Source: Spinacia oleracea
Taxonomy: Eukaryota > Streptophyta > Magnoliopsida > Caryophyllales > Amaranthaceae
Reading direction: 5' to 3'
Assembly: GCF_020520425.1 (NCBI RefSeq)
Contig: NC_079492.1
Coordinates: 144,119,861-144,183,860 of the forward strand
Length of the DNA stretch: 64,000 nucleotides
The notes below the pieces were generated by a model. That model was given only the letters and a program-made list of their open reading frames with translations. It searched no databases and was not told where the DNA came from. Numbering within the stretch: the stretch's first letter is position 1; every line of letters begins with the position of its first letter. This document shows, piece after piece, positions 1-64,000 of this stretch. The translations under genes were made by a program, and so were the position numbers.

Positions 1-1260
1 AACCGTAGATGTTCAAATTAATATTGTTGATGAAATTAATAATAACAATATATTCAGTTTCTCAAGTCTCATGTTCAACTTATAAAGAATTTTATTCTAC
101 TAAATTCAACTTATTAAACTATGATATGTTTATAAATAAGAACACTTTTGCATGATGTTCAGTTTTTCAAGTCTCATGTTCAACTTATAAAGAACCGTGT
201 TCAACTAAGTTCAACCTATTAAAGAAATTAATGTGATTTGTATTGGAATTGAAATTTCAGGAGTTATAAAATTGTTGATGGCGTTTTCTTTGATAATATA
301 CACTGAGAATTTTGTGTAAGGTAGTGGATGAGTGTAAGGATACTTTGTTTTTGGGTGTTTCCTCGTAAGATGAATATGACACTAAAAAGTGATCCCCATT
401 TAGTTTATAATTTATCATGTTCAACTAAATTCAACCTATAAAACTATGATATGTTCAACTCTTTCGTGTGATGTTCAGTTTTTCAAGTCTTACGTTCAAT
501 TTATACAAAATTATGTTCAGCTAAATTTAACTTATAAAACTAATATATATTCAAACTTTTGTGTGATGTTCAATTCAGTTTCTCAAGTCTCATGTTCAAT
601 TTATAAAGAATTATGTACAGAGTCATGTTCAACTAAAATGCAAGCAGCAACAGTAAAAAGAAGATGTTTGTTATTCTTTACTAAAATATAAAAAGTGGCG
701 TTGTCTAAATATTGTCATGTTCAGTTTATAATTTTTCATGTTCAACTTATAAAATATAAAATTTAATTTATAAAAGATGATGTTCAGAAATAAGAACACT
801 TTTGTGTGATGTTCAGTTTCTCAAGTCTCATGTTCAATTAAATTCAACTTATTAATTAAACTATGATATTTTCATAAATAAGAACACTTTTGCGTGATGT
901 TCAGTTTCTCAAGTCTTATGTTCAACTTATACAGAATAATGTTCAATTAAAAACATTATGATTTTCCTGCAGGAAGAAAAAGTTCAATAAGAATGCGACA
1001 ACAAAAGAAGAAGGCTGATTTAGAAATGGAAGATATGGTATTAAGAGAGGCTGTAAGAATTGAAGGCAGGAGCAACCAAAAAAGAATCTACAAATAAGTA
1101 AGAAAAAGAAAGAGAATAGAGATCGTTGTGGCGAAAAAAGTGGAAGCCGAAAGGAAGGAAGCTGAAAAATTAGAAGCCTAGAAAGAGAAGAGGCAACAAC
1201 CACTAAAATAGAGGATGGAGATAGAAAATAAATGTCATGTTCATTTTCTGAACATGAATG
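1..1260. repeat. Degenerate AT-rich repeat built on TGTTCA words, plus a decayed charged-coding stretch
   Basis: The words TTTCTCAAGTCTCATGTTCA and ATGTTCAACTTATAAAGAA recur with variation (about 60, 165, 480, 575, 820 and 905) in imperfect units of roughly 100 bp. From about 960 to 1250 the + strand reads as short Lys/Glu-rich pieces broken by stops, like the decayed tail of a transposon-encoded or captured gene. No family can be named. There is no conserved open frame and no regular spacer, so it is neither a gene nor a CRISPR array. Confidence 0.6.
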
Positions 1261-1608
1261 TTCATTAAATTACTTTAAATGTCCATTTTTTTGTTCCTTA
1301 TGTGTGCTTCCAGCTTACTAAAATAATGAGATGTTTTTTTTTCTGGAAAACATGTGTAATAAAAAATTTAATTTTCTTTTTTTAAAATAAAGGAAACATA
1401 ATAATGCACTAAAAAAAGAAGGCTGAAACTACTAAAACGAAGCATTGAAGCTCATATGCATGTAGAATTGCATGCATAGCTATGCAGCCAAAAATTTGGG
1501 CTGTGTCTTGATCGCGCGCGTCCCAAGGCAAAAAAAAAAAAAAGTAAACATAAGAAATGCTATTGTAGTTTAAGTGTATAGTAGATGATGGAAAAGTCAT
1601 TGTATACC

Positions 1609-1999
1609 TAAAGATGGCCGTGGGCCGGGCCGACCCGATGCCCAACCCGACCCGACACGAAAAAAGCACGGCCCGACACGAGCACGCAAAAAGCACGGCC
1701 CGGCACGGGCACGAAGTCGTGGGCTGTGGGTCGGGCCTGGGCCTTACTTCTTTGGAAAAAGCACGACAAGGCACGACACGACTCGACCCGACACGACAAA
1801 GTACGTTAAATTTAGTCAAATTAGCCTTAGGCATGACACGAAAGCACGTGGGCTTGGGCCGGGCCTGGGCCTTATTTTTAACTTTTCGGCCCGGCACGAC
1901 ACGAAACAACGTGGGCCTGGCGTGGGCCTGGCACGGTTAGGCCCACGACCCGTGGGCTCGCCACGAAGCACGGCCTGGCCCGGCCCACAACCATCTTTA
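1609..1999. mobile_element. hAT-like non-autonomous element filled with a GCACGGCCCGACACG word array
   Basis: The ends are inverted: TAAAGATGGCCGTGGGCC on the left and the complement of TAAAGATGGTTGTGGGCC on the right. They are flanked by a perfect 8-bp duplication, TGTATACC, at 1601-1608 and 2000-2007. TAAAGATG resembles the Tam3 terminus of the hAT superfamily. The 391-bp interior is almost entirely a degenerate array of GC-rich words (cggcccgacacg, gcacgac, gtgggcctgg), far richer in GC than its flanks. It encodes nothing credible; the open frames across it are composition artefacts. Confidence 0.85.
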
Positions 2000-2005
2000 T
2001 GTATA

Positions 2006-2343
2006 CCCCCTCCGTCCCTTAATACTCGCACCAGTTTGACCGGTGTGGAGTTTAAGACATTTAAATTGACTTATTAATTTAATAGGTGTTAGTTGATAGT
2101 GGGGTATTTTTTTTAATATAGTTAGTGGGAAATTGGTAAGAGGTGGAGAGTGGTGAGTGGGGGTGTGAATTTTTAAATGATTTTTTGTAGGGAATAGGGG
2201 TGTAGGTGGGGTTAGTAATTAAGTAAGTGTGAAAAATAATACGGAGTATAATATTGGTAGAAATTTTCATTTATAGAAGCAGTGCAAGTATTAAGGGACG
2301 ACCCAAAAAGGAAAGCGGTGCGAGTATTAAGGGACGGAAGGAG
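2006..2343. mobile_element. Stowaway-like MITE, family 1
   Basis: Inverted ends (CTCCGTCCCTTAATACTCGC on the left, its near-perfect complement ending at 2343) are flanked by TA at 2004-2005 and 2344-2345. The ctccgtccctt start is the usual Stowaway (Tc1/mariner) signature. A second full copy lies at 28271-28595. The left flank is shared with the target duplication of the adjoining hAT-like element. Confidence 0.9.
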
Positions 2344-2345
2344 TA

Positions 2346-3350
2346 ATTGTATTAATAAATTGAAGGTATACTTAATGCATTCACTGATTCACATATTTGT
2401 TAGGTATTGATTGAAGAAAAATTAGTTTGGAACATGTTTTTTGTGGGGTCCATGCATTTCAGGCCCGATCTCTAAGTCTTGAATTATAAAAATTTCAGTC
2501 TCTTATCTGGACCGATTTAGACCGATGAACACCCCTAGGCGAAAGCCCTGAGATCGAGGAGAGAGACACTCCCGATTACAAATTTAAAATAAACTCTTCC
2601 TCAATAAAGATCTGGCCTCATTTCGAGGTTATGAAATCAAACCGCGTTCTATTGTTAAGGATTTAAGGTTGATCGTTTACTTTTCTTTTTGCCTTTTACT
2701 CTAATAAAGCATGACATGGAAAGTTGGACTAGACTGAATGATGTACCATAAATACCAATTCCGCAGGTCATTCCCTTTACCTACCTAACAAAAGGTTAAT
2801 TGAAACTTAATTTCCGTTTGTTTAGACAGAATATCCTTTTCTCGAAAATTCTCAAAAAATAACTTTCCATTTTCATTTGCTTATTTTTTTAAAAGGTTGT
2901 TGAAAAATAATTTTTCCAAGTGAAAACATTCCTTTTTAGAATAATTGTTCATTAAACAAACTTTTATATTTCGTTTTCTCTTTTCCACTTCTATTTTCTT
3001 TTTCAATATATCTTTCTTTGTAAAAAAAAAAAAAATAAACTATTTTACTAATTTGAAAACTAGAATGTACCCATGTTAATGCACGAGATTGATTGTTATA
3101 TATTGGGTGTATGATTGGGTGGTTACGTGAGAAGTTAGTAGGTTAGTTAGTTAGTTATTTTTAGGAATGTTTTATTTTGTTATTTTGAGAAGTTACTCCG
3201 TAGTAGGGTAAGTATTTCTTTTTTTTTTTTGAAGGAAAAATAAAAAATTATATGCAGATTAAAAGGGATTGCATGTAATTGTAAGGATGGAGTTTTGGAG
3301 GTTTGTGATTAAAAGTTGAGCAATTGACATTCTTATTTAATTCATAAACT
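2346..3350. other. Non-coding stretch with one Helitron-like terminus
   Basis: No gene is visible. At 3060-3063 CTAG follows an A and is followed by a weak hairpin-like sequence (cccatgttaatgcacgag), as at the two clearer Helitron 3' ends in this window read on the minus strand. The remainder is AT-rich with homopolymer runs and no recognisable second end. Confidence 0.35.
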
Positions 3351-3764
3351 TTTGTGTTGGACTGCCTAACGGTTATACCATTTTTTTGGTACTAACTAAC
3401 CTAGTATAAAACATAACTAAAGTACTAAAATCATAATTAATTGAATAACAAAATAGTTAAGGTATAAAGACCCGTCAAAAATAAATAAATATATAAAGAC
3501 AAATAGTTATTAATTTTGAACAAACTTATTATTAACTAAAACTCATAAAATTTTAACTAATTGATCTCATTGCTTGACTAATCAGTTTCATTGTTTAACT
3601 AATTGGTTCGGTTGCATAACTATTGGTTTCGTTACTTAACTAATTGAATTTCAGATTTAACTAATTGATTTCAATGATTAACTAATTAGTTAAAGTGCAT
3701 AACTAATTAGTTAAAGTGCATAAAGTGATCTAACCGTTATGCTGTGTTTCCTAAAAGTTTATAT
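3351..3764. repeat. Inverted-end element with internal array of TTAACTAATTGRTTTCATTG words
   Basis: The left end reads cataaacttttgtgttgg then gcctaacggtta. The complement of the right end reads tataaacttttaggaaacac then gcataacggtta, so about 30 bp match imperfectly as inverted ends. Between them (3545-3725) lies a degenerate direct array with a unit of about 20-30 bp containing aactaattg. No clear target duplication was found, so the superfamily is unassigned. Confidence 0.45.
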
Positions 3765-3901
3765 ACTACGTATTTAATTTTACTTTGAAAATTAATTTCC
3801 ATGATAAATTATTTAACTTGTCCGTCAAAACAAATGGAGCATAGATTGGAATAAATGAACATTGCCAACTTCCACAAATAACTTAGCAAAAGGAAGATCT
3901 G

Positions 3902-3909
3902 GCGGGAAA
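3902..3909 (-). promoter_or_regulatory. E2F consensus site in the UBR7 promoter
   Basis: GCGGGAAA on the + strand is TTTCCCGC on the minus strand, an exact match to the plant E2F site TTTSSCGC. It lies about 200 bp upstream of the UBR7 start codon, between intergenic DNA and the pyrimidine-rich leader (about 3966-4000). Binding is inferred from the consensus only. Confidence 0.5.
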
Positions 3910-4108
3910 TATCGTAGCAGTCCCTAAAATCAATGAACTCGAATATAAAAGCCCAAAACCAAACCCCCCTTCTCACTCATTCCCTCTCTCTTACTAACTA
4001 CTTCAGTGCCCCAAATATGCAATTTTCAGCGTTCTGCTAAAAGTTAGGGTTTAATCGCTAATTTATCTCATACAATTTTGCAGTTTTCCTTCTAAATTCT
4101 CACAAACA

Positions 4109-7100
4109 ATGGATGATGTGTTTGAAGATGATAATGAAAAGGAGACCTGCACTCTCAATGAGTACCTGGATGACATCGAAGAACGCGAAATGGTATTTTT
4201 TTCGTCACTTACCTGATTTTAATTAGGGTTTTTGAGTTTTTCTTTAGTTTGATTTGTTATCGCTTGTTTTAATTTGGTTATTAATTTTGATTGCTGGAAG
4301 TGATAATTATGCCGAGCTGCTGATGCATGCTTCAATTTTTTTTTCACTTGTATGATTAATCGGTATGTAGAATTTGCGAATTATTCCGTATTTTCCCTCA
4401 ATAACGTCTTGTTAGAATGAAAATTGTACTAGACTGTTTATGCTTTTACAATGTGCTACTACAGACTATAGCTAATTGGGCAGCCAAAATTGGTTGCTTA
4501 ATGCTTTTGGCGAATTCCGTGCCAGTATTAACATCTGAAGTGGGTTAAGCTTTTTTTTTTTGATTTGTAATTGATTATAACTGTAAATCAAGCTTCTGGA
4601 GGGTTTTATTTGGGATGGAATATCTCAATGGATTGATTGTAAATTCTAAACAATAGAGAGGCAACATGGGGATAGGTACTTGACTATAGTCCGATTAACT
4701 CATTGCCGTGTATAATTTTGTTGGGTAGGACTTAATGAGTCTTTAACTCTTTTTGCTTTCAGGCCTTTAACATGAGAAAGGCTATGTACATTTGAACCCT
4801 CCTAAGCTGAAGGCTTGATATAGGCATTCGAGTAATGATATGATATTGTAACAATACATGGCTCCTCTGAGAAACTACAAGAATTGTTGCATAATCAGTA
4901 AACATTCTACTAGCCTTGTGCTTGTTAAGTGTAAATTTGAATGGTTGTTAGCATCTGATTCCTTCGGTTTTCCACCTCATTTACTCATTGTTGCCACTTT
5001 CTTCCCGCTTACTGCCGGCGATCTTCTGTATATGTATGCTGCAGGCTGCAGCTGAGCGAGTGAGCGGGATTCAATATCAATTCTAATGGTTGGGCTGTTA
5101 GGTTAAATGTTTAGCGTCTTTTTTAGGGTTCTATGAATTAATTAATGTTTAGCAACATCAACTTCAGTGGTTGTCACTTGTCAATACCCGTTTGTATGCA
5201 TCTGTTAGTTGTCCTATGTAATTGTGCTAACTGGCTGTATAAGTTATTAGTTTACATCCACTGCTTCTTCTCATTAGACGTTCATGGCATGACAATGGTT
5301 GTCCGTATAGTACAAACTTAAAATTGTCTGCAAAGAGTAGTTGTATTTCCTTGATCCTATATAACAACATTGTTGTGTTACAGGAAGCTGAAATGGTCTT
5401 GGGTGGTGATGATGGAGATGAGTGTACATACTCGAAAGGTTATTTGAAAAGGCAAGCCATATTTTCATGTTTGACATGCACTCCTGAAGGAAATGCTGGA
5501 TTTTGCACTGCATGTAGCCTTTCTTGCCATGAAGGACACGAGGTAACGTTTATTCTGCTTAGAACGATAGAGGAGGATCTTTCTCCCTGATTTTTGGTTG
5601 CCCTATCTGTCTCAAATTGGTGTGAAGAAAGTTAAAAGTCAATGCAAGGCTATATAAAAGGTAGTAGTATACTTGTATTTTATACGGCTCTTAAGTTTTC
5701 ACATCCCAGAGACCCAAACTTTACAATTTGGCATACATTTATTTGCATTGCTAATTCACACTCGAAATCATGGGATTTCGTGAATGATTTTTTGTTTTTG
5801 GTAAGTAAGAGAAATTTTATTACTTGACCCAACTGAAAGTATACAAAAAAGGAAAGAAGTAGAGACAAGACTCTACCCAGCTTCCTAAAACAACAACTTA
5901 AACACAAGCACAAAAGCCAAACAACATGTAAGCACCAATTAGGCAATTACAGGGACTGCAACCAGTCCAAATCTGATCGAGTGACCTTCTTCTTCAGCAA
6001 ATTCTTCACTCTTTCCTTCACGCAAAACTTGATCTCCTGCACTGTTTTATACACTCCTGTTATTTTGGAGTTCCAAAGAACATTATTCCTCTCCTTCCAG
6101 ATCATGTAACCTGTAGCCACAACAGCAGAAACAATAATCTGCTGTCTAAATCGTGGGCCCTTATATAATTTCTGTTAGCCCAAGACAACAGTTTGGGGAA
6201 CTCTGTGGTAAGTGCCCTTATACCAAGCCACTCTTTATTCAGCTCTATACACTGGAAACTGTAATGGCATTCAAAGAACAAGTGCTTGTGGGATTCAGAA
6301 CTATGATCGCAAATAACACAACGATCACTCTGGTAGACTCCTATCTTGTGAAGTCTGCACCTAGTTTGCAGCCTCTCGTGCATTATCAGCCACGCCACAA
6401 ATCTGTGTTTAGGATTATTATAATGATTCCGCACTAGCTTACACCAATGCAGATTCTGACTCAGCTCAACTAGTTTAGAGTATATTTGAGCAACTGCGAA
6501 CTTACTTTGATTTAACCAAGCATTACCTAAGTGATGTGTCAGGTTGTCTCTAGCCTTGCACATGTGCTTAAGAGCCCAACTGGCATAAATGAAATATTTT
6601 TTAGTTATATTGAACAATTAAATTCAGAATTTCGGCTTGTCCTAACACGACGAGTCGCTGAAAAGTTCCCACCAAATATCTTCAGTTCTTCACTGGCTTG
6701 ATTTCATTTTATTTATCAGTTATGGGCGAATGACGCAATAAATCAAATTTATAATGTCTACATTAGTTGGAGAATATCATGTAAACTAAAACTGCTTCTT
6801 AAGATGGTCATTTAATAGAAACAAAAGTGAATGCAGAATGGGGGTGGCTTGGTATGGAGTTCTTGCCTTTTGTGTTCTTCATGTTTATTTTTCAGTAAAC
6901 GCTTGATACCATTTTTCTGACTATCCAATCTCACAATGCAACTGAATTTTGTTTGCATATGCATTCCTTGACTAATTATTCTCTATACTCCTGATTATTT
7001 GAGATGCCCTTCTCTGATATTTCATGCCTGTTCTAATGGCTGATGTTTAGTATTCTGCTTCTTGAAATTTTGATGTAAGCAAGAATTTTTCTTTTCCATT

Positions 7101-9554
7101 GGTGAATAGTTCTTTAACACTTCACTTGCATTTATGTTGCTCTATTAAGAGTTAGGCAATTTTTTTTAAGTCTAGTGGTAATATGAAGTGCCTTTGGAGC
7201 TGTTTCTCTAGACATTTCGAACTAGATATTTATCTTTATTTTTTATTGTTGTTTTTTGATGGACTTGATTGTTGTTTTTTGATGGACTTGATTGTTGATT
7301 TTTTCACCTTATGGTTCTGCAAGTTTCTGTTATTTTGTTATAATGGATGATGTAAAGTTGACTGGGTCAAGGGTGAATGGCTCATTTAGTCGACCTGGCT
7401 TATGCTGTATGGATCTTGACTTTTCTTTTGTCTTTTTCTTCCTGCTTTCATGAGCTTAGATTAGGAAGGAATTTGAAAGATAGATGATTTAAGGATGCTA
7501 AGTATCTAAGTTGATAATACTCCGTAGGATACTGTTTTTATCATGCGTTTGACTTGTTTATATTCTATTCATGAGATATTCCTTTCAAGACAGACAGCCA
7601 CAAGAACCTTACAGGTTGTTGTTTTTGTAGATTGTGGAGCTATGGACCAAGAGAAACTTTAGGTGTGATTGTGGAAATTCTAAGTTTGGCTGCTTCATCT
7701 GTAAGCTTCAGCCAAGTAAGGACATAGAAAATGCGGAGAACTCTTATAACCATAACTTCAAAGGTACATACTGTACTTGTGATCGCCCTTATCCTGATCC
7801 TAGTGTTGAAGAGGAGGAAGAGATGATACAGTGTTGTGTATGCGAAGATTGGTATCACAGGGAGCATCTTGGTCTCGAGTCCTCTGAAAAGGTTGGCGTC
7901 TTTGCATTTGTCTTTTCATTTGTTACAGTGCTCCGTTCCAGGACTTGTTTAGTTCTTATTTTCACCACAGTGGTGCTTTGAAATTCTAAGGTCTAGCTGG
8001 ACAAATAACTTTGTTGATTCTGTCCCTTCGACTTGGAGAGGGAGCTCACTAGTCACTACTGCAGATATACCTTCAAAAATTACATAGCTAAACAAATAGC
8101 AGTGTTTTCCAAATTTCAAATACCACTTTTCTTGAGTGTAGGAAAAAGAAATTCGTAATGCATATAAAAATCAATGATGAAAATGAGGCGCAATATGATA
8201 TCCGTTTGATTTATCCGTAAAGGCACTGTTGATGCTCTGGTCAGTGAGTCAGTCTACGTTCAACAATGGAGCTGCGGCTCATCAAGGGTTGTGTTCTTGG
8301 CAGTGTAGCTTTGGCATTGGTTTCTTTTGTCTGTTTTGGTAATCCTATATGCTATTAAGTCCTAGCATTTCTTGCACGGATCCATGTAAATAAAGCAATA
8401 TATCCTGCTCCCTTGGATGCTATTCTACTGGCTCTTTTCTTAGTCATCTTTGAATGATGTAATTGTGATTGTCCTAGAGAACTTTTTTCATTCATTTTCC
8501 AATTGGACAATTTCTAAGAGGACTCCTGCTCCCTGTATCATATTTTGTGCTTTTTCAAATTTTCACCATGTCTTGCAAACAATCATCTTTCTTTTCTTCT
8601 GTCCATTTCCCTTTTATCCAATTTTGACTTTGCGGAGTTATGCTTGTGTCTATATGCTATTTTGTTATGATTTAAGGCAACTCTATGTCTTTCAGATTCC
8701 CGTGAACGAGGAAGGGGAGGTTTTATACGAGGATCTTATTTGCCCAGGATGTTCAGCAGCTTGTTCTTTCTTAGCCTTTTATCCCCAGAACATCTTTGTT
8801 GCTCCTAGTAAGCATGAGGTGGTTGCAAATGATGAAAAAGGGAAAGGAATACTAGAAGAGACTTCATCTACCTGTGCCACCACTGTCAAAATAATGGATA
8901 CTAGCTGTGACCACTTGAAACCATGTGATGGTGGTGATATTAAGCCTGGGAATATATCTAGTAGCGAGAAGTTGGTTTCAGCAGAAATGCCTGAGAAAGC
9001 GTTGAGCTTGAATAAATGCAGTCAAGATGGAAGCTCGGGTACTTCTTGTCAGCTTGGTTTTGATATTGGGGCTGCACCACCACCAGTGGAAAGGAAAAAG
9101 GGTATATTCCTTATAAAGAACTGGAGGGATACCCTCTGCCGATGTGAAAAATGTTCTAATTTCTACAAACAGAAGCGTGTCAGTTTTCTGATTGACAAGG
9201 ATGATTCAATTGCGGAGTATGAGAAGAGGGCACAGCAGAGAAGGGAAGAAAGGCTGCAGAAACAGGAGGGTGCCTTCAATAACCTTGGTCATGTAGAAAA
9301 AGTGGAAATTATGAGTGGCATTGTGGAAATGAAAGATGAGATGGATGCTTTCTTTGTATGCCTATTTCCCTTCTACTGCTTTAATATCAGTTTGTTTCAT
9401 AATGATTCTCATATTAGGGTTGATAATGAGTTTGTTTTTGCTTTATTTTGAAAACCCTTTTCAGGCAAATCGTGATGCATCACAGGCAGTTACGTCTGCT
9501 GATATTTATGAACTATTTGACAACCTCAAAAGGAAACGCCGCCGTGAAATGTAA
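4109..9554 (+). CDS. UBR7: UBR7-type E3 ubiquitin ligase (UBR box plus PHD finger)
   Basis: Five phase-consistent exons, all GT-AG: 4109-4192, 5384-5542, 7631-7891, 8696-9355 and 9465-9554, giving 417 residues, close to the length of animal UBR7. The UBR box spans about residues 42-105 (Cys 42, 57, 60, 69, 72, 76, 93, 95, 102, 105 and His 77, 80) and would bind N-degrons or histone tails. A PHD finger follows at about 128-193 (Cys 129, 131, 149, 152, His 157/160, Cys 184, 187). The C-terminal third has the family's WRDTLCRCEKC block, a charged helix and a basic KRKRRRE tail, likely a nuclear signal. In animals UBR7 ubiquitinates histone H2B; the plant role is inferred. Intron 2 (2 kb) holds a LINE remnant. 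Open frames extending into introns beside exons 2-4 are read-through, not exon sequence. Confidence 0.93.
5786..6617 (-). mobile_element. 5'-truncated L1-type LINE remnant in UBR7 intron 2
   Basis: Minus-strand coding (6102-6617) carries the plant L1 reverse-transcriptase zinc-binding domain: KHRFVAWL, a CVIC..SSESHKHLFFEC zinc pattern and a Trp-rich end. The low-coordinate side has T-runs near 5788-5799, the expected A-tail side. Only the end of ORF2 remains, so the copy cannot move. It is antisense to the host gene and sits well inside the intron. I could not find a convincing target duplication. Confidence 0.8.
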
Positions 9555-12500
9555 GCAGTGTCGTAGATCCCTGTAAGTTGGATGTTAAGTTATGCTCTAG
9601 CTTGTTTTATATAGTTGTGTACTTGTGAGACCTCTGAACCTTTCTCGGTGTTTGGACAATGTTCGGATGCAGTTTGTGCTTACTTTGTTTCTCTGCACCT
9701 TGATTCATCGTCATTTATGTGTAATGGCATTTTTATGTATGGCATTTCTCATGAACTATTTAGGTTGTCATCAATTTTGTTGCGTACCCCTTCAAACCCC
9801 ACCATATTATCTCTTCAACGTCTCTATGTTGTCATATCTGATTTCTTTTGTTTCAAACAAAGGTTTCCTGTACATTTAAGCAAGAAGTTAGGTGGAAATC
9901 GGTTTGCTCCTAAGTTCAGTTGTGGACCTAACTGATCAAGGGGGTTGTTGGGGTCAATTTTCAGTTAATCATTTATTGCTGGAGCGACGATACGACTTTT
10001 ACACTTGAATAGTTGAATTACTTAAGGAAGACTGCTAAAAGATACCACCTTTCAAAAAATGAGTGTTCTTTTGAGTTCTTGATTTTGGCATTACTAGCAA
10101 TTGTAGAGATCCATCTGTTGCCTCAATTAAACGTTCTTTGCTTACAGATAGTGATATGGTTTGTTTGGCTTTGTCTTCAATTGTTGTTGACTTTTAATTT
10201 GAGCTGCTGAATATGTCTGTTCTTCAATAGTGGTGCACAGCCTCTTCTACCTTGCCTCTGGATTTGATTGGGATTACTATTAATTTTTGGTGTAGATTTT
10301 TCTTAAGATGTGCAGTTTGTTTCCATGATTTGATGCTTAATTGTTAGTGTTCTTGTTAGCTTATAGTGTGTAATGTTTACCTGTCACTCTCTGTGTTAAA
10401 TTGCGATCAGAAATATCTACAGGTGTTCCATTTTTTATCAAGTAAAAGTCGACCCAATAAAAATAAAACTCTCTAGGAAAAGGAACATGTTAGATAATTA
10501 ACACTTGCCAAAAAGACAAATTCCCCTATAAAAATAGAGTTTAGATTAAAATAATAGGGTTGGAGGTTTTCGAGTAAACGTGCCTTTTGATTATTTTATT
10601 TAGTACTATATGGTTAGCATGTTACTATGTTAGTCATAACTAATTGAAAACGGATTGGACACTTAGTTGGTAGATTGGTCAGATTTTCATATCCTCCAGT
10701 TGCTCACCTGCATTTAAATGGAGTTAAATTTGTCCTAAAAAGTTCACCAAGATTACTTGGTGTTCATTAGAAAATATTTTGATATTTATTCATCCTATTC
10801 TTGGAAAATTTATATGTCCCATGTATGGTAGTATGACGAAATAAAACCATGTTGTGGTTGATGGCATGAAAAGTAACAAGTTGGGTTGTCAGTCTGTTAC
10901 CAAGTTAGATGAGCATCATTGTCAATTAGATCCCCTATTAATGTTACACTGTCATTTTATTACTAGTTTGGAAGTTTTGCTAATTAGTAATTACTACGGG
11001 AGTACTAGCTAGTCAAGGGAGTTGGGCAAGGTAGCATCTTAGGTGCACGGGCATTGTTACCTGCCCATTCTTTAGCTAAGCAGCTTGTTTTTTTTTATTG
11101 AAAAAGGGAAGTGATTGGGTAAGGAGTAGCAATACTAGCATATGCTTCATTTTGGCGGCATGGGTTGCTATTAGTGATTTAGTGTGATATGTTCATTGGT
11201 TTGGAGCCATTGCTAGGCTGTCTAGGAATTAGGAGTACGAATTACAGTAACTTCTTTTTCTTAGGGTGATTTTTTTGAGACTGCCTCACTACGCAAGACT
11301 TTCTCATAGATAAATACCATTTTGGAGTTGTAAATGTGTGGAGAATGCATCCTTTGAAGTTCCACTTATTGGAGTATTATTAGTCCAACTTAGTTACTAG
11401 TTAGTTTATGAATTATGAGATGTAAAAGTCTCATTATCGTCGTACAATTTTTAAGATTTTGAGTTGTGAAAGGATATCTGGATAAGAGTAAAATCATGTT
11501 TCAGATTGGACAAAAAGACGGGAACTTCAATTATCTTACTATTTGATTATTCAAGCTATGGTGTTTGCATACTCTGGAGTCTGGAATGCAATGTTAGAGC
11601 CCGAGGATAATATGAGTACTTAACTACGGAATACTTATATGAGGAGTTTCTCCTATTCATTTTTCTCCAGAACTACCTTCAGATTTAAACACCTAAGTCA
11701 GTGACAAATTGAACCCCTTAAACCCCTCCTTATTTCCGCCTATTATCTATACCTAACCATTGTACTAAGAATTGAGTCTTCCAGATTGTTCATGGAACTA
11801 GAGCGAACCCAGATCCCTTATTTGAGCCTAATCTGAAGTCGTCTTCTAATTTTTTGTTAATTATTGACAATGAGTAAAAATATGAAAATAAGTAGTTCAA
11901 GGTAGAAAATTTCCTATGTTGGTGCCCACTACCATGTGATTACTAGTGTGGAGGTTGTACTAGGAAGCCGTGGGACATTCCAAGTCTTAATATGCTTGAC
12001 AACTATTCTTGCCAGATTTCTTCAACTTTTGTTACAAAATCTTGTGACGAAAAAAGGCCATGGAAGAAGGTTGAAGATTAGTTTCAAAGTTGATGGTAAA
12101 AGCCGACAAAATCAAGATCTTAGGGCCTGATTTGCTAAATCTCTGGGCTAATAAATAATTAATCATCTACCATCACAGTTACCTAGCAAATCTATGGAAG
12201 TTGTTAACAGGTGATGTTGTGAATCTTGATTTGTTAACACTTTTCCTCTTGAAAGGAAAGTTTTTTGTGGATGATATGTTTTTCCACAACGGTCAAAAAG
12301 GAGATTGAGTTATTCAATAATAATGTTGAAAACTTGGTCATTTCTTTCTACCTAAACAAAGAGTCACTTGTGTCGTAAAATTATTAATTGGGTTTTCCAC
12401 CGATTTGTGAAAGTGATGTCTTTTGTCACCAGATTTATTACTACAGTTGAGAAGTTGTCTCTTCTCAATAGTTCTCTAGGTGGGTGGGGGATTGAGGGAT

Positions 12501-12684
12501 GAATGTTATATAGGGTCGGATGATTTTCTATACAACGGTTGCATCACGTAGACAGACCTTTTGACAATCTGGTAATTGGGTTTATTTTACTCCGTACAAA
12601 CTTTTCATAGGTCAGTAATTGGTCTACACTATACTCTGTATGTAAGATATACACCACCTGTATTGTATTGTAATGAGTACATTG
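9555..12684. other. Intergenic DNA downstream of UBR7, no gene seen
   Basis: The first few hundred bases are the probable UBR7 3' UTR. The rest is AT-rich, with short open frames lacking any family motif or plausible splice structure. Scattered tactccgta-type fragments suggest old MITE debris. Nothing here supports a gene call. Confidence 0.6.
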
Positions 12685-12686
12685 TA

Positions 12687-12946
12687 CTTCTTCCGTTCAT
12701 ATATACTCGCAACGTTTGGTTTTTTTTTACACTATTCACATATTCCACTTTGACTATTATTGGTGATTATATGTCAGATCAAACATAGTCATGTGAAATC
12801 TTGTTAGATTCGTCTCAGTACGTATTTTCAAAATATCAACTTTTTATAACTTTTACTTGTATTGAATTTAAGATGTTAACGAACATAGTTGTGCATTGAC
12901 ATGCGTGAAAGTGACCAACGTTGCAAGTATTTCCAAACGGAGGAAG
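12687..12946. mobile_element. Stowaway-like MITE, family 2, copy 1
   Basis: The ends ttccgttcatatatactcgc and the complement of gcaagtatttccaaacggag are inverted and flanked by TA. Length is 260 bp. It matches the element at 14463-14721 in ends, length and interior (acgcatg, ttgcgagtatt), so the two are copies of one family. Confidence 0.85.
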
Positions 12947-13036
12947 TATTATTTTGGACTCGTAGATAGGATTCGAACTGATTTTTTTGCGCAAACTGAA
13001 TGGTGTATGCCATTGGAAATAGGGGTATGTATGATA

Positions 13037-13368
13037 CTCTCTCCGTATTTATTTAAGAGATACACTTGGCCGAGCACGAGTATTAAGAAGAAAAATTGAA
13101 TGAAATAAAATAATAAAGCAAGTGGGGTTGGGTAGAAATTTTAATAAGTAAATAAGTGGGGACTATGTTATTTTGGGGGGGTGGGAGGTGGGAGGTGGGG
13201 TGGGTTTCAAAAATTATTTGTTTAATAGGATGGTGGGTCATAGGGTAAATTAGATGTATTATTTAATTAGAAGGTGGGGTTGATAAGTTACTAAATATGG
13301 CAAGTGTATCTCTTAAATAAATACGGTCGGAAAAGGCAAGTATATCTCTTAAATAAATACAGAGGGAG
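13037..13368. mobile_element. Stowaway-like MITE, family 3, with duplicated right end
   Basis: The left end ctccgtatttatttaagaga mirrors the right end tctcttaaataaatac, flanked by TA. The right terminal segment occurs twice in a row (about 13296-13325 and 13336-13368), so one terminus has been duplicated. It is non-coding, with a G-rich stretch near 13175-13200. Confidence 0.8.
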
Positions 13369-14462
13369 TACGGAGTATCGAATTATGAAGGATTTACTAT
13401 TGTGCAGGGTATAAGATGTTTAGGTTGAGTTCTACTTGACTTTATCTGAACTTAATTGAACTTATATTGTTTGAAATAAACTTATTTGTGTGAAATTGTT
13501 AGTAGAAAATTTATTGTGTTCAATAAAAACTTAATTTGGCAGAACTAGCTGAACTATTACGTATATGTTTACTGAACTTATCCAAAATGTTGTTTTATTG
13601 AACTAGTCTTAACTTATAAGTGAAGTGGAATAACCCTAGCATAGTAGCATGCTTGGCTTGTGAAGGATTTTGAGGGTTGAACGTCATGCATGGGTCATGA
13701 TCACGTCGAATATAGGGATAAGTTCGTTAAATCAATAATTGCATAAATAGGACATATAAATAAAAATCAATAATTCATCATTAAATTATTGTCGGTGCAT
13801 GTTCTTGATTGTCATTACTCGTAATTAATTATACTAATGCAATAGTATGACAACGTATTACAATTTGTATGGAGCGTTGAAACCCTTGATGCGAGCTACG
13901 TACGTGACTCGTAATGATAAATTATGTGACATGATCAGACAATTTAATACTGGTATTAGTTATTTTAGTTGTATTTTAAATCTACAGAAAATGAAGCTGA
14001 AATTTCTGGATCCTAATCTCACGCTTGAGCAGCTGATTTCTTCAATTATTTTAGGGTTTAAATATTCTATTTTTAGTCATCTTATGCTTAACTTATTTAG
14101 AGGTTAGGTGTATATCGTTTGGATAGTAGTACGCCCGTGATTATTTTCGTACAAAGAAACAAATTTGTACATGAGTAGCTTAAATCTATACACGACGCGT
14201 GTAAAATAAGCGAAATTTATAGTTTTTAATATTCATTTGGGTTTTAAAAATATGGTACTTTTAATTTTATTTTCTTAAAGGCTTTCTACTTTATTTTTCA
14301 GTAAGAGTATAATTTCCTACAAAAGTTCTTGTACGCATCGGTTGTATAATAAATTTATTGTACATCGCGTTAACTTTTAACATGTTTTGATTAACTTTTA
14401 CGGATATGTTTAATTATTAATGATTTTGAAGGGATGATTTCTTAAAGATCACTAAAAATATA
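13369..14462. other. Non-coding stretch between MITEs
   Basis: It holds degenerate AACTTAT/GAACTTA words (13420-13620) resembling the interior of the Tourist-like MITE at 29080-29271. An 86-codon open frame at 13847-14107 matches no family I know and is not called as a gene. Confidence 0.5.
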
Positions 14463-14721
14463 TTTCCTCCGTTCATAAATACTCGCAATGTTTGTCAATT
14501 TCACGCATGTCAATGCACAATTTAGATAGCCAATATCTTAAATTCTCTTCAAGCAAAAATTATAAAAAATTGATATTTTGAAAATATGTATTGAGACGAA
14601 TTTAACAAGATCTCACATGAGTATATTTTATTTGACATGTAAATTACTAACAATAGTCAAAGTGGAATATGTGAATAGTGTAAATATACCTAAAGTTGCG
14701 AGTATTTATGAACAGAGGAAG
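14463..14721. mobile_element. Stowaway-like MITE, family 2, copy 2
   Basis: The left end cctccgttcataaatactcg mirrors gcgagtatttatgaacagag on the right; TA follows at 14722. Size and interior match the copy at 12687-12946, less than 2 kb away. Confidence 0.85.
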
Positions 14722-15459
14722 TATAACTTATACTTCGTATATCATATTGAAATAACTTTTGAACATTTTTATTTTTACTTTAATGTACAATATTTATTTA
14801 TACACCACCTTTAAATAAGAATTTGTGAATTTTCCAAATAATTGAAGATTTTTGAAATAAGTTATCTTGTTTTGCTCATTTAGGAGTAGAGTTGTCGGTA
14901 AACCCGTGTGGCCGTGTTAGTTAGTTAAAGGCAAACTCTTTTAGATGGTGTACTTCGAGTGTTCTAAAGAAGGATAGATGATATTCCTGGAGTGTGAAAT
15001 TGTAGCAAATGACAAAACACAAAACAACAGTTAAAAGAATGTGATTTCTTTTGCTTTTTAACTTGAAATGACAAGAATGTTGGCTGTTTTTAACCTAACT
15101 AAAATCAATTCACACTGTTAAATTAGATGTGATGTTTATATGATTGTTTTTTTGTTACAAATTGCATGATTGATAGATTTTTTCAACTTGTTTTGTTGTA
15201 GAAACTCTATTTGTCGACGTTGTAAGATGTTAATCCGTTGGTTAATTAAGTGTTCTGTTTAGTTTGGTATCTTGTAAATTACGCGTACTTGTATGAAATT
15301 GTTCATTTTAAGAAAGCCATAAATGTCTAATTATAGTACGGAGTACATGGATATGTATTTTAACTTTTAATTTTTTTTATAAATATTAATAACGAGAAAA
15401 TGTTTCCAATTTTTGCTTACCCTAGAAATTAAAAGGCTAATAAGTACTCCAATAACATA

Positions 15460-15900
15460 GATGCGAGTTGAGCTTGACTTGAACTCGAAACTAAGCTCAA
15501 CTTGCGAGCTTGAAAATTTTGAAGCTTGACTCGAAATTAAAAACTCGAGCTCGAATTAGGCTTGAGCTCAACTCGAGATGAGTTAGATAATGAACGTATA
15601 TTGTTTTTTTAATTATTAAAAATTCATTTTATGTTATAAAACATGTAATCTAAAATAAAGTTTAGAATAAAAACCAATTTTCTTAAAAAGATACAAAACG
15701 TTATACTCGGTACAAAAAAGAATTTATGACCACACTCGAGCTGAGTCTTGGCTGAGTTTTAACTCGACTCGTAGGTTATTGGTTGTATTGTCCGATAAGC
15801 ATCCTTAACAATGGGAAAAAGCTTGACTGAGTTTTAACTCGACTCGTAGGTTATTGGTTGTGTTGTCTGATAAGCATCCTTAACAATGGGAAAAAGCTAC
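15460..15900. repeat. CTCGAGCTTGA word array with a 75-bp direct duplication at its right end
   Basis: From 15460 to 15595 the sequence is a degenerate array of ctcgagctcgaa and cttgagctcaac words. Similar words return at 15735-15850, where a 75-bp unit starting ctgagttttaactcgactcg occurs twice in tandem (15752 and 15827). Composition is like the hAT-bounded arrays elsewhere, but I could not define matching ends here. The element identity is therefore inferred. Confidence 0.5.
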
Positions 15901-16042
15901 ATGACACCTAATGTACAAGAGAACACCATTAATTTGTTGACACATCATCAAACCCACTAAAAATGGGAATGAAAGACAATAAATATGTCATTTCAACCAA
16001 TAGAAAAAACATGGTGTATAAGATAAAGGGCGTACATGTAGT
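15897..16042. mobile_element. Small inverted-end MITE
   Basis: The left end CTACATGACACC and the complement of the right end CTACATGTACGCC are imperfect inverted repeats; both are followed inward by acaccat. Length is about 146 bp and it is non-coding. The target duplication is unclear. The words tccttaacaatg occur on both sides, which complicates the boundary. Confidence 0.45.
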
Positions 16043-16481
16043 AGGATCCTTAACAATGCGGTCAATGACATGGGAAGTAACTAATTAACCATATTCCTTA
16101 CCTCAAACACATTGAAATTGTAAAATTTTCCTATTATATTTTTCCTGAAAAAATGGCATGTAGTTATTTTAATGCAATCAAGGCAAGCTATTTAATTTTG
16201 CATCCAACAAACAGTCCCGTAAAACCAGAGTGTTGTCTACTATAGCTCATAATTAAAAAATTATTAATTAAAAAATATTTAAAAATTAGAATTTAAAAAT
16301 GGAAGTTGATAAAATATTTAAAGTAGGGCCAATAACAATGTGGGGGTTAGACATAGTCAGTTGTCATTAGTGCAAAAGGACAATCATCTCACATGTAAAT
16401 TAGCCCCATTTTTCTACGTACATTAATCAACTCTCTTTGTCTCTCAAGTACTATTAACATGTACAATCACTCTCAACCCCT

Positions 16482-16492
16482 TTATATATATA
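16482..16492 (+). promoter_or_regulatory. TATA box of the MGNC gene
   Basis: TTATATATATAA lies about 105 bp upstream of the start codon at 16596, at a distance that fits a short leader. The match is exact to the plant TATA consensus. Confidence 0.65.
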
Positions 16493-16595
16493 ACCCTCAT
16501 TTCATGCATTACTTTACTACTACTTTTACCTCAAAATTATTAAGCGATTTTTTTGGTGAGCGGAAAAAGAAACACCAAACAATTTTTTATAAAAA

Positions 16596-16949
16596 ATGGG
16601 AAATTGTATGGAAACTTGCAAGGTTAATAGATTCAAAGGAGGGGGAGGAGAAGAGAGCGGGAAATCGAAAGAAGAAAACGGGGGAATTGAAATGATTTGT
16701 AAAGAAGGAGACTTTGTGAAGAACGTTGCGAGTAATAAAAATGGTTTAAGAGTAAAAATGGTTTTGACTAAAGAAGAGTTACAATGGTTGATGATGCAGT
16801 TGAGTAACAGAGATGGCAATGGAGGAAAGAGGATTGAAGATGTTTTAGGGGAGCTTGAGAAGGGAAGAAAGAAAGTTTCAGGTCATTCTTGGAAACCTTC
16901 TCTTGATAGTATAACTGAAATCCCTGAAGTTGTTGAGATGAATAGATGA
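16596..16949 (+). CDS. Small plant protein of unknown function, MGNC start, RVK-LTK-E motif
   Basis: An intact single-exon frame of 117 residues with a good TATA box. It starts MGNC, so N-myristoylation on Gly2 and palmitoylation on Cys4 are plausible (inference), which would place it at membranes. A Gly/Glu/Lys-rich low-complexity segment (about 14-30) precedes the conserved core RVKMVLTKEELQWLMMQL (about 52-69), a DVLGELEKGR helix and a tail WKPSLDSITEIPE. The core matches the gene at 22701-23192 on the opposite strand (RVK, LTK-E, DV, L-I-E), so both belong to one plant family. I do not recall a firm function or name. A tRNA-derived SINE lies antisense directly after the stop. Confidence 0.75.
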   Translation: MGNCMETCKVNRFKGGGGEESGKSKEENGGIEMICKEGDFVKNVASNKNGLRVKMVLTKEELQWLMMQLSNRDGNGGKRIEDVLGELEKGRKKVSGHSWKPSLDSITEIPEVVEMNR

Positions 16950-16956
16950 TGGTTTT

Positions 16957-17292
16957 TGTTTTGGGTGAGTAGAGAGAGTTGTAAAGGGTAAACTGGATTC
17001 GATCTCAGGTTTTAGGTGTTGTTTGTCGATCTCTCAATACTTTACAGGTTAAGCTAGTTGTCATCCACGTACGTAGTAGCATAGGTGATAGATTTTTCAT
17101 TTGAGTTTTGCTCTTGTTTTACCTTTTTCGGGTGTGTTGTAGAGAGTTGTAAAGGGTAAACGAGATTCGATATCAGGTGTGGAATATTGTTTCTCTCCCA
17201 ACACTTTACCGGTTAAGTTAGTTGTCATCCACGTACGTAGTAACGTAGATGATAGATTTGTCATTTGAGGTTTGCTCTTGATTTACTCTTTT
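16957..17292 (-). repeat. 168-bp tandem duplication, each unit carrying an antisense tRNA-derived SINE head
   Basis: gagagttgtaaagggtaaac occurs at 16974 and again 168 bp later; the units stay alignable to their ends (ctttttNggtg). Read on the minus strand each contains an A-box-like stretch (acttaaccggtaaag), a spacer, and the B-box ATCGAATC, then a pyrimidine-rich tail. That is a tRNA-derived SINE. The repeat begins within the 3' UTR of the MGNC gene. Confidence 0.7.
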
Positions 17293-18239
17293 TGGGTGGG
17301 TTGGAGCAAGGTAATTGGAAATTTTTAGGTCTTTTTGCCTTACATGGGTTACTTTAAAGGTTTGGTGTTGAACATCCACATGTGTAAATATTTTTTGAGA
17401 TAGATTGAAATGCTTGTATGAAGATCTTATGATATCAATTTGCCATCTATTATACTTTACTTCCATCCTTGTTTTCTTCATTCTATTTTATTTTTGTTTC
17501 TAATGAGCCACAACACAAGATATTACTGATTATAAAGGGTCGTACAAGGAGATTCGAACATGTGACTTATAATCGTACACATGTTCCTAGTCTCTTTGGT
17601 TGTTTTCAGCTAGAACATTTTACACTTCCTTAACCGTTAGAGGATGACTGATACTATAGTATGACAAATGTGTAAGAGATTGTGACATGATATGTGGTCT
17701 AATGATTAGTAAGCTGTCAAATAGTCTTTTACAAGAACGTCAAACTTACATTATGCAGAATCCTAAGATAATTTATCATTCTTTTTGTAGACATATTAAA
17801 TTTAATTTGTATAGAGAGAGAGAGGGGAAGCATAATGTAGCACTCTTGTCCATGTGATTCCCTATAGTAAGAGCGTAAATCAAGCTGTAAATTAAGTCTC
17901 AATTATTATTGAAAAATAATTAAAGAATAGTTTGAAATATGGCAGAAAGTGACATTTGTCACATTGGTACAAATAAACAACTCAGGCGACTTATTGGCTA
18001 AAATTAGTACGCCATAGAAAATCAAACAAAATTAGAAATGACAAAATATAATAAGCCTAAATGTTGGACTTTAGGTGTGTGATGGAAACTAAACTTAAAC
18101 AATATGACGGGGACCTGCATGAGCTCCATAGATGGATCATGTGGTTTAGTTTTACACAACACATAGAACCCTACAACCCCCTTGGGGGCCGTTGGCCCTG
18201 ACATATGAACAAGAAAGGCGGCTTCCGCGGTTATTAAGG
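17293..18239. other. Intergenic, no gene
   Basis: A decayed tRNA-like piece (gagattcgaacatgtgactt near 17550) is visible. Short open frames show no family features. Confidence 0.5.
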
Positions 18240-18241
18240 TA

Positions 18242-18440
18242 CTCCCTCTATCCTTTTTTGTTTGCCCTATTTGACGTTTTAGGCCGTCTCTAAAATATTG
18301 TCTCATTAACATAAAAGTTCATGTGACCACAACTTTACTCGAACATATACTTCCACTTTTGTGTCTGCTTAATTCTACACAATCAAATCTTAATAAAAAA
18401 CACTATTGTTGCATGGGGCAAACAACGGAGATGAATGGAG
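18242..18440. mobile_element. Stowaway-like MITE, family 4
   Basis: The left end ctccctctatcc then tttgccc and the complement of the right end ctccattcatctccg then tttgccc are inverted. TA flanks at 18240 and 18441 complete a 199-bp element. Confidence 0.8.
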
Positions 18441-18544
18441 TATATTGTAAGGACATATATGTAATTGTAGTCGTACAATAATTAAAATTTGAATTGTACT
18501 CTTATAGCGGCTAGACGGCTATATATTGTACTGGGTTGAAGATT

Positions 18545-18640
18545 TTTCTTCTTAATCTATTACAATGGTGGAGGGGAATTTGAACTTGTGACTTATCGTG
18601 TGCATAGACTCTCAATCTTAACCACTAGGTCAAGATCGAT
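18545..18640 (-). mobile_element. Decayed tRNA-derived SINE head
   Basis: On the minus strand it reads gacctagtggttaagattga (A-box-like) then gttcaaattcc (B-box-like), with tRNA spacing. No duplication or tail was resolved. Confidence 0.45.
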
Positions 18641-19482
18641 CTCATTTGACGTGCTTAGTGCTCCGTATCGTAAGTTAAGTTTTCTAAAATTACAAAAACA
18701 ATGGTGTACATAATACAGTAATGGTTATTGATTCAGATTATGATTTCCTATATATCTCTGGAATGTAACTTATGTGGTTGTTTTGTGACAGTAGATTAGT
18801 AGAGTCTGCATTATAACAGACTAAAATAAAATCTGCATTATAACAGACTAAAATAAACACAAGAAACATTTATAGATGTATGAGAGCTGCTAATAGGAAT
18901 TTGAAACTAGAATCATCGTTTCCTCAAACTCACGAGAAGCCCACACTTCTCTGTCAGTGTGAGTTAATAGTAGTAGTAGAAGTCACAATTAATCGGCATA
19001 GGTGAATGCCAATTAGCGTAGTTGGTTAAAGTCTTAAGCAGAAATTGAATTCCGTTTACATCAAATGGGCTTAATTGAAAACTTTTGTGGATCGAGCTCC
19101 TTGAAAACACGTTGGATGAGGTCTGTAATTAAGCTATGCCTGCTTGTGTTAGTATTTATATGATAACTAATTTAGTTAGCTCTTGTCAGAAGAAAGAAAA
19201 AAGAAAAAAAAAAATGATAACATAACGAAAAGGCTGGTAGACTAGCAGTAAGATGCGATCAACTGTTGAAGATTGCAGATTTGCAGCCAGATGTTGCTAC
19301 TTGCTACTACAAGATGCAGATAGCAATACAGCATACTTCCTTGGTTCCAAACTGTTTGATTATTGTTAAGCAAATAAAATTTTGTGATTCTGAACTTGTA
19401 AGCAGTACAAGTTATAAAGGCATCATACAGTTTGTGGCAAAATATACAGTTTGGAGTAGTGGGTGAATCAGTTTTGAACTAA
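18641..19482. other. Intergenic, short repeats only
   Basis: A 27-bp direct repeat (tctgcattataacagactaa at 18805 and 18832) and a tRNA-like fragment near 19005-19060 are the only structure seen. Confidence 0.5.
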
Positions 19483-20228
19483 GAGCATCAATATTTATGG
19501 GATTTTACCCTTCCCATTTGAGAAAAAATGGAAAAGGGAGGGTTCCCATGAATGTGAGATTTATCTCATAATCAGAAAAGAAATGGGGAGGCAAATAATA
19601 TGGGAAGCATCCAATAAAACTAGTGATCCCCAAGCATAACCCACTACCACAAACAGCCACACCTGACTCAACATATTTGGCAAAATTGTGGCTCGTCTAT
19701 CGATGACGACTGATTATTTAAATTATTGCAATATTTTAAAAAAATAAAAATTGTATGGTTTCATGTCTATTTCATCTATGTTTCTTTAATGAATTTATAT
19801 TGTTTTATTTCTAAACCAAATTACAAATCTTATTATTTAAGTATTTATTTGTTCCAATGATAAAAATTATCATCAACATCAGCGCGATTAATGATAAAAT
19901 TAACGATCAAATAGCAATTAACGATTAAATTAGTGTAATTAAAAATTCCGCTTTTTTAAACGTACTATAATTATTTAATCCGATTAATTAAATGGTAATC
20001 ATTTAATTATAATTAACAAATTTTGATTTAATTAATAACAAATCTTATTTATTAGAAAAGGTAGTGGGGTATGGAAAAGTAGGAGAGAGAAGGTAAATGG
20101 AGAGGTTAATGAATGTAGGTATGAAATTGTGAAATGGGAAGGTTATGTGATAAAGTTAGTGGAAAATGATGTGGACCAATGAGATGAGGGGAGAGAAGGT
20201 CATGGGTTCCCCATGAGTGTTGATGCTC
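19483..20228. mobile_element. PIF/Harbinger-type non-autonomous element
   Basis: The left end GAGCATCAATATTTATGGG and the complement of the right end GAGCATCAACACTCATGGGG are inverted. The 3-bp target duplication TAA sits at 19480-19482 and 20229-20231, the PIF/Harbinger size and sequence class. The 746-bp interior is AT-rich and non-coding. Confidence 0.8.
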
Positions 20229-20231
20229 TAA

Positions 20232-20562
20232 GGCACCGTTTGGTATGGTGTAAAAGGTTTTCAGTGTAAAATGATTTTCTGTGGAAAACATTTTTCAAGG
20301 GAAAATATAATTTCAAACTAGTTTTCCTTTGTTTTTTTTTTTCTAAAAGGAAATGGGAGAAGATGGTAAAGATTGAGGGGAAGAAATGAGAGGGAGGAAA
20401 GGTGGAAAAGTGGTTTCCCTCCCTTTCAAATGGAAAATATTTTTCCATCTCTGGGGAGTTATGGAAAATTGTTGAAATCCATGCCAAAAATCAAACAACG
20501 TAAAATGATTGAAAAAGGGGAAAATCGTTTTCCATAAAAACGTTTTAAACCCTACCCAACGT
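20232..20562. mobile_element. GTTTGGTR MITE, copy 1
   Basis: The left end ggcaccgtttggtatggtgt mirrors the right end accctacccaacg with subterminal gtaaaatgattttc against gaaaatcgttttcca. A close relative sits in an NDPK intron at 50631-50968, sharing aaactagttttcctttgttt and gggagaagatggtraagatt. It abuts the preceding Harbinger-type element. The superfamily is not fixed. Confidence 0.75.
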
Positions 20563-22562
20563 AGTAAGTGAATTCCAACTGATGTTAAGGCGGCTGGGCG
20601 GATGACACATATATAAAATGTGGGTAGTTTTGAATAGGAACTTGGTTTCGTTAGTCCGTGACTCCCTTTTAAGACCGAGTTGTATATGGAGTTTGCTAAG
20701 GTCCTGAGGCTAAATTGTTTCTGAATAAAACTAGAGTTTTGAACCTTTGATGCAGTCTCTGGTAACAATAATGGCCGCTTAACCAGTTTCAGTTAGATAG
20801 CAAGAGTCCAAAACATGCTGTAATTTATAGGTCATATAGCATTAGCAGGGACTGGGGATCAAGCCTTCGTTTATGAAAATCATGACAGCATAAACACAAT
20901 CAATAATACTAGTTGTTAAAATCACACTTCTTCTGAACTTTTACATTATAAGTTTACCAAACTATCTGCAGAATATGCAGATCAGTAACAGAAAACAGAA
21001 CCAAAACTGGATCCCGGAAATGGATGTCGAACTAACCAAAAACATATGTGATCATCATCACTTACCCAAATTTTAATTTGTTGATTGATCAGAACCCTCG
21101 ATTTATTGAGAGGTTCCCTTCGCTCAGTTGCAGTTCTGAATCTTCCTGAAGTAGTCTTTAAAGTGTTTTTACCAATAAAGGTGTTCTTAAGAGCATAATA
21201 GCACGGGCATAAAGTTACATATAATTTACCATTATTTATTACCGCTTATCTGAAGAGATACAAGTTGAACCAAATGTAACCATGTACTTTTGAGTAAAGA
21301 GGTTGTCCTGTATGGAATGAGAACGGTTGGATCGGAGAGGCATGGTTCATACATCGGATTTCCTGCGCGCTCTGGTATGACTCTGGACAAGTAGGAATGT
21401 TAAGCTACCCTTGGGAAGATTCGAGGATCACCTTCCAGTGCTTAAGTCAGAGATTGCAAATGGATTATCAAGTAATTATTTAGTAGGATGATTGGGGTTA
21501 AGTAGCTTTCACAATAGATAAGATCCATATATATAGGTGGATCAGGTGCACGGCGGGTTCAAAACTTTAGGTTATGATCCATAGCATAGCGACCCGTTGA
21601 CCCTAAGTCTCTCCTCATAACTTGGTCCTACCAATAGAGATGAGGTTGGTAGGGTCTTATTTCACAGCTGACGTAGGAATGATACGAGGGTTTTTTTCCT
21701 ATCTTATTTTAGCAAGGGTTCCTATCGGCATGCTGAGAGGCCACATTAACATGAATTGAATGAAATCTCTTAATACTTGGAACTATTTATGGACTATCTT
21801 GTTGGTTAGATGCTATTTGGTCCATTAAAAAGCAGTCAAACATCATTTTCATGTGAATTTTAAGTACTTTATTTGTACATCATTAAAAAACTTTATAAAA
21901 TCAAATTAGCTTCTTGCTGGTTCCTTTTACTTTAGCCTTTTGTAAAAGTATTATCATACTATTGCTTAGATTTATATCCCCAAAATCCATGATTCAATTT
22001 AATTTAGTGAAATCACTATATCAGCTTTTAGCACCAACTTTTGTTATTTAAATTTCACTTGCACCATACTGTGATGTCCTTGTTAGTTGGTTGATCTTGA
22101 TCATGAGTAAACTTGAAACTCCATGCCATTAAACTCACCATAAAGAGGTCAATTGGTCGTATTGAACAAAACTCAAACGACTACGTTTTTTTCTTAAGAG
22201 TTATGCGTAAACCGTAAACCACCCAACATAATCAAAGTAAAGAGTGTAAAAGTAAGAATGTTGCGACTAGAAATAAACAGAGTAAGTATGTATCTAATTA
22301 GTAGTAATAAACCAATGTACAGAGTAATCATTGATCCTTGAACAAAAATTCCAAATAAATTACAAAATATGAAAATGGATAAGTATTTACTTTGCTAAAA
22401 TGAGTTCCCCTAACATAACCCACTAATGAGCTTGGAGCTAGGATTAGTACCACCACTAGCTACTCAAAACCAAATCCTTAGAACTAACACACTATAGCTA
22501 GCATACTTCGTATTATACAACACTGAACCCTCATCTTCGGAAAAAAGGGAGAAAAAATGAAT
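20563..22562. other. 2 kb intergenic stretch, no gene seen
   Basis: Open frames here are short, lack family motifs and overlap MITE ends. I see no tRNA, splice-linked exons or clear transposon termini. Confidence 0.55.
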
Positions 22563-22650
22563 GTCTAACCGGCGTAGCTAGTAAAGTCTTAGAAATTAGA
22601 AACATACAGAATTCAAGACCTGAGATCGAATCCCGTCTAACTCCCTGGAG
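22563..22650 (+). mobile_element. tRNA-derived SINE head, antisense to the adjoining gene
   Basis: ggcgtagctagtaaagtct is A-box-like and tgagatcgaatcccgtc holds the B-box. The stretch cctgagatcgaatccc is the same family as the SINE heads at 16957-17292. It lies about 50 bp past the stop of the minus-strand gene at 22701-23192. Confidence 0.65.
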
Positions 22651-22700
22651 AAAAAATCGAAGAAGTGGAGGGGGCGGGGGGAGATTAAGGAGAACAACAC

Positions 22701-23192
22701 TTATACATTCTTCTTCTGATACTCGTCGTACTCCTCCTCCTCCTCCTCCTCTTCTGAGATGGTTTCGAGGTCGAAATCTTTGGAAGGAGACGAAACAACA
22801 TTAATCCGTTGAGGGGGAAGCTTCATAAGTTGATTAACCACATCTTTAAAATCCAAACCCCCCTCATCCCCTTTACACTTTGCTAACAACTTTGCTGCTT
22901 CTGCTTTTGTTAACAAAACTTTTACTCTAACATTATTATTTATGTTATTATCATTATTGTTTTTATTACTTACCCCTTTAGTTATGTTCTTCATCACTTG
23001 ATCACACTCATTAATCTCGTCTTGAGACGACATAATTAGAAGAGGCTCCCTAATTGATTCCTCGGAATAATCATCCTCGCGCTCATACCCAACAATTTTA
23101 GGACTTCTTTGAAGCTTTGATCTTGTTGTAGGAGTTTTGTATTTCTTTGTAATGGTTTCGAGTAATTTGTCTACTGCAAACATGGTGACCAT
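22701..23192 (-). CDS. Small plant protein of unknown function, RVK-LTK-E motif, acidic C-terminus
   Basis: A single-exon frame of 163 residues starting MVTMFAVDKLLETITKKYKT. Upstream in-frame codons lack an ATG, so the ATG at 23192 is the first usable start; ATG at 23183 (three codons on) is an alternative. A Lys/Ser-rich N-terminal third and an Asn-rich linker precede the core RVKVLLTKAEAAKLLAKC. A DVVNQLMKLPPQRINVV block follows, then a poly-Glu tail. The core, DV helix and L-x-I-x-E ending match the gene at 16596-16949, so the two look like divergent paralogues in inverted orientation. Function is unknown; the N-terminus differs and lacks the MGNC lipidation signal. A TATA box lies about 110 bp upstream. 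Confidence 0.75.
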   Translation of the reverse strand: MVTMFAVDKLLETITKKYKTPTTRSKLQRSPKIVGYEREDDYSEESIREPLLIMSSQDEINECDQVMKNITKGVSNKNNNDNNINNNVRVKVLLTKAEAAKLLAKCKGDEGGLDFKDVVNQLMKLPPQRINVVSSPSKDFDLETISEEEEEEEEYDEYQKKNV

Positions 23193-23300
23193 GTTTACAA
23201 AGAAAGTGTACAAAGAAAGTGTTGGTAGTTTTTCTTTGTGTTGTGTTTTTTTTTTTGTTGTTAATGTGTTGTGTGGTGGTTGAGTAGTGTTTGAGAGTCT

Positions 23301-23310
23301 TTATATATAC
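23301..23310 (-). promoter_or_regulatory. TATA box of the minus-strand RVK-LTK gene
   Basis: On the minus strand GTATATATAAAG lies about 110 bp upstream of the ATG at 23192. Exact TATA consensus. Confidence 0.6.
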
Positions 23311-23885
23311 ACTATAATTGGAAAAGTTTATCTTTTAAAGTCTTGTAATAAATTGTTAAACTCGAGGTGGCTTTGAAAATTCAATGATGTTTAAAGTTTC
23401 TTTCATTTGGGTCATTTTCTTTCTTGTCAAGTGCCCTATCTTCCATGCAAACACCAATCCTTGTTAAACGGGGTAAAAGATAATAGGCTACTTTGACGAA
23501 ATAAGTCTTTGTTCCCTCTTAGACTCTTTACTATTGGAGACTTGGAGTGTTGTGTGAGAAATAAGTTCGTGTGACTTGTACGTATACCAAGATCAATTTA
23601 CAACTAAAATTATTTCCATGGATTCATATAACTCACATTTAGGTATCCAGAACCCAAATAAAATTATAAGTTTATAAAAATAAAAAATTGGGTGTAAATG
23701 AGCCACGAGGATAATATTTTTACAAATTTATGTGGGAGATTCGAACGTAAATATGTTATACCTATTGTATACAAGAGTTTTAATCACTACGTCAAAATCT
23801 GGGAAGTTTATTTAACTTTATAGCGTGGACGATAAGGATGATGCACCAACCATATTCATATTATCTCGTATTGAAACATTTTCGG

Positions 23886-24984
23886 TAGGGGTGTCAAATC
23901 GGATCAACGGATCGGGTTTGGGTCGGACTCATCGGATTCGGGTTGAAACGGATCGAATTGGAACAGATTAATTTGGCTAACAGGTCGGGTCGGATCGGAT
24001 TAAAAACTTAACGGGTCGGATCGGGTCGGATATTTTATGCACTGGTTCATATCAGATCGGGTTGTAGTCGGGTCGGATCGGATTGGAACATGACGAATTG
24101 TTAACGGGTTTAGCCGGATTATAACGGGTTCGGATTCATATCGTTGGATTCATATCGGATCGGATTTATATCGGATCGAATTAATCGGGTAACAGACTAA
24201 CACGGGTCGGATTGGGTTATTATCGGATCAGGTTATTCGGTAGTGGTTGGAATTCGAGTCGGGTCCATTTGGTTCCAAATTATATAATTATAATATCGAT
24301 GACTTAATTAGGAGACGAAAACGATAACTAACTTTTAAAAGTAATAGGAATTTAAGATCAGTAATATAAGTCATTGAGTATATAGTATATAACTTAGTTT
24401 AATACTACATCCGTTCCTGAAAGTTCTTTACGCCTTAAATCTACATCAATTACAAGTTTCATTTGAGCAGAGTATATAAAGGGAGAATGAAGTACAAGTA
24501 CACCGTATAACTAATAGTCATACGCTTAATTGGTAGTGCAACATAATTAATGTTCTCTTATGGGTTGTGAATGGTTTGGGTTAAACGGGTTCAGATCGAA
24601 ATTGGTTCGGATCAAACGAGTCATGTGCTGAAAAGCTTCGGATTAAACGGGTCATGGGTTGAAACGGTTCAGATTAAATGGGTCACGGATTATACGGATT
24701 CTCCTCAGGTTGGAACGGATTCGATTTCAAACGGATCGGATCATAAACGGGTTCCGGATCGCTTCGGTTCGGATTAAACGGATTCGGATTGTCACGGATC
24801 GGTCTGTTATCGGATTCGGATCTTAATCGGATCAATATTAACGGGTTGGATCGGATACGGGTTGAATATAATCGGACCGGACCGAATTTCGGATCTTAGC
24901 TCGCGGTTTCTAAACGGTTTGGATTCTAAACGGTCGGACAAACCCATCGGGTTCACTAGGTCGGATTGAGAATTAACATCCCTA
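23886..24984. mobile_element. hAT-like element filled with CGGATCGG and AAACGG word arrays
   Basis: The left end TAGGGGTGTCAAA pairs with right end TTAACATCCCTA (10 of 12 inverted). Flanks attttcgg and attcccgg agree at 6 of 8, fitting an aged hAT 8-bp duplication. Two arrays fill most of the interior. 23890-24250 is mainly cggatcgg and gggtcgg; 24560-24960 adds many AAACGG, including near 24583, 24645, 24662, 24729, 24744 and 24911. A plain AT-rich stretch at about 24290-24555 separates them and may include a damaged Stowaway fragment (from about 24406). It is non-coding. Confidence 0.75.
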
Positions 24985-25331
24985 ATTCCCGGTGTTCTAA
25001 GCTACGTGGTAATGGTATATAGTACTTGTTGAAAACTTATGATCGACCTTTTTGATATTCTTGAACAATTTTATAGAGGACCAATAAAATAATTAAGTAT
25101 TGTAGTATGAAAACTATACAATTAATCAAATTTTAGGGGTGGAACTAAAATACACTATGAAATTTTTTACCTCCACTCTCATCCAAGCCATAACAAAGAT
25201 CCGACGTTGTCTACCGGCCCGTCAACAGAAGCCCAAAAGTCTTGAGAGTAGCGGATGGACGAATGGTAAAATATTTATACCCATGAAAGCACCCTTAGCG
25301 AAACTTAAAAGAGTAAAAAAGAGTGAAGTGA

Positions 25332-25432
25332 ACTAGTTTAGTCGGTAAAGTATTGAGAGATGGTACCCAAGACTAAAGATTTAATCCCGTCTACACTATT
25401 TATCGCCTTGCCCTTTGTGACTCTCTCTAAAA
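25332..25432 (+). mobile_element. tRNA-derived SINE head, same family as 22563-22650
   Basis: tagtttagtcggtaaagtat (A-box-like) then gatttaatcccgtc (decayed B-box) then tgactctctctaaaagga, the family tail. Confidence 0.55.
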
Positions 25433-25445
25433 GGAGAAGAACCAA

Positions 25446-26476
25446 GGGGGCGTTTGGTTCACACGGGGTAAACGAAATGGAATCAAGAATGAGATAGAAG
25501 GGGAATGGGAAAGAAACCCTTTGATTTAAAAAGTTGTTTGGGATGTTTTTTTCATTTTCCATTGATCTTCTCCCCCAATGCCTCGCTTGCTCCCTCCTCC
25601 CTCCCTCCGCCGCCCACCCGACCTCCGCCCTCCCTTCGCCGCCCACCCGACCTCCGCCCTCCCTCCGCCGCCCACCCAACCACCTTTTCTTGCTCCCTAT
25701 GCCGCCATGCCTCCCCCTCCGTCGCCCTCCTTCCGTCGCCCTCCCTCTACTTTTATCTTCTCACAATTTTATTGATGAATTTAATGTTTAAATGTTCTAA
25801 TTCGACTATGAAATCCTCAGATCTGAAGATTCCACAGCCGAATTTGACCATTTCAAGACATGATTTGCACAAAAAAGGTAATTTTCATTCTAATTCTTGT
25901 TTTTCTTCAAGTTTTTAGGGTTGGGGTGGATTTCGGGGTGGTGGTGGCGACAGGTCTGAGGGTGGTTTCGGGTGGTGGGGGCGGGTCAGGGGGTAGTTTC
26001 GGGTGGTGGGGGTGTTTTCGGGTGGTGTTGGTGGTGTTTGGGTAGTTTCGGGTGGTAAGGGTGGGTAAGGGGGTGTTTTCGGGTGGTGTTGGTGGGTTTT
26101 GGGGGTGGTTTCGGGTAGTGGGGGTGGGTAAGGGGTGTTTTCAGGTGGTTTTGGGGTGGTTTCGGGTAGTGGTGGTTGAGTGGTGATGTCCGTGTGGGGG
26201 TGGTGCAGGTGGCTATGTGGTGGTCAGGTGACCATTGGGTGTTATAAGGTGGTCAAGGTTAGTTGAATGGTGGTCAACGTTTTTTTGGAGTGTTGGGGGA
26301 ATGGGAATGGAAAAGTATAGGGGGGGTGGGGAGTCAAGGTAGAAGGTTTTTGGGGTAACCCAAAAATGAAATTGGGTAAAGAAAATGGTGAAACATGCCA
26401 AACAAACAATAACAAAGAGAATGATATCAGTCCATTCCCTTTCCCTTTTCTGAAAACCCTCAACCAAACACCCGCC
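25446..26476. mobile_element. GGCGTTTGGTT-ended element with C-rich and G-rich minisatellites
   Basis: The left end gggggcgtttggttcacacg and the complement of the right end ggcgggtgtttggttgag are inverted; ccaag flanks both sides. The subterminal ggaatcaagaatgagat matches the 34655-34926 MITE, so this is a longer relative. The interior holds a C-rich minisatellite (25590-25745, unit about 25 bp, cctccgccctcc), then 25770-25918, which looks like captured genic DNA (a possible GT-AG pair around 25879-25918). A G-rich array of ggtggtttcgggtggtgggg follows (25920-26200). Open frames across the arrays are compositional. Confidence 0.6.
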
Positions 26477-26564
26477 AAGTACCTCTCACCACTAGCCCAA
26501 GCCAAATTTGGTTCAATTTAGTGTACTTGTGGTTGAGAGCTTTAAAACTTGAGAGCCTTGAGAC

Positions 26565-26755
26565 CAGGGGCGAAGCATAGTGAGGGCCTAGGTAGGCCAT
26601 GGCCCCCCCTGAAGGCCCAACCACACCTATTAAATAAAAGACTAACAAGTTAACATTAGATAGTTTTCTATTGGACTGGCCCCCCTAAACGGCTAAGCCC
26701 ACCTGCTTAATTAGTGTTCGGCCCCCCTTGATAACCGAGTCTAGTTTCGCCCCTG
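26565..26755. mobile_element. hAT MITE with perfect 8-bp duplication
   Basis: The ends CAGGGGCGAAGC and the complement of ctagtttcgcccctg are inverted. CTTGAGAC is duplicated exactly at 26557-26564 and 26756-26763. CAGGGGCG is a classic hAT terminus. It is 191 bp long and non-coding. Confidence 0.9.
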
Positions 26756-26763
26756 CTTGAGAC

Positions 26764-27721
26764 TCATCTATTTTCAATCATACTACGTTTAAAGTGAAAC
26801 ATTCATTTTGATCAAAATTTAAAGCGACAATTTTACAACTCTTAATTAGAGTATGTTTTGTTCACCTGACTTTCACTTGTTTGAACTTATTATTCCACGT
26901 AACTTATCAAAATTTATAGCAGCCTTTATTTTTCCTTAACTTATTTCTCATTGAATAAACAAGAATACGATGAACATATTAAATTGAGTCAGTTTAGATG
27001 CTACTCGTATTAAACATTTATAATTCTTATCTACTAAATCGCACTATGTATGTTTTAACTCCTCATACGACCTTCAAAGTTCAAATTATGTGTAACATTT
27101 TCCCGATTCAATATAATCGCTTATCGCCCACGATTAGATAAAGGGCAAGATTGCAAGATTAGTTATTCGAGCTAGATTCCAAATTTGAATCTTGATTTTG
27201 TTTCGACAATAATACCTAATTTTCGACTATCATATGTAGAGTCATTAAGAAGACTACATTTCTACCTAGAGAATATTTGTTTTTACTCACTAATCATCAA
27301 AGAAATTTCAGTTTTGTTTGTTTAACGAAGAAGAATTAAATTTATGACTAATGACTTAATGAGAAAAAATGAATACCATTTCCACACGGCATTGTTGGTT
27401 TGAATGATGCAAAGACTTGAAAAAATTCATTTTCACCACAAAAATGTATGTCCCTTACTACAAGGCCACAATGGTAATTATCCCATGCCTTATTGCCTTT
27501 TACGTCTTTTAGAGTTAAAAGGGAAATAGTGATATTTTGTCACCTTCCATTTTTTTCTATCAAAGACTCAGTCTACGTACGGTAGTCTTTCCGAGCTCTA
27601 TCCTTAAATTGACGTCAATTTGTTTAGTTTGTGGCTTACGGTATTGATGGTTGGCCTAGGATCGAATTTCGCCTATACAAATGTTGCATTAGAGACTCCC
27701 AACAATTTTTAAAAAAGAACA
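26764..27721. other. Intergenic, no gene seen
   Basis: AT-rich sequence with weak pieces of the AAGTTCA/GAACTTAT word type near 26870-26950. No coding or element boundary was resolved. Confidence 0.5.
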
Positions 27722-28088
27722 TACTTCTTCCGTTATGAAAATATCTAAAAATTTTAAAAAAATAATATTTAAAAAATATGTATCGATACGAATCTAACAT
27801 GACCTCGCATTATTTAAAAAAAATTACGTACGAATGATAAAAAATGGCCAAAGTCTTTTTTTTTTTTGACAACAGCTTAAAGAAAAGAACTAAAACATAT
27901 TAGAAAAGGAAATCAGTGACCTCGAAGCCCCTGTAGCCAACAGGTGCGAGGGATGATTCTAGCCCTTTCGACCTTGTTGACGGAGCAGAAATCAAAGGAA
28001 CAAGCCGCATCCTTCATCTCTGCCAAAGACCAGCTTACCTGTAGATTAACACTACCTTCTTCTCGCAGCATATCGACCAGACAATAAG

Positions 28089-28646
28089 CCCCCCCCCCCC
28101 CCCCCCATGATATGTTCAAGTATTAAATATGCACTATAAAAGCACATGTCTAGTATAGCTCAAGTGGTTATTTTCCTTAAAATTGGAGGTACAAGGTTCG
28201 ATTTTTAGCTCCCTCAATTTTATACTTAGTTTTCTTATTTTATTTTTGTTTTTCAATGTTATAAAAATTACTCCCTTCGTCCCTTAATACTCGCACCGGT
28301 TTGACCGGTGCGGAGTTTAAGACATTTGAATTGACTTATTAATTTAATGGGTGTTAGTTGATAGTGGGGTATTTTTTAATATAGTTAGTGGGAAATGTGT
28401 AAGAGGTGGAGAATGGTGAGTGGGGGTGTGAATTTTTAAATGATTTTTTGTAGGGAATAGGGGTGTAGGTGGGGTGAGTAAGTAAGTGTGAGAAATAATA
28501 TAATATTTGTATAAATTTCCATTTATAGAAACGGTGCAAGTATTAATGGACGGCCCGAAAAGGAAAGCGGTGCGAGTATTAAGGGACGGAGGGAGTATAT
28601 GTTAAAATTTGGCCCCCACTATGTATAATTTCTGGTTCTGCCACTG
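28089..28646. mobile_element. Probable hAT-type insertion inside the LINE, with a SINE-like head
   Basis: It splits the RNase H frame between LTD and LVDML. Its right end is the complement of CAGTGGCAGAACCAG, a common hAT-type start; its left end is masked by a run of 19 C at 28088-28106. Flanks acaataag and tctgtaag agree at 5 of 8. Inside are a tRNA-like stretch (tagctcaagtggtta then ggttcgattttt, 28155-28210) and the Stowaway at 28271-28595. Confidence 0.45.
28271..28595. mobile_element. Stowaway-like MITE, family 1, copy 2 (innermost of the nest)
   Basis: The left end ctcccttcgtcccttaatac and a mirrored right end are flanked by TA. It is close to the copy at 2006-2343 over its whole length, including the internal gaccggtg, atagttagtgggaaat and gtagggaataggggtgtagg stretches. 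Confidence 0.9.
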
Positions 28647-29079
28647 TCTGTAAGAATAATAATAGACTTAATATTGCAATCAATCGCCCATCTAATCCCT
28701 GTCAGGCAAGCCTGAGCCTCTGCTTGAATCGCTGATTCCGCATACCCATAGTTGGCGCCCCCCGCACCCTTCCTGCCTCGGACCTAACGCGCAAAAAATT
28801 CCCAAAGTCGCAGTATGAATAGTATAGTTAAAAAACAAATGGTGCAATATTTCCGAAACGGATGAAGTATTCGTAGTATTAAATAATAAAATACACCGCT
28901 AAATGCTCATTGTTTCAGTGGTTATTTCTTGATTTATTAACTCATGTGGGCTCTTTAGTTCGAATCTTGTATACTACAATATAACTATGCCATGAGATCA
29001 AAATAATTGGGAAATGAATTTTTATTTTGTTTGGTTGGTTGAATTTTGTTTAATTTTTTTAAAAAATTTACGTGATTAA

Positions 29080-29271
29080 GGCCCTGTTCTGTTCACCTTA
29101 TTTTCACTTATTTTAGGAAAAATAAGTTCAAATAAGTTCAGTTCAGATAAGATAAGTTCAGGAAAAATAAGGGTGGGCCAAGTACAATTTATAACTAAAA
29201 TAAGTTTTGATAAGTTCAGATAAGTTCAGTTCAGGAAAAATAAGTGGAAATCAGGTGAACAGAACGCAGCC
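29080..29271. mobile_element. Tourist-like (PIF/Harbinger) MITE with AAGTTCA words
   Basis: The ends GGCCCTGTTCTGTTCACCT and the complement of aggtgaacagaacgcagcc are inverted. TAA is duplicated at 29077-29079 and 29272-29274. The interior is a degenerate array of aataagttcagataagttca words. Confidence 0.85.
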
Positions 29272-29826
29272 TAAGTATCTCGATAATTGGTTTATAGCAA
29301 GATTAGTTTGCAAGCATAGAAGTAGTTGTATGATAAGAGCTAATTAATGGAGGATAAAGATAAGGAGTCCGACGAGGCGAATGAAGAGGGATAAAGATAT
29401 ATAGCTGGGATATCACATATTTGACATTGAATTTGAATAGTTGATCTTAACAGTTAGGTAGCTTGGAAGTTGTAATTCACTAATTTGTACAATTAATTGG
29501 GTACGTACAACTTTTGGTTGAATTGAGTTTAATTAGGGCATTTTATTATAAGGATAAATATATTATATATGGGGCCTTGATCATTATGATTGTTGGTTAT
29601 TCATAATGTGTTAGATGTGTTATTTGTACGCATCAGTTCACTATTACAATGGCAACTACTCCGTAGTAATTACTTAGTTGTACTCTCTCTAAGAAGATTG
29701 TATTAGGACGGTCACGGTATAGCTCCGTAGCTTTCAACCCTTAACCACTCGTTTCATGCCGATAATTTTAAATTTTTAACGGGAATGATTTTGTATGTTA
29801 AGCGAATGTTTATTCATAAGAATGTT

Positions 29827-29927
29827 TTTTTTTTTTGCAAATGAGCCACAAGGGAGGGGATGAGAATCGATCCCAGGATCACCTGGAACCGGGATGGAAG
29901 CTCTAACCAACTGGCTATCCAACCGGG
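29827..29927 (-). mobile_element. Young tRNA-derived SINE with 21-bp target duplication
   Basis: A perfect 21-bp duplication starting atgtttattcataag lies at 29806-29826 and 29928-29948. On the minus strand the body begins cccggttggatagccagttg (tRNA head with A-box), then gggatcgattctc (B-box), and ends in an A-tail (T-run at 29827-29833). The flawless long duplication argues for recent insertion. Confidence 0.92.
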
Positions 29928-29948
29928 ATGTTTATTCATAAGAATGTT

Positions 29949-30400
29949 ATATCACTGCAAATTATTTTTTGTTTTTTGTTCATAATTTACCAACCATCAC
30001 CACTTTTTGTGGCCTTGTGGGATGACTTATTATTATTATTTATTGATTTTAAGTTTGAGGTGTAATTATATAGCCATGGTCGGCTCATGGAGATATTATA
30101 GGCGAATTTAGGAGTCGGGGCCTGACAGAAATTAGTGGCTACCAAATACTTGTAGGTTGTATCTTTTTTTCTTCTTCTCATATTTCAAGGGATCGGTAGG
30201 TTAAATAAAATTTTGAAACCTTGATAACATGTTAAACATAGCCTCTCTAAAAAAAAAAAAAAAAACCATAGTTAATTTCATGAGATTCAAAAGTAGCTAA
30301 AAGAAGAACTATTGATTCATTAATAACTTTGAATGATGTTGGATTTTGTCATAAATTTCAAATCCAAAAATGTTAGCCTTGAGTGAAGGTATAATGAAAA
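29949..30400. other. Intergenic, no gene seen
   Basis: AT-rich with an A-run at 30250-30265; nothing recognisable. Confidence 0.5.
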
Positions 30401-30673
30401 ATGAGAAATGTTAGACAGTAACACTTTAAAAAAGGAAAGAGTATAATATTATCAGGCAATGAAAGCACCATGCTCTGACACATGGGTATATGACGGTTTA
30501 TGACAGTGTCGGGGCTACAATGACGTCATGATTATGAGTAATGAGAAATGTTAGACAATAACACTTTAATAAAGGAAAGAATATAATATTAAGCAATGAA
30601 AGCACCATGTTTTGAGACATGGGTACATAGCAGTTCATGACAGTGTCAGGGCTACAATGACGTCATGATTATG
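30401..30673. repeat. Tandem duplication (about 140 bp) with a TGACGTCA site in each unit
   Basis: The units begin atgagaaatgttagaca at 30401 and 30541. They differ by scattered substitutions and small gaps, so the duplication is old. Each ends with caatgacgtcatgattatg, holding the palindrome TGACGTCA at 30521-30528 and 30658-30665. Confidence 0.85.
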
Positions 30674-32058
30674 GGGCCTTGTGCAGATTTTAGATGAGGT
30701 CCTCATTTAATTAAAAGAATTTGTTATGAATTGAACCCAAGACCTTGGGCATCATACAATAGAGGCTTTACCACTACTCCGACTTTATTTTTATTTACAT
30801 TAACGAAACTACTTATTTTATATTCTGAACATTTGGGGGGCCTGTTCCGTCGCTCACCTCGCACACCCTCAAAACAGCCTCTGGTTCATGAACATTTATT
30901 ACCAGAATGTATCCCTTCTAGAGTTAAAAATCTCGTTATCAAAATTCGTAGAATTACTCTTACAAAATTACTTATCTCTCGTTATCGAAATTCTTACAGC
31001 ATGCTGTAGAGGTTTAACTTCAGCTGATACGAAATACTCCATCCATTCCATAATTATGTTCGATTTTGCATTGTACGCCAATGCGCCAGTGCTATGGGAT
31101 TTGCCTTATGTAAGTAAAAAATGATGAATTAAATTGTGACACTCCACTCGCCGCCAATGCAAAAGGATGTGACCGAAAAGAATGGAACCCTGCTTTGCTC
31201 TACTGTTAGCTTAAGCGAAGCTTTTGTTTACACGCTTAGTACATTAAGGCAGTTTACTTGTTTTTTTTTTTACGCATAGCACACCCGGTTCACCGGAGCT
31301 TAGTTCTGACTACATTAAGGCAGTTTACTTGCTTAAGCTTAAGAAATATCTAAAAGGCACAAAACCTAAAAAGGTGAGAAAGTCGAGGTTTAATGAGCTA
31401 GCAAGCTTAGAAGAGATTTGAATTAAGAGCATTTCTCCTCGACCAAGACAGGGGAAATGCTCTAATCTAAGCCTTCATCTCGTGCTACATAGCAAATCTC
31501 CATTATATATCATTATTATCTCTGATTACACGTTAATCAAAATTATTAAATTTTGATATTATTAGTTGTTGTTTGGTTGACATACAAAAATATGAGAAGT
31601 TAGAATTCTTAGGAATTGCAAAGTTTGTGAGTTGTTTGGTTGACAAAAAGTTGATGAAATTTCAACTTCCAACGAAATGTAGGAAATTGCTTACTTAGTC
31701 CCCTTTATCTAAGTAGAAATTCTCATAGGAAATTACTTCCAAATTATTAACCGAACAACTTTAGCGAGTATTAAAAAAAAAAAAGTTTTATGGCTACAAA
31801 GAAATGAGCCCAGACCATATGGGCCAGCCCAAACATCAAACATTCAAAGTATCCCATTTTATTTTGATTCAAGATTCTAGAACCTTCCCTCAAAAAAGAG
31901 GAAAAAAAAAACGTAAAAAAGCGGGAACGCATGAGCAATGTTGTTCCTGGTATAGCTTAGGTCACGTTGAAAACTTGAATCGCCCCTTTTCAAATCCCCG
32001 TTTATATCGTGTCCTTAAAATTGACCCCACACATTTTCTGCCAAACATTTACACAACC
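30674..32058. other. Intergenic and KGD4 promoter/leader
   Basis: A decayed tRNA-like fragment (gaattgaacccaagacctt, about 30728) and a weak inverted-end MITE (gttgtttggttgac near 31570 and aaccgaacaac near 31750) are seen. From about 31800 the KGD4 leader begins. An in-frame ATG at 31804 opens an uninterrupted upstream extension to the chosen start. Confidence 0.45.
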
Positions 32059-35000
32059 ATGTCTGGAGCTGCAGGCGTTCAAGCTCTGAAGAGGATTCCT
32101 CGCATCAAATTCCCTCAACGTCATCCTAAACAATCTGCTTCTGGTAATTTTCCTTAATTTGACCGAATTATTTTGTGATTTAATAGGTTTTTTCGATTGA
32201 TTTCATGTTGCATTTGTGTTTCTTTTTTATGTTGTAATCTACGGAATTAACATTTGGATTGATTTAATTGTTTATGTAAAATGTAATTAGGTTATTTTAT
32301 TGTTAATGTCTGTGATTTTGTGCAGATTTTGATGTTTTTAGGGCTAGATTTGAACTCCTTTGTTCTATCGTATGGCATTTGATTAGCGGAATAATTCTTG
32401 ATTTGTTCAAAATGTAGAGAACATTAGTTGGTGTTTTGTTTTGTGAGATAGTTGGATAAGATACGATTCATTTGAACTTTTAGATTTATTTGTGTTCAAC
32501 TGCTGATGTTTGTAGTTAGGCAGGTCTTGTTGATGGATTTGTATGATTGTGTGGAAAAAATGAGGGCATTTGTAGGTTAAGATGGCGTCAACCGAATCTA
32601 CGAGCTTATGTTGAACATAGATGGAAGCAGTAGACTGAAATGCTGAATTAGGAAATGTAGAATGAAGGAATTGTAGTAGTCCTTAACCAATTAGGAAAAA
32701 TCGAAACATCAACTGAAACAATAACACTATGACTTTGCCTGAAACAATATAGATTTTGTCTGCTATTAACATTATTATAAATTAAGAAGGTACTATAGTT
32801 AGTTTGGATTTATCTGGATGAAAAGTCATTTTTAGGCCTGAAGTTTCAGTTAAAGAAGAGGTCTTCCCTGAGATTTCCCAGTGTCGATTTTTGAAGTTTC
32901 CTGAATAGAAATGTGACCTTTTAGAGATTCCTTACACTAAATAGTATAGTGGTTTTAGTTAGAGTTTTGATAAGTGTTTGAATTTTATGCGTATAAGATT
33001 TGTTTCCTTTGTAAAAGGGTTTAGAAGCTTTTTTGTTTCGAAATTCTTTTGACTGGTTTGTCCCGTTCACTTGAGCTTCCTTGTTTTCCCCTTTCATTGG
33101 TTAGGCCGATTTTTTTTTTTCTGTTTTGATGACTACAGAACTGAAAAGTATAACATGCTAATTGATGAAGGAGAGTACTCTTTTGTAACTTGTGGGAATA
33201 ACATATTGTGGTTATTGACCAACTAGGGAGCATGGTTACGTGGTCAACTAGCTTAATGTGTCCGTATATCACACAAAAACAACATGTGTAGGACATGGCA
33301 TTTTGGGATTGCTAAAAGTCATGTACATATAATTTATTTTATGCTTTGGGCGTACATCGACATGAACCAAAGACTTGCATATGTATTCAAATCTCGCAAG
33401 AACAATTAACGAGGGCATTTACTGACCTTCTCTTGGAATTTTATGCCCGGTGATGAATGAAATATTTAACAAGTATAATGAAAATAAGTTTTTTAACACT
33501 TGTACTCCATTCTCTATAGCCAAAAGCTCATCATTATATCACTCTTTTAACTCTCACTCACTGACTCCCAAATTTGTCGTAATTTTTTTGGCATTCATTG
33601 CTCATACCATGCATTGTACAATGTACATTGTTTTTTTTTTAACTTAGTAAGATATCTAAGTGTCAAATTTAGCAATTTTCTGTCAATTAAAAACACAAAG
33701 CTATCATATCTATATGTACTTTTTCTTAATTGTATTCGTCTGTGGAACTTTTTATATGCCTGTATTTTACTGGTTACTGTTTTCCAAGTGAGCCATTAAA
33801 AACCTAAAAAGTCTTAAATTTTGTAATATGCTCAATGTTTTCCCATGCACAAGTCATAACAATGATGGATATGCAACCATTATGCCCCCATTTTATTCAT
33901 TTGTGTGTGTGTGTGGAGAGTGGGCTGGAAGAATGAAAGGTAGTGTTTGGTGTGGCAATCATTTTCAAGTTCATTTGAGGAGTTCTCCTTTCATGGGAGC
34001 TGCAATAAGGCCAATGAGATTATTTGCTTATTGCAATTATTTATGAGAGAATATCAACGTTGTCCTGGGACTTGGTGGTCCACACTCCATAGTACAGGTT
34101 TTAACCAATGGACCACTGGCCATTGGGGGATCTGGTCCTATCTATTCTTAGGAAGTCTGGACATCTTCCATTTGTCTGAATGAAGTTCTCTTTCAAGCAG
34201 TTTTCAAAAGAAAATATTATCCTAAGGGATTAGTAAATTGTTGTTTATCATTTAAAGTTAGTGTAGGTATCCATTTTCTGTCTTTGTTTTCGAGAAGATA
34301 TCTTTATTTCCCGAATTCAATTGTGTGACTTGGTATAATTGGTCCAGTGATGATAAAAAGGAATTACTAAATTGTTGTCTACCATTTGAAGTTGGTTTAG
34401 GGATCCAGTTTCTATCATTGTTTTGATAATTTGATGAGTCTGATCTATATCATTCTTTATTTCCTGAATGCAAGTGTGTGATTTGCTATAATTGGTCCCA
34501 TCTTATCCTGTTGGAGTATTGGAGATTGGTTCTAGGCTTCTAGCTAGCTTAAAGCTAGACTTGAATTTGGGTACTGAAATCACCGTGAGTTTGGAATTGT
34601 CGGACTGTCTATGATGTTCCAAATTGAAAAAATGCTATCGTTTGAAAGCACTTAGGGGGCGTTTGGTTCGCATATTGGTATGGGTTGGGAATCAGGAATG
34701 AGATCGAGGTGGTATGGGTTTGAACCTTGATTCTTAATACCATGTGTTTGGTTCAGGTAGTAAAGGTATGAGCCAAACCCACCTCCCCCCCGGGTTTCTA
34801 AACCCTATACCTTGGGGTTTAAGGTATGGACTTGAAACTCTTAAATTTTCAACCAAAAACATGGTATGTGTTCAGACCATTCTGAACCCATACTTCATAC
34901 CTAGAATCCGCGAACCAAACACCCCCTTATATGCTAAGTAATTGTCTCTATTTTGGTATGTTTGAGGGTTAAACAACTGATAGTTATTAAATCCTGTTCA

Positions 35001-35390
35001 CGTTAATGACTGACTTAAACATTTAAGAAAGAATTGCTGAAGCAATCTGCAAGTCCTTTTTTCCTTATCAGATTGTTTTTGCTTCCTGTTTGCCAGATTC
35101 TCTTTCCCTGTCAACAGATGATGCTTTGAAGGCGTTCCTATCAAGGTCAGCTTCCAGCAACTCCTCCTTGTCTGCCTCAGGGAAAGCTTCTGATCAGCCT
35201 AAGCGAACACCAGTCTCAAAAGATGAGATAGAAGCTATACTGGTACCACAATTCATCTTAAAACTTCATTTTCATTCGAACTCCCCTTCCCCTCCAAACT
35301 CTTCGAAATTTCAACATCGTGTTCTGGTAACTAGTTTGTGTGCTCATCTACTTTTGTTTTTTCTCTCTGCAGTTGGGTGGTTGCATCTAA
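32059..35390 (+). CDS. KGD4: KGD4/MRPS36-type subunit of mitochondrial 2-oxoglutarate dehydrogenase
   Basis: Three exons, 32059-32143, 35097-35242 and 35373-35390, give 82 residues. The N-terminus LKRIPRIKFPQRHPK matches the conserved PxIRFPDR motif of animal MRPS36/yeast Kgd4, and the C-terminus KRTPVSKDEIEAILLGGCI matches their VSxEEMExIxxGG ending. In animals and yeast this small protein tethers the E3 dihydrolipoamide dehydrogenase to the E1/E2 core in the mitochondrial matrix; the same role is inferred here. The middle is Ser-rich and likely disordered. The last exon is only 18 nt and supplies the conserved GG. Intron 1 (about 2.95 kb) contains a Harbinger-type MITE. The start chosen gives the normal family length; an in-frame upstream ATG (31804) would add 85 unconserved residues. 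Confidence 0.87.
34655..34926. mobile_element. PIF/Harbinger-type MITE in KGD4 intron 1
   Basis: The ends GGGGGCGTTTGGTTCGC and the complement of gcgaaccaaacaccccc are inverted. TTA is duplicated at 34652-34654 and 34927-34929. The 272-bp body is non-coding and shares ggaatcaggaatgagat with the element at 25446-26476. Confidence 0.88.
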
Positions 35391-35773
35391 ACTCATTGAT
35401 GTAGTCGATGGCTATTCCTTGTAATAACATTTTGGTGGATATTTGGGTAAATTTGATTTCACTTTGAGATATTATTGTTGCTGTTTCAACCTCAGTGAAG
35501 GATAGGCAGCATTGGTTGGACTGGTCAGTACACATCAACAAGGTTGATTCACCAGTTGATGTATACCTTACCATATGTTTGAAAATACCATATACTGAAT
35601 GGAAATCATACCATGATTGCAATATTTTCAACTTCTGAGATATTAAGCTATGTTCAATAAGTTGCACCTATTCGTGGTATTATGCGAACTATATTATCTT
35701 ATACTACATATTTTGTTGATTATAATCTAGATTGATTTTCCTGCATTAAAGCTCCTTTATATATATTGCTTAT

Positions 35774-36260
35774 TAGGGGTGAGCACAACATGGTACCCTA
35801 TTAAAATTTCAGGAACCAGAACTTGAACCTTACAAGTTCCTTAAAATGGGAACCGGAACCGGAATCTGTTGCAACAGATTCCTGAAAATGAACAGGTTCC
35901 AATTCTGTCATTTTAAAAATTTAAATAAAGTATTTCTAATTTATTGAAAAAAAAAATCTACTTTATGGTTTGGACTTTGATTGTTTTATAGTTTGGGTTT
36001 AAGATGTAATTCTATATTTATATTTTCCAAACATTAGCTTGGATTGTTTTATATTTTGGCATATGAAGCATTTTTATATGGGGTGCGATTCCTTATTTTG
36101 GGTACTCCATATTAGAATTGGTGTATACAGGATACTCGTTCCAAAAAATTGAGAACCGGAACCTGTTGCAACAAGTTCCCAAATTTGTTACCCGGAACTT
36201 TGCGGTTCCTAACAGGTTCCGGTTCCGATTCATGGTACCCTGACTTTTTGCTCTCCCCTA
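35774..36260. mobile_element. hAT-like element filled with GGAACCGGAACC words
   Basis: TAGGGGTGAGCA and the complement TAGGGGAGAGCA are terminal inverted repeats. TTGCTTAT is duplicated perfectly at 35766-35773 and 36261-36268. Both flanks of the interior (35805-35930, 36130-36240) are arrays of ggaacc, ggttcc and acaggttcc words, in opposite senses on the two sides, around an AT-rich centre. It is non-coding and sits between KGD4 and NdhS. Confidence 0.88.
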
Positions 36261-36523
36261 TTGCTTATCTGGTAATACCAGAGCTTCCTGGGAGGCTGGG
36301 ACTTAAACCTGCAGTGCTTGCCAGTCTGCTACACAGTTTATGTTAATCCTAGATTACCTTGATGAATTGGGAATAATTACAGTACAAAACGTAGTAGATT
36401 GGGAATGCAGAAGTGCAGAACAACCTTTAACTTGTGTTTTTATTTCTGAGTAAACAGATGAGATTAGTTCCAGTTTTTGAACTGTACAATACAAACAGGA
36501 CTAAACACAGGTCAGTGAAAAGC

Positions 36524-37285
36524 TTACTGAGGTATGTCACTACTTGTTGTTGATGATTGTTTTTCAAGCATTTCAATCATAGGTTCAAGCACAACAGACT
36601 TTGGATTCGTCATTGGTGGGCCCTTCTCTCTCCTCTCAAGCTCCTCAAGCCTGAAGGTAATCAGCCTATCCCAATTCCCTCCTTCAAACAGCACTCCAGC
36701 TTTACCATCAGTAATCCTCTGCACAATACCACAATACATATAGTATGGATTGTTCGGGTTCTTAACAAGGGCGATCATTCCCGGCAACAACAATGGCAAT
36801 TCAGGTGGTTTCGACTTCTTTGAATTCATTACCATCTTCATTTCTTCATCTCCTTTATTCTTTTTAGGTGGTGGTGGGTTTTTCTCGATGAATTTCCTGA
36901 GGCCTGTTTCGCCACCAGGAAATCCACCAGTAAGGCCTAAAAGCTCCTTATCGAAAGCACCTTCTGGTATTTTCTCATCAATTTTTGAGGTTTCAACTGC
37001 TTTGTCATCCAAATCTTCCTCTTTGTTTTTCTCGGTTTTTTGTTGTGGTGGGATTGGACTTTCTTTCTTTAGCTCTTCAATGATGCCAGTTTCGCCGTTG
37101 CATAAACCTCTGCCACCTAAGATTCCGTACAGATCAAATTTAGCAGAAACTGTGATTGTTGTTTTGGGACATGAAGTGGAGATTGATCTTTGAGTTAGTA
37201 GTTTGATGTGGTTTTGGCCAAGAAATTGGGATTTGTGAAGAAGGGCACCTTGGAAGCTTGGGGGTGATAAGGAAGAAGATGCCAT
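36524..37285 (-). CDS. ndhS: Chloroplast NDH complex subunit S (NdhS/CRR31)
   Basis: A single-exon frame of 253 residues. Residues 1 to about 47 are Ser/Thr-rich and basic, a typical chloroplast transit peptide. The mature part begins AKFDLYGILGGRGLCNGE (about 48-65). A charged Pro/Lys linker leads to a second FDKELLGLTGGFPGGETGL block (111-129), and the SH3-like NdhS domain follows at about 163-225 (LLPGMIALVKNPNNPYYMYCGIVQRI, VLFEGGNWDRLITF). NdhS sits on the stromal arm of the thylakoid NDH complex and forms the docking site for ferredoxin in cyclic electron flow (established for Arabidopsis CRR31). Length and domain order fit an intact gene. It converges on KGD4, 1.1 kb away. Confidence 0.95.
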   Translation of the reverse strand: MASSSLSPPSFQGALLHKSQFLGQNHIKLLTQRSISTSCPKTTITVSAKFDLYGILGGRGLCNGETGIIEELKKESPIPPQQKTEKNKEEDLDDKAVETSKIDEKIPEGAFDKELLGLTGGFPGGETGLRKFIEKNPPPPKKNKGDEEMKMVMNSKKSKPPELPLLLPGMIALVKNPNNPYYMYCGIVQRITDGKAGVLFEGGNWDRLITFRLEELERREKGPPMTNPKSVVLEPMIEMLEKQSSTTSSDIPQ

Positions 37286-37591
37286 AATTGCCTAAATTCA
37301 GTTTTCAGTAAGAGAGAGATAGAGAGAAAGAGAAAGTGTGTGTTGTTATTCTGAATTCTGACCACATAATTCCGGTGGGGTTTGATTCTGATCACATGTT
37401 AGCACAATACAAAAGCCATTGGCCTTCGATCAGTCAAATTCTTTGTAGGCTTCTATAGCTCATTTGGCAAGGTAAAATCTTGTACCAGTACGTAACAATC
37501 TCACAACGAAAAAAGTTTCAAATTTTAAGTGCGACTACTTTAACTTCTTTTATTTATCTTTTTGGACACAAGTTCAACATATTTAAATATA

Positions 37592-39377
37592 CGGATATTT
37601 CATGAAATACCCCCGAGTTTTGAAGTAATTCACCAAATGCCCATCAAGTTCCAATAATTCACCAAATACCCCTGACAATTGACTTAATGCCCAAAATACC
37701 CTTACTTTTAACGGTCCGTTGGTCCGCCGTTAGCCTAGTTTCATAATTCACCAAATACCCCTATTATTAAACTTATTTCACCAAATGCCCCAAACTTAAT
37801 AATAGTTATTCTGATGTTCCAACGACTAGTTTTTTCGTTTGAAAAGTAGCTGTTGGTCTTGCTTAGCTATAAAAACCCATTTTCTGAATGTTTCTTGTAA
37901 TTTAGATGTTGTTTTGCTTTGCTTTGCCAATTTCATTAGATTCGTGTCATGAGTTTTGTTTCAAAATCATCATCCACACACAATGAGTCCACATATATTA
38001 GAGTACCTAACCAATTTTGCTATTATGATAGGAAATTTGTCATCTGAAGCTCCGATACCACACTCAATAATCCACAAAGGTTGTACTACAAGTGTGATCT
38101 TTGCAACAATCTGAGATGGTGCTAGGAAGTAGTTGAGCAAGAAAACAGGGGGCAACATCATGAAGGACAATACAGGGGAAGCTTAGACGAAAGAGAAAGT
38201 ACTGAAAATAGGGGAAACAGTAAGATGCAATAGGACTTGAAGCAAATGAAGAAAAAGTTGATACTGTAATGTCAATACAAGGCATCTTACTTTGATTTTG
38301 AAATGAAGAAAGGCTAATCCTATTTATGTCATGGTTTGGGATGGACAGGCAGAACTTAGGACTCAGGAGAGCATGCAAGTACTTTTAGCAAAGAAAGGTT
38401 AGGACTTCAGAGAACTCTTAGCAAAGAAATTGGGAGGCAACCAACATGTGAAAGAAGTCCGAGGGAAGGGTCTTATTATTGGTATAGAGTTGGATGTACA
38501 AGTTGGCCCGCTAGTTGATGCTTGTCGAAATTCAGGAATGTTAAATTGTTAATATTAACTGTTGGAAAAGGAAAATAGTGAGATTGGTTCCTCCACTGAC
38601 CATATTAGGACAGGAGCTCGAAACAGGTTCTGAGATTCTCCTCAAGTGTTTCCCGTCCCTGGGTTGAAGCAGTTGAGTTGAATTTGTGTACGATGAGTCG
38701 ATGCTTGTCAAATTTCCTTGTGACATCAATAGATCCAAAGCTCATAATTGGCATCGTAGCTGTAAATCAGGAATAAGTTTTCCTACTAGCTTCTCTTTGG
38801 ATTATGCCTTGGGTTTAATGTACAAATTGTCATTTCAAGATATCCCACTCGTTAATCAGAACATTGATTTTCTTTGATGCTTGGATTCTTTTCATAAGTA
38901 TCTTTCTCCCTTATTATAAGGCTTAGTTTGTTATTTTGATACCTATAAATTGTGTAGCTTTGTATTGAGTGGAACACACAATCAACATTATTATTTTCTC
39001 TTCTTACTACGTTTGTTCATAATTAGCCTTTAGATATTATCACGACTTTAGTGGATCAAGAAGGCATAAGCAAACAATAAGCAACGACTAATTTTCAAAC
39101 GAAAAAACTAGCCATTGGAACATCAGAATAACTATTTTTAAGGTTGGGGCATTTGGTGAAATAAGTTTAATAATAGGGGTATTTGGTGAAATAACTTTTT
39201 AAAAAAAGGGGCATTTGGTGAATTATGAAACTAGGCTAACGGCGGACCAAGGGACCGTTATCAGTAAGGGTATTTTGGGCATTAAGTCAATTGTCAGGGG
39301 TATTTGGTGAATTATTGGAACTTGATGGGCATTTGGTGAATTACTTCAAAACTCGGGGGTATTTCATGAAATATCCG
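37592..39377 (+). mobile_element. Mutator-like element with about 270-bp inverted ends and a captured gene piece (Pack-MULE-like)
   Basis: 37592-37868 and 39070-39377 are long inverted repeats: cggatatttcatgaaatac on the left, its complement on the right. They are rich in ttcaccaaatRccccY words, and each ends inward at ctagttttttcgtttgaaaa. Long inverted ends are typical of MULEs. The 1.2-kb interior carries an acetylornithine aminotransferase fragment and no transposase. Flanks ttaaatata and ttttttcta agree at only 5 of 9, so a target duplication is not established. Confidence 0.8.
38377..38667 (+). pseudogene. Captured C-terminal fragment of acetylornithine aminotransferase
   Basis: The + strand reads [20 protein letters not shown], then [20 protein letters not shown] and CRNSGMLN. 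In another frame it continues LTVGKGK and IVRLVPPLTILGQELETGSEILLKC. This is the conserved C-terminal end of the class III aminotransferase of arginine synthesis (VRGxGLIxGIEL, ASPLVDACRxxG, VRLVPPL). A TAG precedes DFREL, and there are frameshifts after GMLN and after LTVGKGK, so it is a dead copy of a host gene. No intron is visible across roughly 95 codons. It lies inside the MULE-like ends. Confidence 0.8.
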
Positions 39378-39429
39378 TTTTTTCTATTAATGATATTGTT
39401 ACAGAGTATTCCAGTTTTTAGCCTGAGAG

Positions 39430-40091
39430 ACTTTTTTTTTTTTTTACATAAACTTAAAGAAACAAAACTAAGTAAAATTATTAAAAGACATAAGAAAAGT
39501 CGAAGCCTCTCTTGGTAGGTTATGTGCTTGGTGAACTCTTTCACGATCAACGTTGTTGATGCAACAACAATCAAAGGTCATGCCAATCAATTTGATCTTC
39601 TCAAGCGTCCATTTTAGTTGCATATCCAAGACATTTACTTGCTGACGCAAGTCAATAAGCCTCTTTGAATCTGTAAGGATTGTAACTCTGTGGTACTCAC
39701 CTTGTGAAGCCCATTGAAGACCCAAAAGGCACGCATTGGCTTCCGTTTGTAAAGTAGAAGCAGCTGATCCAGTTTGTGCACCTCCCAGGATTGTCGTTGT
39801 TCCCGTTAATTGTCCATCCAACTCCAAGTACCAACCCATACCTGCATTCCTAGTATCTTTGTGCGGTTGTGCCAAGATCCATTTATCACATTGTTTGTAA
39901 TATCTCCTAGTAATTCATTACCTTTGATGATAACCCTATACTATCTAAGGGCTTTCTCCCTTTGCAACAAGGAGGATAAGGAAGTTCTATCTCCGAAGGG
40001 TGGTAATGATAGTCCAAGGAGTGTATTTTATTAGTACACTATTGACTTTTTGGTTGACTAGGAACAACCGAGTTTTCAGGAATGAAGCACG
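39430..40091 (-). mobile_element. LINE fragment with 5' inversion (twin-priming type)
   Basis: AGCCTGAGA is duplicated at 39420-39428 and 40092-40100, and a T-run follows the left copy (the A-tail of a minus-strand insert). The minus strand at 39468-39875 encodes the L1 RNase H domain (LGGAQTGSAASTLQTEANAC, ILTDSKRLIDL, NNVDRERVHQAHNLPREAS). Beyond it, about 40040-40090, the + strand reads LTRNNRVFRNEARA, the segment that normally lies upstream of RNase H, so that part is inverted. Confidence 0.75.
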
Positions 40092-40239
40092 AGCCTGAGA
40101 AATTTATTATTATCTTAATCAAGTTTACATATATAGTCTTTCTCAAATACGTTGTACACATATTATCAAAAATAAAATGAAATAGGAGTACTTGTTTAAT
40201 TACATGTATATGCGTAATTCAAAATTGTGTTGCAGACAC

Positions 40240-40412
40240 TTGTTTTTTTGATGTACCATCCGATTTACCTTTAGGGCTAATTCGGATTCGGAGCGAGTTC
40301 TGAGTGGTTATGTTCCAGTCACCTCCCAATTGTTGTTGAGGGGGATCGAACACGAGATCCTCCCTACCAAGTTCAGCCTCAATCACCACTGAACTAACAG
40401 GCAACTGGTAGT
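40240..40412 (-). mobile_element. tRNA-derived SINE
   Basis: On the minus strand: tgcctgttagttcagtggtg (A-box) then ctcgtgttcgatccccc (B-box), a 100-bp body and a short A-tail (T-run near 40240). Flanks agacacttg and agatacatg agree at 7 of 9. Confidence 0.65.
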
Positions 40413-40562
40413 TATAGATACATGTTTAAAGGGTTATACGTAGTAATTATGAAGGTGTGTCATGTAAAGCATAAATTTGCACATAATACATTAAATTATT
40501 AACTTTTTTTAGGCGAAATTATAAAGTGAGCTACATGTGTAATATTGGTTGGTTGTTAAATC

Positions 40563-41600
40563 TAGGGCTGTCAAAAAGTGATTCGATTCAAGAAACCGAT
40601 CGACATCCGAACTGAATATATTCGAGAAGTAGATGCTCTTGAAACCGATCCGACATTGATCCGAAATCCGATTTGACCCGTCAATCAAAGACTCGAACCT
40701 GATCCACTAACAATCCGAGGAGACCCGTGACCCGATTAGTATCTGACTAGTTTTAACCGAACCCGCATCCGACCCAATGACAATCCGAAATTCGATTTTA
40801 CCCGATAACAACTGCAATCGGCCCGACCCAATAAAACCCGATATCCGGTTTAACCCGATCTGAATGAACCCGAAATCGACTTTCAACCGAATTTTGGATG
40901 TATGCTTCAATGTGTCTTGAAAAGTGTAAAGATCAAATTTGGACGGAGAGACTAGAATTCTAAAAAATCATTATTTGGCAAGAAATATTAGAATAATAAA
41001 GTGATCCGAATTTGATAGTGAACTCGAGAGTTACTCGATCAATAAAACGTAAGATTACCCAACCCGATTTTAGCTTGAACCGCAACCGCAAACTCAATTC
41101 GTTAATGACCCGGATCTGAGTACGACCGATCCTAACTTGACCCGAACCCGAGACTCACGATCCAAACTTGACCGGAACCCGAGACTTTATCCGATCCAAA
41201 CATGAACCGCTCGCGCAGTAAACCAGTTAAAATAATAACTGGATCCGGCATACACCCGAACCCGAGACTTATCCGATCCGGACATGACTCGTACCTGCTG
41301 TAGACGGTCAAAATAGCAACTGCATCCGACATACACCCGAACCAAACTAGACCCGAACCAAATAAAACCGATACAAAACCGTTTTAAACCCGAACCGGTT
41401 CTACCCGAACCCGAGATTTAACCGAACCGAAATTACCCGAACCGAAACCGACTCAAACCCGAAACAATATATTACCTGACTTCATCCGAACCCGAAGTTA
41501 TCCGAACCGATTTGAATTGACCCGATATTATTTGATTTCAACAAGACCCGGACCGTTTATAACCAAGCCGAAACCGATTCGATGACCCAATTTGACACTA
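40563..41600. mobile_element. hAT-like element filled with ACCCGAACCGA words
   Basis: The left end TAGGGCTGTCAAA pairs with right end TTTGACACTA. Flanks gttaaatc (40555-40562) and gtgaaatc (41601-41608) agree at 7 of 8. Almost the whole 1,038 bp is a degenerate array of acccgaacc, gatccga and ccgacc words, interrupted by a short AT-rich part near 40895-41010. The complement of these words resembles the cggatcgg/ggttcgg words of the 23886-24984 element. It is non-coding. Confidence 0.8.
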
Positions 41601-41914
41601 GTGAAATCTACCCTCCAACTTGAAAGTGACAAGTAGGCCCTGTAAGTTTCATCAATTGGTGGAATAATATTTTCACGTATTGAAAACCATGATTTGAACC
41701 AATCATATTTCCTGATGAAATTCTTATCGAAATTACCTAATGTGGTCCAATAAGTGACTAGGGTCATCAATCCAATTATATTTTATGGTAAAATTCTTAC
41801 GTGAGTATAAAAATTCTCTGATGGAGGAGGTCTCATTATTAAGTTGGTCATGTTTTCCGGCAAAATCCTTATTGAGTGAATTAGTCTCACTAAGCACAAT
41901 CCAATTTTTCAGTG

Positions 41915-42000
41915 GATGTCAACTAGCTTAGTTGGTAAAGTATTAAGTGGCTCTCTCAACACCAAAATAATTGTTAATGAAAGTCTTTGTTTCACCCATT
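41915..42000 (+). mobile_element. Decayed tRNA-derived SINE head
   Basis: tcaactagcttagttggtaa then agtattaagtggctctctca matches the family at 16957-17292 (complement) and 25332-25432. The B-box has decayed. Confidence 0.45.
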
Positions 42001-42780
42001 GTAAAATTCTAACTTTTTTCCCCCCGCAAATCATGATATTGTGTTTGTCCTATTCATTCTGGTTTAATTTCATTTTCCTTTCACAAACAAAATTTACTCG
42101 AACTTAACTAAAGTTATTAGAATTTATTAAACACATATCTTAGTTGTAAGTTGTGCTTGAAAATATTCCGACCCATCTGATTTTTATCTTTTATCTTTAT
42201 TATATATGGAGTACAATAAATTGAAAATTAGGTGAACGGAATATGAATTATGTAACTTTTTTATGCGATTACAAATGCGCTATTAAATACAAAGTAGGAC
42301 GTAGAGTAATGATTAACAAATGTTCTAATTCTCAATATACTTTTATGGCTATTAGGGTATATGAGACACAAAGGTAAGGGAACTCAATACTCCGTACGTT
42401 ATTTTGGCTCAAGTTTTACAAATATTCATACCCAAACTTACAAAATTATATCATGTTTTTCAGGTTGGATCGGGCTTCGTACCGAACTTTACTTTTAACA
42501 ATTTATCATAATCCCTGAAATAAATTTTGTGCTCTCTGAACTCTCAAATTATTCGGGCTAAATCGGGCCGAGCGAATGATGATCAATTCTCTGGCGGGCC
42601 ATAATAAGTCAGATAATGTTTGCCGAGTACTACAACAACAACAACAACAACAACAACAATCAGATCAGAAATTCAGAATGTGTGACAATTGATCATAAAT
42701 TGATAATACAAGACGTATTCTTCTTCCCCATTGGTCGATTTTTTTAAAATATTTTTTAGCTTTTCACAGCACTAAACACA
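42001..42780. other. Intergenic; CAA microsatellite at 42633-42659
   Basis: No gene is visible. About nine CAA repeats sit roughly 150 bp upstream of the PH gene's leader exon, followed by a CT-rich leader (42800-42840). Confidence 0.6.
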
Positions 42781-45195
42781 ACAAAAAACACCAACTCAAC
42801 CCCTTTCCCTTTCTCTTTCTCTTTCTTTCTCTCTCCTCCATTGCCAATCCACTTCGCTCCAACCTCCATTAAAGGTACTTCCTGTTTTTGTCTTACTATG
42901 CTGCGTAATTTAGAAAGTTTCTAGCTTAATTATGTTTTCTTCTTCTATTTCAATATTGGCTGGGAATTTTGCAATTGCCACATATTATTATTGGTACTTT
43001 TGATTTTTATTTCCATGTTTGCCCAAATTAGAATTGGATTACGTTGGATGGTTATCAAGATGATGATCACTTGAGCTTTTGTTAAGCTTTGTCTTTTGTA
43101 AGTACGCTGATTTTTTTAGGTTGATTCATTCAAAATTGATTTGGGGTTATCATGTATTTGAGTTCAATTTAGTACTTCCATTGATAGATTGAAGTACGGG
43201 AAATTTTCGGTTTTTTTAGGGTTTAGAATTCCTTTGAAGGATTATGATCGGTGCGGAAATTTGTGTTTTTTTTTCCCAATTGGGGTTTCTATTTTAGACG
43301 AAGGGGTAATGAATTATGTTAACCTGGTGCGAAATTTTGAGTTTAACATGGAAGTGTGTTGGGTTTATTGAGCAATTAAGCTAAATATGCTGGAAAGAAA
43401 TGTCCTTTAATTGATTAATTTGATGGATCAATTGAGGGATACTTTTTGGGATTTTAATTTAGGTGATTGAAACTCTTGCCGGGATTGTGGAGTGAGAATA
43501 GATGAAGACACTTGGGATTGAGCAGGATTTTTTTTACTGATGAGAGATGTTGTTTCATGGTGCAACATGTGCTGCTTATGATTTCAAGTAAATAGTAATG
43601 GAGCAGTTTATTTGAATTTCTAAGTGCAGCTGTGGTTGAGATTAAGTTTGTTTTCCCATGGGTTATCTATGGGAGTTTGATATGCTGGATCATTGCAAAG
43701 AATGCGAACTTCATCAACACATAGAGTTGATGTGCATACCAGCAATTAGTATTCCTAAAGCTGTTGCCAAATACGTACGTCGTATATAGATTTGAACACT
43801 GACTCATCAGGGCTCCACATATATAAATTGCTACATGTGTAATGTTGGGTCGTATTATATGCAAGTTCTATTTGCCATACTTGACTTAGAAGTACATAGT
43901 TATATGTAGCTTATGTACCCTAACCTTGTACTGATGTCCTGCCATGTCGATACCTGTAGGACTGCTACATAGCCTTAAAGAAAGTATCTTTGAATTTCAA
44001 AATACCAAAGCTTTTTGTATGATGTAGGAATGTAGGATCATAGGAGTGTTGTGGTTCCAACTTCTATTGAGAAATTCCATCTGATAATCTGATTAGGCTA
44101 AATAGTCGACTTGATTGTTCTCTTCAGTATTTGTAGATCACATTTGCTGAACCTATTTATGGTGTTTCTTCTAGTTGACCTTCCACAAACATATATACGA
44201 AGTACTTCTTTATTTGTTTAGATGAGAAAGCCGGGAAGGGAGACTAAGGGATCAAGTTCCCTTGTTTGGATGTGAGATTTTGGATGGAGAGGGAAAGGAG
44301 TAGGTAGGGATCCAGGTAGGGATCCATCTATCTTATCCTTTTAATTAACTAAATTTCCAAATCGGATCGATTTGAAAGGAAAATCGTCTTTCTGCCTTGT
44401 CTGTCTCCTTCCCATCCATAGCATAGATTTAAAACATACCACACAAACCGATGATTATGCCATTTTTTTAATATTACAAGACAGCTTGAAGCAAACAAGG
44501 ACTCTCATTGTATGGTTCTGTAAGGGCCATCTACCACACAGTGGATGATAAAGAAAGTGAAGGATATACTTTCTTCATTCATGGAATCGGTGCAGTGTGA
44601 AAAATTGTAGGTTAAATGAGTAAAAGTAATCTAGTTGGACTTGGGAGCTTATATATGTAATTAAAGAGATGATGCGGGGTGGGAGATGTTTTGATAAAGA
44701 GTAGATTGTGGTATAAGAGTAGTTCAATGTCAAATAGTAGTTTTGGAATTAATCTATTATCTACGGTGTTCAGTGAATAGTACTAGTACATTGGAAGAAT
44801 TTATTGGAGTGAATCTACACTTTTCCGATTAGCTAATAAGCAAAGTATATTGAAGGGTATATTTGCTAAATATTAAATGCGCAAAACACTTTTAAATACC
44901 AATTGTTTACCATACATCGCCATTTCAGTGTAACATGGTCCCATGTCTGTATGTGTCATTTTACACATGTAAAGAGCAAACTACTACATATAATTCAAGA
45001 ACTGCTAATTTACTGCACTCTTTTATAATGTTTGCTAATGATTGCCTAATACAGCAATAATCATTTTCAGTTGTTTGGATGATTATACATATGAGTTATG
45101 ACTATCGCCTTCCTGTTGGTCCTTTTGCGTTAATAGCTACTTCATTAACGGTTTCTGACATGAAATTACCTCAGTGTCTGGCTTGTACTTTGCAG
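42781..45195 (+). promoter_or_regulatory. Probable leader exon and long 5' UTR intron of the PH-domain gene
   Basis: A CT-rich stretch ending cctccattaaag with donor GT at 42875 and an acceptor tttgcag ending at 45195 frame a 2.3-kb leader intron just before the coding exon. This arrangement is common in plant housekeeping genes. It is inferred from splice signals only; no transcript was available. Confidence 0.5.
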
Positions 45196-45221
45196 CCATT
45201 TTGGAGAAAAGAAGTTCCTTA

Positions 45222-47177
45222 ATGGGTGATGGACCTAGAACTATAGAGATCATACCAAATTATTTTGAGACCTCAGCTTCCGCAGATTCTCCCCTACCCA
45301 GAAGTTCAGATACTTCAATATCTGGTGAAGATTCTCCTCATACATCAACATCTGGCACACCATCTCATCTAGAAAGAAATTCGTTCTCTTCAAATACAAG
45401 TACCAACAGTGCCATCAGGTACCTTTAAAAAAATAAAAATAAAACATAGGAGTATTGTTTTTAGTTGATTCTTATCATTATTTTCCTTCCTTTGACCTCA
45501 GCATTGTTCAGAATCGTTCATTGTCTAAGAATAAGTTCCGAACTGCTTCATTCATGTTGAGGTTATTTAGTTTGAAGGGGCTACGGAATATCACTGGTCT
45601 TAATGGTGATGAAAAGGTAAATACAGTTAACTTCGCTTACTCTTCTTTCATCTTTGAGATAAGAATGTAATCTGACTCTTTTCATCTTCAACTTGCAGGT
45701 TGAGTTGAGTGCTGTAGAATTAGAATCCCTTCGATCAGAACTTGCTGATGTAGAAGAAAGAGAGGCCCATTTTAAAGCACAGTATGAAATTTGTATTTTC
45801 CTCTTGTATACATGCATTGAACTGACCAAATTATTGTATTCTCTCATTAACATATTGCCTCTAATATAGGTTGGAACATCTTGATGAAATTTTGCGGTGG
45901 TCTCGATTATCAGGATACTTGAATATGAGAACAGTAAGTTTCGTATTAGTCTAAGTTCGTCTTATAACACACACACACAAAAAAAAAAAAAAAAAACAAA
46001 AAGAAGCTGTAATATTAGCAATATTAGGACCAACTATAAAACTCCATATTACTTGCATTTTGATGCAATTATTTTTTGAAATCTTTCAGCGATGGTCAGC
46101 ACTACCAGGTGAACTACCTCCTATTGATGATTGTGATGTTGATGACTGGGTCCCACGCTTTACAGTCCTGCAAGGATCATGTATCTTCTTCTACCTGTCT
46201 TCTACAGGTAACAGATTTCTTTGTGCATTTTCTTCAAACTTTTATTCATCGCGACATGTTTAATGAATATAACTATACTGGAGTATTTATTTTTGATGGT
46301 ATCTTTGAGTTATAAGTGCTCCCAAGATGTGTCATATTAAGAAGTCAGAAATGAAGGGATTTTTCTTGATGAACCTGTTGGATCGTTTTGCTTATATTGG
46401 AATTAATTATGCTCCGTATTCACTATGGAATAGAGGGAGCACTTTATGTTGTCATATTTTGAGCCGTGTTTGAAAGTCTAATTCAAACTGTGCATATGTT
46501 TTTTTTCCTTTTCCCTTATTTTGGTGGAGTGTTGCCGTGTTTGTGCATGTGTCGAAGTTTTTAGTTTCATTGGAACATATTTTTGTACTTGTTTGTGCGT
46601 AATATTGGAGAAAAGTTTGTGGAGTTTGATTGCATAGGAACTTATTACCTGATAGTCTGATAAAGCTGCTGCAGATTTAAGTCCTCAGGATTCAGCTCTT
46701 CTTTCCGATATTGTTGAAATAGGCTCATTGCCAAGTATAGTTCGAGAAGGTGAAGAAATTTGGCACTGCTTTTACATTGTTACCCGTCATGGACTTAGAA
46801 TTGAGTGTGCCAGTGGCTCCGAAATACAGGTAAATCCATCAACTTTCCCTCCACTTTATATAATTTGTTATTTGTCACTTATTAGTAATGTCATTTATAA
46901 CTATTACAGTAAATCTTAACTGAGCAGACTCTGCAATGAACTTGTATGAAATTTCATAACTTTTTTTTGTTAGATTTCTGTTCTTAGCGTAGATTCGTGT
47001 ATTTCAATTGGAATTCTGGGTTTAGTGTTCTTGATTGTTTTCTGATGCTGGGATCTTAACTTCATGGCACAGGTTGATTCATGGTTAAGAGCGTTACGGA
47101 CAGAATGCAAGCTCAGACCTGATAAAATAGACCCTGGTGATCAAAATTGTGAAGGCAGCTCTCAACATTGTATATAG
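45222..47177 (+). CDS. PH-domain protein with coiled coil (At4g23895-like)
   Basis: Seven phase-consistent coding exons: 45222-45418, 45502-45616, 45699-45781, 45870-45933, 46090-46207, 46675-46829 and 47073-47177. They give 278 residues. The N-terminal 70 residues are Ser/Thr-rich and likely disordered. A coiled coil follows (about 105-142, VELESLRSELADVEEREAHF). Then comes a pleckstrin-homology-like fold (about 154-262: WVPRFTVLQGSCIFFYLSST, the acidic loop, CFYIVTRHGLRIECASGSEI, and the closing helix VDSWLRALRTEC). PH domains bind phosphoinositides or protein partners; the ligand is not predictable here. It lies 1 kb upstream of NDPK in the same direction, as I recall in Arabidopsis (At4g23895/At4g23900). 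Confidence 0.85.
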
Positions 47178-47614
47178 CTATGAAAAACTAAAGCTATTGA
47201 AAATGTCTCAGTTTGACTTGCTAAAATTTGTCATTGGCTTGTAAATATAACCACATTCAAGGTAAATAAAGGTGTTAACATTGGACAGAATAACTTGTGA
47301 CATCTTCGATTTTGAATGAAATATGTCACATTCGGCTACAAAATATCCGAAATTTCTCAGCTTATATCTACTAATGAAATTCACAAAACGTTCTAACAAC
47401 TTCGAAAACTTCCAAATCACTTGCAAGATTGGCAAATTTTGAAAATCTTGAAGATTTATTCATCATTTCGCGTTTTTGGCACTTCTTGATGTAAGACGAT
47501 TTAGGCCACAGGCTCATGAGTAGCAGCAATGTGCTTGACCCTTCGTGCCCCTATGACACTACGAGCAATAGCATCAATCATCATGGAAGGAACCTCTCAA
47601 ATCCCACATTCATT
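47178..47614. other. 3' flank of the PH gene
   Basis: Probable 3' UTR and spacer. Open frames on the minus strand carry no recognisable motif. Confidence 0.5.
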
Positions 47615-47918
47615 TAAAGATGGCACTGGGTTAGCCGATTAGACATGAAAAAAGCACGATCAGACAATGGCATGGAACAAACAAGGCCTGACACGAGCAA
47701 GGCACGACTAGACATGTCAAAACACGTTAAATTGAGTGAAATTAGACTTAGACATGAAAGCATGATCCGACCCGACACGTGGACTTGGGCCGTGCCGCCT
47801 TTTGAAATTTCGACACAGATCGTCTCGACAAGAAACAAGTGGACTTGCATGAATCGTTCCTTTTAGTACCAAGCCACGTGATCTCGACACGAAATACGGC
47901 CCTACCCAACCATCTTTA
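47615..47918. mobile_element. hAT-like element of the TAAAGATGG family in the NDPK promoter
   Basis: The left end TAAAGATGGCACTGGGTTAG pairs with the complement of the right end (TAAAGATGGTTGGGTAGGG). Flanks cattcatt (47607-47614) and catacatt (47919-47926) agree at 7 of 8. The interior words (gcacgacta, gacacgag, gacatg) are a decayed version of the 1609-1999 array. It ends about 230 bp upstream of the NDPK start codon. Confidence 0.82.
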
Positions 47919-48146
47919 CATACATTTGCTAAAAAAAATGATTGATACCATAACCATTCCTTAAAGTCTAAAACAAAACAAAACAAGGCAAGCAAAGACA
48001 AGGCACTTCCAAAGACAAAGGAAAAGCATCTACCGACGACTATAAAAACAAACCCTTGCAGTTGCGTTACTAGTCCACAGTCTACCACCACTCACTCACT
48101 GTGATATCTATCGCCTTCTTTCTCTCTCCTCATCCAACTTCCCAAA

Positions 48147-51100
48147 ATGAGGTCCCAGATTTACAGATCTGCTACTAAGGCTGCTCGCTCTTTTCTCTCC
48201 TCTTCCAAGAACGCCTCCTCCCGCTTCCTCCCTGGTGAGATCATCTTTGATTCTGCTTGATTCGATTGTTTTAGAAATGTGCTTTAATCCTTAGAAACTA
48301 TTAATGTTGTTGATTGAAATTCGAGTGATCCTTTCTGTTTTTTGCTGTTTTGATTATTAATTGAGATTTGATTGATTATCTGAAAAGTGCTAGGGTTTGA
48401 TTGGAACTTCAATCTTTGAATGTGGATTATTACTGTAGAGATCAGACATACCGTGCTTTGATTAGAATGGAGGTTGTTGACCTTTTGGTTCTTGATTAGT
48501 TTTTGAAATGGATGTACAGTTTGGTTAATTGGTTTGAATTTGAAGAGCTAATATAATGGAATGAGAGATTTATCGTTAGATCAGGGACATTTTGAACTAT
48601 GGGTTACACAGATGAGCTTAATTAGCACACCAAAAAGTGCATTTTTCTGGAAAGTCATCGTCTTGTTTGATTAGTTTTTCGGGTTGGCGATTATTTAGTA
48701 TTGTTACAAGATAATGGGTGAATTCTTAATTGAAAACGAATGATAGAATCCACTCCTTATTTGTTTTGTCAATTATGATGGATTATGAATGGTTCTGGAC
48801 TTTTATTTTGTTGTCTGTATTGCTATGTCTCTTCATTACAGCTTGAAGGGTATGGTTTTTATCTTAGCTGTTGCTATACGATATGTAATCGGATGAATCT
48901 GTGTGCTTTCTTAAGTAAAATGGCTTTTTGTTATTGTATTATGTCTTACTTTAAAGTTCTTATTGTGTATGAAATGCAGAAGGAAGAACGGTAGCTGCTA
49001 CTGCAGCAGTTTCCTTGAGAGGGAAGGCACCTTACTTGGCTTCTTTTGGAGGAGCCAATGCGTCAGGAACATGGTTGTCCACTGCTTTGGCCATCCCTGC
49101 TGCAGGTATGGAGATTTTACCTTGCAAATGAATTTGCGAATTTTATTTGGATAGTGGTTTTTATTTTCGTTTCATGTCCTTCTCCCTTTGTGGGTGTGTG
49201 GTAGCTGAATTGATGAATTGTTTTTCCCTTTGTTATTTGTGTTTTCAAAATTTCGGGTCTATGAAGTTTCAATCATTAGATATGTTTTAAGGGTAGAATG
49301 TTTTCCTACTAGTAAAATGCAATAACTAGATTTGAGTGATGGAAATATGACATCTTTATGGGATCCAAAAAAGGATGTATTGACATGACAAATGGGATGG
49401 AGAAAGTACTTTATTTGTGCTCATATAGTCATATATCATGGTAACAACATGGTACGCTGTTCAATCTACAATGACTGTAATTTGAAGAACCTAGGCTTGA
49501 TTTTCCCCCATAACAGTCTGTAGAAAGTTGTATTGACAAACGTTAAATCAGGAATTTCATTGTTTATGCACTTGATATTAGTTGGTCAGTTGTCCACCGG
49601 TAAATGTATGTCATGGGCCTTTGTGAGTTGACACGAAGGAGTAGTAATTACTCGTTTTGCCATCGACACCCGGAACCTCTTCCGTATCAATTAGTAGAAA
49701 AGCAGCCTTGTCACTTGCTTGCAGCAGCAGTGCTGAACCTCGTCTAGAAAATCTAACTTTTTCAATTAGGTCAAGAAGTAGTTGTTGTCTATGCATTGTG
49801 TAACACGAGCCGTTTATTTCCTGAATTTCTCCTGACATATGTCGATACTATATTAGCTGAACTATACTCTGATTTGCCGTCTCTAATCTGCTTTTTGCCT
49901 CTCATCTGTTTCCCAATGTAGCTTACCTGCTTCAGGACCAGGAGGCTTGTGCTGCAGAGGTACCTGCTTAAATTTCGTATTTTATTCCTTAACATCTCTT
50001 GCTTCTTAGTGTTAAGTACTCTTCCCCTGCAAATCATGAACAGATTCTGATAGATTTTTTGGTTCTGATTTGTCTGTAGTTTGAGCGGACTTTCATTGCT
50101 ATAAAACCGGATGGAGTTCAAAGAGGGCTGGTAAGTTCTTTTGCTGCCTTTTCTTTTTTCACCATAGTGTCTTTTTTCACCATAGTTTCAGTTGGGATAG
50201 CTTTCCGGTCTTTTTAACAAACACAAATAATTGTTCCAATGTTCAGATCTCAGAAATCGTAGCACGTTTCGAGCGAAAGGGTTTCAAGCTCGTGGCAATC
50301 AAAGTAGTGATCCCATCAAAGGATTTTGCCCAGAAGCATTATCATGATCTATCAGAGAGGCCTTTCTTCAACGGCCTCTGTGATTTCCTGAGCTCTGGTC
50401 CAGTTGTTGCTATGGTGAGAAATTGCTTACCAGCTTTCTTTTTCCAAGAGTAGTCATGACTTCAAAGCTGTTTGTAACTAAAACTTCCTTATTTTCATAG
50501 GTTTGGGAAGGTGAAGGAGTGATCAAGTACGGCAGGAAACTCATTGGAGCCACAGATCCACAGAAATCAGAACCAGGAACCATCAGAGGTGATCTTGCAG
50601 TTGTTGTTGGAAGGTACTACTAACTCTAAAGCTCCATTTGGTTTCGTGTAAAATGTTTTTAGTGCAAAATGTTTCCATTAAAAATATTTTCCAAGGCAAA
50701 ACGCAATTCCAAACTAGTTTTCCTTTGTTTGGTTCCTTAAAAGAAAATGGGAGAAGATGGTGAAGATTGAGGGGAAGAAGGGAGAGGGAGGTAGGGACGA
50801 AAGGTGGAAAAGTGGTCCCTCCCTTTCAAGTAGAAAAGGTTTTTCTACATTTGAATGAGTTATGGAAAATTGTTTTTCATCCTTTGCCAAACCAAACAAC
50901 GTAAAATGATTGAAAAGGGGAAAATTGTTTTCCATAAAAACATTTTACACTCTACCAAACGGTCCCTTACTATTCGAACTATAGACTAATGATTGCTCAA
51001 ATCCTGATGAACCACCGTTTAGCACTCTAAAACTGACTTCGTTGTTTGAATGTAGAAATATTATCCATGGAAGTGATGGACCAGAGACTGCTAAGGATGA

Positions 51101-51179
51101 AATCAAACTTTGGTTCAAGCCAGAGGAATTGGTCAATTACACACACAATGCTGAGAAATGGATCTATGGAGACAATTGA
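48147..51179 (+). CDS. NDPK3: Organelle-targeted nucleoside diphosphate kinase (NDPK III/IV type)
   Basis: Seven exons: 48147-48234, 48980-49105, 49922-49959, 50080-50130, 50247-50414, 50501-50613 and 51056-51179, giving 235 residues, the usual size of plant group III NDPK. Residues 1 to about 60 are basic and Ser-rich, followed by a hydrophobic stretch ([13 protein letters not shown]). This two-part presequence is known to send NDPK III to the mitochondrial intermembrane space or thylakoid lumen. The catalytic domain (85-235) has [13 protein letters not shown] (Lys93), the Kpn-loop [20 protein letters not shown], and NIIHGSD with the phosphorylated His199. It moves gamma-phosphate from ATP to other NDPs. 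The symbol could equally be NDPK4. Intron 6 contains a MITE, and a hAT-like element lies in the promoter. Confidence 0.95.
50631..50968. mobile_element. GTTTGGTR MITE, copy 2, in NDPK intron 6
   Basis: The left end tccatttggtttcgtgtaaa mirrors the right end tttacactctaccaaacgg. Body sequence matches the 20232-20562 copy almost throughout. It fills most of an intron of only 442 bp, beginning 17 bp after the donor. Confidence 0.8.
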
Positions 51180-52990
51180 AGAACTCGTAGGGGTCATTGA
51201 TACTTCAATTTAACCCTTTTCCCCTTGTTATAGCTTTACTTAGGTCCCATACAATTGGGAAAAGAAACATAGTTTTACAACAATAATTTAAAACACATTC
51301 TAGGTCCATGAATTCATCACATTATTTGCTCATGGGATTAGATTTCTGCAATAATGTAGTTCGGCTCATCATTTTTGTTCAATAAACTACGAATTTTAGA
51401 TTGAAATGTTTGAGGTCCTTGAGGAAAGTGAGCCTGAAATGCATGACGATGGTGTTTTAACCGTTTATGAGGCTATGATATAAGCAACACATGAGAAGTG
51501 AGACTGAGACAAATGATTTTGATTTGATAAAGAGATAATCTGCAAATCATGGAGAAAAGTGAAATTTTTTGTGTTTGAAGCATAACAAAGTACTCCGAAT
51601 TAACGAAGTTGGTAGTGGTTAACCACTTTGTCCCTTTACCAATTGGTTCGGGGTTCGTATCGCAACTTTTGTTAATGAAAAAATTTGCTCAACCCGCTCT
51701 TTACCTTCGACTAGCATATTAACCTGTGCAATGCACAGAAGCATTATATATAAAGTGCGAAAATTTTCATTGCTCGACATACAATTTTTAGGTTATTATA
51801 AAATGAGCCTAAACAAAATTCAGGAGTAACAATCAACTGCCGTGATATACAATATAATTTCGTCTAATATAGCAATGAAAAATAATTATTAATTAAAATA
51901 ATAAAAATAAATGGGAAAAATTAAAACATAGTCATGGAAAAGGTGGAGATAGATAGATAGATAGATACTACGTAGATTGGAGCACGTGGAGCAAGAGAGT
52001 TAGTTGTTATTATTATCGGCAATGGACAACTTAGTTAGATACACCACTAACTAAAAGTTGGAAAATTCTTAATGCTAGCATTATACTTTTGCAAATTTTT
52101 ATTGGTAACAAATATTTTACCATTTTCTCTAAAATAGCATTAATAATTTAAGTTTTCTCTAATCTAACATTATTTTAGTAAGATCATTTATACTACAAAT
52201 AATACAAATTTTGTAGCCTTAGAATTAGTGCATTGATCAGGGAAGCCTTCTGATTGAAGGATCATTTCCAAGCTTTGTTTTGATGGTGCAACTTTGCAAG
52301 GACTGTGGCAAAGTGCTTAGCTTTTTTCCACTACAGTTCAGGTACAAGTATTGTTAAATACTATACTTTGAATGATGAAAAACATAAATACATAAAATTT
52401 GATTTGGACGAGATAATCTCTAACATGTGTTTTTGAAGAAAATTGACATTGTGAGAAATATGATAAAACATAATTAACATTATCATTATATATTAGATTA
52501 AGTATGTCATTAAATACTAGCCATATTACTAATCCAATATTAGCACACTAAACCCAATGCTCCACTTGGCCCAACAACTCAACCCAACACATATTCAATA
52601 TATGAGTTACATAGGTTTATTTACAGACACTCAAAATATCATATTTCTTCCATGTGAGAGAAAAACTCCCACAACAACTAAATGAAGACTATTCATCTAA
52701 CAAGTATACCATTGTAGTTTGTTGCTTATATAGAATTGAGAATCAATATACTCATAAACATACGTAATTTTTCTGCCTGGGCCTGGCCCAACCATGTCAA
52801 ATAGAAGACACATCATTGTCTGATTTTCATCCTACATTTTAGTGCAATTTTATAATTCTAGAGGCTAGAGCGTAAGAGTTTGTTGCACCATGTTGAGCCT
52901 GTGTTCACAGGTTGTTGCACCATGTTGAGTCTGTGTTCACAGTTCTTTGTCCCAACTCATGTCTGCTCATATCGGTTGTACTTTTAAATA
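51180..52990. other. Intergenic, with tRNA-like fragment, Helitron-like 3' end and GATA microsatellite
   Basis: A SINE-like piece (gtagtggttaacc then ggggttcgtatcgc) lies at 51610-51665. CTAG at 51711-51714 followed by the hairpin CTGTGCAATGCACAG fits a minus-strand Helitron 3' end, but I found no partner 5' end. GATA repeats lie at 51951-51967. A 34-bp near-duplicate containing gttgcaccatgttgag occurs at about 52879 and 52912. No gene. Confidence 0.5.
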
Positions 52991-53005
52991 ACATGTAGCC
53001 TAGTT

Positions 53006-53200
53006 TTTTTTGGTTCTACTAGCTACGAGGAGCTCCCCCGCCTTCAGCGAATGGACTAATCTCCCACGGGGGTTAGCATGGGTATCTCGATGAGCAACAT
53101 CCCTTCCAGTTGAAGTTTTTTCCATTCACAAGGCTCGAATCCGAGACCTTGGTTAAAGAACAAGAGACCCTTAACCACTTATACCTACCTCAATTGGTAA
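53006..53200 (-). mobile_element. tRNA-derived SINE with 15-bp target duplication
   Basis: ACATGTAGCCTAGTT (52991-53005) and ACATGCAGCCTAGTT (53201-53215) flank it, one mismatch. On the minus strand: ttaccaattgaggtaggtat, aagtggttaag (A-box region), ctcggattcgagcc (B-box), and an A-tail at 53006-53010. The body is 195 bp, longer than and unlike the 29827-29927 SINE, so it is a separate family. Confidence 0.88.
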
Positions 53201-54122
53201 ACATGCAGCCTAGTTGCCTAAGAAAGTGTTAGTGTTATCGTATATTTAGGGTTCTAGTTTAGTAATATATAGTATTATGATATAATTAGAATTCTAGTAT
53301 GTTTAGGGAACTAGAGTTTGATTAGTTTAGAAATTTAATAGTCGTATACGCCGACCGTATGAGCTACTTCGTATATACGGAGTAGTCATCTAGGAATAGG
53401 AAATACTGTCACCGCGCCCTGCTGTAAGTTGATAAGTTGATCCTCTCCTCTCTCTTGCGAAACTTCTTCCTCACCCATTCACAAAACCGCTCTTATTTTC
53501 CAGACTTCCTATAAATCTTGATTTCCCCCTCTTTCTCCTAGTTCGTCAAATTTCGCGAAACCCTAGCCCTAATTTTCAATCGAAAATCTCTCCGATAAAC
53601 CTTCCATCTTTCTCAAATTCGTGATTTTTCGCAATTTTTCTGTCGATTTCAGGTATGCGTTCTCTCTTTCATTAAATTAGGGTTTTCCATAGCTTTGTCA
53701 TGGTGTGAATGTGTGATTATCGTTCTTTCAAGGATTATTATCGTGTGATTGTGTTATAATTCTTTCGCCTTAGCGCCTTCAGATTAAGGCAAAATATCTA
53801 AGATGATTAACACTATAAAGAATTGTAGGTCGTTTCTTGAAATTGGAATTCGTTCCGAAATTATGATTATTGCTGGTTGTTTCTTGCGTAATTGTGTATG
53901 CATCGTGATGTTTGCTTCTTTATCGAGTTTCTGCTGTTTCTTTGTGATGTTCTTGATTTTATGCTGTAATTTTGATTAAAAAATCATTTTGTAAGCTTAA
54001 TCGTTGAGGATAAAAGATTTCAATGGAGAAAAAAAATGTTGAGGTCTTTCCGTGTCGTTTCTGTTTCCTTTTAGGTCCTAAGATTTTTCTTTCTTAGCAT
54101 TGATTACCAAGTTCTGTTTCAG

Positions 54123-57100
54123 ATGGCTATGAAACCACTTACAACCGCGGCTATTGCCCTTACGGAAAAGAAAATGGATATGAGTTTAGGTAATGTCTAT
54201 TATTTAATTCAGAATGCTGTATCTCAGAGACTATTTCTGGCGGTATTTTAATAAATTTATTGTTCTTGTGCAGACGATATCATCAGGATGTCTAAAACAA
54301 ATGTTGTCAAGTCCAACAAGCAGAGGGTTCCGGTATGGTTCATTTTCGATTAGTGCTATTTTTTATAATTCTTATCAGATAACTGTAGGTGAATTACATT
54401 TTTCTTTACAAAATGTGGATTGCAGAACAAAAGTAAAAAACCTACCAATGGAAAACAAGATAGAGCTTTGAAGACGCGACAATATATGGATTCTAGGTCT
54501 ACTCTTAGACAGGTTGGTAATAAGGCCTTTTTGTTGTCTCTTGAAATCATCCACTTAGCCTAAATCTTGTAGTGGAGTTTGTTAATTTTTCATGTGATAA
54601 GCTTATCAAGCATTGCGTTTTTCTTGCTGTTGCATTCAGGGGGTTCTTGCCCAGAAAAGGTCCAATTTTCAGGGAAACAATTTCCCTTTGGCATCTGATG
54701 CTGCTCGGAAGGTAGCAGCTGCCCCCTTCCGCAATGGAGGTTTTAACCGTAGTAGGGCTGTTAACTGGAACCGACCAAGGTAAGGATATATGTACCTTTT
54801 ATGTGTCCTGCCATTCTTTCATATTATCCTTTGTAAGGTGCTATTAATTTTTTTTAATTGTGCGACTATAATGAGGTTTTATCAATTATAATTGCTTGGC
54901 AGGTAAATCATGATTCTGTTATACTTGACCATTCCACCTGGTTCCAGCTATTTTATAAGACCATTACGCTGTGTTGCTCCAAATGCCAGAGGGTTTAAAT
55001 GGTCTCCGTTGTATTTTAAATACACCTTTTTGGTTCTTAGGCCCACATAGCATCTCTGCACCTTTAGTAACTCATCTGTTAAATGCATAAGGGTCCTGAA
55101 TTGGTTAGCTTTTGCATTTATCGTATGGTCACAACTACCTCACATATGGTGACGAGGTTCTACGAAGTTAACTTGTGGGATGTCCGTTGGGGTTGAGGTC
55201 AGGGATTGGTACTGGATCATTATGGAAAGATACATGGTTTTGTTACATAATGTTGAGGCTGCTGAATTATCCATCGGGTACAGGTCAACAGTATGTACAA
55301 CAGCTACCTGCTGCTTGGGAAAACTTGCTCTGGTAGTTTTTTAAGGGTTTCTTCTGGTTTGCTTACTTGTAGTCTTCAGGGGAGAGCTATATGAAACCTC
55401 TGCTTGTGGGGTAGTCTGATTCGAAGTTTGAGTATTCTTTGCCCTTTCCATGCACTTGCTGCCCTTGATGAGGTCGTGTTTCTGTGTTCATCTGGCTTCC
55501 CTTGTCAATAACAATTCCACCTTTTGCACCTAACTTCATAGCCTGCCTTACAATTTAGAATTTGGCTAGCTGCCATGCTTTGCAACCCTCCGATTGCAAA
55601 TTGACCCGTTGGTCTTGTTGATAAGGTTCGATCCGTCTTCTGGATTGGCTTAATATCGCATATTGCCTCTTGGCTATGTGTATTTAACAGTTGATATCCA
55701 CCAGCTGTGCTAACCCATTTCTACAGTAAATGCATAATACTTGGACCTTCATTATAAGCTTGTTATGTTGTGAGCCTACAATTTGGGAAAATTTGAAGAA
55801 AATTGGGATGCGTATATTCTTTTATCTGGTTCGTTAAGAATTTGAAGCTGTCTTTAGCATGCATGTGATGTGGTTAGGAGGATGTTTTGGCTTCACGTTC
55901 ATTTGGTAATCTGATAGTCAAGAATCTGAGGTGTTCTTAATTTCGGTGTCTGTTGGAGCTGTTACAATCATCAGAAAGTATCTTCATTGTACAAAGTAGC
56001 ATTGTGTAACCCTTTGTGCTTCGTCTCAAAAGAATTCGCCTGTATCATGCAACATCGGGAGGTGTTTAAACTTATCAAGGGCCAATTGCTTCATGATGGT
56101 TACTTCCCTTGGTTGCTTCCTCAAATTTTTGTACAAGTATTGGGTATTGGATAATTGGATCTTATCCATTCATAAGGCCAAGGGAAGTACTTAGTTGGAA
56201 CAGCGTCCAATCTTATTGCTCTTTATTTTCTCTTTATTTGAAATATGGTGTGTTTTGTAATTTCTTTGGATAATGGGTAGAGAGTATCTTTAGGCCTTTT
56301 CCTAATGGACTATGTTGTTTTTCATCAGCTAATTGAGGCATCGTGGCCCTTTACGAGTTTACGGTGGTAGTTACTTCTGTAGTTGAGTTTTATTCTGTGA
56401 TAACCTGATTTTACTTCTGTGATATTGCCTTGTGTTGCAGAGCTGCTGGTCCGATGAAGCGGCAAGGTAATGCATCAATTGGTGGCAATGTTCATAAGGT
56501 ATTTGATGATTCACCTTGTAAGATGTAGCTACCTGGTATATCTAGATTTTTTGCCAACAAGAGACAAAATACAGGAGATTTATTTGAGACTCTTGGGCCT
56601 GGTTCACATTCTTTTTGTGGGATTATTGTGCTTGGCTTTTGAAACGTTTAATACTTGTGGCTTGCAATGAATTCTTTTATTTTTTTTGTTTTCTATCCAA
56701 CTGGGAATGGTTGTTGCTGACTTTTGACTCTGATGCTGTATCAATTTCAACAGCTTGACCTCAATTCAAACCCCAACCAACTACCCAGTGCCTCGATTAT
56801 CCCTATTTTTGTGTGGACAACCAAGACCTTTAATGTGTTGGGGTTTAAATTTTGCAATGCAAACTGATTTGAGGATGTTGGTTGGGGTTTAGATTTTAGA
56901 ATTTAAGAGTTAGTACATTTTCATGACTTGATTTTTTGTGTAGTGAGTGAGAAATATGATGTGAGGTTTTGAATTCTTGCAGCAACAGCAACGACAACGA
57001 CAACAGCCACAACAACAACTACGACAACAGCCACAACCACAACGACAGCCACAACATCCATCTCAGAGAGGGGAGAAACCTAAAACATTGGATTCACTGT

Positions 57101-57243
57101 TTGCCAATATGAAACAGCAGAGGATGCAAGCTTTTGGTCACACAAACAATGGCAGTGCTCATACAAACAATGGAGGTGGTGCTGCTGTTAATCAGCCAAG
57201 ACAACCATGGCTAAGGGGTCGATTTGGCAACTACAGAAGCTAA
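54123..57243 (+). CDS. UIEF2: UAP56-interacting mRNA export factor (UIEF type)
   Basis: Six coding exons: 54123-54189, 54274-54332, 54426-54512, 54640-54779, 56441-56498 and 56983-57243, giving 223 residues. A leader intron (53653-54122) precedes the ATG, which follows its acceptor directly. Residues 18-30, MDMSLDDIIRMSK, are a UAP56-binding motif as in ALY/REF adaptors (LDMSLDDIIK). The middle is basic and Arg/Asn-rich. The last exon opens with a Gln/Arg/Pro low-complexity run (138-161), then TLDSLFANMKQQRM (172-185), a second helix conserved in UIEF and related export proteins, and an RGRFGNYR end. In Arabidopsis UIEF1 and UIEF2 link mRNA to the RNA helicase UAP56 in the nucleus. The choice of UIEF2 rests on recalled synteny with At4g23910. 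Confidence 0.85.
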
Positions 57244-57553
57244 GCTAAGCTGATGTTATGAAATCGGGTGAAATTTGCATGTTGGAAATGCGATAAGATT
57301 ACTTTCGATCTTTGATGTTTCTTTTGCTTTCTGTAGGGCAAATATTACTTTCTATGTTTAACTTTCTCAGTATCACCTTTGATTTCGATTTAAAGTTTAC
57401 CTTGTACAGCCACTATTTTTCTTTTCTGTTCTCCTTAATGGTTCAATTATGCAGTCATGCCTTTTTGTTAAGATGTTGCATACTTGCGTCAATATTGTTT
57501 TTATATTGTACAAATTAAGCAGTGAGATCGATATGATTCAATGGCAAGCGCAT

Positions 57554-57809
57554 GAAATTTACCACCTTTTTATTTACCGTGCAAAACCCTAAACAGAGAA
57601 GAACTACATTAATAAAAAAGAAATTTACCACCTTTTTATTTAGCGTGCAAAACCCTAAACAGAGAAGAACTACATTAATAAAAACGAAATTAAACAACAA
57701 AATCAAAAGCAAGGACTCACTTACATCCTTACTCCCCAAAAACTGGAAACTTTTATCAATATTATAACAATTTCTCACATATTCAAGGACTCACTTACAT
57801 CCTTACTCC
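57554..57809. repeat. Two short duplications downstream of UIEF2
   Basis: A 66-bp unit starting gaaatttaccacctttttat occurs twice in tandem (57554-57619, 57620-57685), with one visible difference in the aligned part. Just beyond, aaggactcacttacatcctt is repeated at 57712 and 57785. Confidence 0.9.
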
Positions 57810-58045
57810 GTAAAAAAGGTTAAAAAAAAACCACTATCCCACCCCCACTCCATAGGGCCCATACCCCTTTAAAATTTTGACACACCTTCCACTACCCATA
57901 TTAAAAAAAATGCCCACATGAGCTTTCGCATATATTGTTGTACAATTCTTATTAATGTAATCAATTATGAAAGTGCAATTTTGTTATATTATTCAGGCCC
58001 ATCATAACTCCACTGCCGTCGCGGCTTCGTTTTGTCCGGTGCTCA
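57810..58045. other. Spacer, no feature seen
   Basis: AT-rich with A-runs; nothing recognisable. Confidence 0.4.
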
Positions 58046-58384
58046 ATGTTGAGGAAGACCTACGACTGGAAAAAAGTAGTTGTTAATGTCGTCGACGACG
58101 AGATATTATCGAAGATTCGTGTCATCATCGTCGTCTTCGGTGTGCTCACCATATACAACAAAACTAATGAGCTGGAATTAATTCCACTAATTCTTGAGCT
58201 ATTCATCGTTGTTCGCGCCGCCGTTGACGCTGACGTCAAGGCAGAAGAGAAGAGGAACGCCAGTTCGGGCCGAAAACTGAAGTTAATTTCAAATGTTGTT
58301 GCGATTTGTTTATTATTTCGGGCCGTCGCCGTCGTTAAAATACAAAGAGAAAATGAAATCGGAGAACAGGACCTGATGAAGTGA
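58046..58384 (+). CDS. Possible small hypothetical protein
   Basis: A 112-codon ATG-started frame in a local island richer in CG-containing codons than its flanks. It alternates hydrophobic stretches (IRVIIVVFGVLTIYN, LELIPLILELFIVV, LISNVVAICLLF) with charged ones. I recognise no family. The minus strand is also open over much of the same span, so the frame may be a by-product of composition, or a fragment of a gene read in the wrong frame. No TATA box or splice context supports it. Confidence 0.2.
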   Translation: MLRKTYDWKKVVVNVVDDEILSKIRVIIVVFGVLTIYNKTNELELIPLILELFIVVRAAVDADVKAEEKRNASSGRKLKLISNVVAICLLFRAVAVVKIQRENEIGEQDLMK

Positions 58385-59083
58385 TGAGTATAAGGTTGAC
58401 GTGTTTTTTTAATAATTTTTGGTGGACGCGTGACCTAGAGAGATTTTGAGATTTAAAATTTTGAGAAAACCAAAACGCTTCGTTTCCACCCAGTTTCTGG
58501 TTAAATTGTAATTTCTCTTGTTCTGATCAAATTTTTGTGTGATATTTTTGTTTGATTTGAATAATCATTGAAATTTTCTTTTTCCATGGTATAATGAGTA
58601 AAAAGAAATTACGATTAACCTCCAGATTTTTATGTCAATCGGTAGCATTTTTATATAAAAATTTCTATTCTCTGGTCGTAGTATATGCACGCATTTAGAT
58701 TATCTTTTAAATTTTGTGAGTGTCGTAATAGCAAGCAGACTGATAAATGCTGTTATTAGTTTTAGAGGTTTGAAAGTTTAAGTTTAGTGCTTTAGAAAAT
58801 TGGTTGAGTGATATTAATCAAAAGAGGATTATGCCACTTCAGTTACATGCCTGAGATTCTGATTTGAACTTACTGCTAATGCATGATTCCCCACTAGAGG
58901 ATATACCCATTATTTATAGCTAGTTAGCTACACAAGCCTGTATTGAAGGAGACTATACGATGTCAACTGGTTTTGTGCAATTCGGTTATGGGTAACAAGA
59001 TGAGCGTATTGGCTACCCCTTTGGCTTCTGTAAAAAGTTATATTTTATTTTTTCAATAGTAATCACTGCTAATTAGTATTTTA
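58385..59083. other. Intergenic, no gene seen
   Basis: AT-rich DNA without clear repeats or coding signals. Confidence 0.5.
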
Positions 59084-59551
59084 CTAGAGTAGATCCCGTG
59101 CATGCACGGATTTTGATCATCTTTTTCACAAAATATTTAACTGAATATCTTCCAAACTACTGCATAGTTATAATATTTTTAACATACTCGTTTAAATTTA
59201 TTCATCTAATATGCATATTTAAAATGCTAATACGAAGTATGATAATTTGACCAGAATATTGAGTGATATACTTTCCATTATTAATTTAGTGATTTGACTA
59301 AAATATTACCAATTTAGAATAATTATTGTTACGTCGTATCTATTATTGCCATAATTTATAAACTAAATTTTGTTTCCATACATAAATAGTTTATAAAAAA
59401 AGGCGGAGAATCGCACCAGTAATTGACACCTATAAAATCAAACAGATACACTTTTATTGGGAAAGTAGTTTTGAATTGGCGGAAAAAAATCGCATCAGGA
59501 ATTGACACGTGTCATTCCTGATGTCTCTTTTAGTATATAGTAATAGATAGA
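59084..59551 (-). mobile_element. Non-autonomous Helitron
   Basis: On the minus strand it starts TCTATCTATTACTATATACT and ends CTAG, with the hairpin CCGTGCATGCACGG just before the end. It lies between an A and a T as Helitrons insert, with no target duplication. At 468 bp it is far too short to encode RepHel. The internal pair tcaggaattgacacgtgtca/ttcctga (59496-59519) gives a subterminal hairpin. Confidence 0.75.
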
Positions 59552-59892
59552 TGTTTTCTTTTACCAAAGTATTTCTAACAGACAGGTGATAAAGGGAGAA
59601 GAAAATGTGGACTTATTTCTAGAATAAGTCCATGTTTTTGGTTTTGAACGATTCATAAGATACAATAAGCTTAATTTGTATTTAAGTAGAATTAAGTGTA
59701 AATATGAGTCAAGTTCTTTTATATTCCATATTATTTTTATTTAATATTTGTAAGCAGTTTACCCAACCCATTTAATTAAATATGTCATAATCCTTCATAT
59801 TAACCCGCTTGTCTCACGTTAGTGTCAAATTATGTTATCTCTTTGCAATAAAAAAAGATAATTATTTTACAATGGATTTACATAACAAATTA

Positions 59893-59965
59893 GGGGGTGT
59901 AGCTCATATGGTAGAGCGCTCGCTTCGCATGCGAGAGGCACGGGGTTCGATTCCCCGCACCTCCA
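59893..59965 (+). tRNA. trnA-CGC: tRNA-Ala (anticodon CGC)
   Basis: A complete 73-nt cloverleaf. The 7-bp acceptor GGGGGTG/CACCTCC has one G-T pair; the D-arm is GCTCATATGGTAGAGC. The anticodon stem CTCGC/GCGAG closes loop TTCGCAT with anticodon CGC, reading GCG. The T-arm GGGG-TTCGATT-CCCC is intact, with discriminator A. A- and B-box promoters are intact, and TTTT follows about 10 nt downstream as a Pol III terminator. No tail or flanking duplication marks it as a SINE. Confidence 0.95.
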
Positions 59966-60116
59966 ATATATGTTTTAGTTTTTTCAAACCCGTTTTCACA
60001 TTATCCAATTACTGACGTGGACCCGTCGTTTTAATTCAACCGTTCATTCCTCATCTCTTTCTTCCTCAAACTACACACAGAAGAGAGAGAAAGTGAACTC
60101 CCTCCCATTTTCCGCC

Positions 60117-63100
60117 ATGGCACTCAATTTCACATCTCAATTCCTTCTCTCTCATCCTTATTCTCCCTTTCTCTCTCACCACCACCAGAAAAGCATGTTC
60201 CTCCTCTTCCTCCGGAACAATCTAGAACCTTCCTCCTCGTCTTCTCGAACATTGTGGAATTATTCCGCCATTTCTTCTACTGTACGAGCTTCAATAAGCG
60301 ATATTCGAAACGGAGTCTCCGGCGAAGAAGAAGGAGATAATTCAGTGTTAGATGATGAGCTGATTGGTCGAGCTTCGAGTTTGAAAGAAGCGAGCGAAGT
60401 TCTTCAACTGATCGCCGATAATGGGAGTAACAATGGCGGAAGCGGTGGTGTCGTTAATTGCGAGGATTGTTGTAGGATCATTAGTGCTGCTCTTCTGTGC
60501 TATAATTCCGATTTAGCTCTCTCTATATTCGCTGCTATGCGCTCCTCCGCCTTTGATCAAGGTCATTTTCCGACTTTCTTCCATTATTTTCGTAAATTAG
60601 ATTAATAATGGTTTAGGTTTTGTTATTAATGTTTAGTTAATGCTTAATGTTTCGGCTTTTAGGGCTGCGTGTGCGTGTATCACTTTGTTGTAACTCAATG
60701 GATATTTTTGCCTAATTGGAATCCGGTGTACTGTGTAGTTAAACGATGAGATTTTTGTTTAGAGTAATGTATACAACCCTTAGAATTAATTTAGGAATGC
60801 ATGACAAGATGGCGTGTTCTTCATAATGAATTTAAGAATGCATGACAAAATCTCACATTTCTTATAAATTGATTTAGGAAGCATTATACAAATGTTGCTT
60901 GGTGCAAATGTTCCATTTTTTGCTTTTTAGGCTGTAAATTCTTTTAGTTTTAGCATGGTTGTACTAGTATTGGTGGTCTAATCTGCTCTTGTATTGCATG
61001 ATTAACTTGTTGGCTTAACTAACTAGTGATCTTGGGTTATAAACTTGCAGTATTTAAAGAGAATGGTGGTCTTGTTGCGAGATGGAAATGGTCAAGGCCG
61101 GATGTGAACACTTACACAACATTAGTCATTGGTCTAGCTGCTTCATTGAGAGTATCCGATGCCCTTAAAATCATTGAAGAAATTTGTCAAGTAGGACTTT
61201 CTCACGGGGAAGAGGTTCGTGTTACCTTGATTAGTTTAATTATGTTCTTGCTACTAATACTTAGCCATGGTTGTTCTTGTTCAGTTTGTTGGTGTACTCA
61301 TCAATACTGATGTGATGAAGCATACAAGAATTTATTTCATTAATTAGCATAATGCATTGAATTTTGTACTAAATTTGGTATGATTTGTTGAATTGTTGGG
61401 TTTGCATTTGCAGGTCCCTTTTGGTAAGATAATAAGATGCCCAACTTGCACAGTAGCTGTTGCTGTTGCACAACCGCAACAAGGTATTCAAGTACGCACA
61501 TCAAGGTCTCTTGTAATTAATTTGAAGCCATAAGCTCACATACATTTCATTCATGGCAGTTTTATTGTTTCTTTTTCCTTTTTTCGGTGGGATTGAGGGA
61601 CTAAAGAAGCATATAATCACATTTTTCTCTAGTTTTCACTCTAAAGGACACCAATTCACAATATCAATCACGAAAAATTTAGTCTGAAGAATTCAGAGAA
61701 TGCATCTTAGTCATAAAACCATGAATAATTCTCTCATTTGGGGAAGTGATTGGATATCATATTGTATATTTTCACTTGCTTAATGCCCATATGATCTGCT
61801 GCAGGTAGTATCTTGTGCAAAGTGCCGCTACCAGTATGAGCTTGTTTCTGGAGATATAGTGAATATTGAGTCAGAAGAAATCAGGTTAGCATATGTTCCT
61901 GACACATGTATTTATTTTTTCAAAACCTTATACTGTAAAAGAGAGTTGTTGTTTTTCAAGTCTTAGTTGCAACAAGGATACTTTACATGCACAATATTTT
62001 TCATCATGACCAGTAGAAAAATATAGAATGTTCCCTGCATGAGATTTTCAGTTTTCTGGAAAAAAAATGTTTTGTGGTTTTGATCCTGGTACATTTACTG
62101 TTTCTAAGGATCTCATCCTGCCGAACGCAGCATGGATGTTCCAGCTTGGAGAAGGTGGCTGGGATTTCTTCAAATCACAAAGCAAACAATTCCCTCTGCT
62201 GTTCATTCTATTGTGGTATCAAATTCATAAATTCACTACCTCCTACTCATTGAAAAAATTAACACTTCGGTGATGATTGTTTTTTCAAGGTTGATTGAAA
62301 ATGTTTCTTTCTTTGAATCTGATTTTAGAATTTACATTTACATTACCAGATCCAGACCCCTTCTGGAGCAGCTCGTACGCACAGATTTGCAACTTCGACA
62401 CCTGATGTCCCTGCACAGCCAGGAGAGAGAGTCACTATAGCTCTAGCAGCTCCATCAAGTGTCTTCAGAGAGGTTGGCCCCTTCAGAATTAGTCCTAAAG
62501 CCCCAAAGTATTACCCTTCAGAGCCTCTTTGCCTGACAAACCATCGAGACAGCCGTGAATCTCTTCTTCTAAGAGCCCCTTCTGCAAATAGCAAAGCTTC
62601 TTTGCTTAATCCATCCATTGTCCTTCCACTTCTTGTGTTACTGGCCTCTGGAGATGCTGCTTCTGGCTATATTAATCCGAGCTTGCCTCAGCTCTTGCCT
62701 GTTGCAGCTGCAGCTTCTCTTGCCGTAGGTGCCACTTTAAACACAGTGGTCTTGCCACAGTTGGGACAGGTAAGCTTAAATTGTTGCAATGTTGTACATG
62801 GTCTTAAGTATGGCTTTGACATTTCTGTTTGCCTCGTTCAGTTGGGACATACTCCTATTAGTATTTAGCAGTGGTTAAGGAATCAGACAGTCTTTTATTC
62901 TTCAATTCTTGAGCTTTTCGCTCATTTAGTTTGGTTATCAACACACACAGCAAAATAGAATTGTAAGACGTAGAATAGGAATCAACTTCCTATTCTATTG
63001 TAAGAAGCAAATTAAGACAATTACACATCAAGTCAAATCATTTTGTTCGTACACTCAAATATGCCTCTCATATATAGTCTCTCCTTCCAGCTTCCTCAGA

Positions 63101-63879
63101 GGACGGCAGATGCAATTTCTATCAAGCAGCAACTTCTGGCACAGTACGATATGCTTCAGTCTCGCATCAAAGATCTTAAAGATACCGCTGAAAAGGAGGT
63201 ATATGAAATGAACTAATTCTGCTGCTGGTACCATGTATATTATTTCGTAAGAGTGGATTGTGATCATCTGATAAACCAGATCAGACCAGAAAATAAATTA
63301 AATAATATTTAGTTATATGGCTTCTAGCCTTCCATGATTCTTGAGAAAGGTGATTTCAATTTTGCCAGAAAATTGAATGAGTTAAACATCATGGCATTAC
63401 GGTCTCTATATAAGTGGGTGTTTAGAGGTTCTAGTTCCTGTGGGTTGATATAATTCTTGTGTAACCTATTGAACAAGTGTTTCCCAAACAAAATGTCATG
63501 GAAACAAGAATTGGCAAGTACGTCACGTGATGGATTTGTGTTAATGAAATTCAGAGTTTTTGACGGTTTCATTTTCATGTTGTTGATTATAAATCAAGAA
63601 AAGAAAATAAAGAGCGAGCTTTGATGAATTAATACTCTAAAGCATTAAGAATTTGGTATGTGCTAGCATAACAGTTCTGTAATTTTTCAGTGAGGCAAAG
63701 ACCACCTATTATGTTTTATCAAGATTCCTTTTTGCTTGCTTGTTTTCTTTTTGAAACAACTACAACAGCTCAAGTCCAAGACCTTGCATCTTAACATATC
63801 TCTTCTGCTAGGTTTGGATGTTGGCTCGAATCTGCCAGTTGGAGAACAAAATTTTTGCTGTGGGCGAACCTTCTTACCG
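60117..63879 (+). CDS. Plastid-type protein with PPR-like repeat, four-Cys zinc site and membrane segments (3' end outside window)
   Basis: Eight exons fit in phase: 60117-60561, 61051-61214, 61414-61491, 61805-61884, 62131-62215, 62350-62769, 63091-63198 and 63812-63879. They give 482 residues plus two bases, so the gene runs on. The first in-frame ATG is 60117. Residues 1 to about 60 look like a chloroplast transit peptide. A single PPR-like helix pair spans about 165-198 (PDVNTYTTLVIGLAASLRVS). CPTC (212-215) and CAKC (233-236) form a likely zinc ribbon. Two hydrophobic stretches (about 370-385 and 397-420) may cross a membrane, followed by a coiled coil (about 432-475). I recognise the family as conserved in plants but cannot name it or its function. 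The first donor is GTCATT, weaker than usual. Confidence 0.8.
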
Positions 63880-64000
63880 GTGATGACACTGAAAAAGTTT
63901 CATATCTATTCATTGGTTTACAAAGTTGTAATAATTTCAAGAATAAGCTGACGTGAGACTTTTTTTTATAGTGCTAGAAGAACTAGAGTAAAAAAGGTGC

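What the first reader, a model, noticed from the sequence alone, without database searches (positions are those of the whole stretch)
1609..47918. Several hAT-ended elements whose interiors are each a degenerate array of one short GC-rich word
Five elements (1609-1999, 23886-24984, 35774-36260, 40563-41600, 47615-47918) have hAT-like ends and 8-bp flanking duplications (two perfect, two at 7/8, one at 6/8). Their interiors are nearly all near-repeats of a 6-14 bp word, different in each lineage. hAT transposases are known to bind short subterminal motifs (AAACGG for maize Ac). My inference is that these arrays are transposase-binding sites that expanded until they fill the element, each word recording the specificity of its own transposase. 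Such arrays are usually written off as low complexity, so they may be an under-described class of element.
Basis: partly seen in the sequence, partly recalled or inferred. Interest (0 to 1): 0.8.

Follow-up and report, generated by a model that had tools for sequence, protein, structure and literature searches.

The report
Plant hAT transposons with repeat-filled arms
Five short plant jumping-gene relics of the hAT kind are really there, and three of them are largely built from many degenerate copies of a short CG-containing word that plausibly were docking sites for the enzyme that moved them; this is an extreme form of a known arrangement rather than a new class.

Summary
All five elements have matching ends at the stated coordinates; flanking 8-bp duplications are 8/8 (E1, E3), 7/8 (E4, E5) and 6/8 (E2). 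All are 1.1 kb or shorter, too small for a transposase gene, so they are non-autonomous hAT-type elements. But the five are three lineages: E1 and E5 are one family; E2 and E4 share ends and the same word on opposite strands (TCGGRT 34:0 in E2, 0:33 in E4). Only E1, E2 and E4 are array-filled (about 75% of bases). E3 is a fold-back element, 42% covered, with an AT-rich centre; E5 is a decayed relative of E1 (21%). A sixth hAT-type element (26565-26755) is not array-filled, and a Tourist-like element is array-rich without hAT ends, so array filling is no hAT hallmark. New details: in E2 and E4 words run on one strand through both arms, begin 14-31 bp from the tips and spare a centre; CGG cores sit about 5.2-5.4 bp apart. 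Best explanation: expanded subterminal transposase-binding repeats, as in Ac, Tag1, Hermes and Herves. Binding is inferred; no plant genome or autonomous partner could be searched. hATpin MITEs and Galileo are close precedents. New member of a known kind.

The parts
1601..1608 (.). E1 left target duplication TGTATACC
   Evidence: identical to 2000-2007
1609..1999 (.). E1, 391 bp non-autonomous hAT-type element; ends TAAAGATGG; interior array of CACGA, GCACGGCC and GTGGGCC words (CACGA 12:1 by strand), 61% GC
   Evidence: recovered by the scan; hairpin z -5.6
2000..2007 (.). E1 right target duplication TGTATACC
23878..23885 (.). E2 left target duplication ATTTTCGG (6/8)
23886..24984 (+). E2, 1099 bp hAT-type element; TCGGRT 34 on + strand, 0 on - strand
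23886..24275 (+). E2 arm 1: 31 CGG cores, first CGGDT word (D = A, G or T) 14 bp from the tip; core spacing 5.17 bp
24276..24555 (.). E2 centre without CGGDT words, 28% GC, holding a possible nested Stowaway-like insertion at about 24405-24492
   Evidence: (326 bp from one word start to the next); Stowaway reading by eye
24556..24984 (+). E2 arm 2: 33 CGG cores, 8 AAACGG; core spacing 5.22 bp; last word ends 18 bp from the tip
24985..24992 (.). E2 right target duplication ATTCCCGG (6/8)
35766..35773 (.). E3 left target duplication TTGCTTAT
35774..36260 (.). E3, 487 bp fold-back hAT-type element; ends TAGGGGTGAGCA; GGAACC/GGTTCC on both strands (4:4); centre 35911-36134 is 25% GC, arms 42 and 47%
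   Evidence: (fold z -5.8)
36261..36268 (.). E3 right target duplication TTGCTTAT
40555..40562 (.). E4 left target duplication GTTAAATC (7/8)
40563..41600 (-). E4, 1038 bp; same kind of ends and same word as E2, on the other strand (TCGGRT 0 on +, 33 on -); right end is shorter than the left terminal repeat, as if bases were lost
41601..41608 (.). E4 right target duplication GTGAAATC (7/8)
47607..47614 (.). E5 left target duplication CATTCATT (7/8)
47615..47918 (.). E5, 304 bp, decayed relative of E1 (228 of 288 aligned bases identical; gaps apart); array mostly lost
47919..47926 (.). E5 right target duplication CATACATT (7/8)

Best explanation
These are old, non-autonomous hAT-type transposons of a plant, from three lineages (E1+E5; E2+E4; E3). 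Shown: ends, flanking duplications, size too small for a transposase gene, word arrays on both sides of a word-free centre in E2 and E4, words on one strand only in E2 and E4 and nearly so for CACGA in E1 (12:1). Inferred: the words are subterminal binding sites for the zinc-finger (BED) domains of a hAT transposase supplied in trans, multiplied by tandem duplication in one direction, because extra copies raise local transposase binding and so the chance of being moved. A one-directional array makes the left and right ends differ in site polarity, which would suit hAT transposases that prefer unlike ends. Later the arrays decayed (E5).
For: Ends and duplications. Array statistics. In E2 CGGDT words begin 14 bp and end 18 bp from the tips with a 326-bp central gap; in E4 24 and 31 bp with a 119-bp gap. 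TCGGRT 34:0 and 0:33; inverted near-copy pairs are at shuffle level in E2 (z 0.5) and E4 (z 1.6). The same words hardly cluster elsewhere in the window. Known hAT transposases bind short subterminal repeats: Ac AAACGG, of which three copies at the 5' end were shown to be required (PMC3260210, passages); Tag1 AAACCC left and TGACCC right, Herves C(G/A)ATTCAT, with unlike binding of the two ends (PMC3143072, passages); Hermes AAG(T/C), LE-STR2 to STR7 antisense and RE-STR1 to STR5 sense, phasing of the left-end repeats said to be crucial (PMC10368747, section 8, part 1 of section 17 and passages). E2 has 9 AAACGG (0.33 per kb outside the hAT-type elements), E4 has 6 TGACCC (0.22 per kb). [quoted passage not shown] 2013 as cited in PMC4079207, passage).
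Against: No transposase, autonomous copy or binding data; no plant genome could be searched. Array-rich stretches also occur in a Tourist-like element and in sequence without recognised ends, so plain slippage needs no transposase. A sixth hAT-type element has little array (0.15). About 50 words per kb (57 in 1099 and 57 in 1038 bp) far exceeds the three Ac sites required; mutating putative BED sites in the Hermes left end left about 70% activity (passage). AAACGG and TGACCC are easily made by any CGG/CCC-rich array; AAACCC is at most 3 per element. In recalled, only partly checked Ac ends both orientations occur (5' end 10 CGG and 12 CCG, 3' end 16 and 5), unlike E2/E4.
Confidence: 0.55

Rival explanations
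1. Neutral tandem expansion: replication slippage or unequal exchange multiplied a short seed inside small transposons that carry no coding constraint; the words have no function.
For: Strict one-strand orientation is what tandem duplication of one seed gives. Longer tandem units (31 and 16 bp in E2; 31, 81 and 15 bp in E4) are nested in the arrays (self-match peaks). Array-rich stretches also occur in a Tourist-like element and in sequence without hAT ends, some of them with a near-5-bp period too.
Against: Words sit next to both tips and spare the centre in E2 and E4. E2 and E4 align poorly (best local score 32 in the word-matched orientation, 23 in the other, no shuffle control) yet share the word and its density.
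Confidence: 0.28
2. The arrays are host-factor sites or CpG-dense bait: short words that bind a host transcription or chromatin protein and were spread by the element.
For: [quoted passage not shown] CpG observed/expected is 1.85 in E2 and 1.71 in E4 against 0.65 for the window. E1 has 5 GTGGGCC on both strands together, which resembles the TCP-protein site (recalled).
Against: The E2F-like pattern TT[CG][CG]CGC (recalled) is absent from 5 of 5 elements. The words differ between lineages, which different transposases predict more simply than a shared host factor.
Confidence: 0.09
3. Chiefly structural: the arms form hairpins (hATpin-like) and the repeats serve base-pairing.
For: E1 and E3 fold far better than 100 shuffles each (z -5.6 and -5.8).
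Against: E5 does not (z -0.8), nor do E2 and E4, either cut to 987 and 1000 bases (z 0.5 and 0.0; 20 shuffles) or whole (z 1.0 and 0.2; 25 shuffles). Their words show no excess of inverted near-copies.
Confidence: 0.06

Closest known systems
hATpin MITE-like hAT elements (Moreno-Vazquez et al. 2005; sugar beet hATpin derivatives, Menzel et al. 2012)
   Same: Going by the titles, plant MITE-like hAT elements that form highly stable secondary structures; E3 and E1 fold stably.
   Different: E2 and E4 do not fold and carry one-strand arrays. Neither paper is held; only the titles were seen in reference lists.
Subterminal repeats of Ac/Ds, Tag1, Hermes, Herves, Kat1
   Same: Short degenerate words near the ends; unlike arrangement of the two ends in several of them.
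   Different: Here the words fill nearly all of each arm, in dozens of copies and one polarity; the Ac end CAGGGATGAAA (recalled) is not present.
Galileo and Tetris: tandem repeats inside the terminal repeats
   Same: Galileo's repeats contain extra transposase-binding sites, and more repeats are suggested to raise transposition (passage).
   Different: Foldback-like Drosophila elements, Galileo with a THAP-domain transposase; Tetris units are about 220 bp, not 5-10 bp.
SIMPLEHAT families of Arabidopsis
   Same: The name and my recollection suggest hAT elements with simple-repeat-like interiors.
   Different: Only found as a search term in a listing of 12 papers, none opened; structure recalled, not checked.

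Membership tests
hAT superfamily (non-autonomous) | 8-bp target-site duplication | tested here: met
   8/8 in 2 of 5, 7/8 in 2, 6/8 in 1
hAT superfamily (non-autonomous) | short terminal inverted repeats | tested here: met
   5 of 5; E4's right end is shortened
hAT superfamily (non-autonomous) | mobilisation by a hAT transposase with the same ends | not testable with these tools
   No genome held; all 5 are 304-1099 bp; longest stop-to-stop frame overlapping E2 is 70 aa, E4 86 aa
hATpin | highly stable secondary structure | tested here: inconclusive
   Met by E1 and E3; not by E2, E4 and E5
Ac/Ds | 11-bp CAGGGATGAAA end (sequence recalled) | tested here: not met
   Ends are TAGGG... or TAAAGATGG
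Ac/Ds | three or more subterminal AAACGG | tested here: inconclusive
   Met by E2 only (9, on one strand, counted over the whole element); E4 has 2, E1, E3 and E5 none
Tag1-like | AAACCC at one end and TGACCC at the other | tested here: inconclusive
   E4 TGACCC 6:0 and AAACCC 3:0; separation by end not tested

The most novel reading that the evidence does not exclude
The E2/E4 lineage keeps its transposase sites in one polarity and at about half-helical-turn spacing through the element (5.17 and 5.22 bp in E2's arms; 5.3-5.4 in E4's), so that the arms act as a phased landing pad for BED domains and the polarity tells left end from right. In both arms of E2, and in the smaller arm of E4, the phase holds better than when the same gaps are shuffled; it does not in E4's larger arm.
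Probability: 0.13. Interest if true: 0.65.

Novelty: new member of a known kind. Interest (0 to 1): 0.36.

Why it matters
If the words are binding sites, such elements are readable fossils of the DNA preference of hAT transposases whose genes may be gone, and word, polarity and spacing could be tested directly with a BED domain from the same lineage. It also warns that stretches masked as low complexity in plant genomes may be transposons with defined ends.

Tried and rejected
Five independent lineages: rejected (E1/E5 align at 228 of 288 bases, score without the tips 115 against at most -6 in 200 shuffles; E2/E4 share ends and word).

Arm-specific words: of eight Fisher tests on E2 and E4, AAACGG in E2 (1 of 31 CGG cores in arm 1, 8 of 33 in arm 2) gave p 0.027 and GGTCGG (7 of 31, 2 of 33) p 0.078; the other six gave 0.11-0.58, so nothing is claimed.

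Half-turn phasing as a general rule: not supported. Against gap shuffling (500 shuffles): CGG marks E2 arms 0.002 and 0.002, E4 0.76 (larger arm), 0.006 (smaller), 0.23 (whole); CGGRT marks E2 0.004 and 0.036, E4 0.93, 0.036, 0.18; CGG.T marks E2 0.004 and 0.026, E4 0.71, 0.010, 0.13. CpG marks (1000 shuffles): E2 0.002 and 0.008, E4 0.59 and 0.023, E1 0.48 (arms 0.66, 0.88), E5 0.58. Of eight tests on five non-hAT stretches one gave 0.009 (3.5-kb array, but 0.17 against random positions), one 0.058 (Mutator-like arm), the other six 0.69-0.99. A near-5-bp period as such, against random positions, is also present in the Tourist-like array (p 0.001 and 0.010) and the Mutator-like arm (0.013), so only the long-range coherence of E2 is unusual. 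The recalled Ac ends show no significant phasing (p 0.22 and 0.067 against random positions). Nested tandem units of 31 or 16 bp could give E2's coherence without selection. Coherence across both arms of E2 (p 0.002, CGG marks) is not informative because the period was fitted.

Relatives in other collections: five window-derived patterns in viral contigs gave 2, 6, 0, 46 and 0 stretches, and one end pattern in genome contigs gave 0. Of the 54 loci (54 records on disk) one had 6 or more TCGGRT in 600 bp (7, in a 68% GC contig); the others were not looked at further and are taken as chance. Literature: 10 of 10 searches used. Searching word and end strings as text listed 5 papers, none on plant transposons by title. 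This does not show that such elements are undescribed: I saw listings and passages, and the hATpin papers are not in the library.
Full report
What is there. I take the window as plant DNA from its content (an NdhS gene on the minus strand at 36524-37291, Pfam E 8.5e-29, and the kinds of transposon present); no whole genome is held. The five elements exist at the stated coordinates with matching ends and 8-bp flanking duplications of 8/8, 6/8, 8/8, 7/8 and 7/8 for E1 to E5. A scan of the window for perfect 8-bp duplications with inverted ends (at least 9 of 12) returned 10 pairs, against 0-4 (mean 1.8) in 10 simulated windows; E1 and E3 are among them, as are a sixth hAT-type element at 26565-26755 (CTTGAGAC, ends CAGGGGCGAAGC) and a match inside the long terminal repeats of a Mutator-like element; the other six may be chance. 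E2, E4 and E5 rest on ends plus 6-7 of 8.

Lineages. E1 and E5 share the TAAAGATGG end and align at 228 of 288 bases; without the tips the score is 115 against at most -6 in 200 shuffles. E2 and E4 share TAGGG[GC]TGTCAAA ends. Their words look different as printed because they lie on opposite strands: TCGGAT 25:0 in E2 and 0:13 in E4, TCGGGT 9:0 and 0:20, TCGGTT 1:0 and 0:11. E3 (TAGGGGTGAGCA) is the third lineage.

How much is array. Using 8-mers with at least three near-copies (one mismatch) on the same strand, coverage is E1 0.76, E2 0.74, E4 0.74, E3 0.42, E5 0.21, sixth hAT-type element 0.15; shuffle means are 0.04, 0.42, 0.43, 0.13, 0.01 and 0.00. The shuffle level is high for E2 and E4 because their length makes near-copies common; the pair counts (z 52 and 31) are the fairer measure. 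Controls without hAT ends also score: Tourist-like element 29079-29272 0.54, 3540-3730 0.55, 25560-26300 0.65, left arm of the Mutator-like element 0.36. In the sliding-window test the top window was the 3.5-kb array, not a hAT element. So array-rich stretches are not peculiar to hAT elements here, whereas these particular words nearly are: outside the six hAT-type elements the densest 600 bp holds 7 TCGGRT on one strand (at 25.97 kb) against 22 and 21 in E2 and E4, and the densest 350 bp 3 CACGA against 12 in E1.

Anatomy. In E2 the CGGDT words (57; D = A, G or T) begin 14 bp from one tip, end 18 bp from the other and leave a central gap of 326 bp; in E4 (57) the figures are 24, 31 and 119 bp. 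E2's centre is 28% GC against 46% in each arm. The TCGGRT words stand on one strand through both arms; inverted near-copies are at shuffle level. In E3 GGAACC and GGTTCC are mirrored (4:4), the centre is 25% GC and the element folds strongly (z -5.8), as does E1 (z -5.6); E5 (z -0.8), E2 and E4 do not, cut or whole. CGG cores lie at multiples of about 5.2 bp in E2 and 5.3-5.4 bp in E4, near half a helical turn. Against random positions this is strong in both arms of both elements (p 0.002 in each, CGG marks); against shuffling of the same gaps it holds in both arms of E2 and the smaller arm of E4, not in E4's larger arm nor in E1 or E5. A near-5-bp period as such also occurs in the Tourist-like array, and the recalled Ac ends show none. 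I treat phasing as a lead.

Mechanism. hAT transposases recognise short subterminal repeats; a small number can suffice (three for Ac), the repeats are often degenerate, and the two ends are usually unlike (Herves, Ac and Tag1; Hermes; Kat1: where the polarity of the repeats is said to differ between the two ends). In Hermes the left-end repeats 2-7 are antisense and the right-end repeats 1-5 sense; if both are read inward from their own tip, which the text I saw does not state outright, they point the same way along the element, as in E2 and E4. That reading is mine. The inferred history is: a hAT derivative kept its tips and binding words, one-directional tandem duplication multiplied the words, and copies with many words were favoured or at least tolerated. 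Selection is not shown. The main rival, neutral slippage, explains polarity equally well and explains the Tourist-like array too; it does not by itself explain why words lie next to both tips and spare the centre.

Against the reading. E2 has 9 AAACGG and E4 6 TGACCC, but a CGG-rich array makes such hexamers easily, and AAACCC is at most 3 per element. Hermes keeps about 70% activity when putative BED sites in its left end are mutated (passage), so dozens of sites are not needed there. In the recalled Ac ends both orientations occur (10 CGG and 12 CCG; 16 and 5).

Known or new. hATpin MITEs (titles seen in reference lists; papers not held) and Galileo's tandem binding-site repeats (passage) cover the two halves of the idea. 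In the listings and passages I saw from searches of an open-access library I met no description of one-strand, array-filled hAT elements, which is weak evidence. I file these as new members of a known kind, with polarity and spacing as the part worth testing.

Noticed in passing
37586-39383: Mutator-like (Pack-MULE-like) element: inverted arms of 186 nt (96%) and 125 nt (89%), words GGGGYATTTGGTGAAWTA about 30 bp apart; the interior frame 38403-38552 matches aminotransferase class III (Pfam E 3.2e-4, below the curated cut-off), suggesting a captured gene fragment. A 9-bp duplication is only about 6/9 by eye.
   Followed up: partly
26565-26755: Sixth hAT-type MITE, perfect duplication CTTGAGAC, ends CAGGGGCGAAGC, little array (coverage 0.15; a few GGCCCCCC words by eye).
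   Followed up: yes
29079-29272: Tourist-like element (TAA flanks and ends GGCCCTGTTCTGTTCACC, by eye) rich in ATAAGTTCAG words: array-rich interior outside hAT.
   Followed up: partly
25560-26300: GC-rich array: CCTCCGCC/CCACCCGA words on the left, GGTGGTTTCGGGTGG on the right, which look partly inverted to each other; no element ends established.
   Followed up: partly
3540-3730: AT-rich array of a 21-bp TTAACTAATTGATCTCATTGC-like unit; possible TAACGGTTA ends at 3367 and 3739 by eye, no duplication seen.
   Followed up: no
24405-24492: Possible nested Stowaway-like insertion with TA flanks inside the word-free centre of E2, by eye.
   Followed up: no
6102-6617 and 39468-39914, minus strand: Retroelement remnants: zf-RVT (E 3.9e-17) and RVT_3 (E 1.7e-10).
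   Followed up: no
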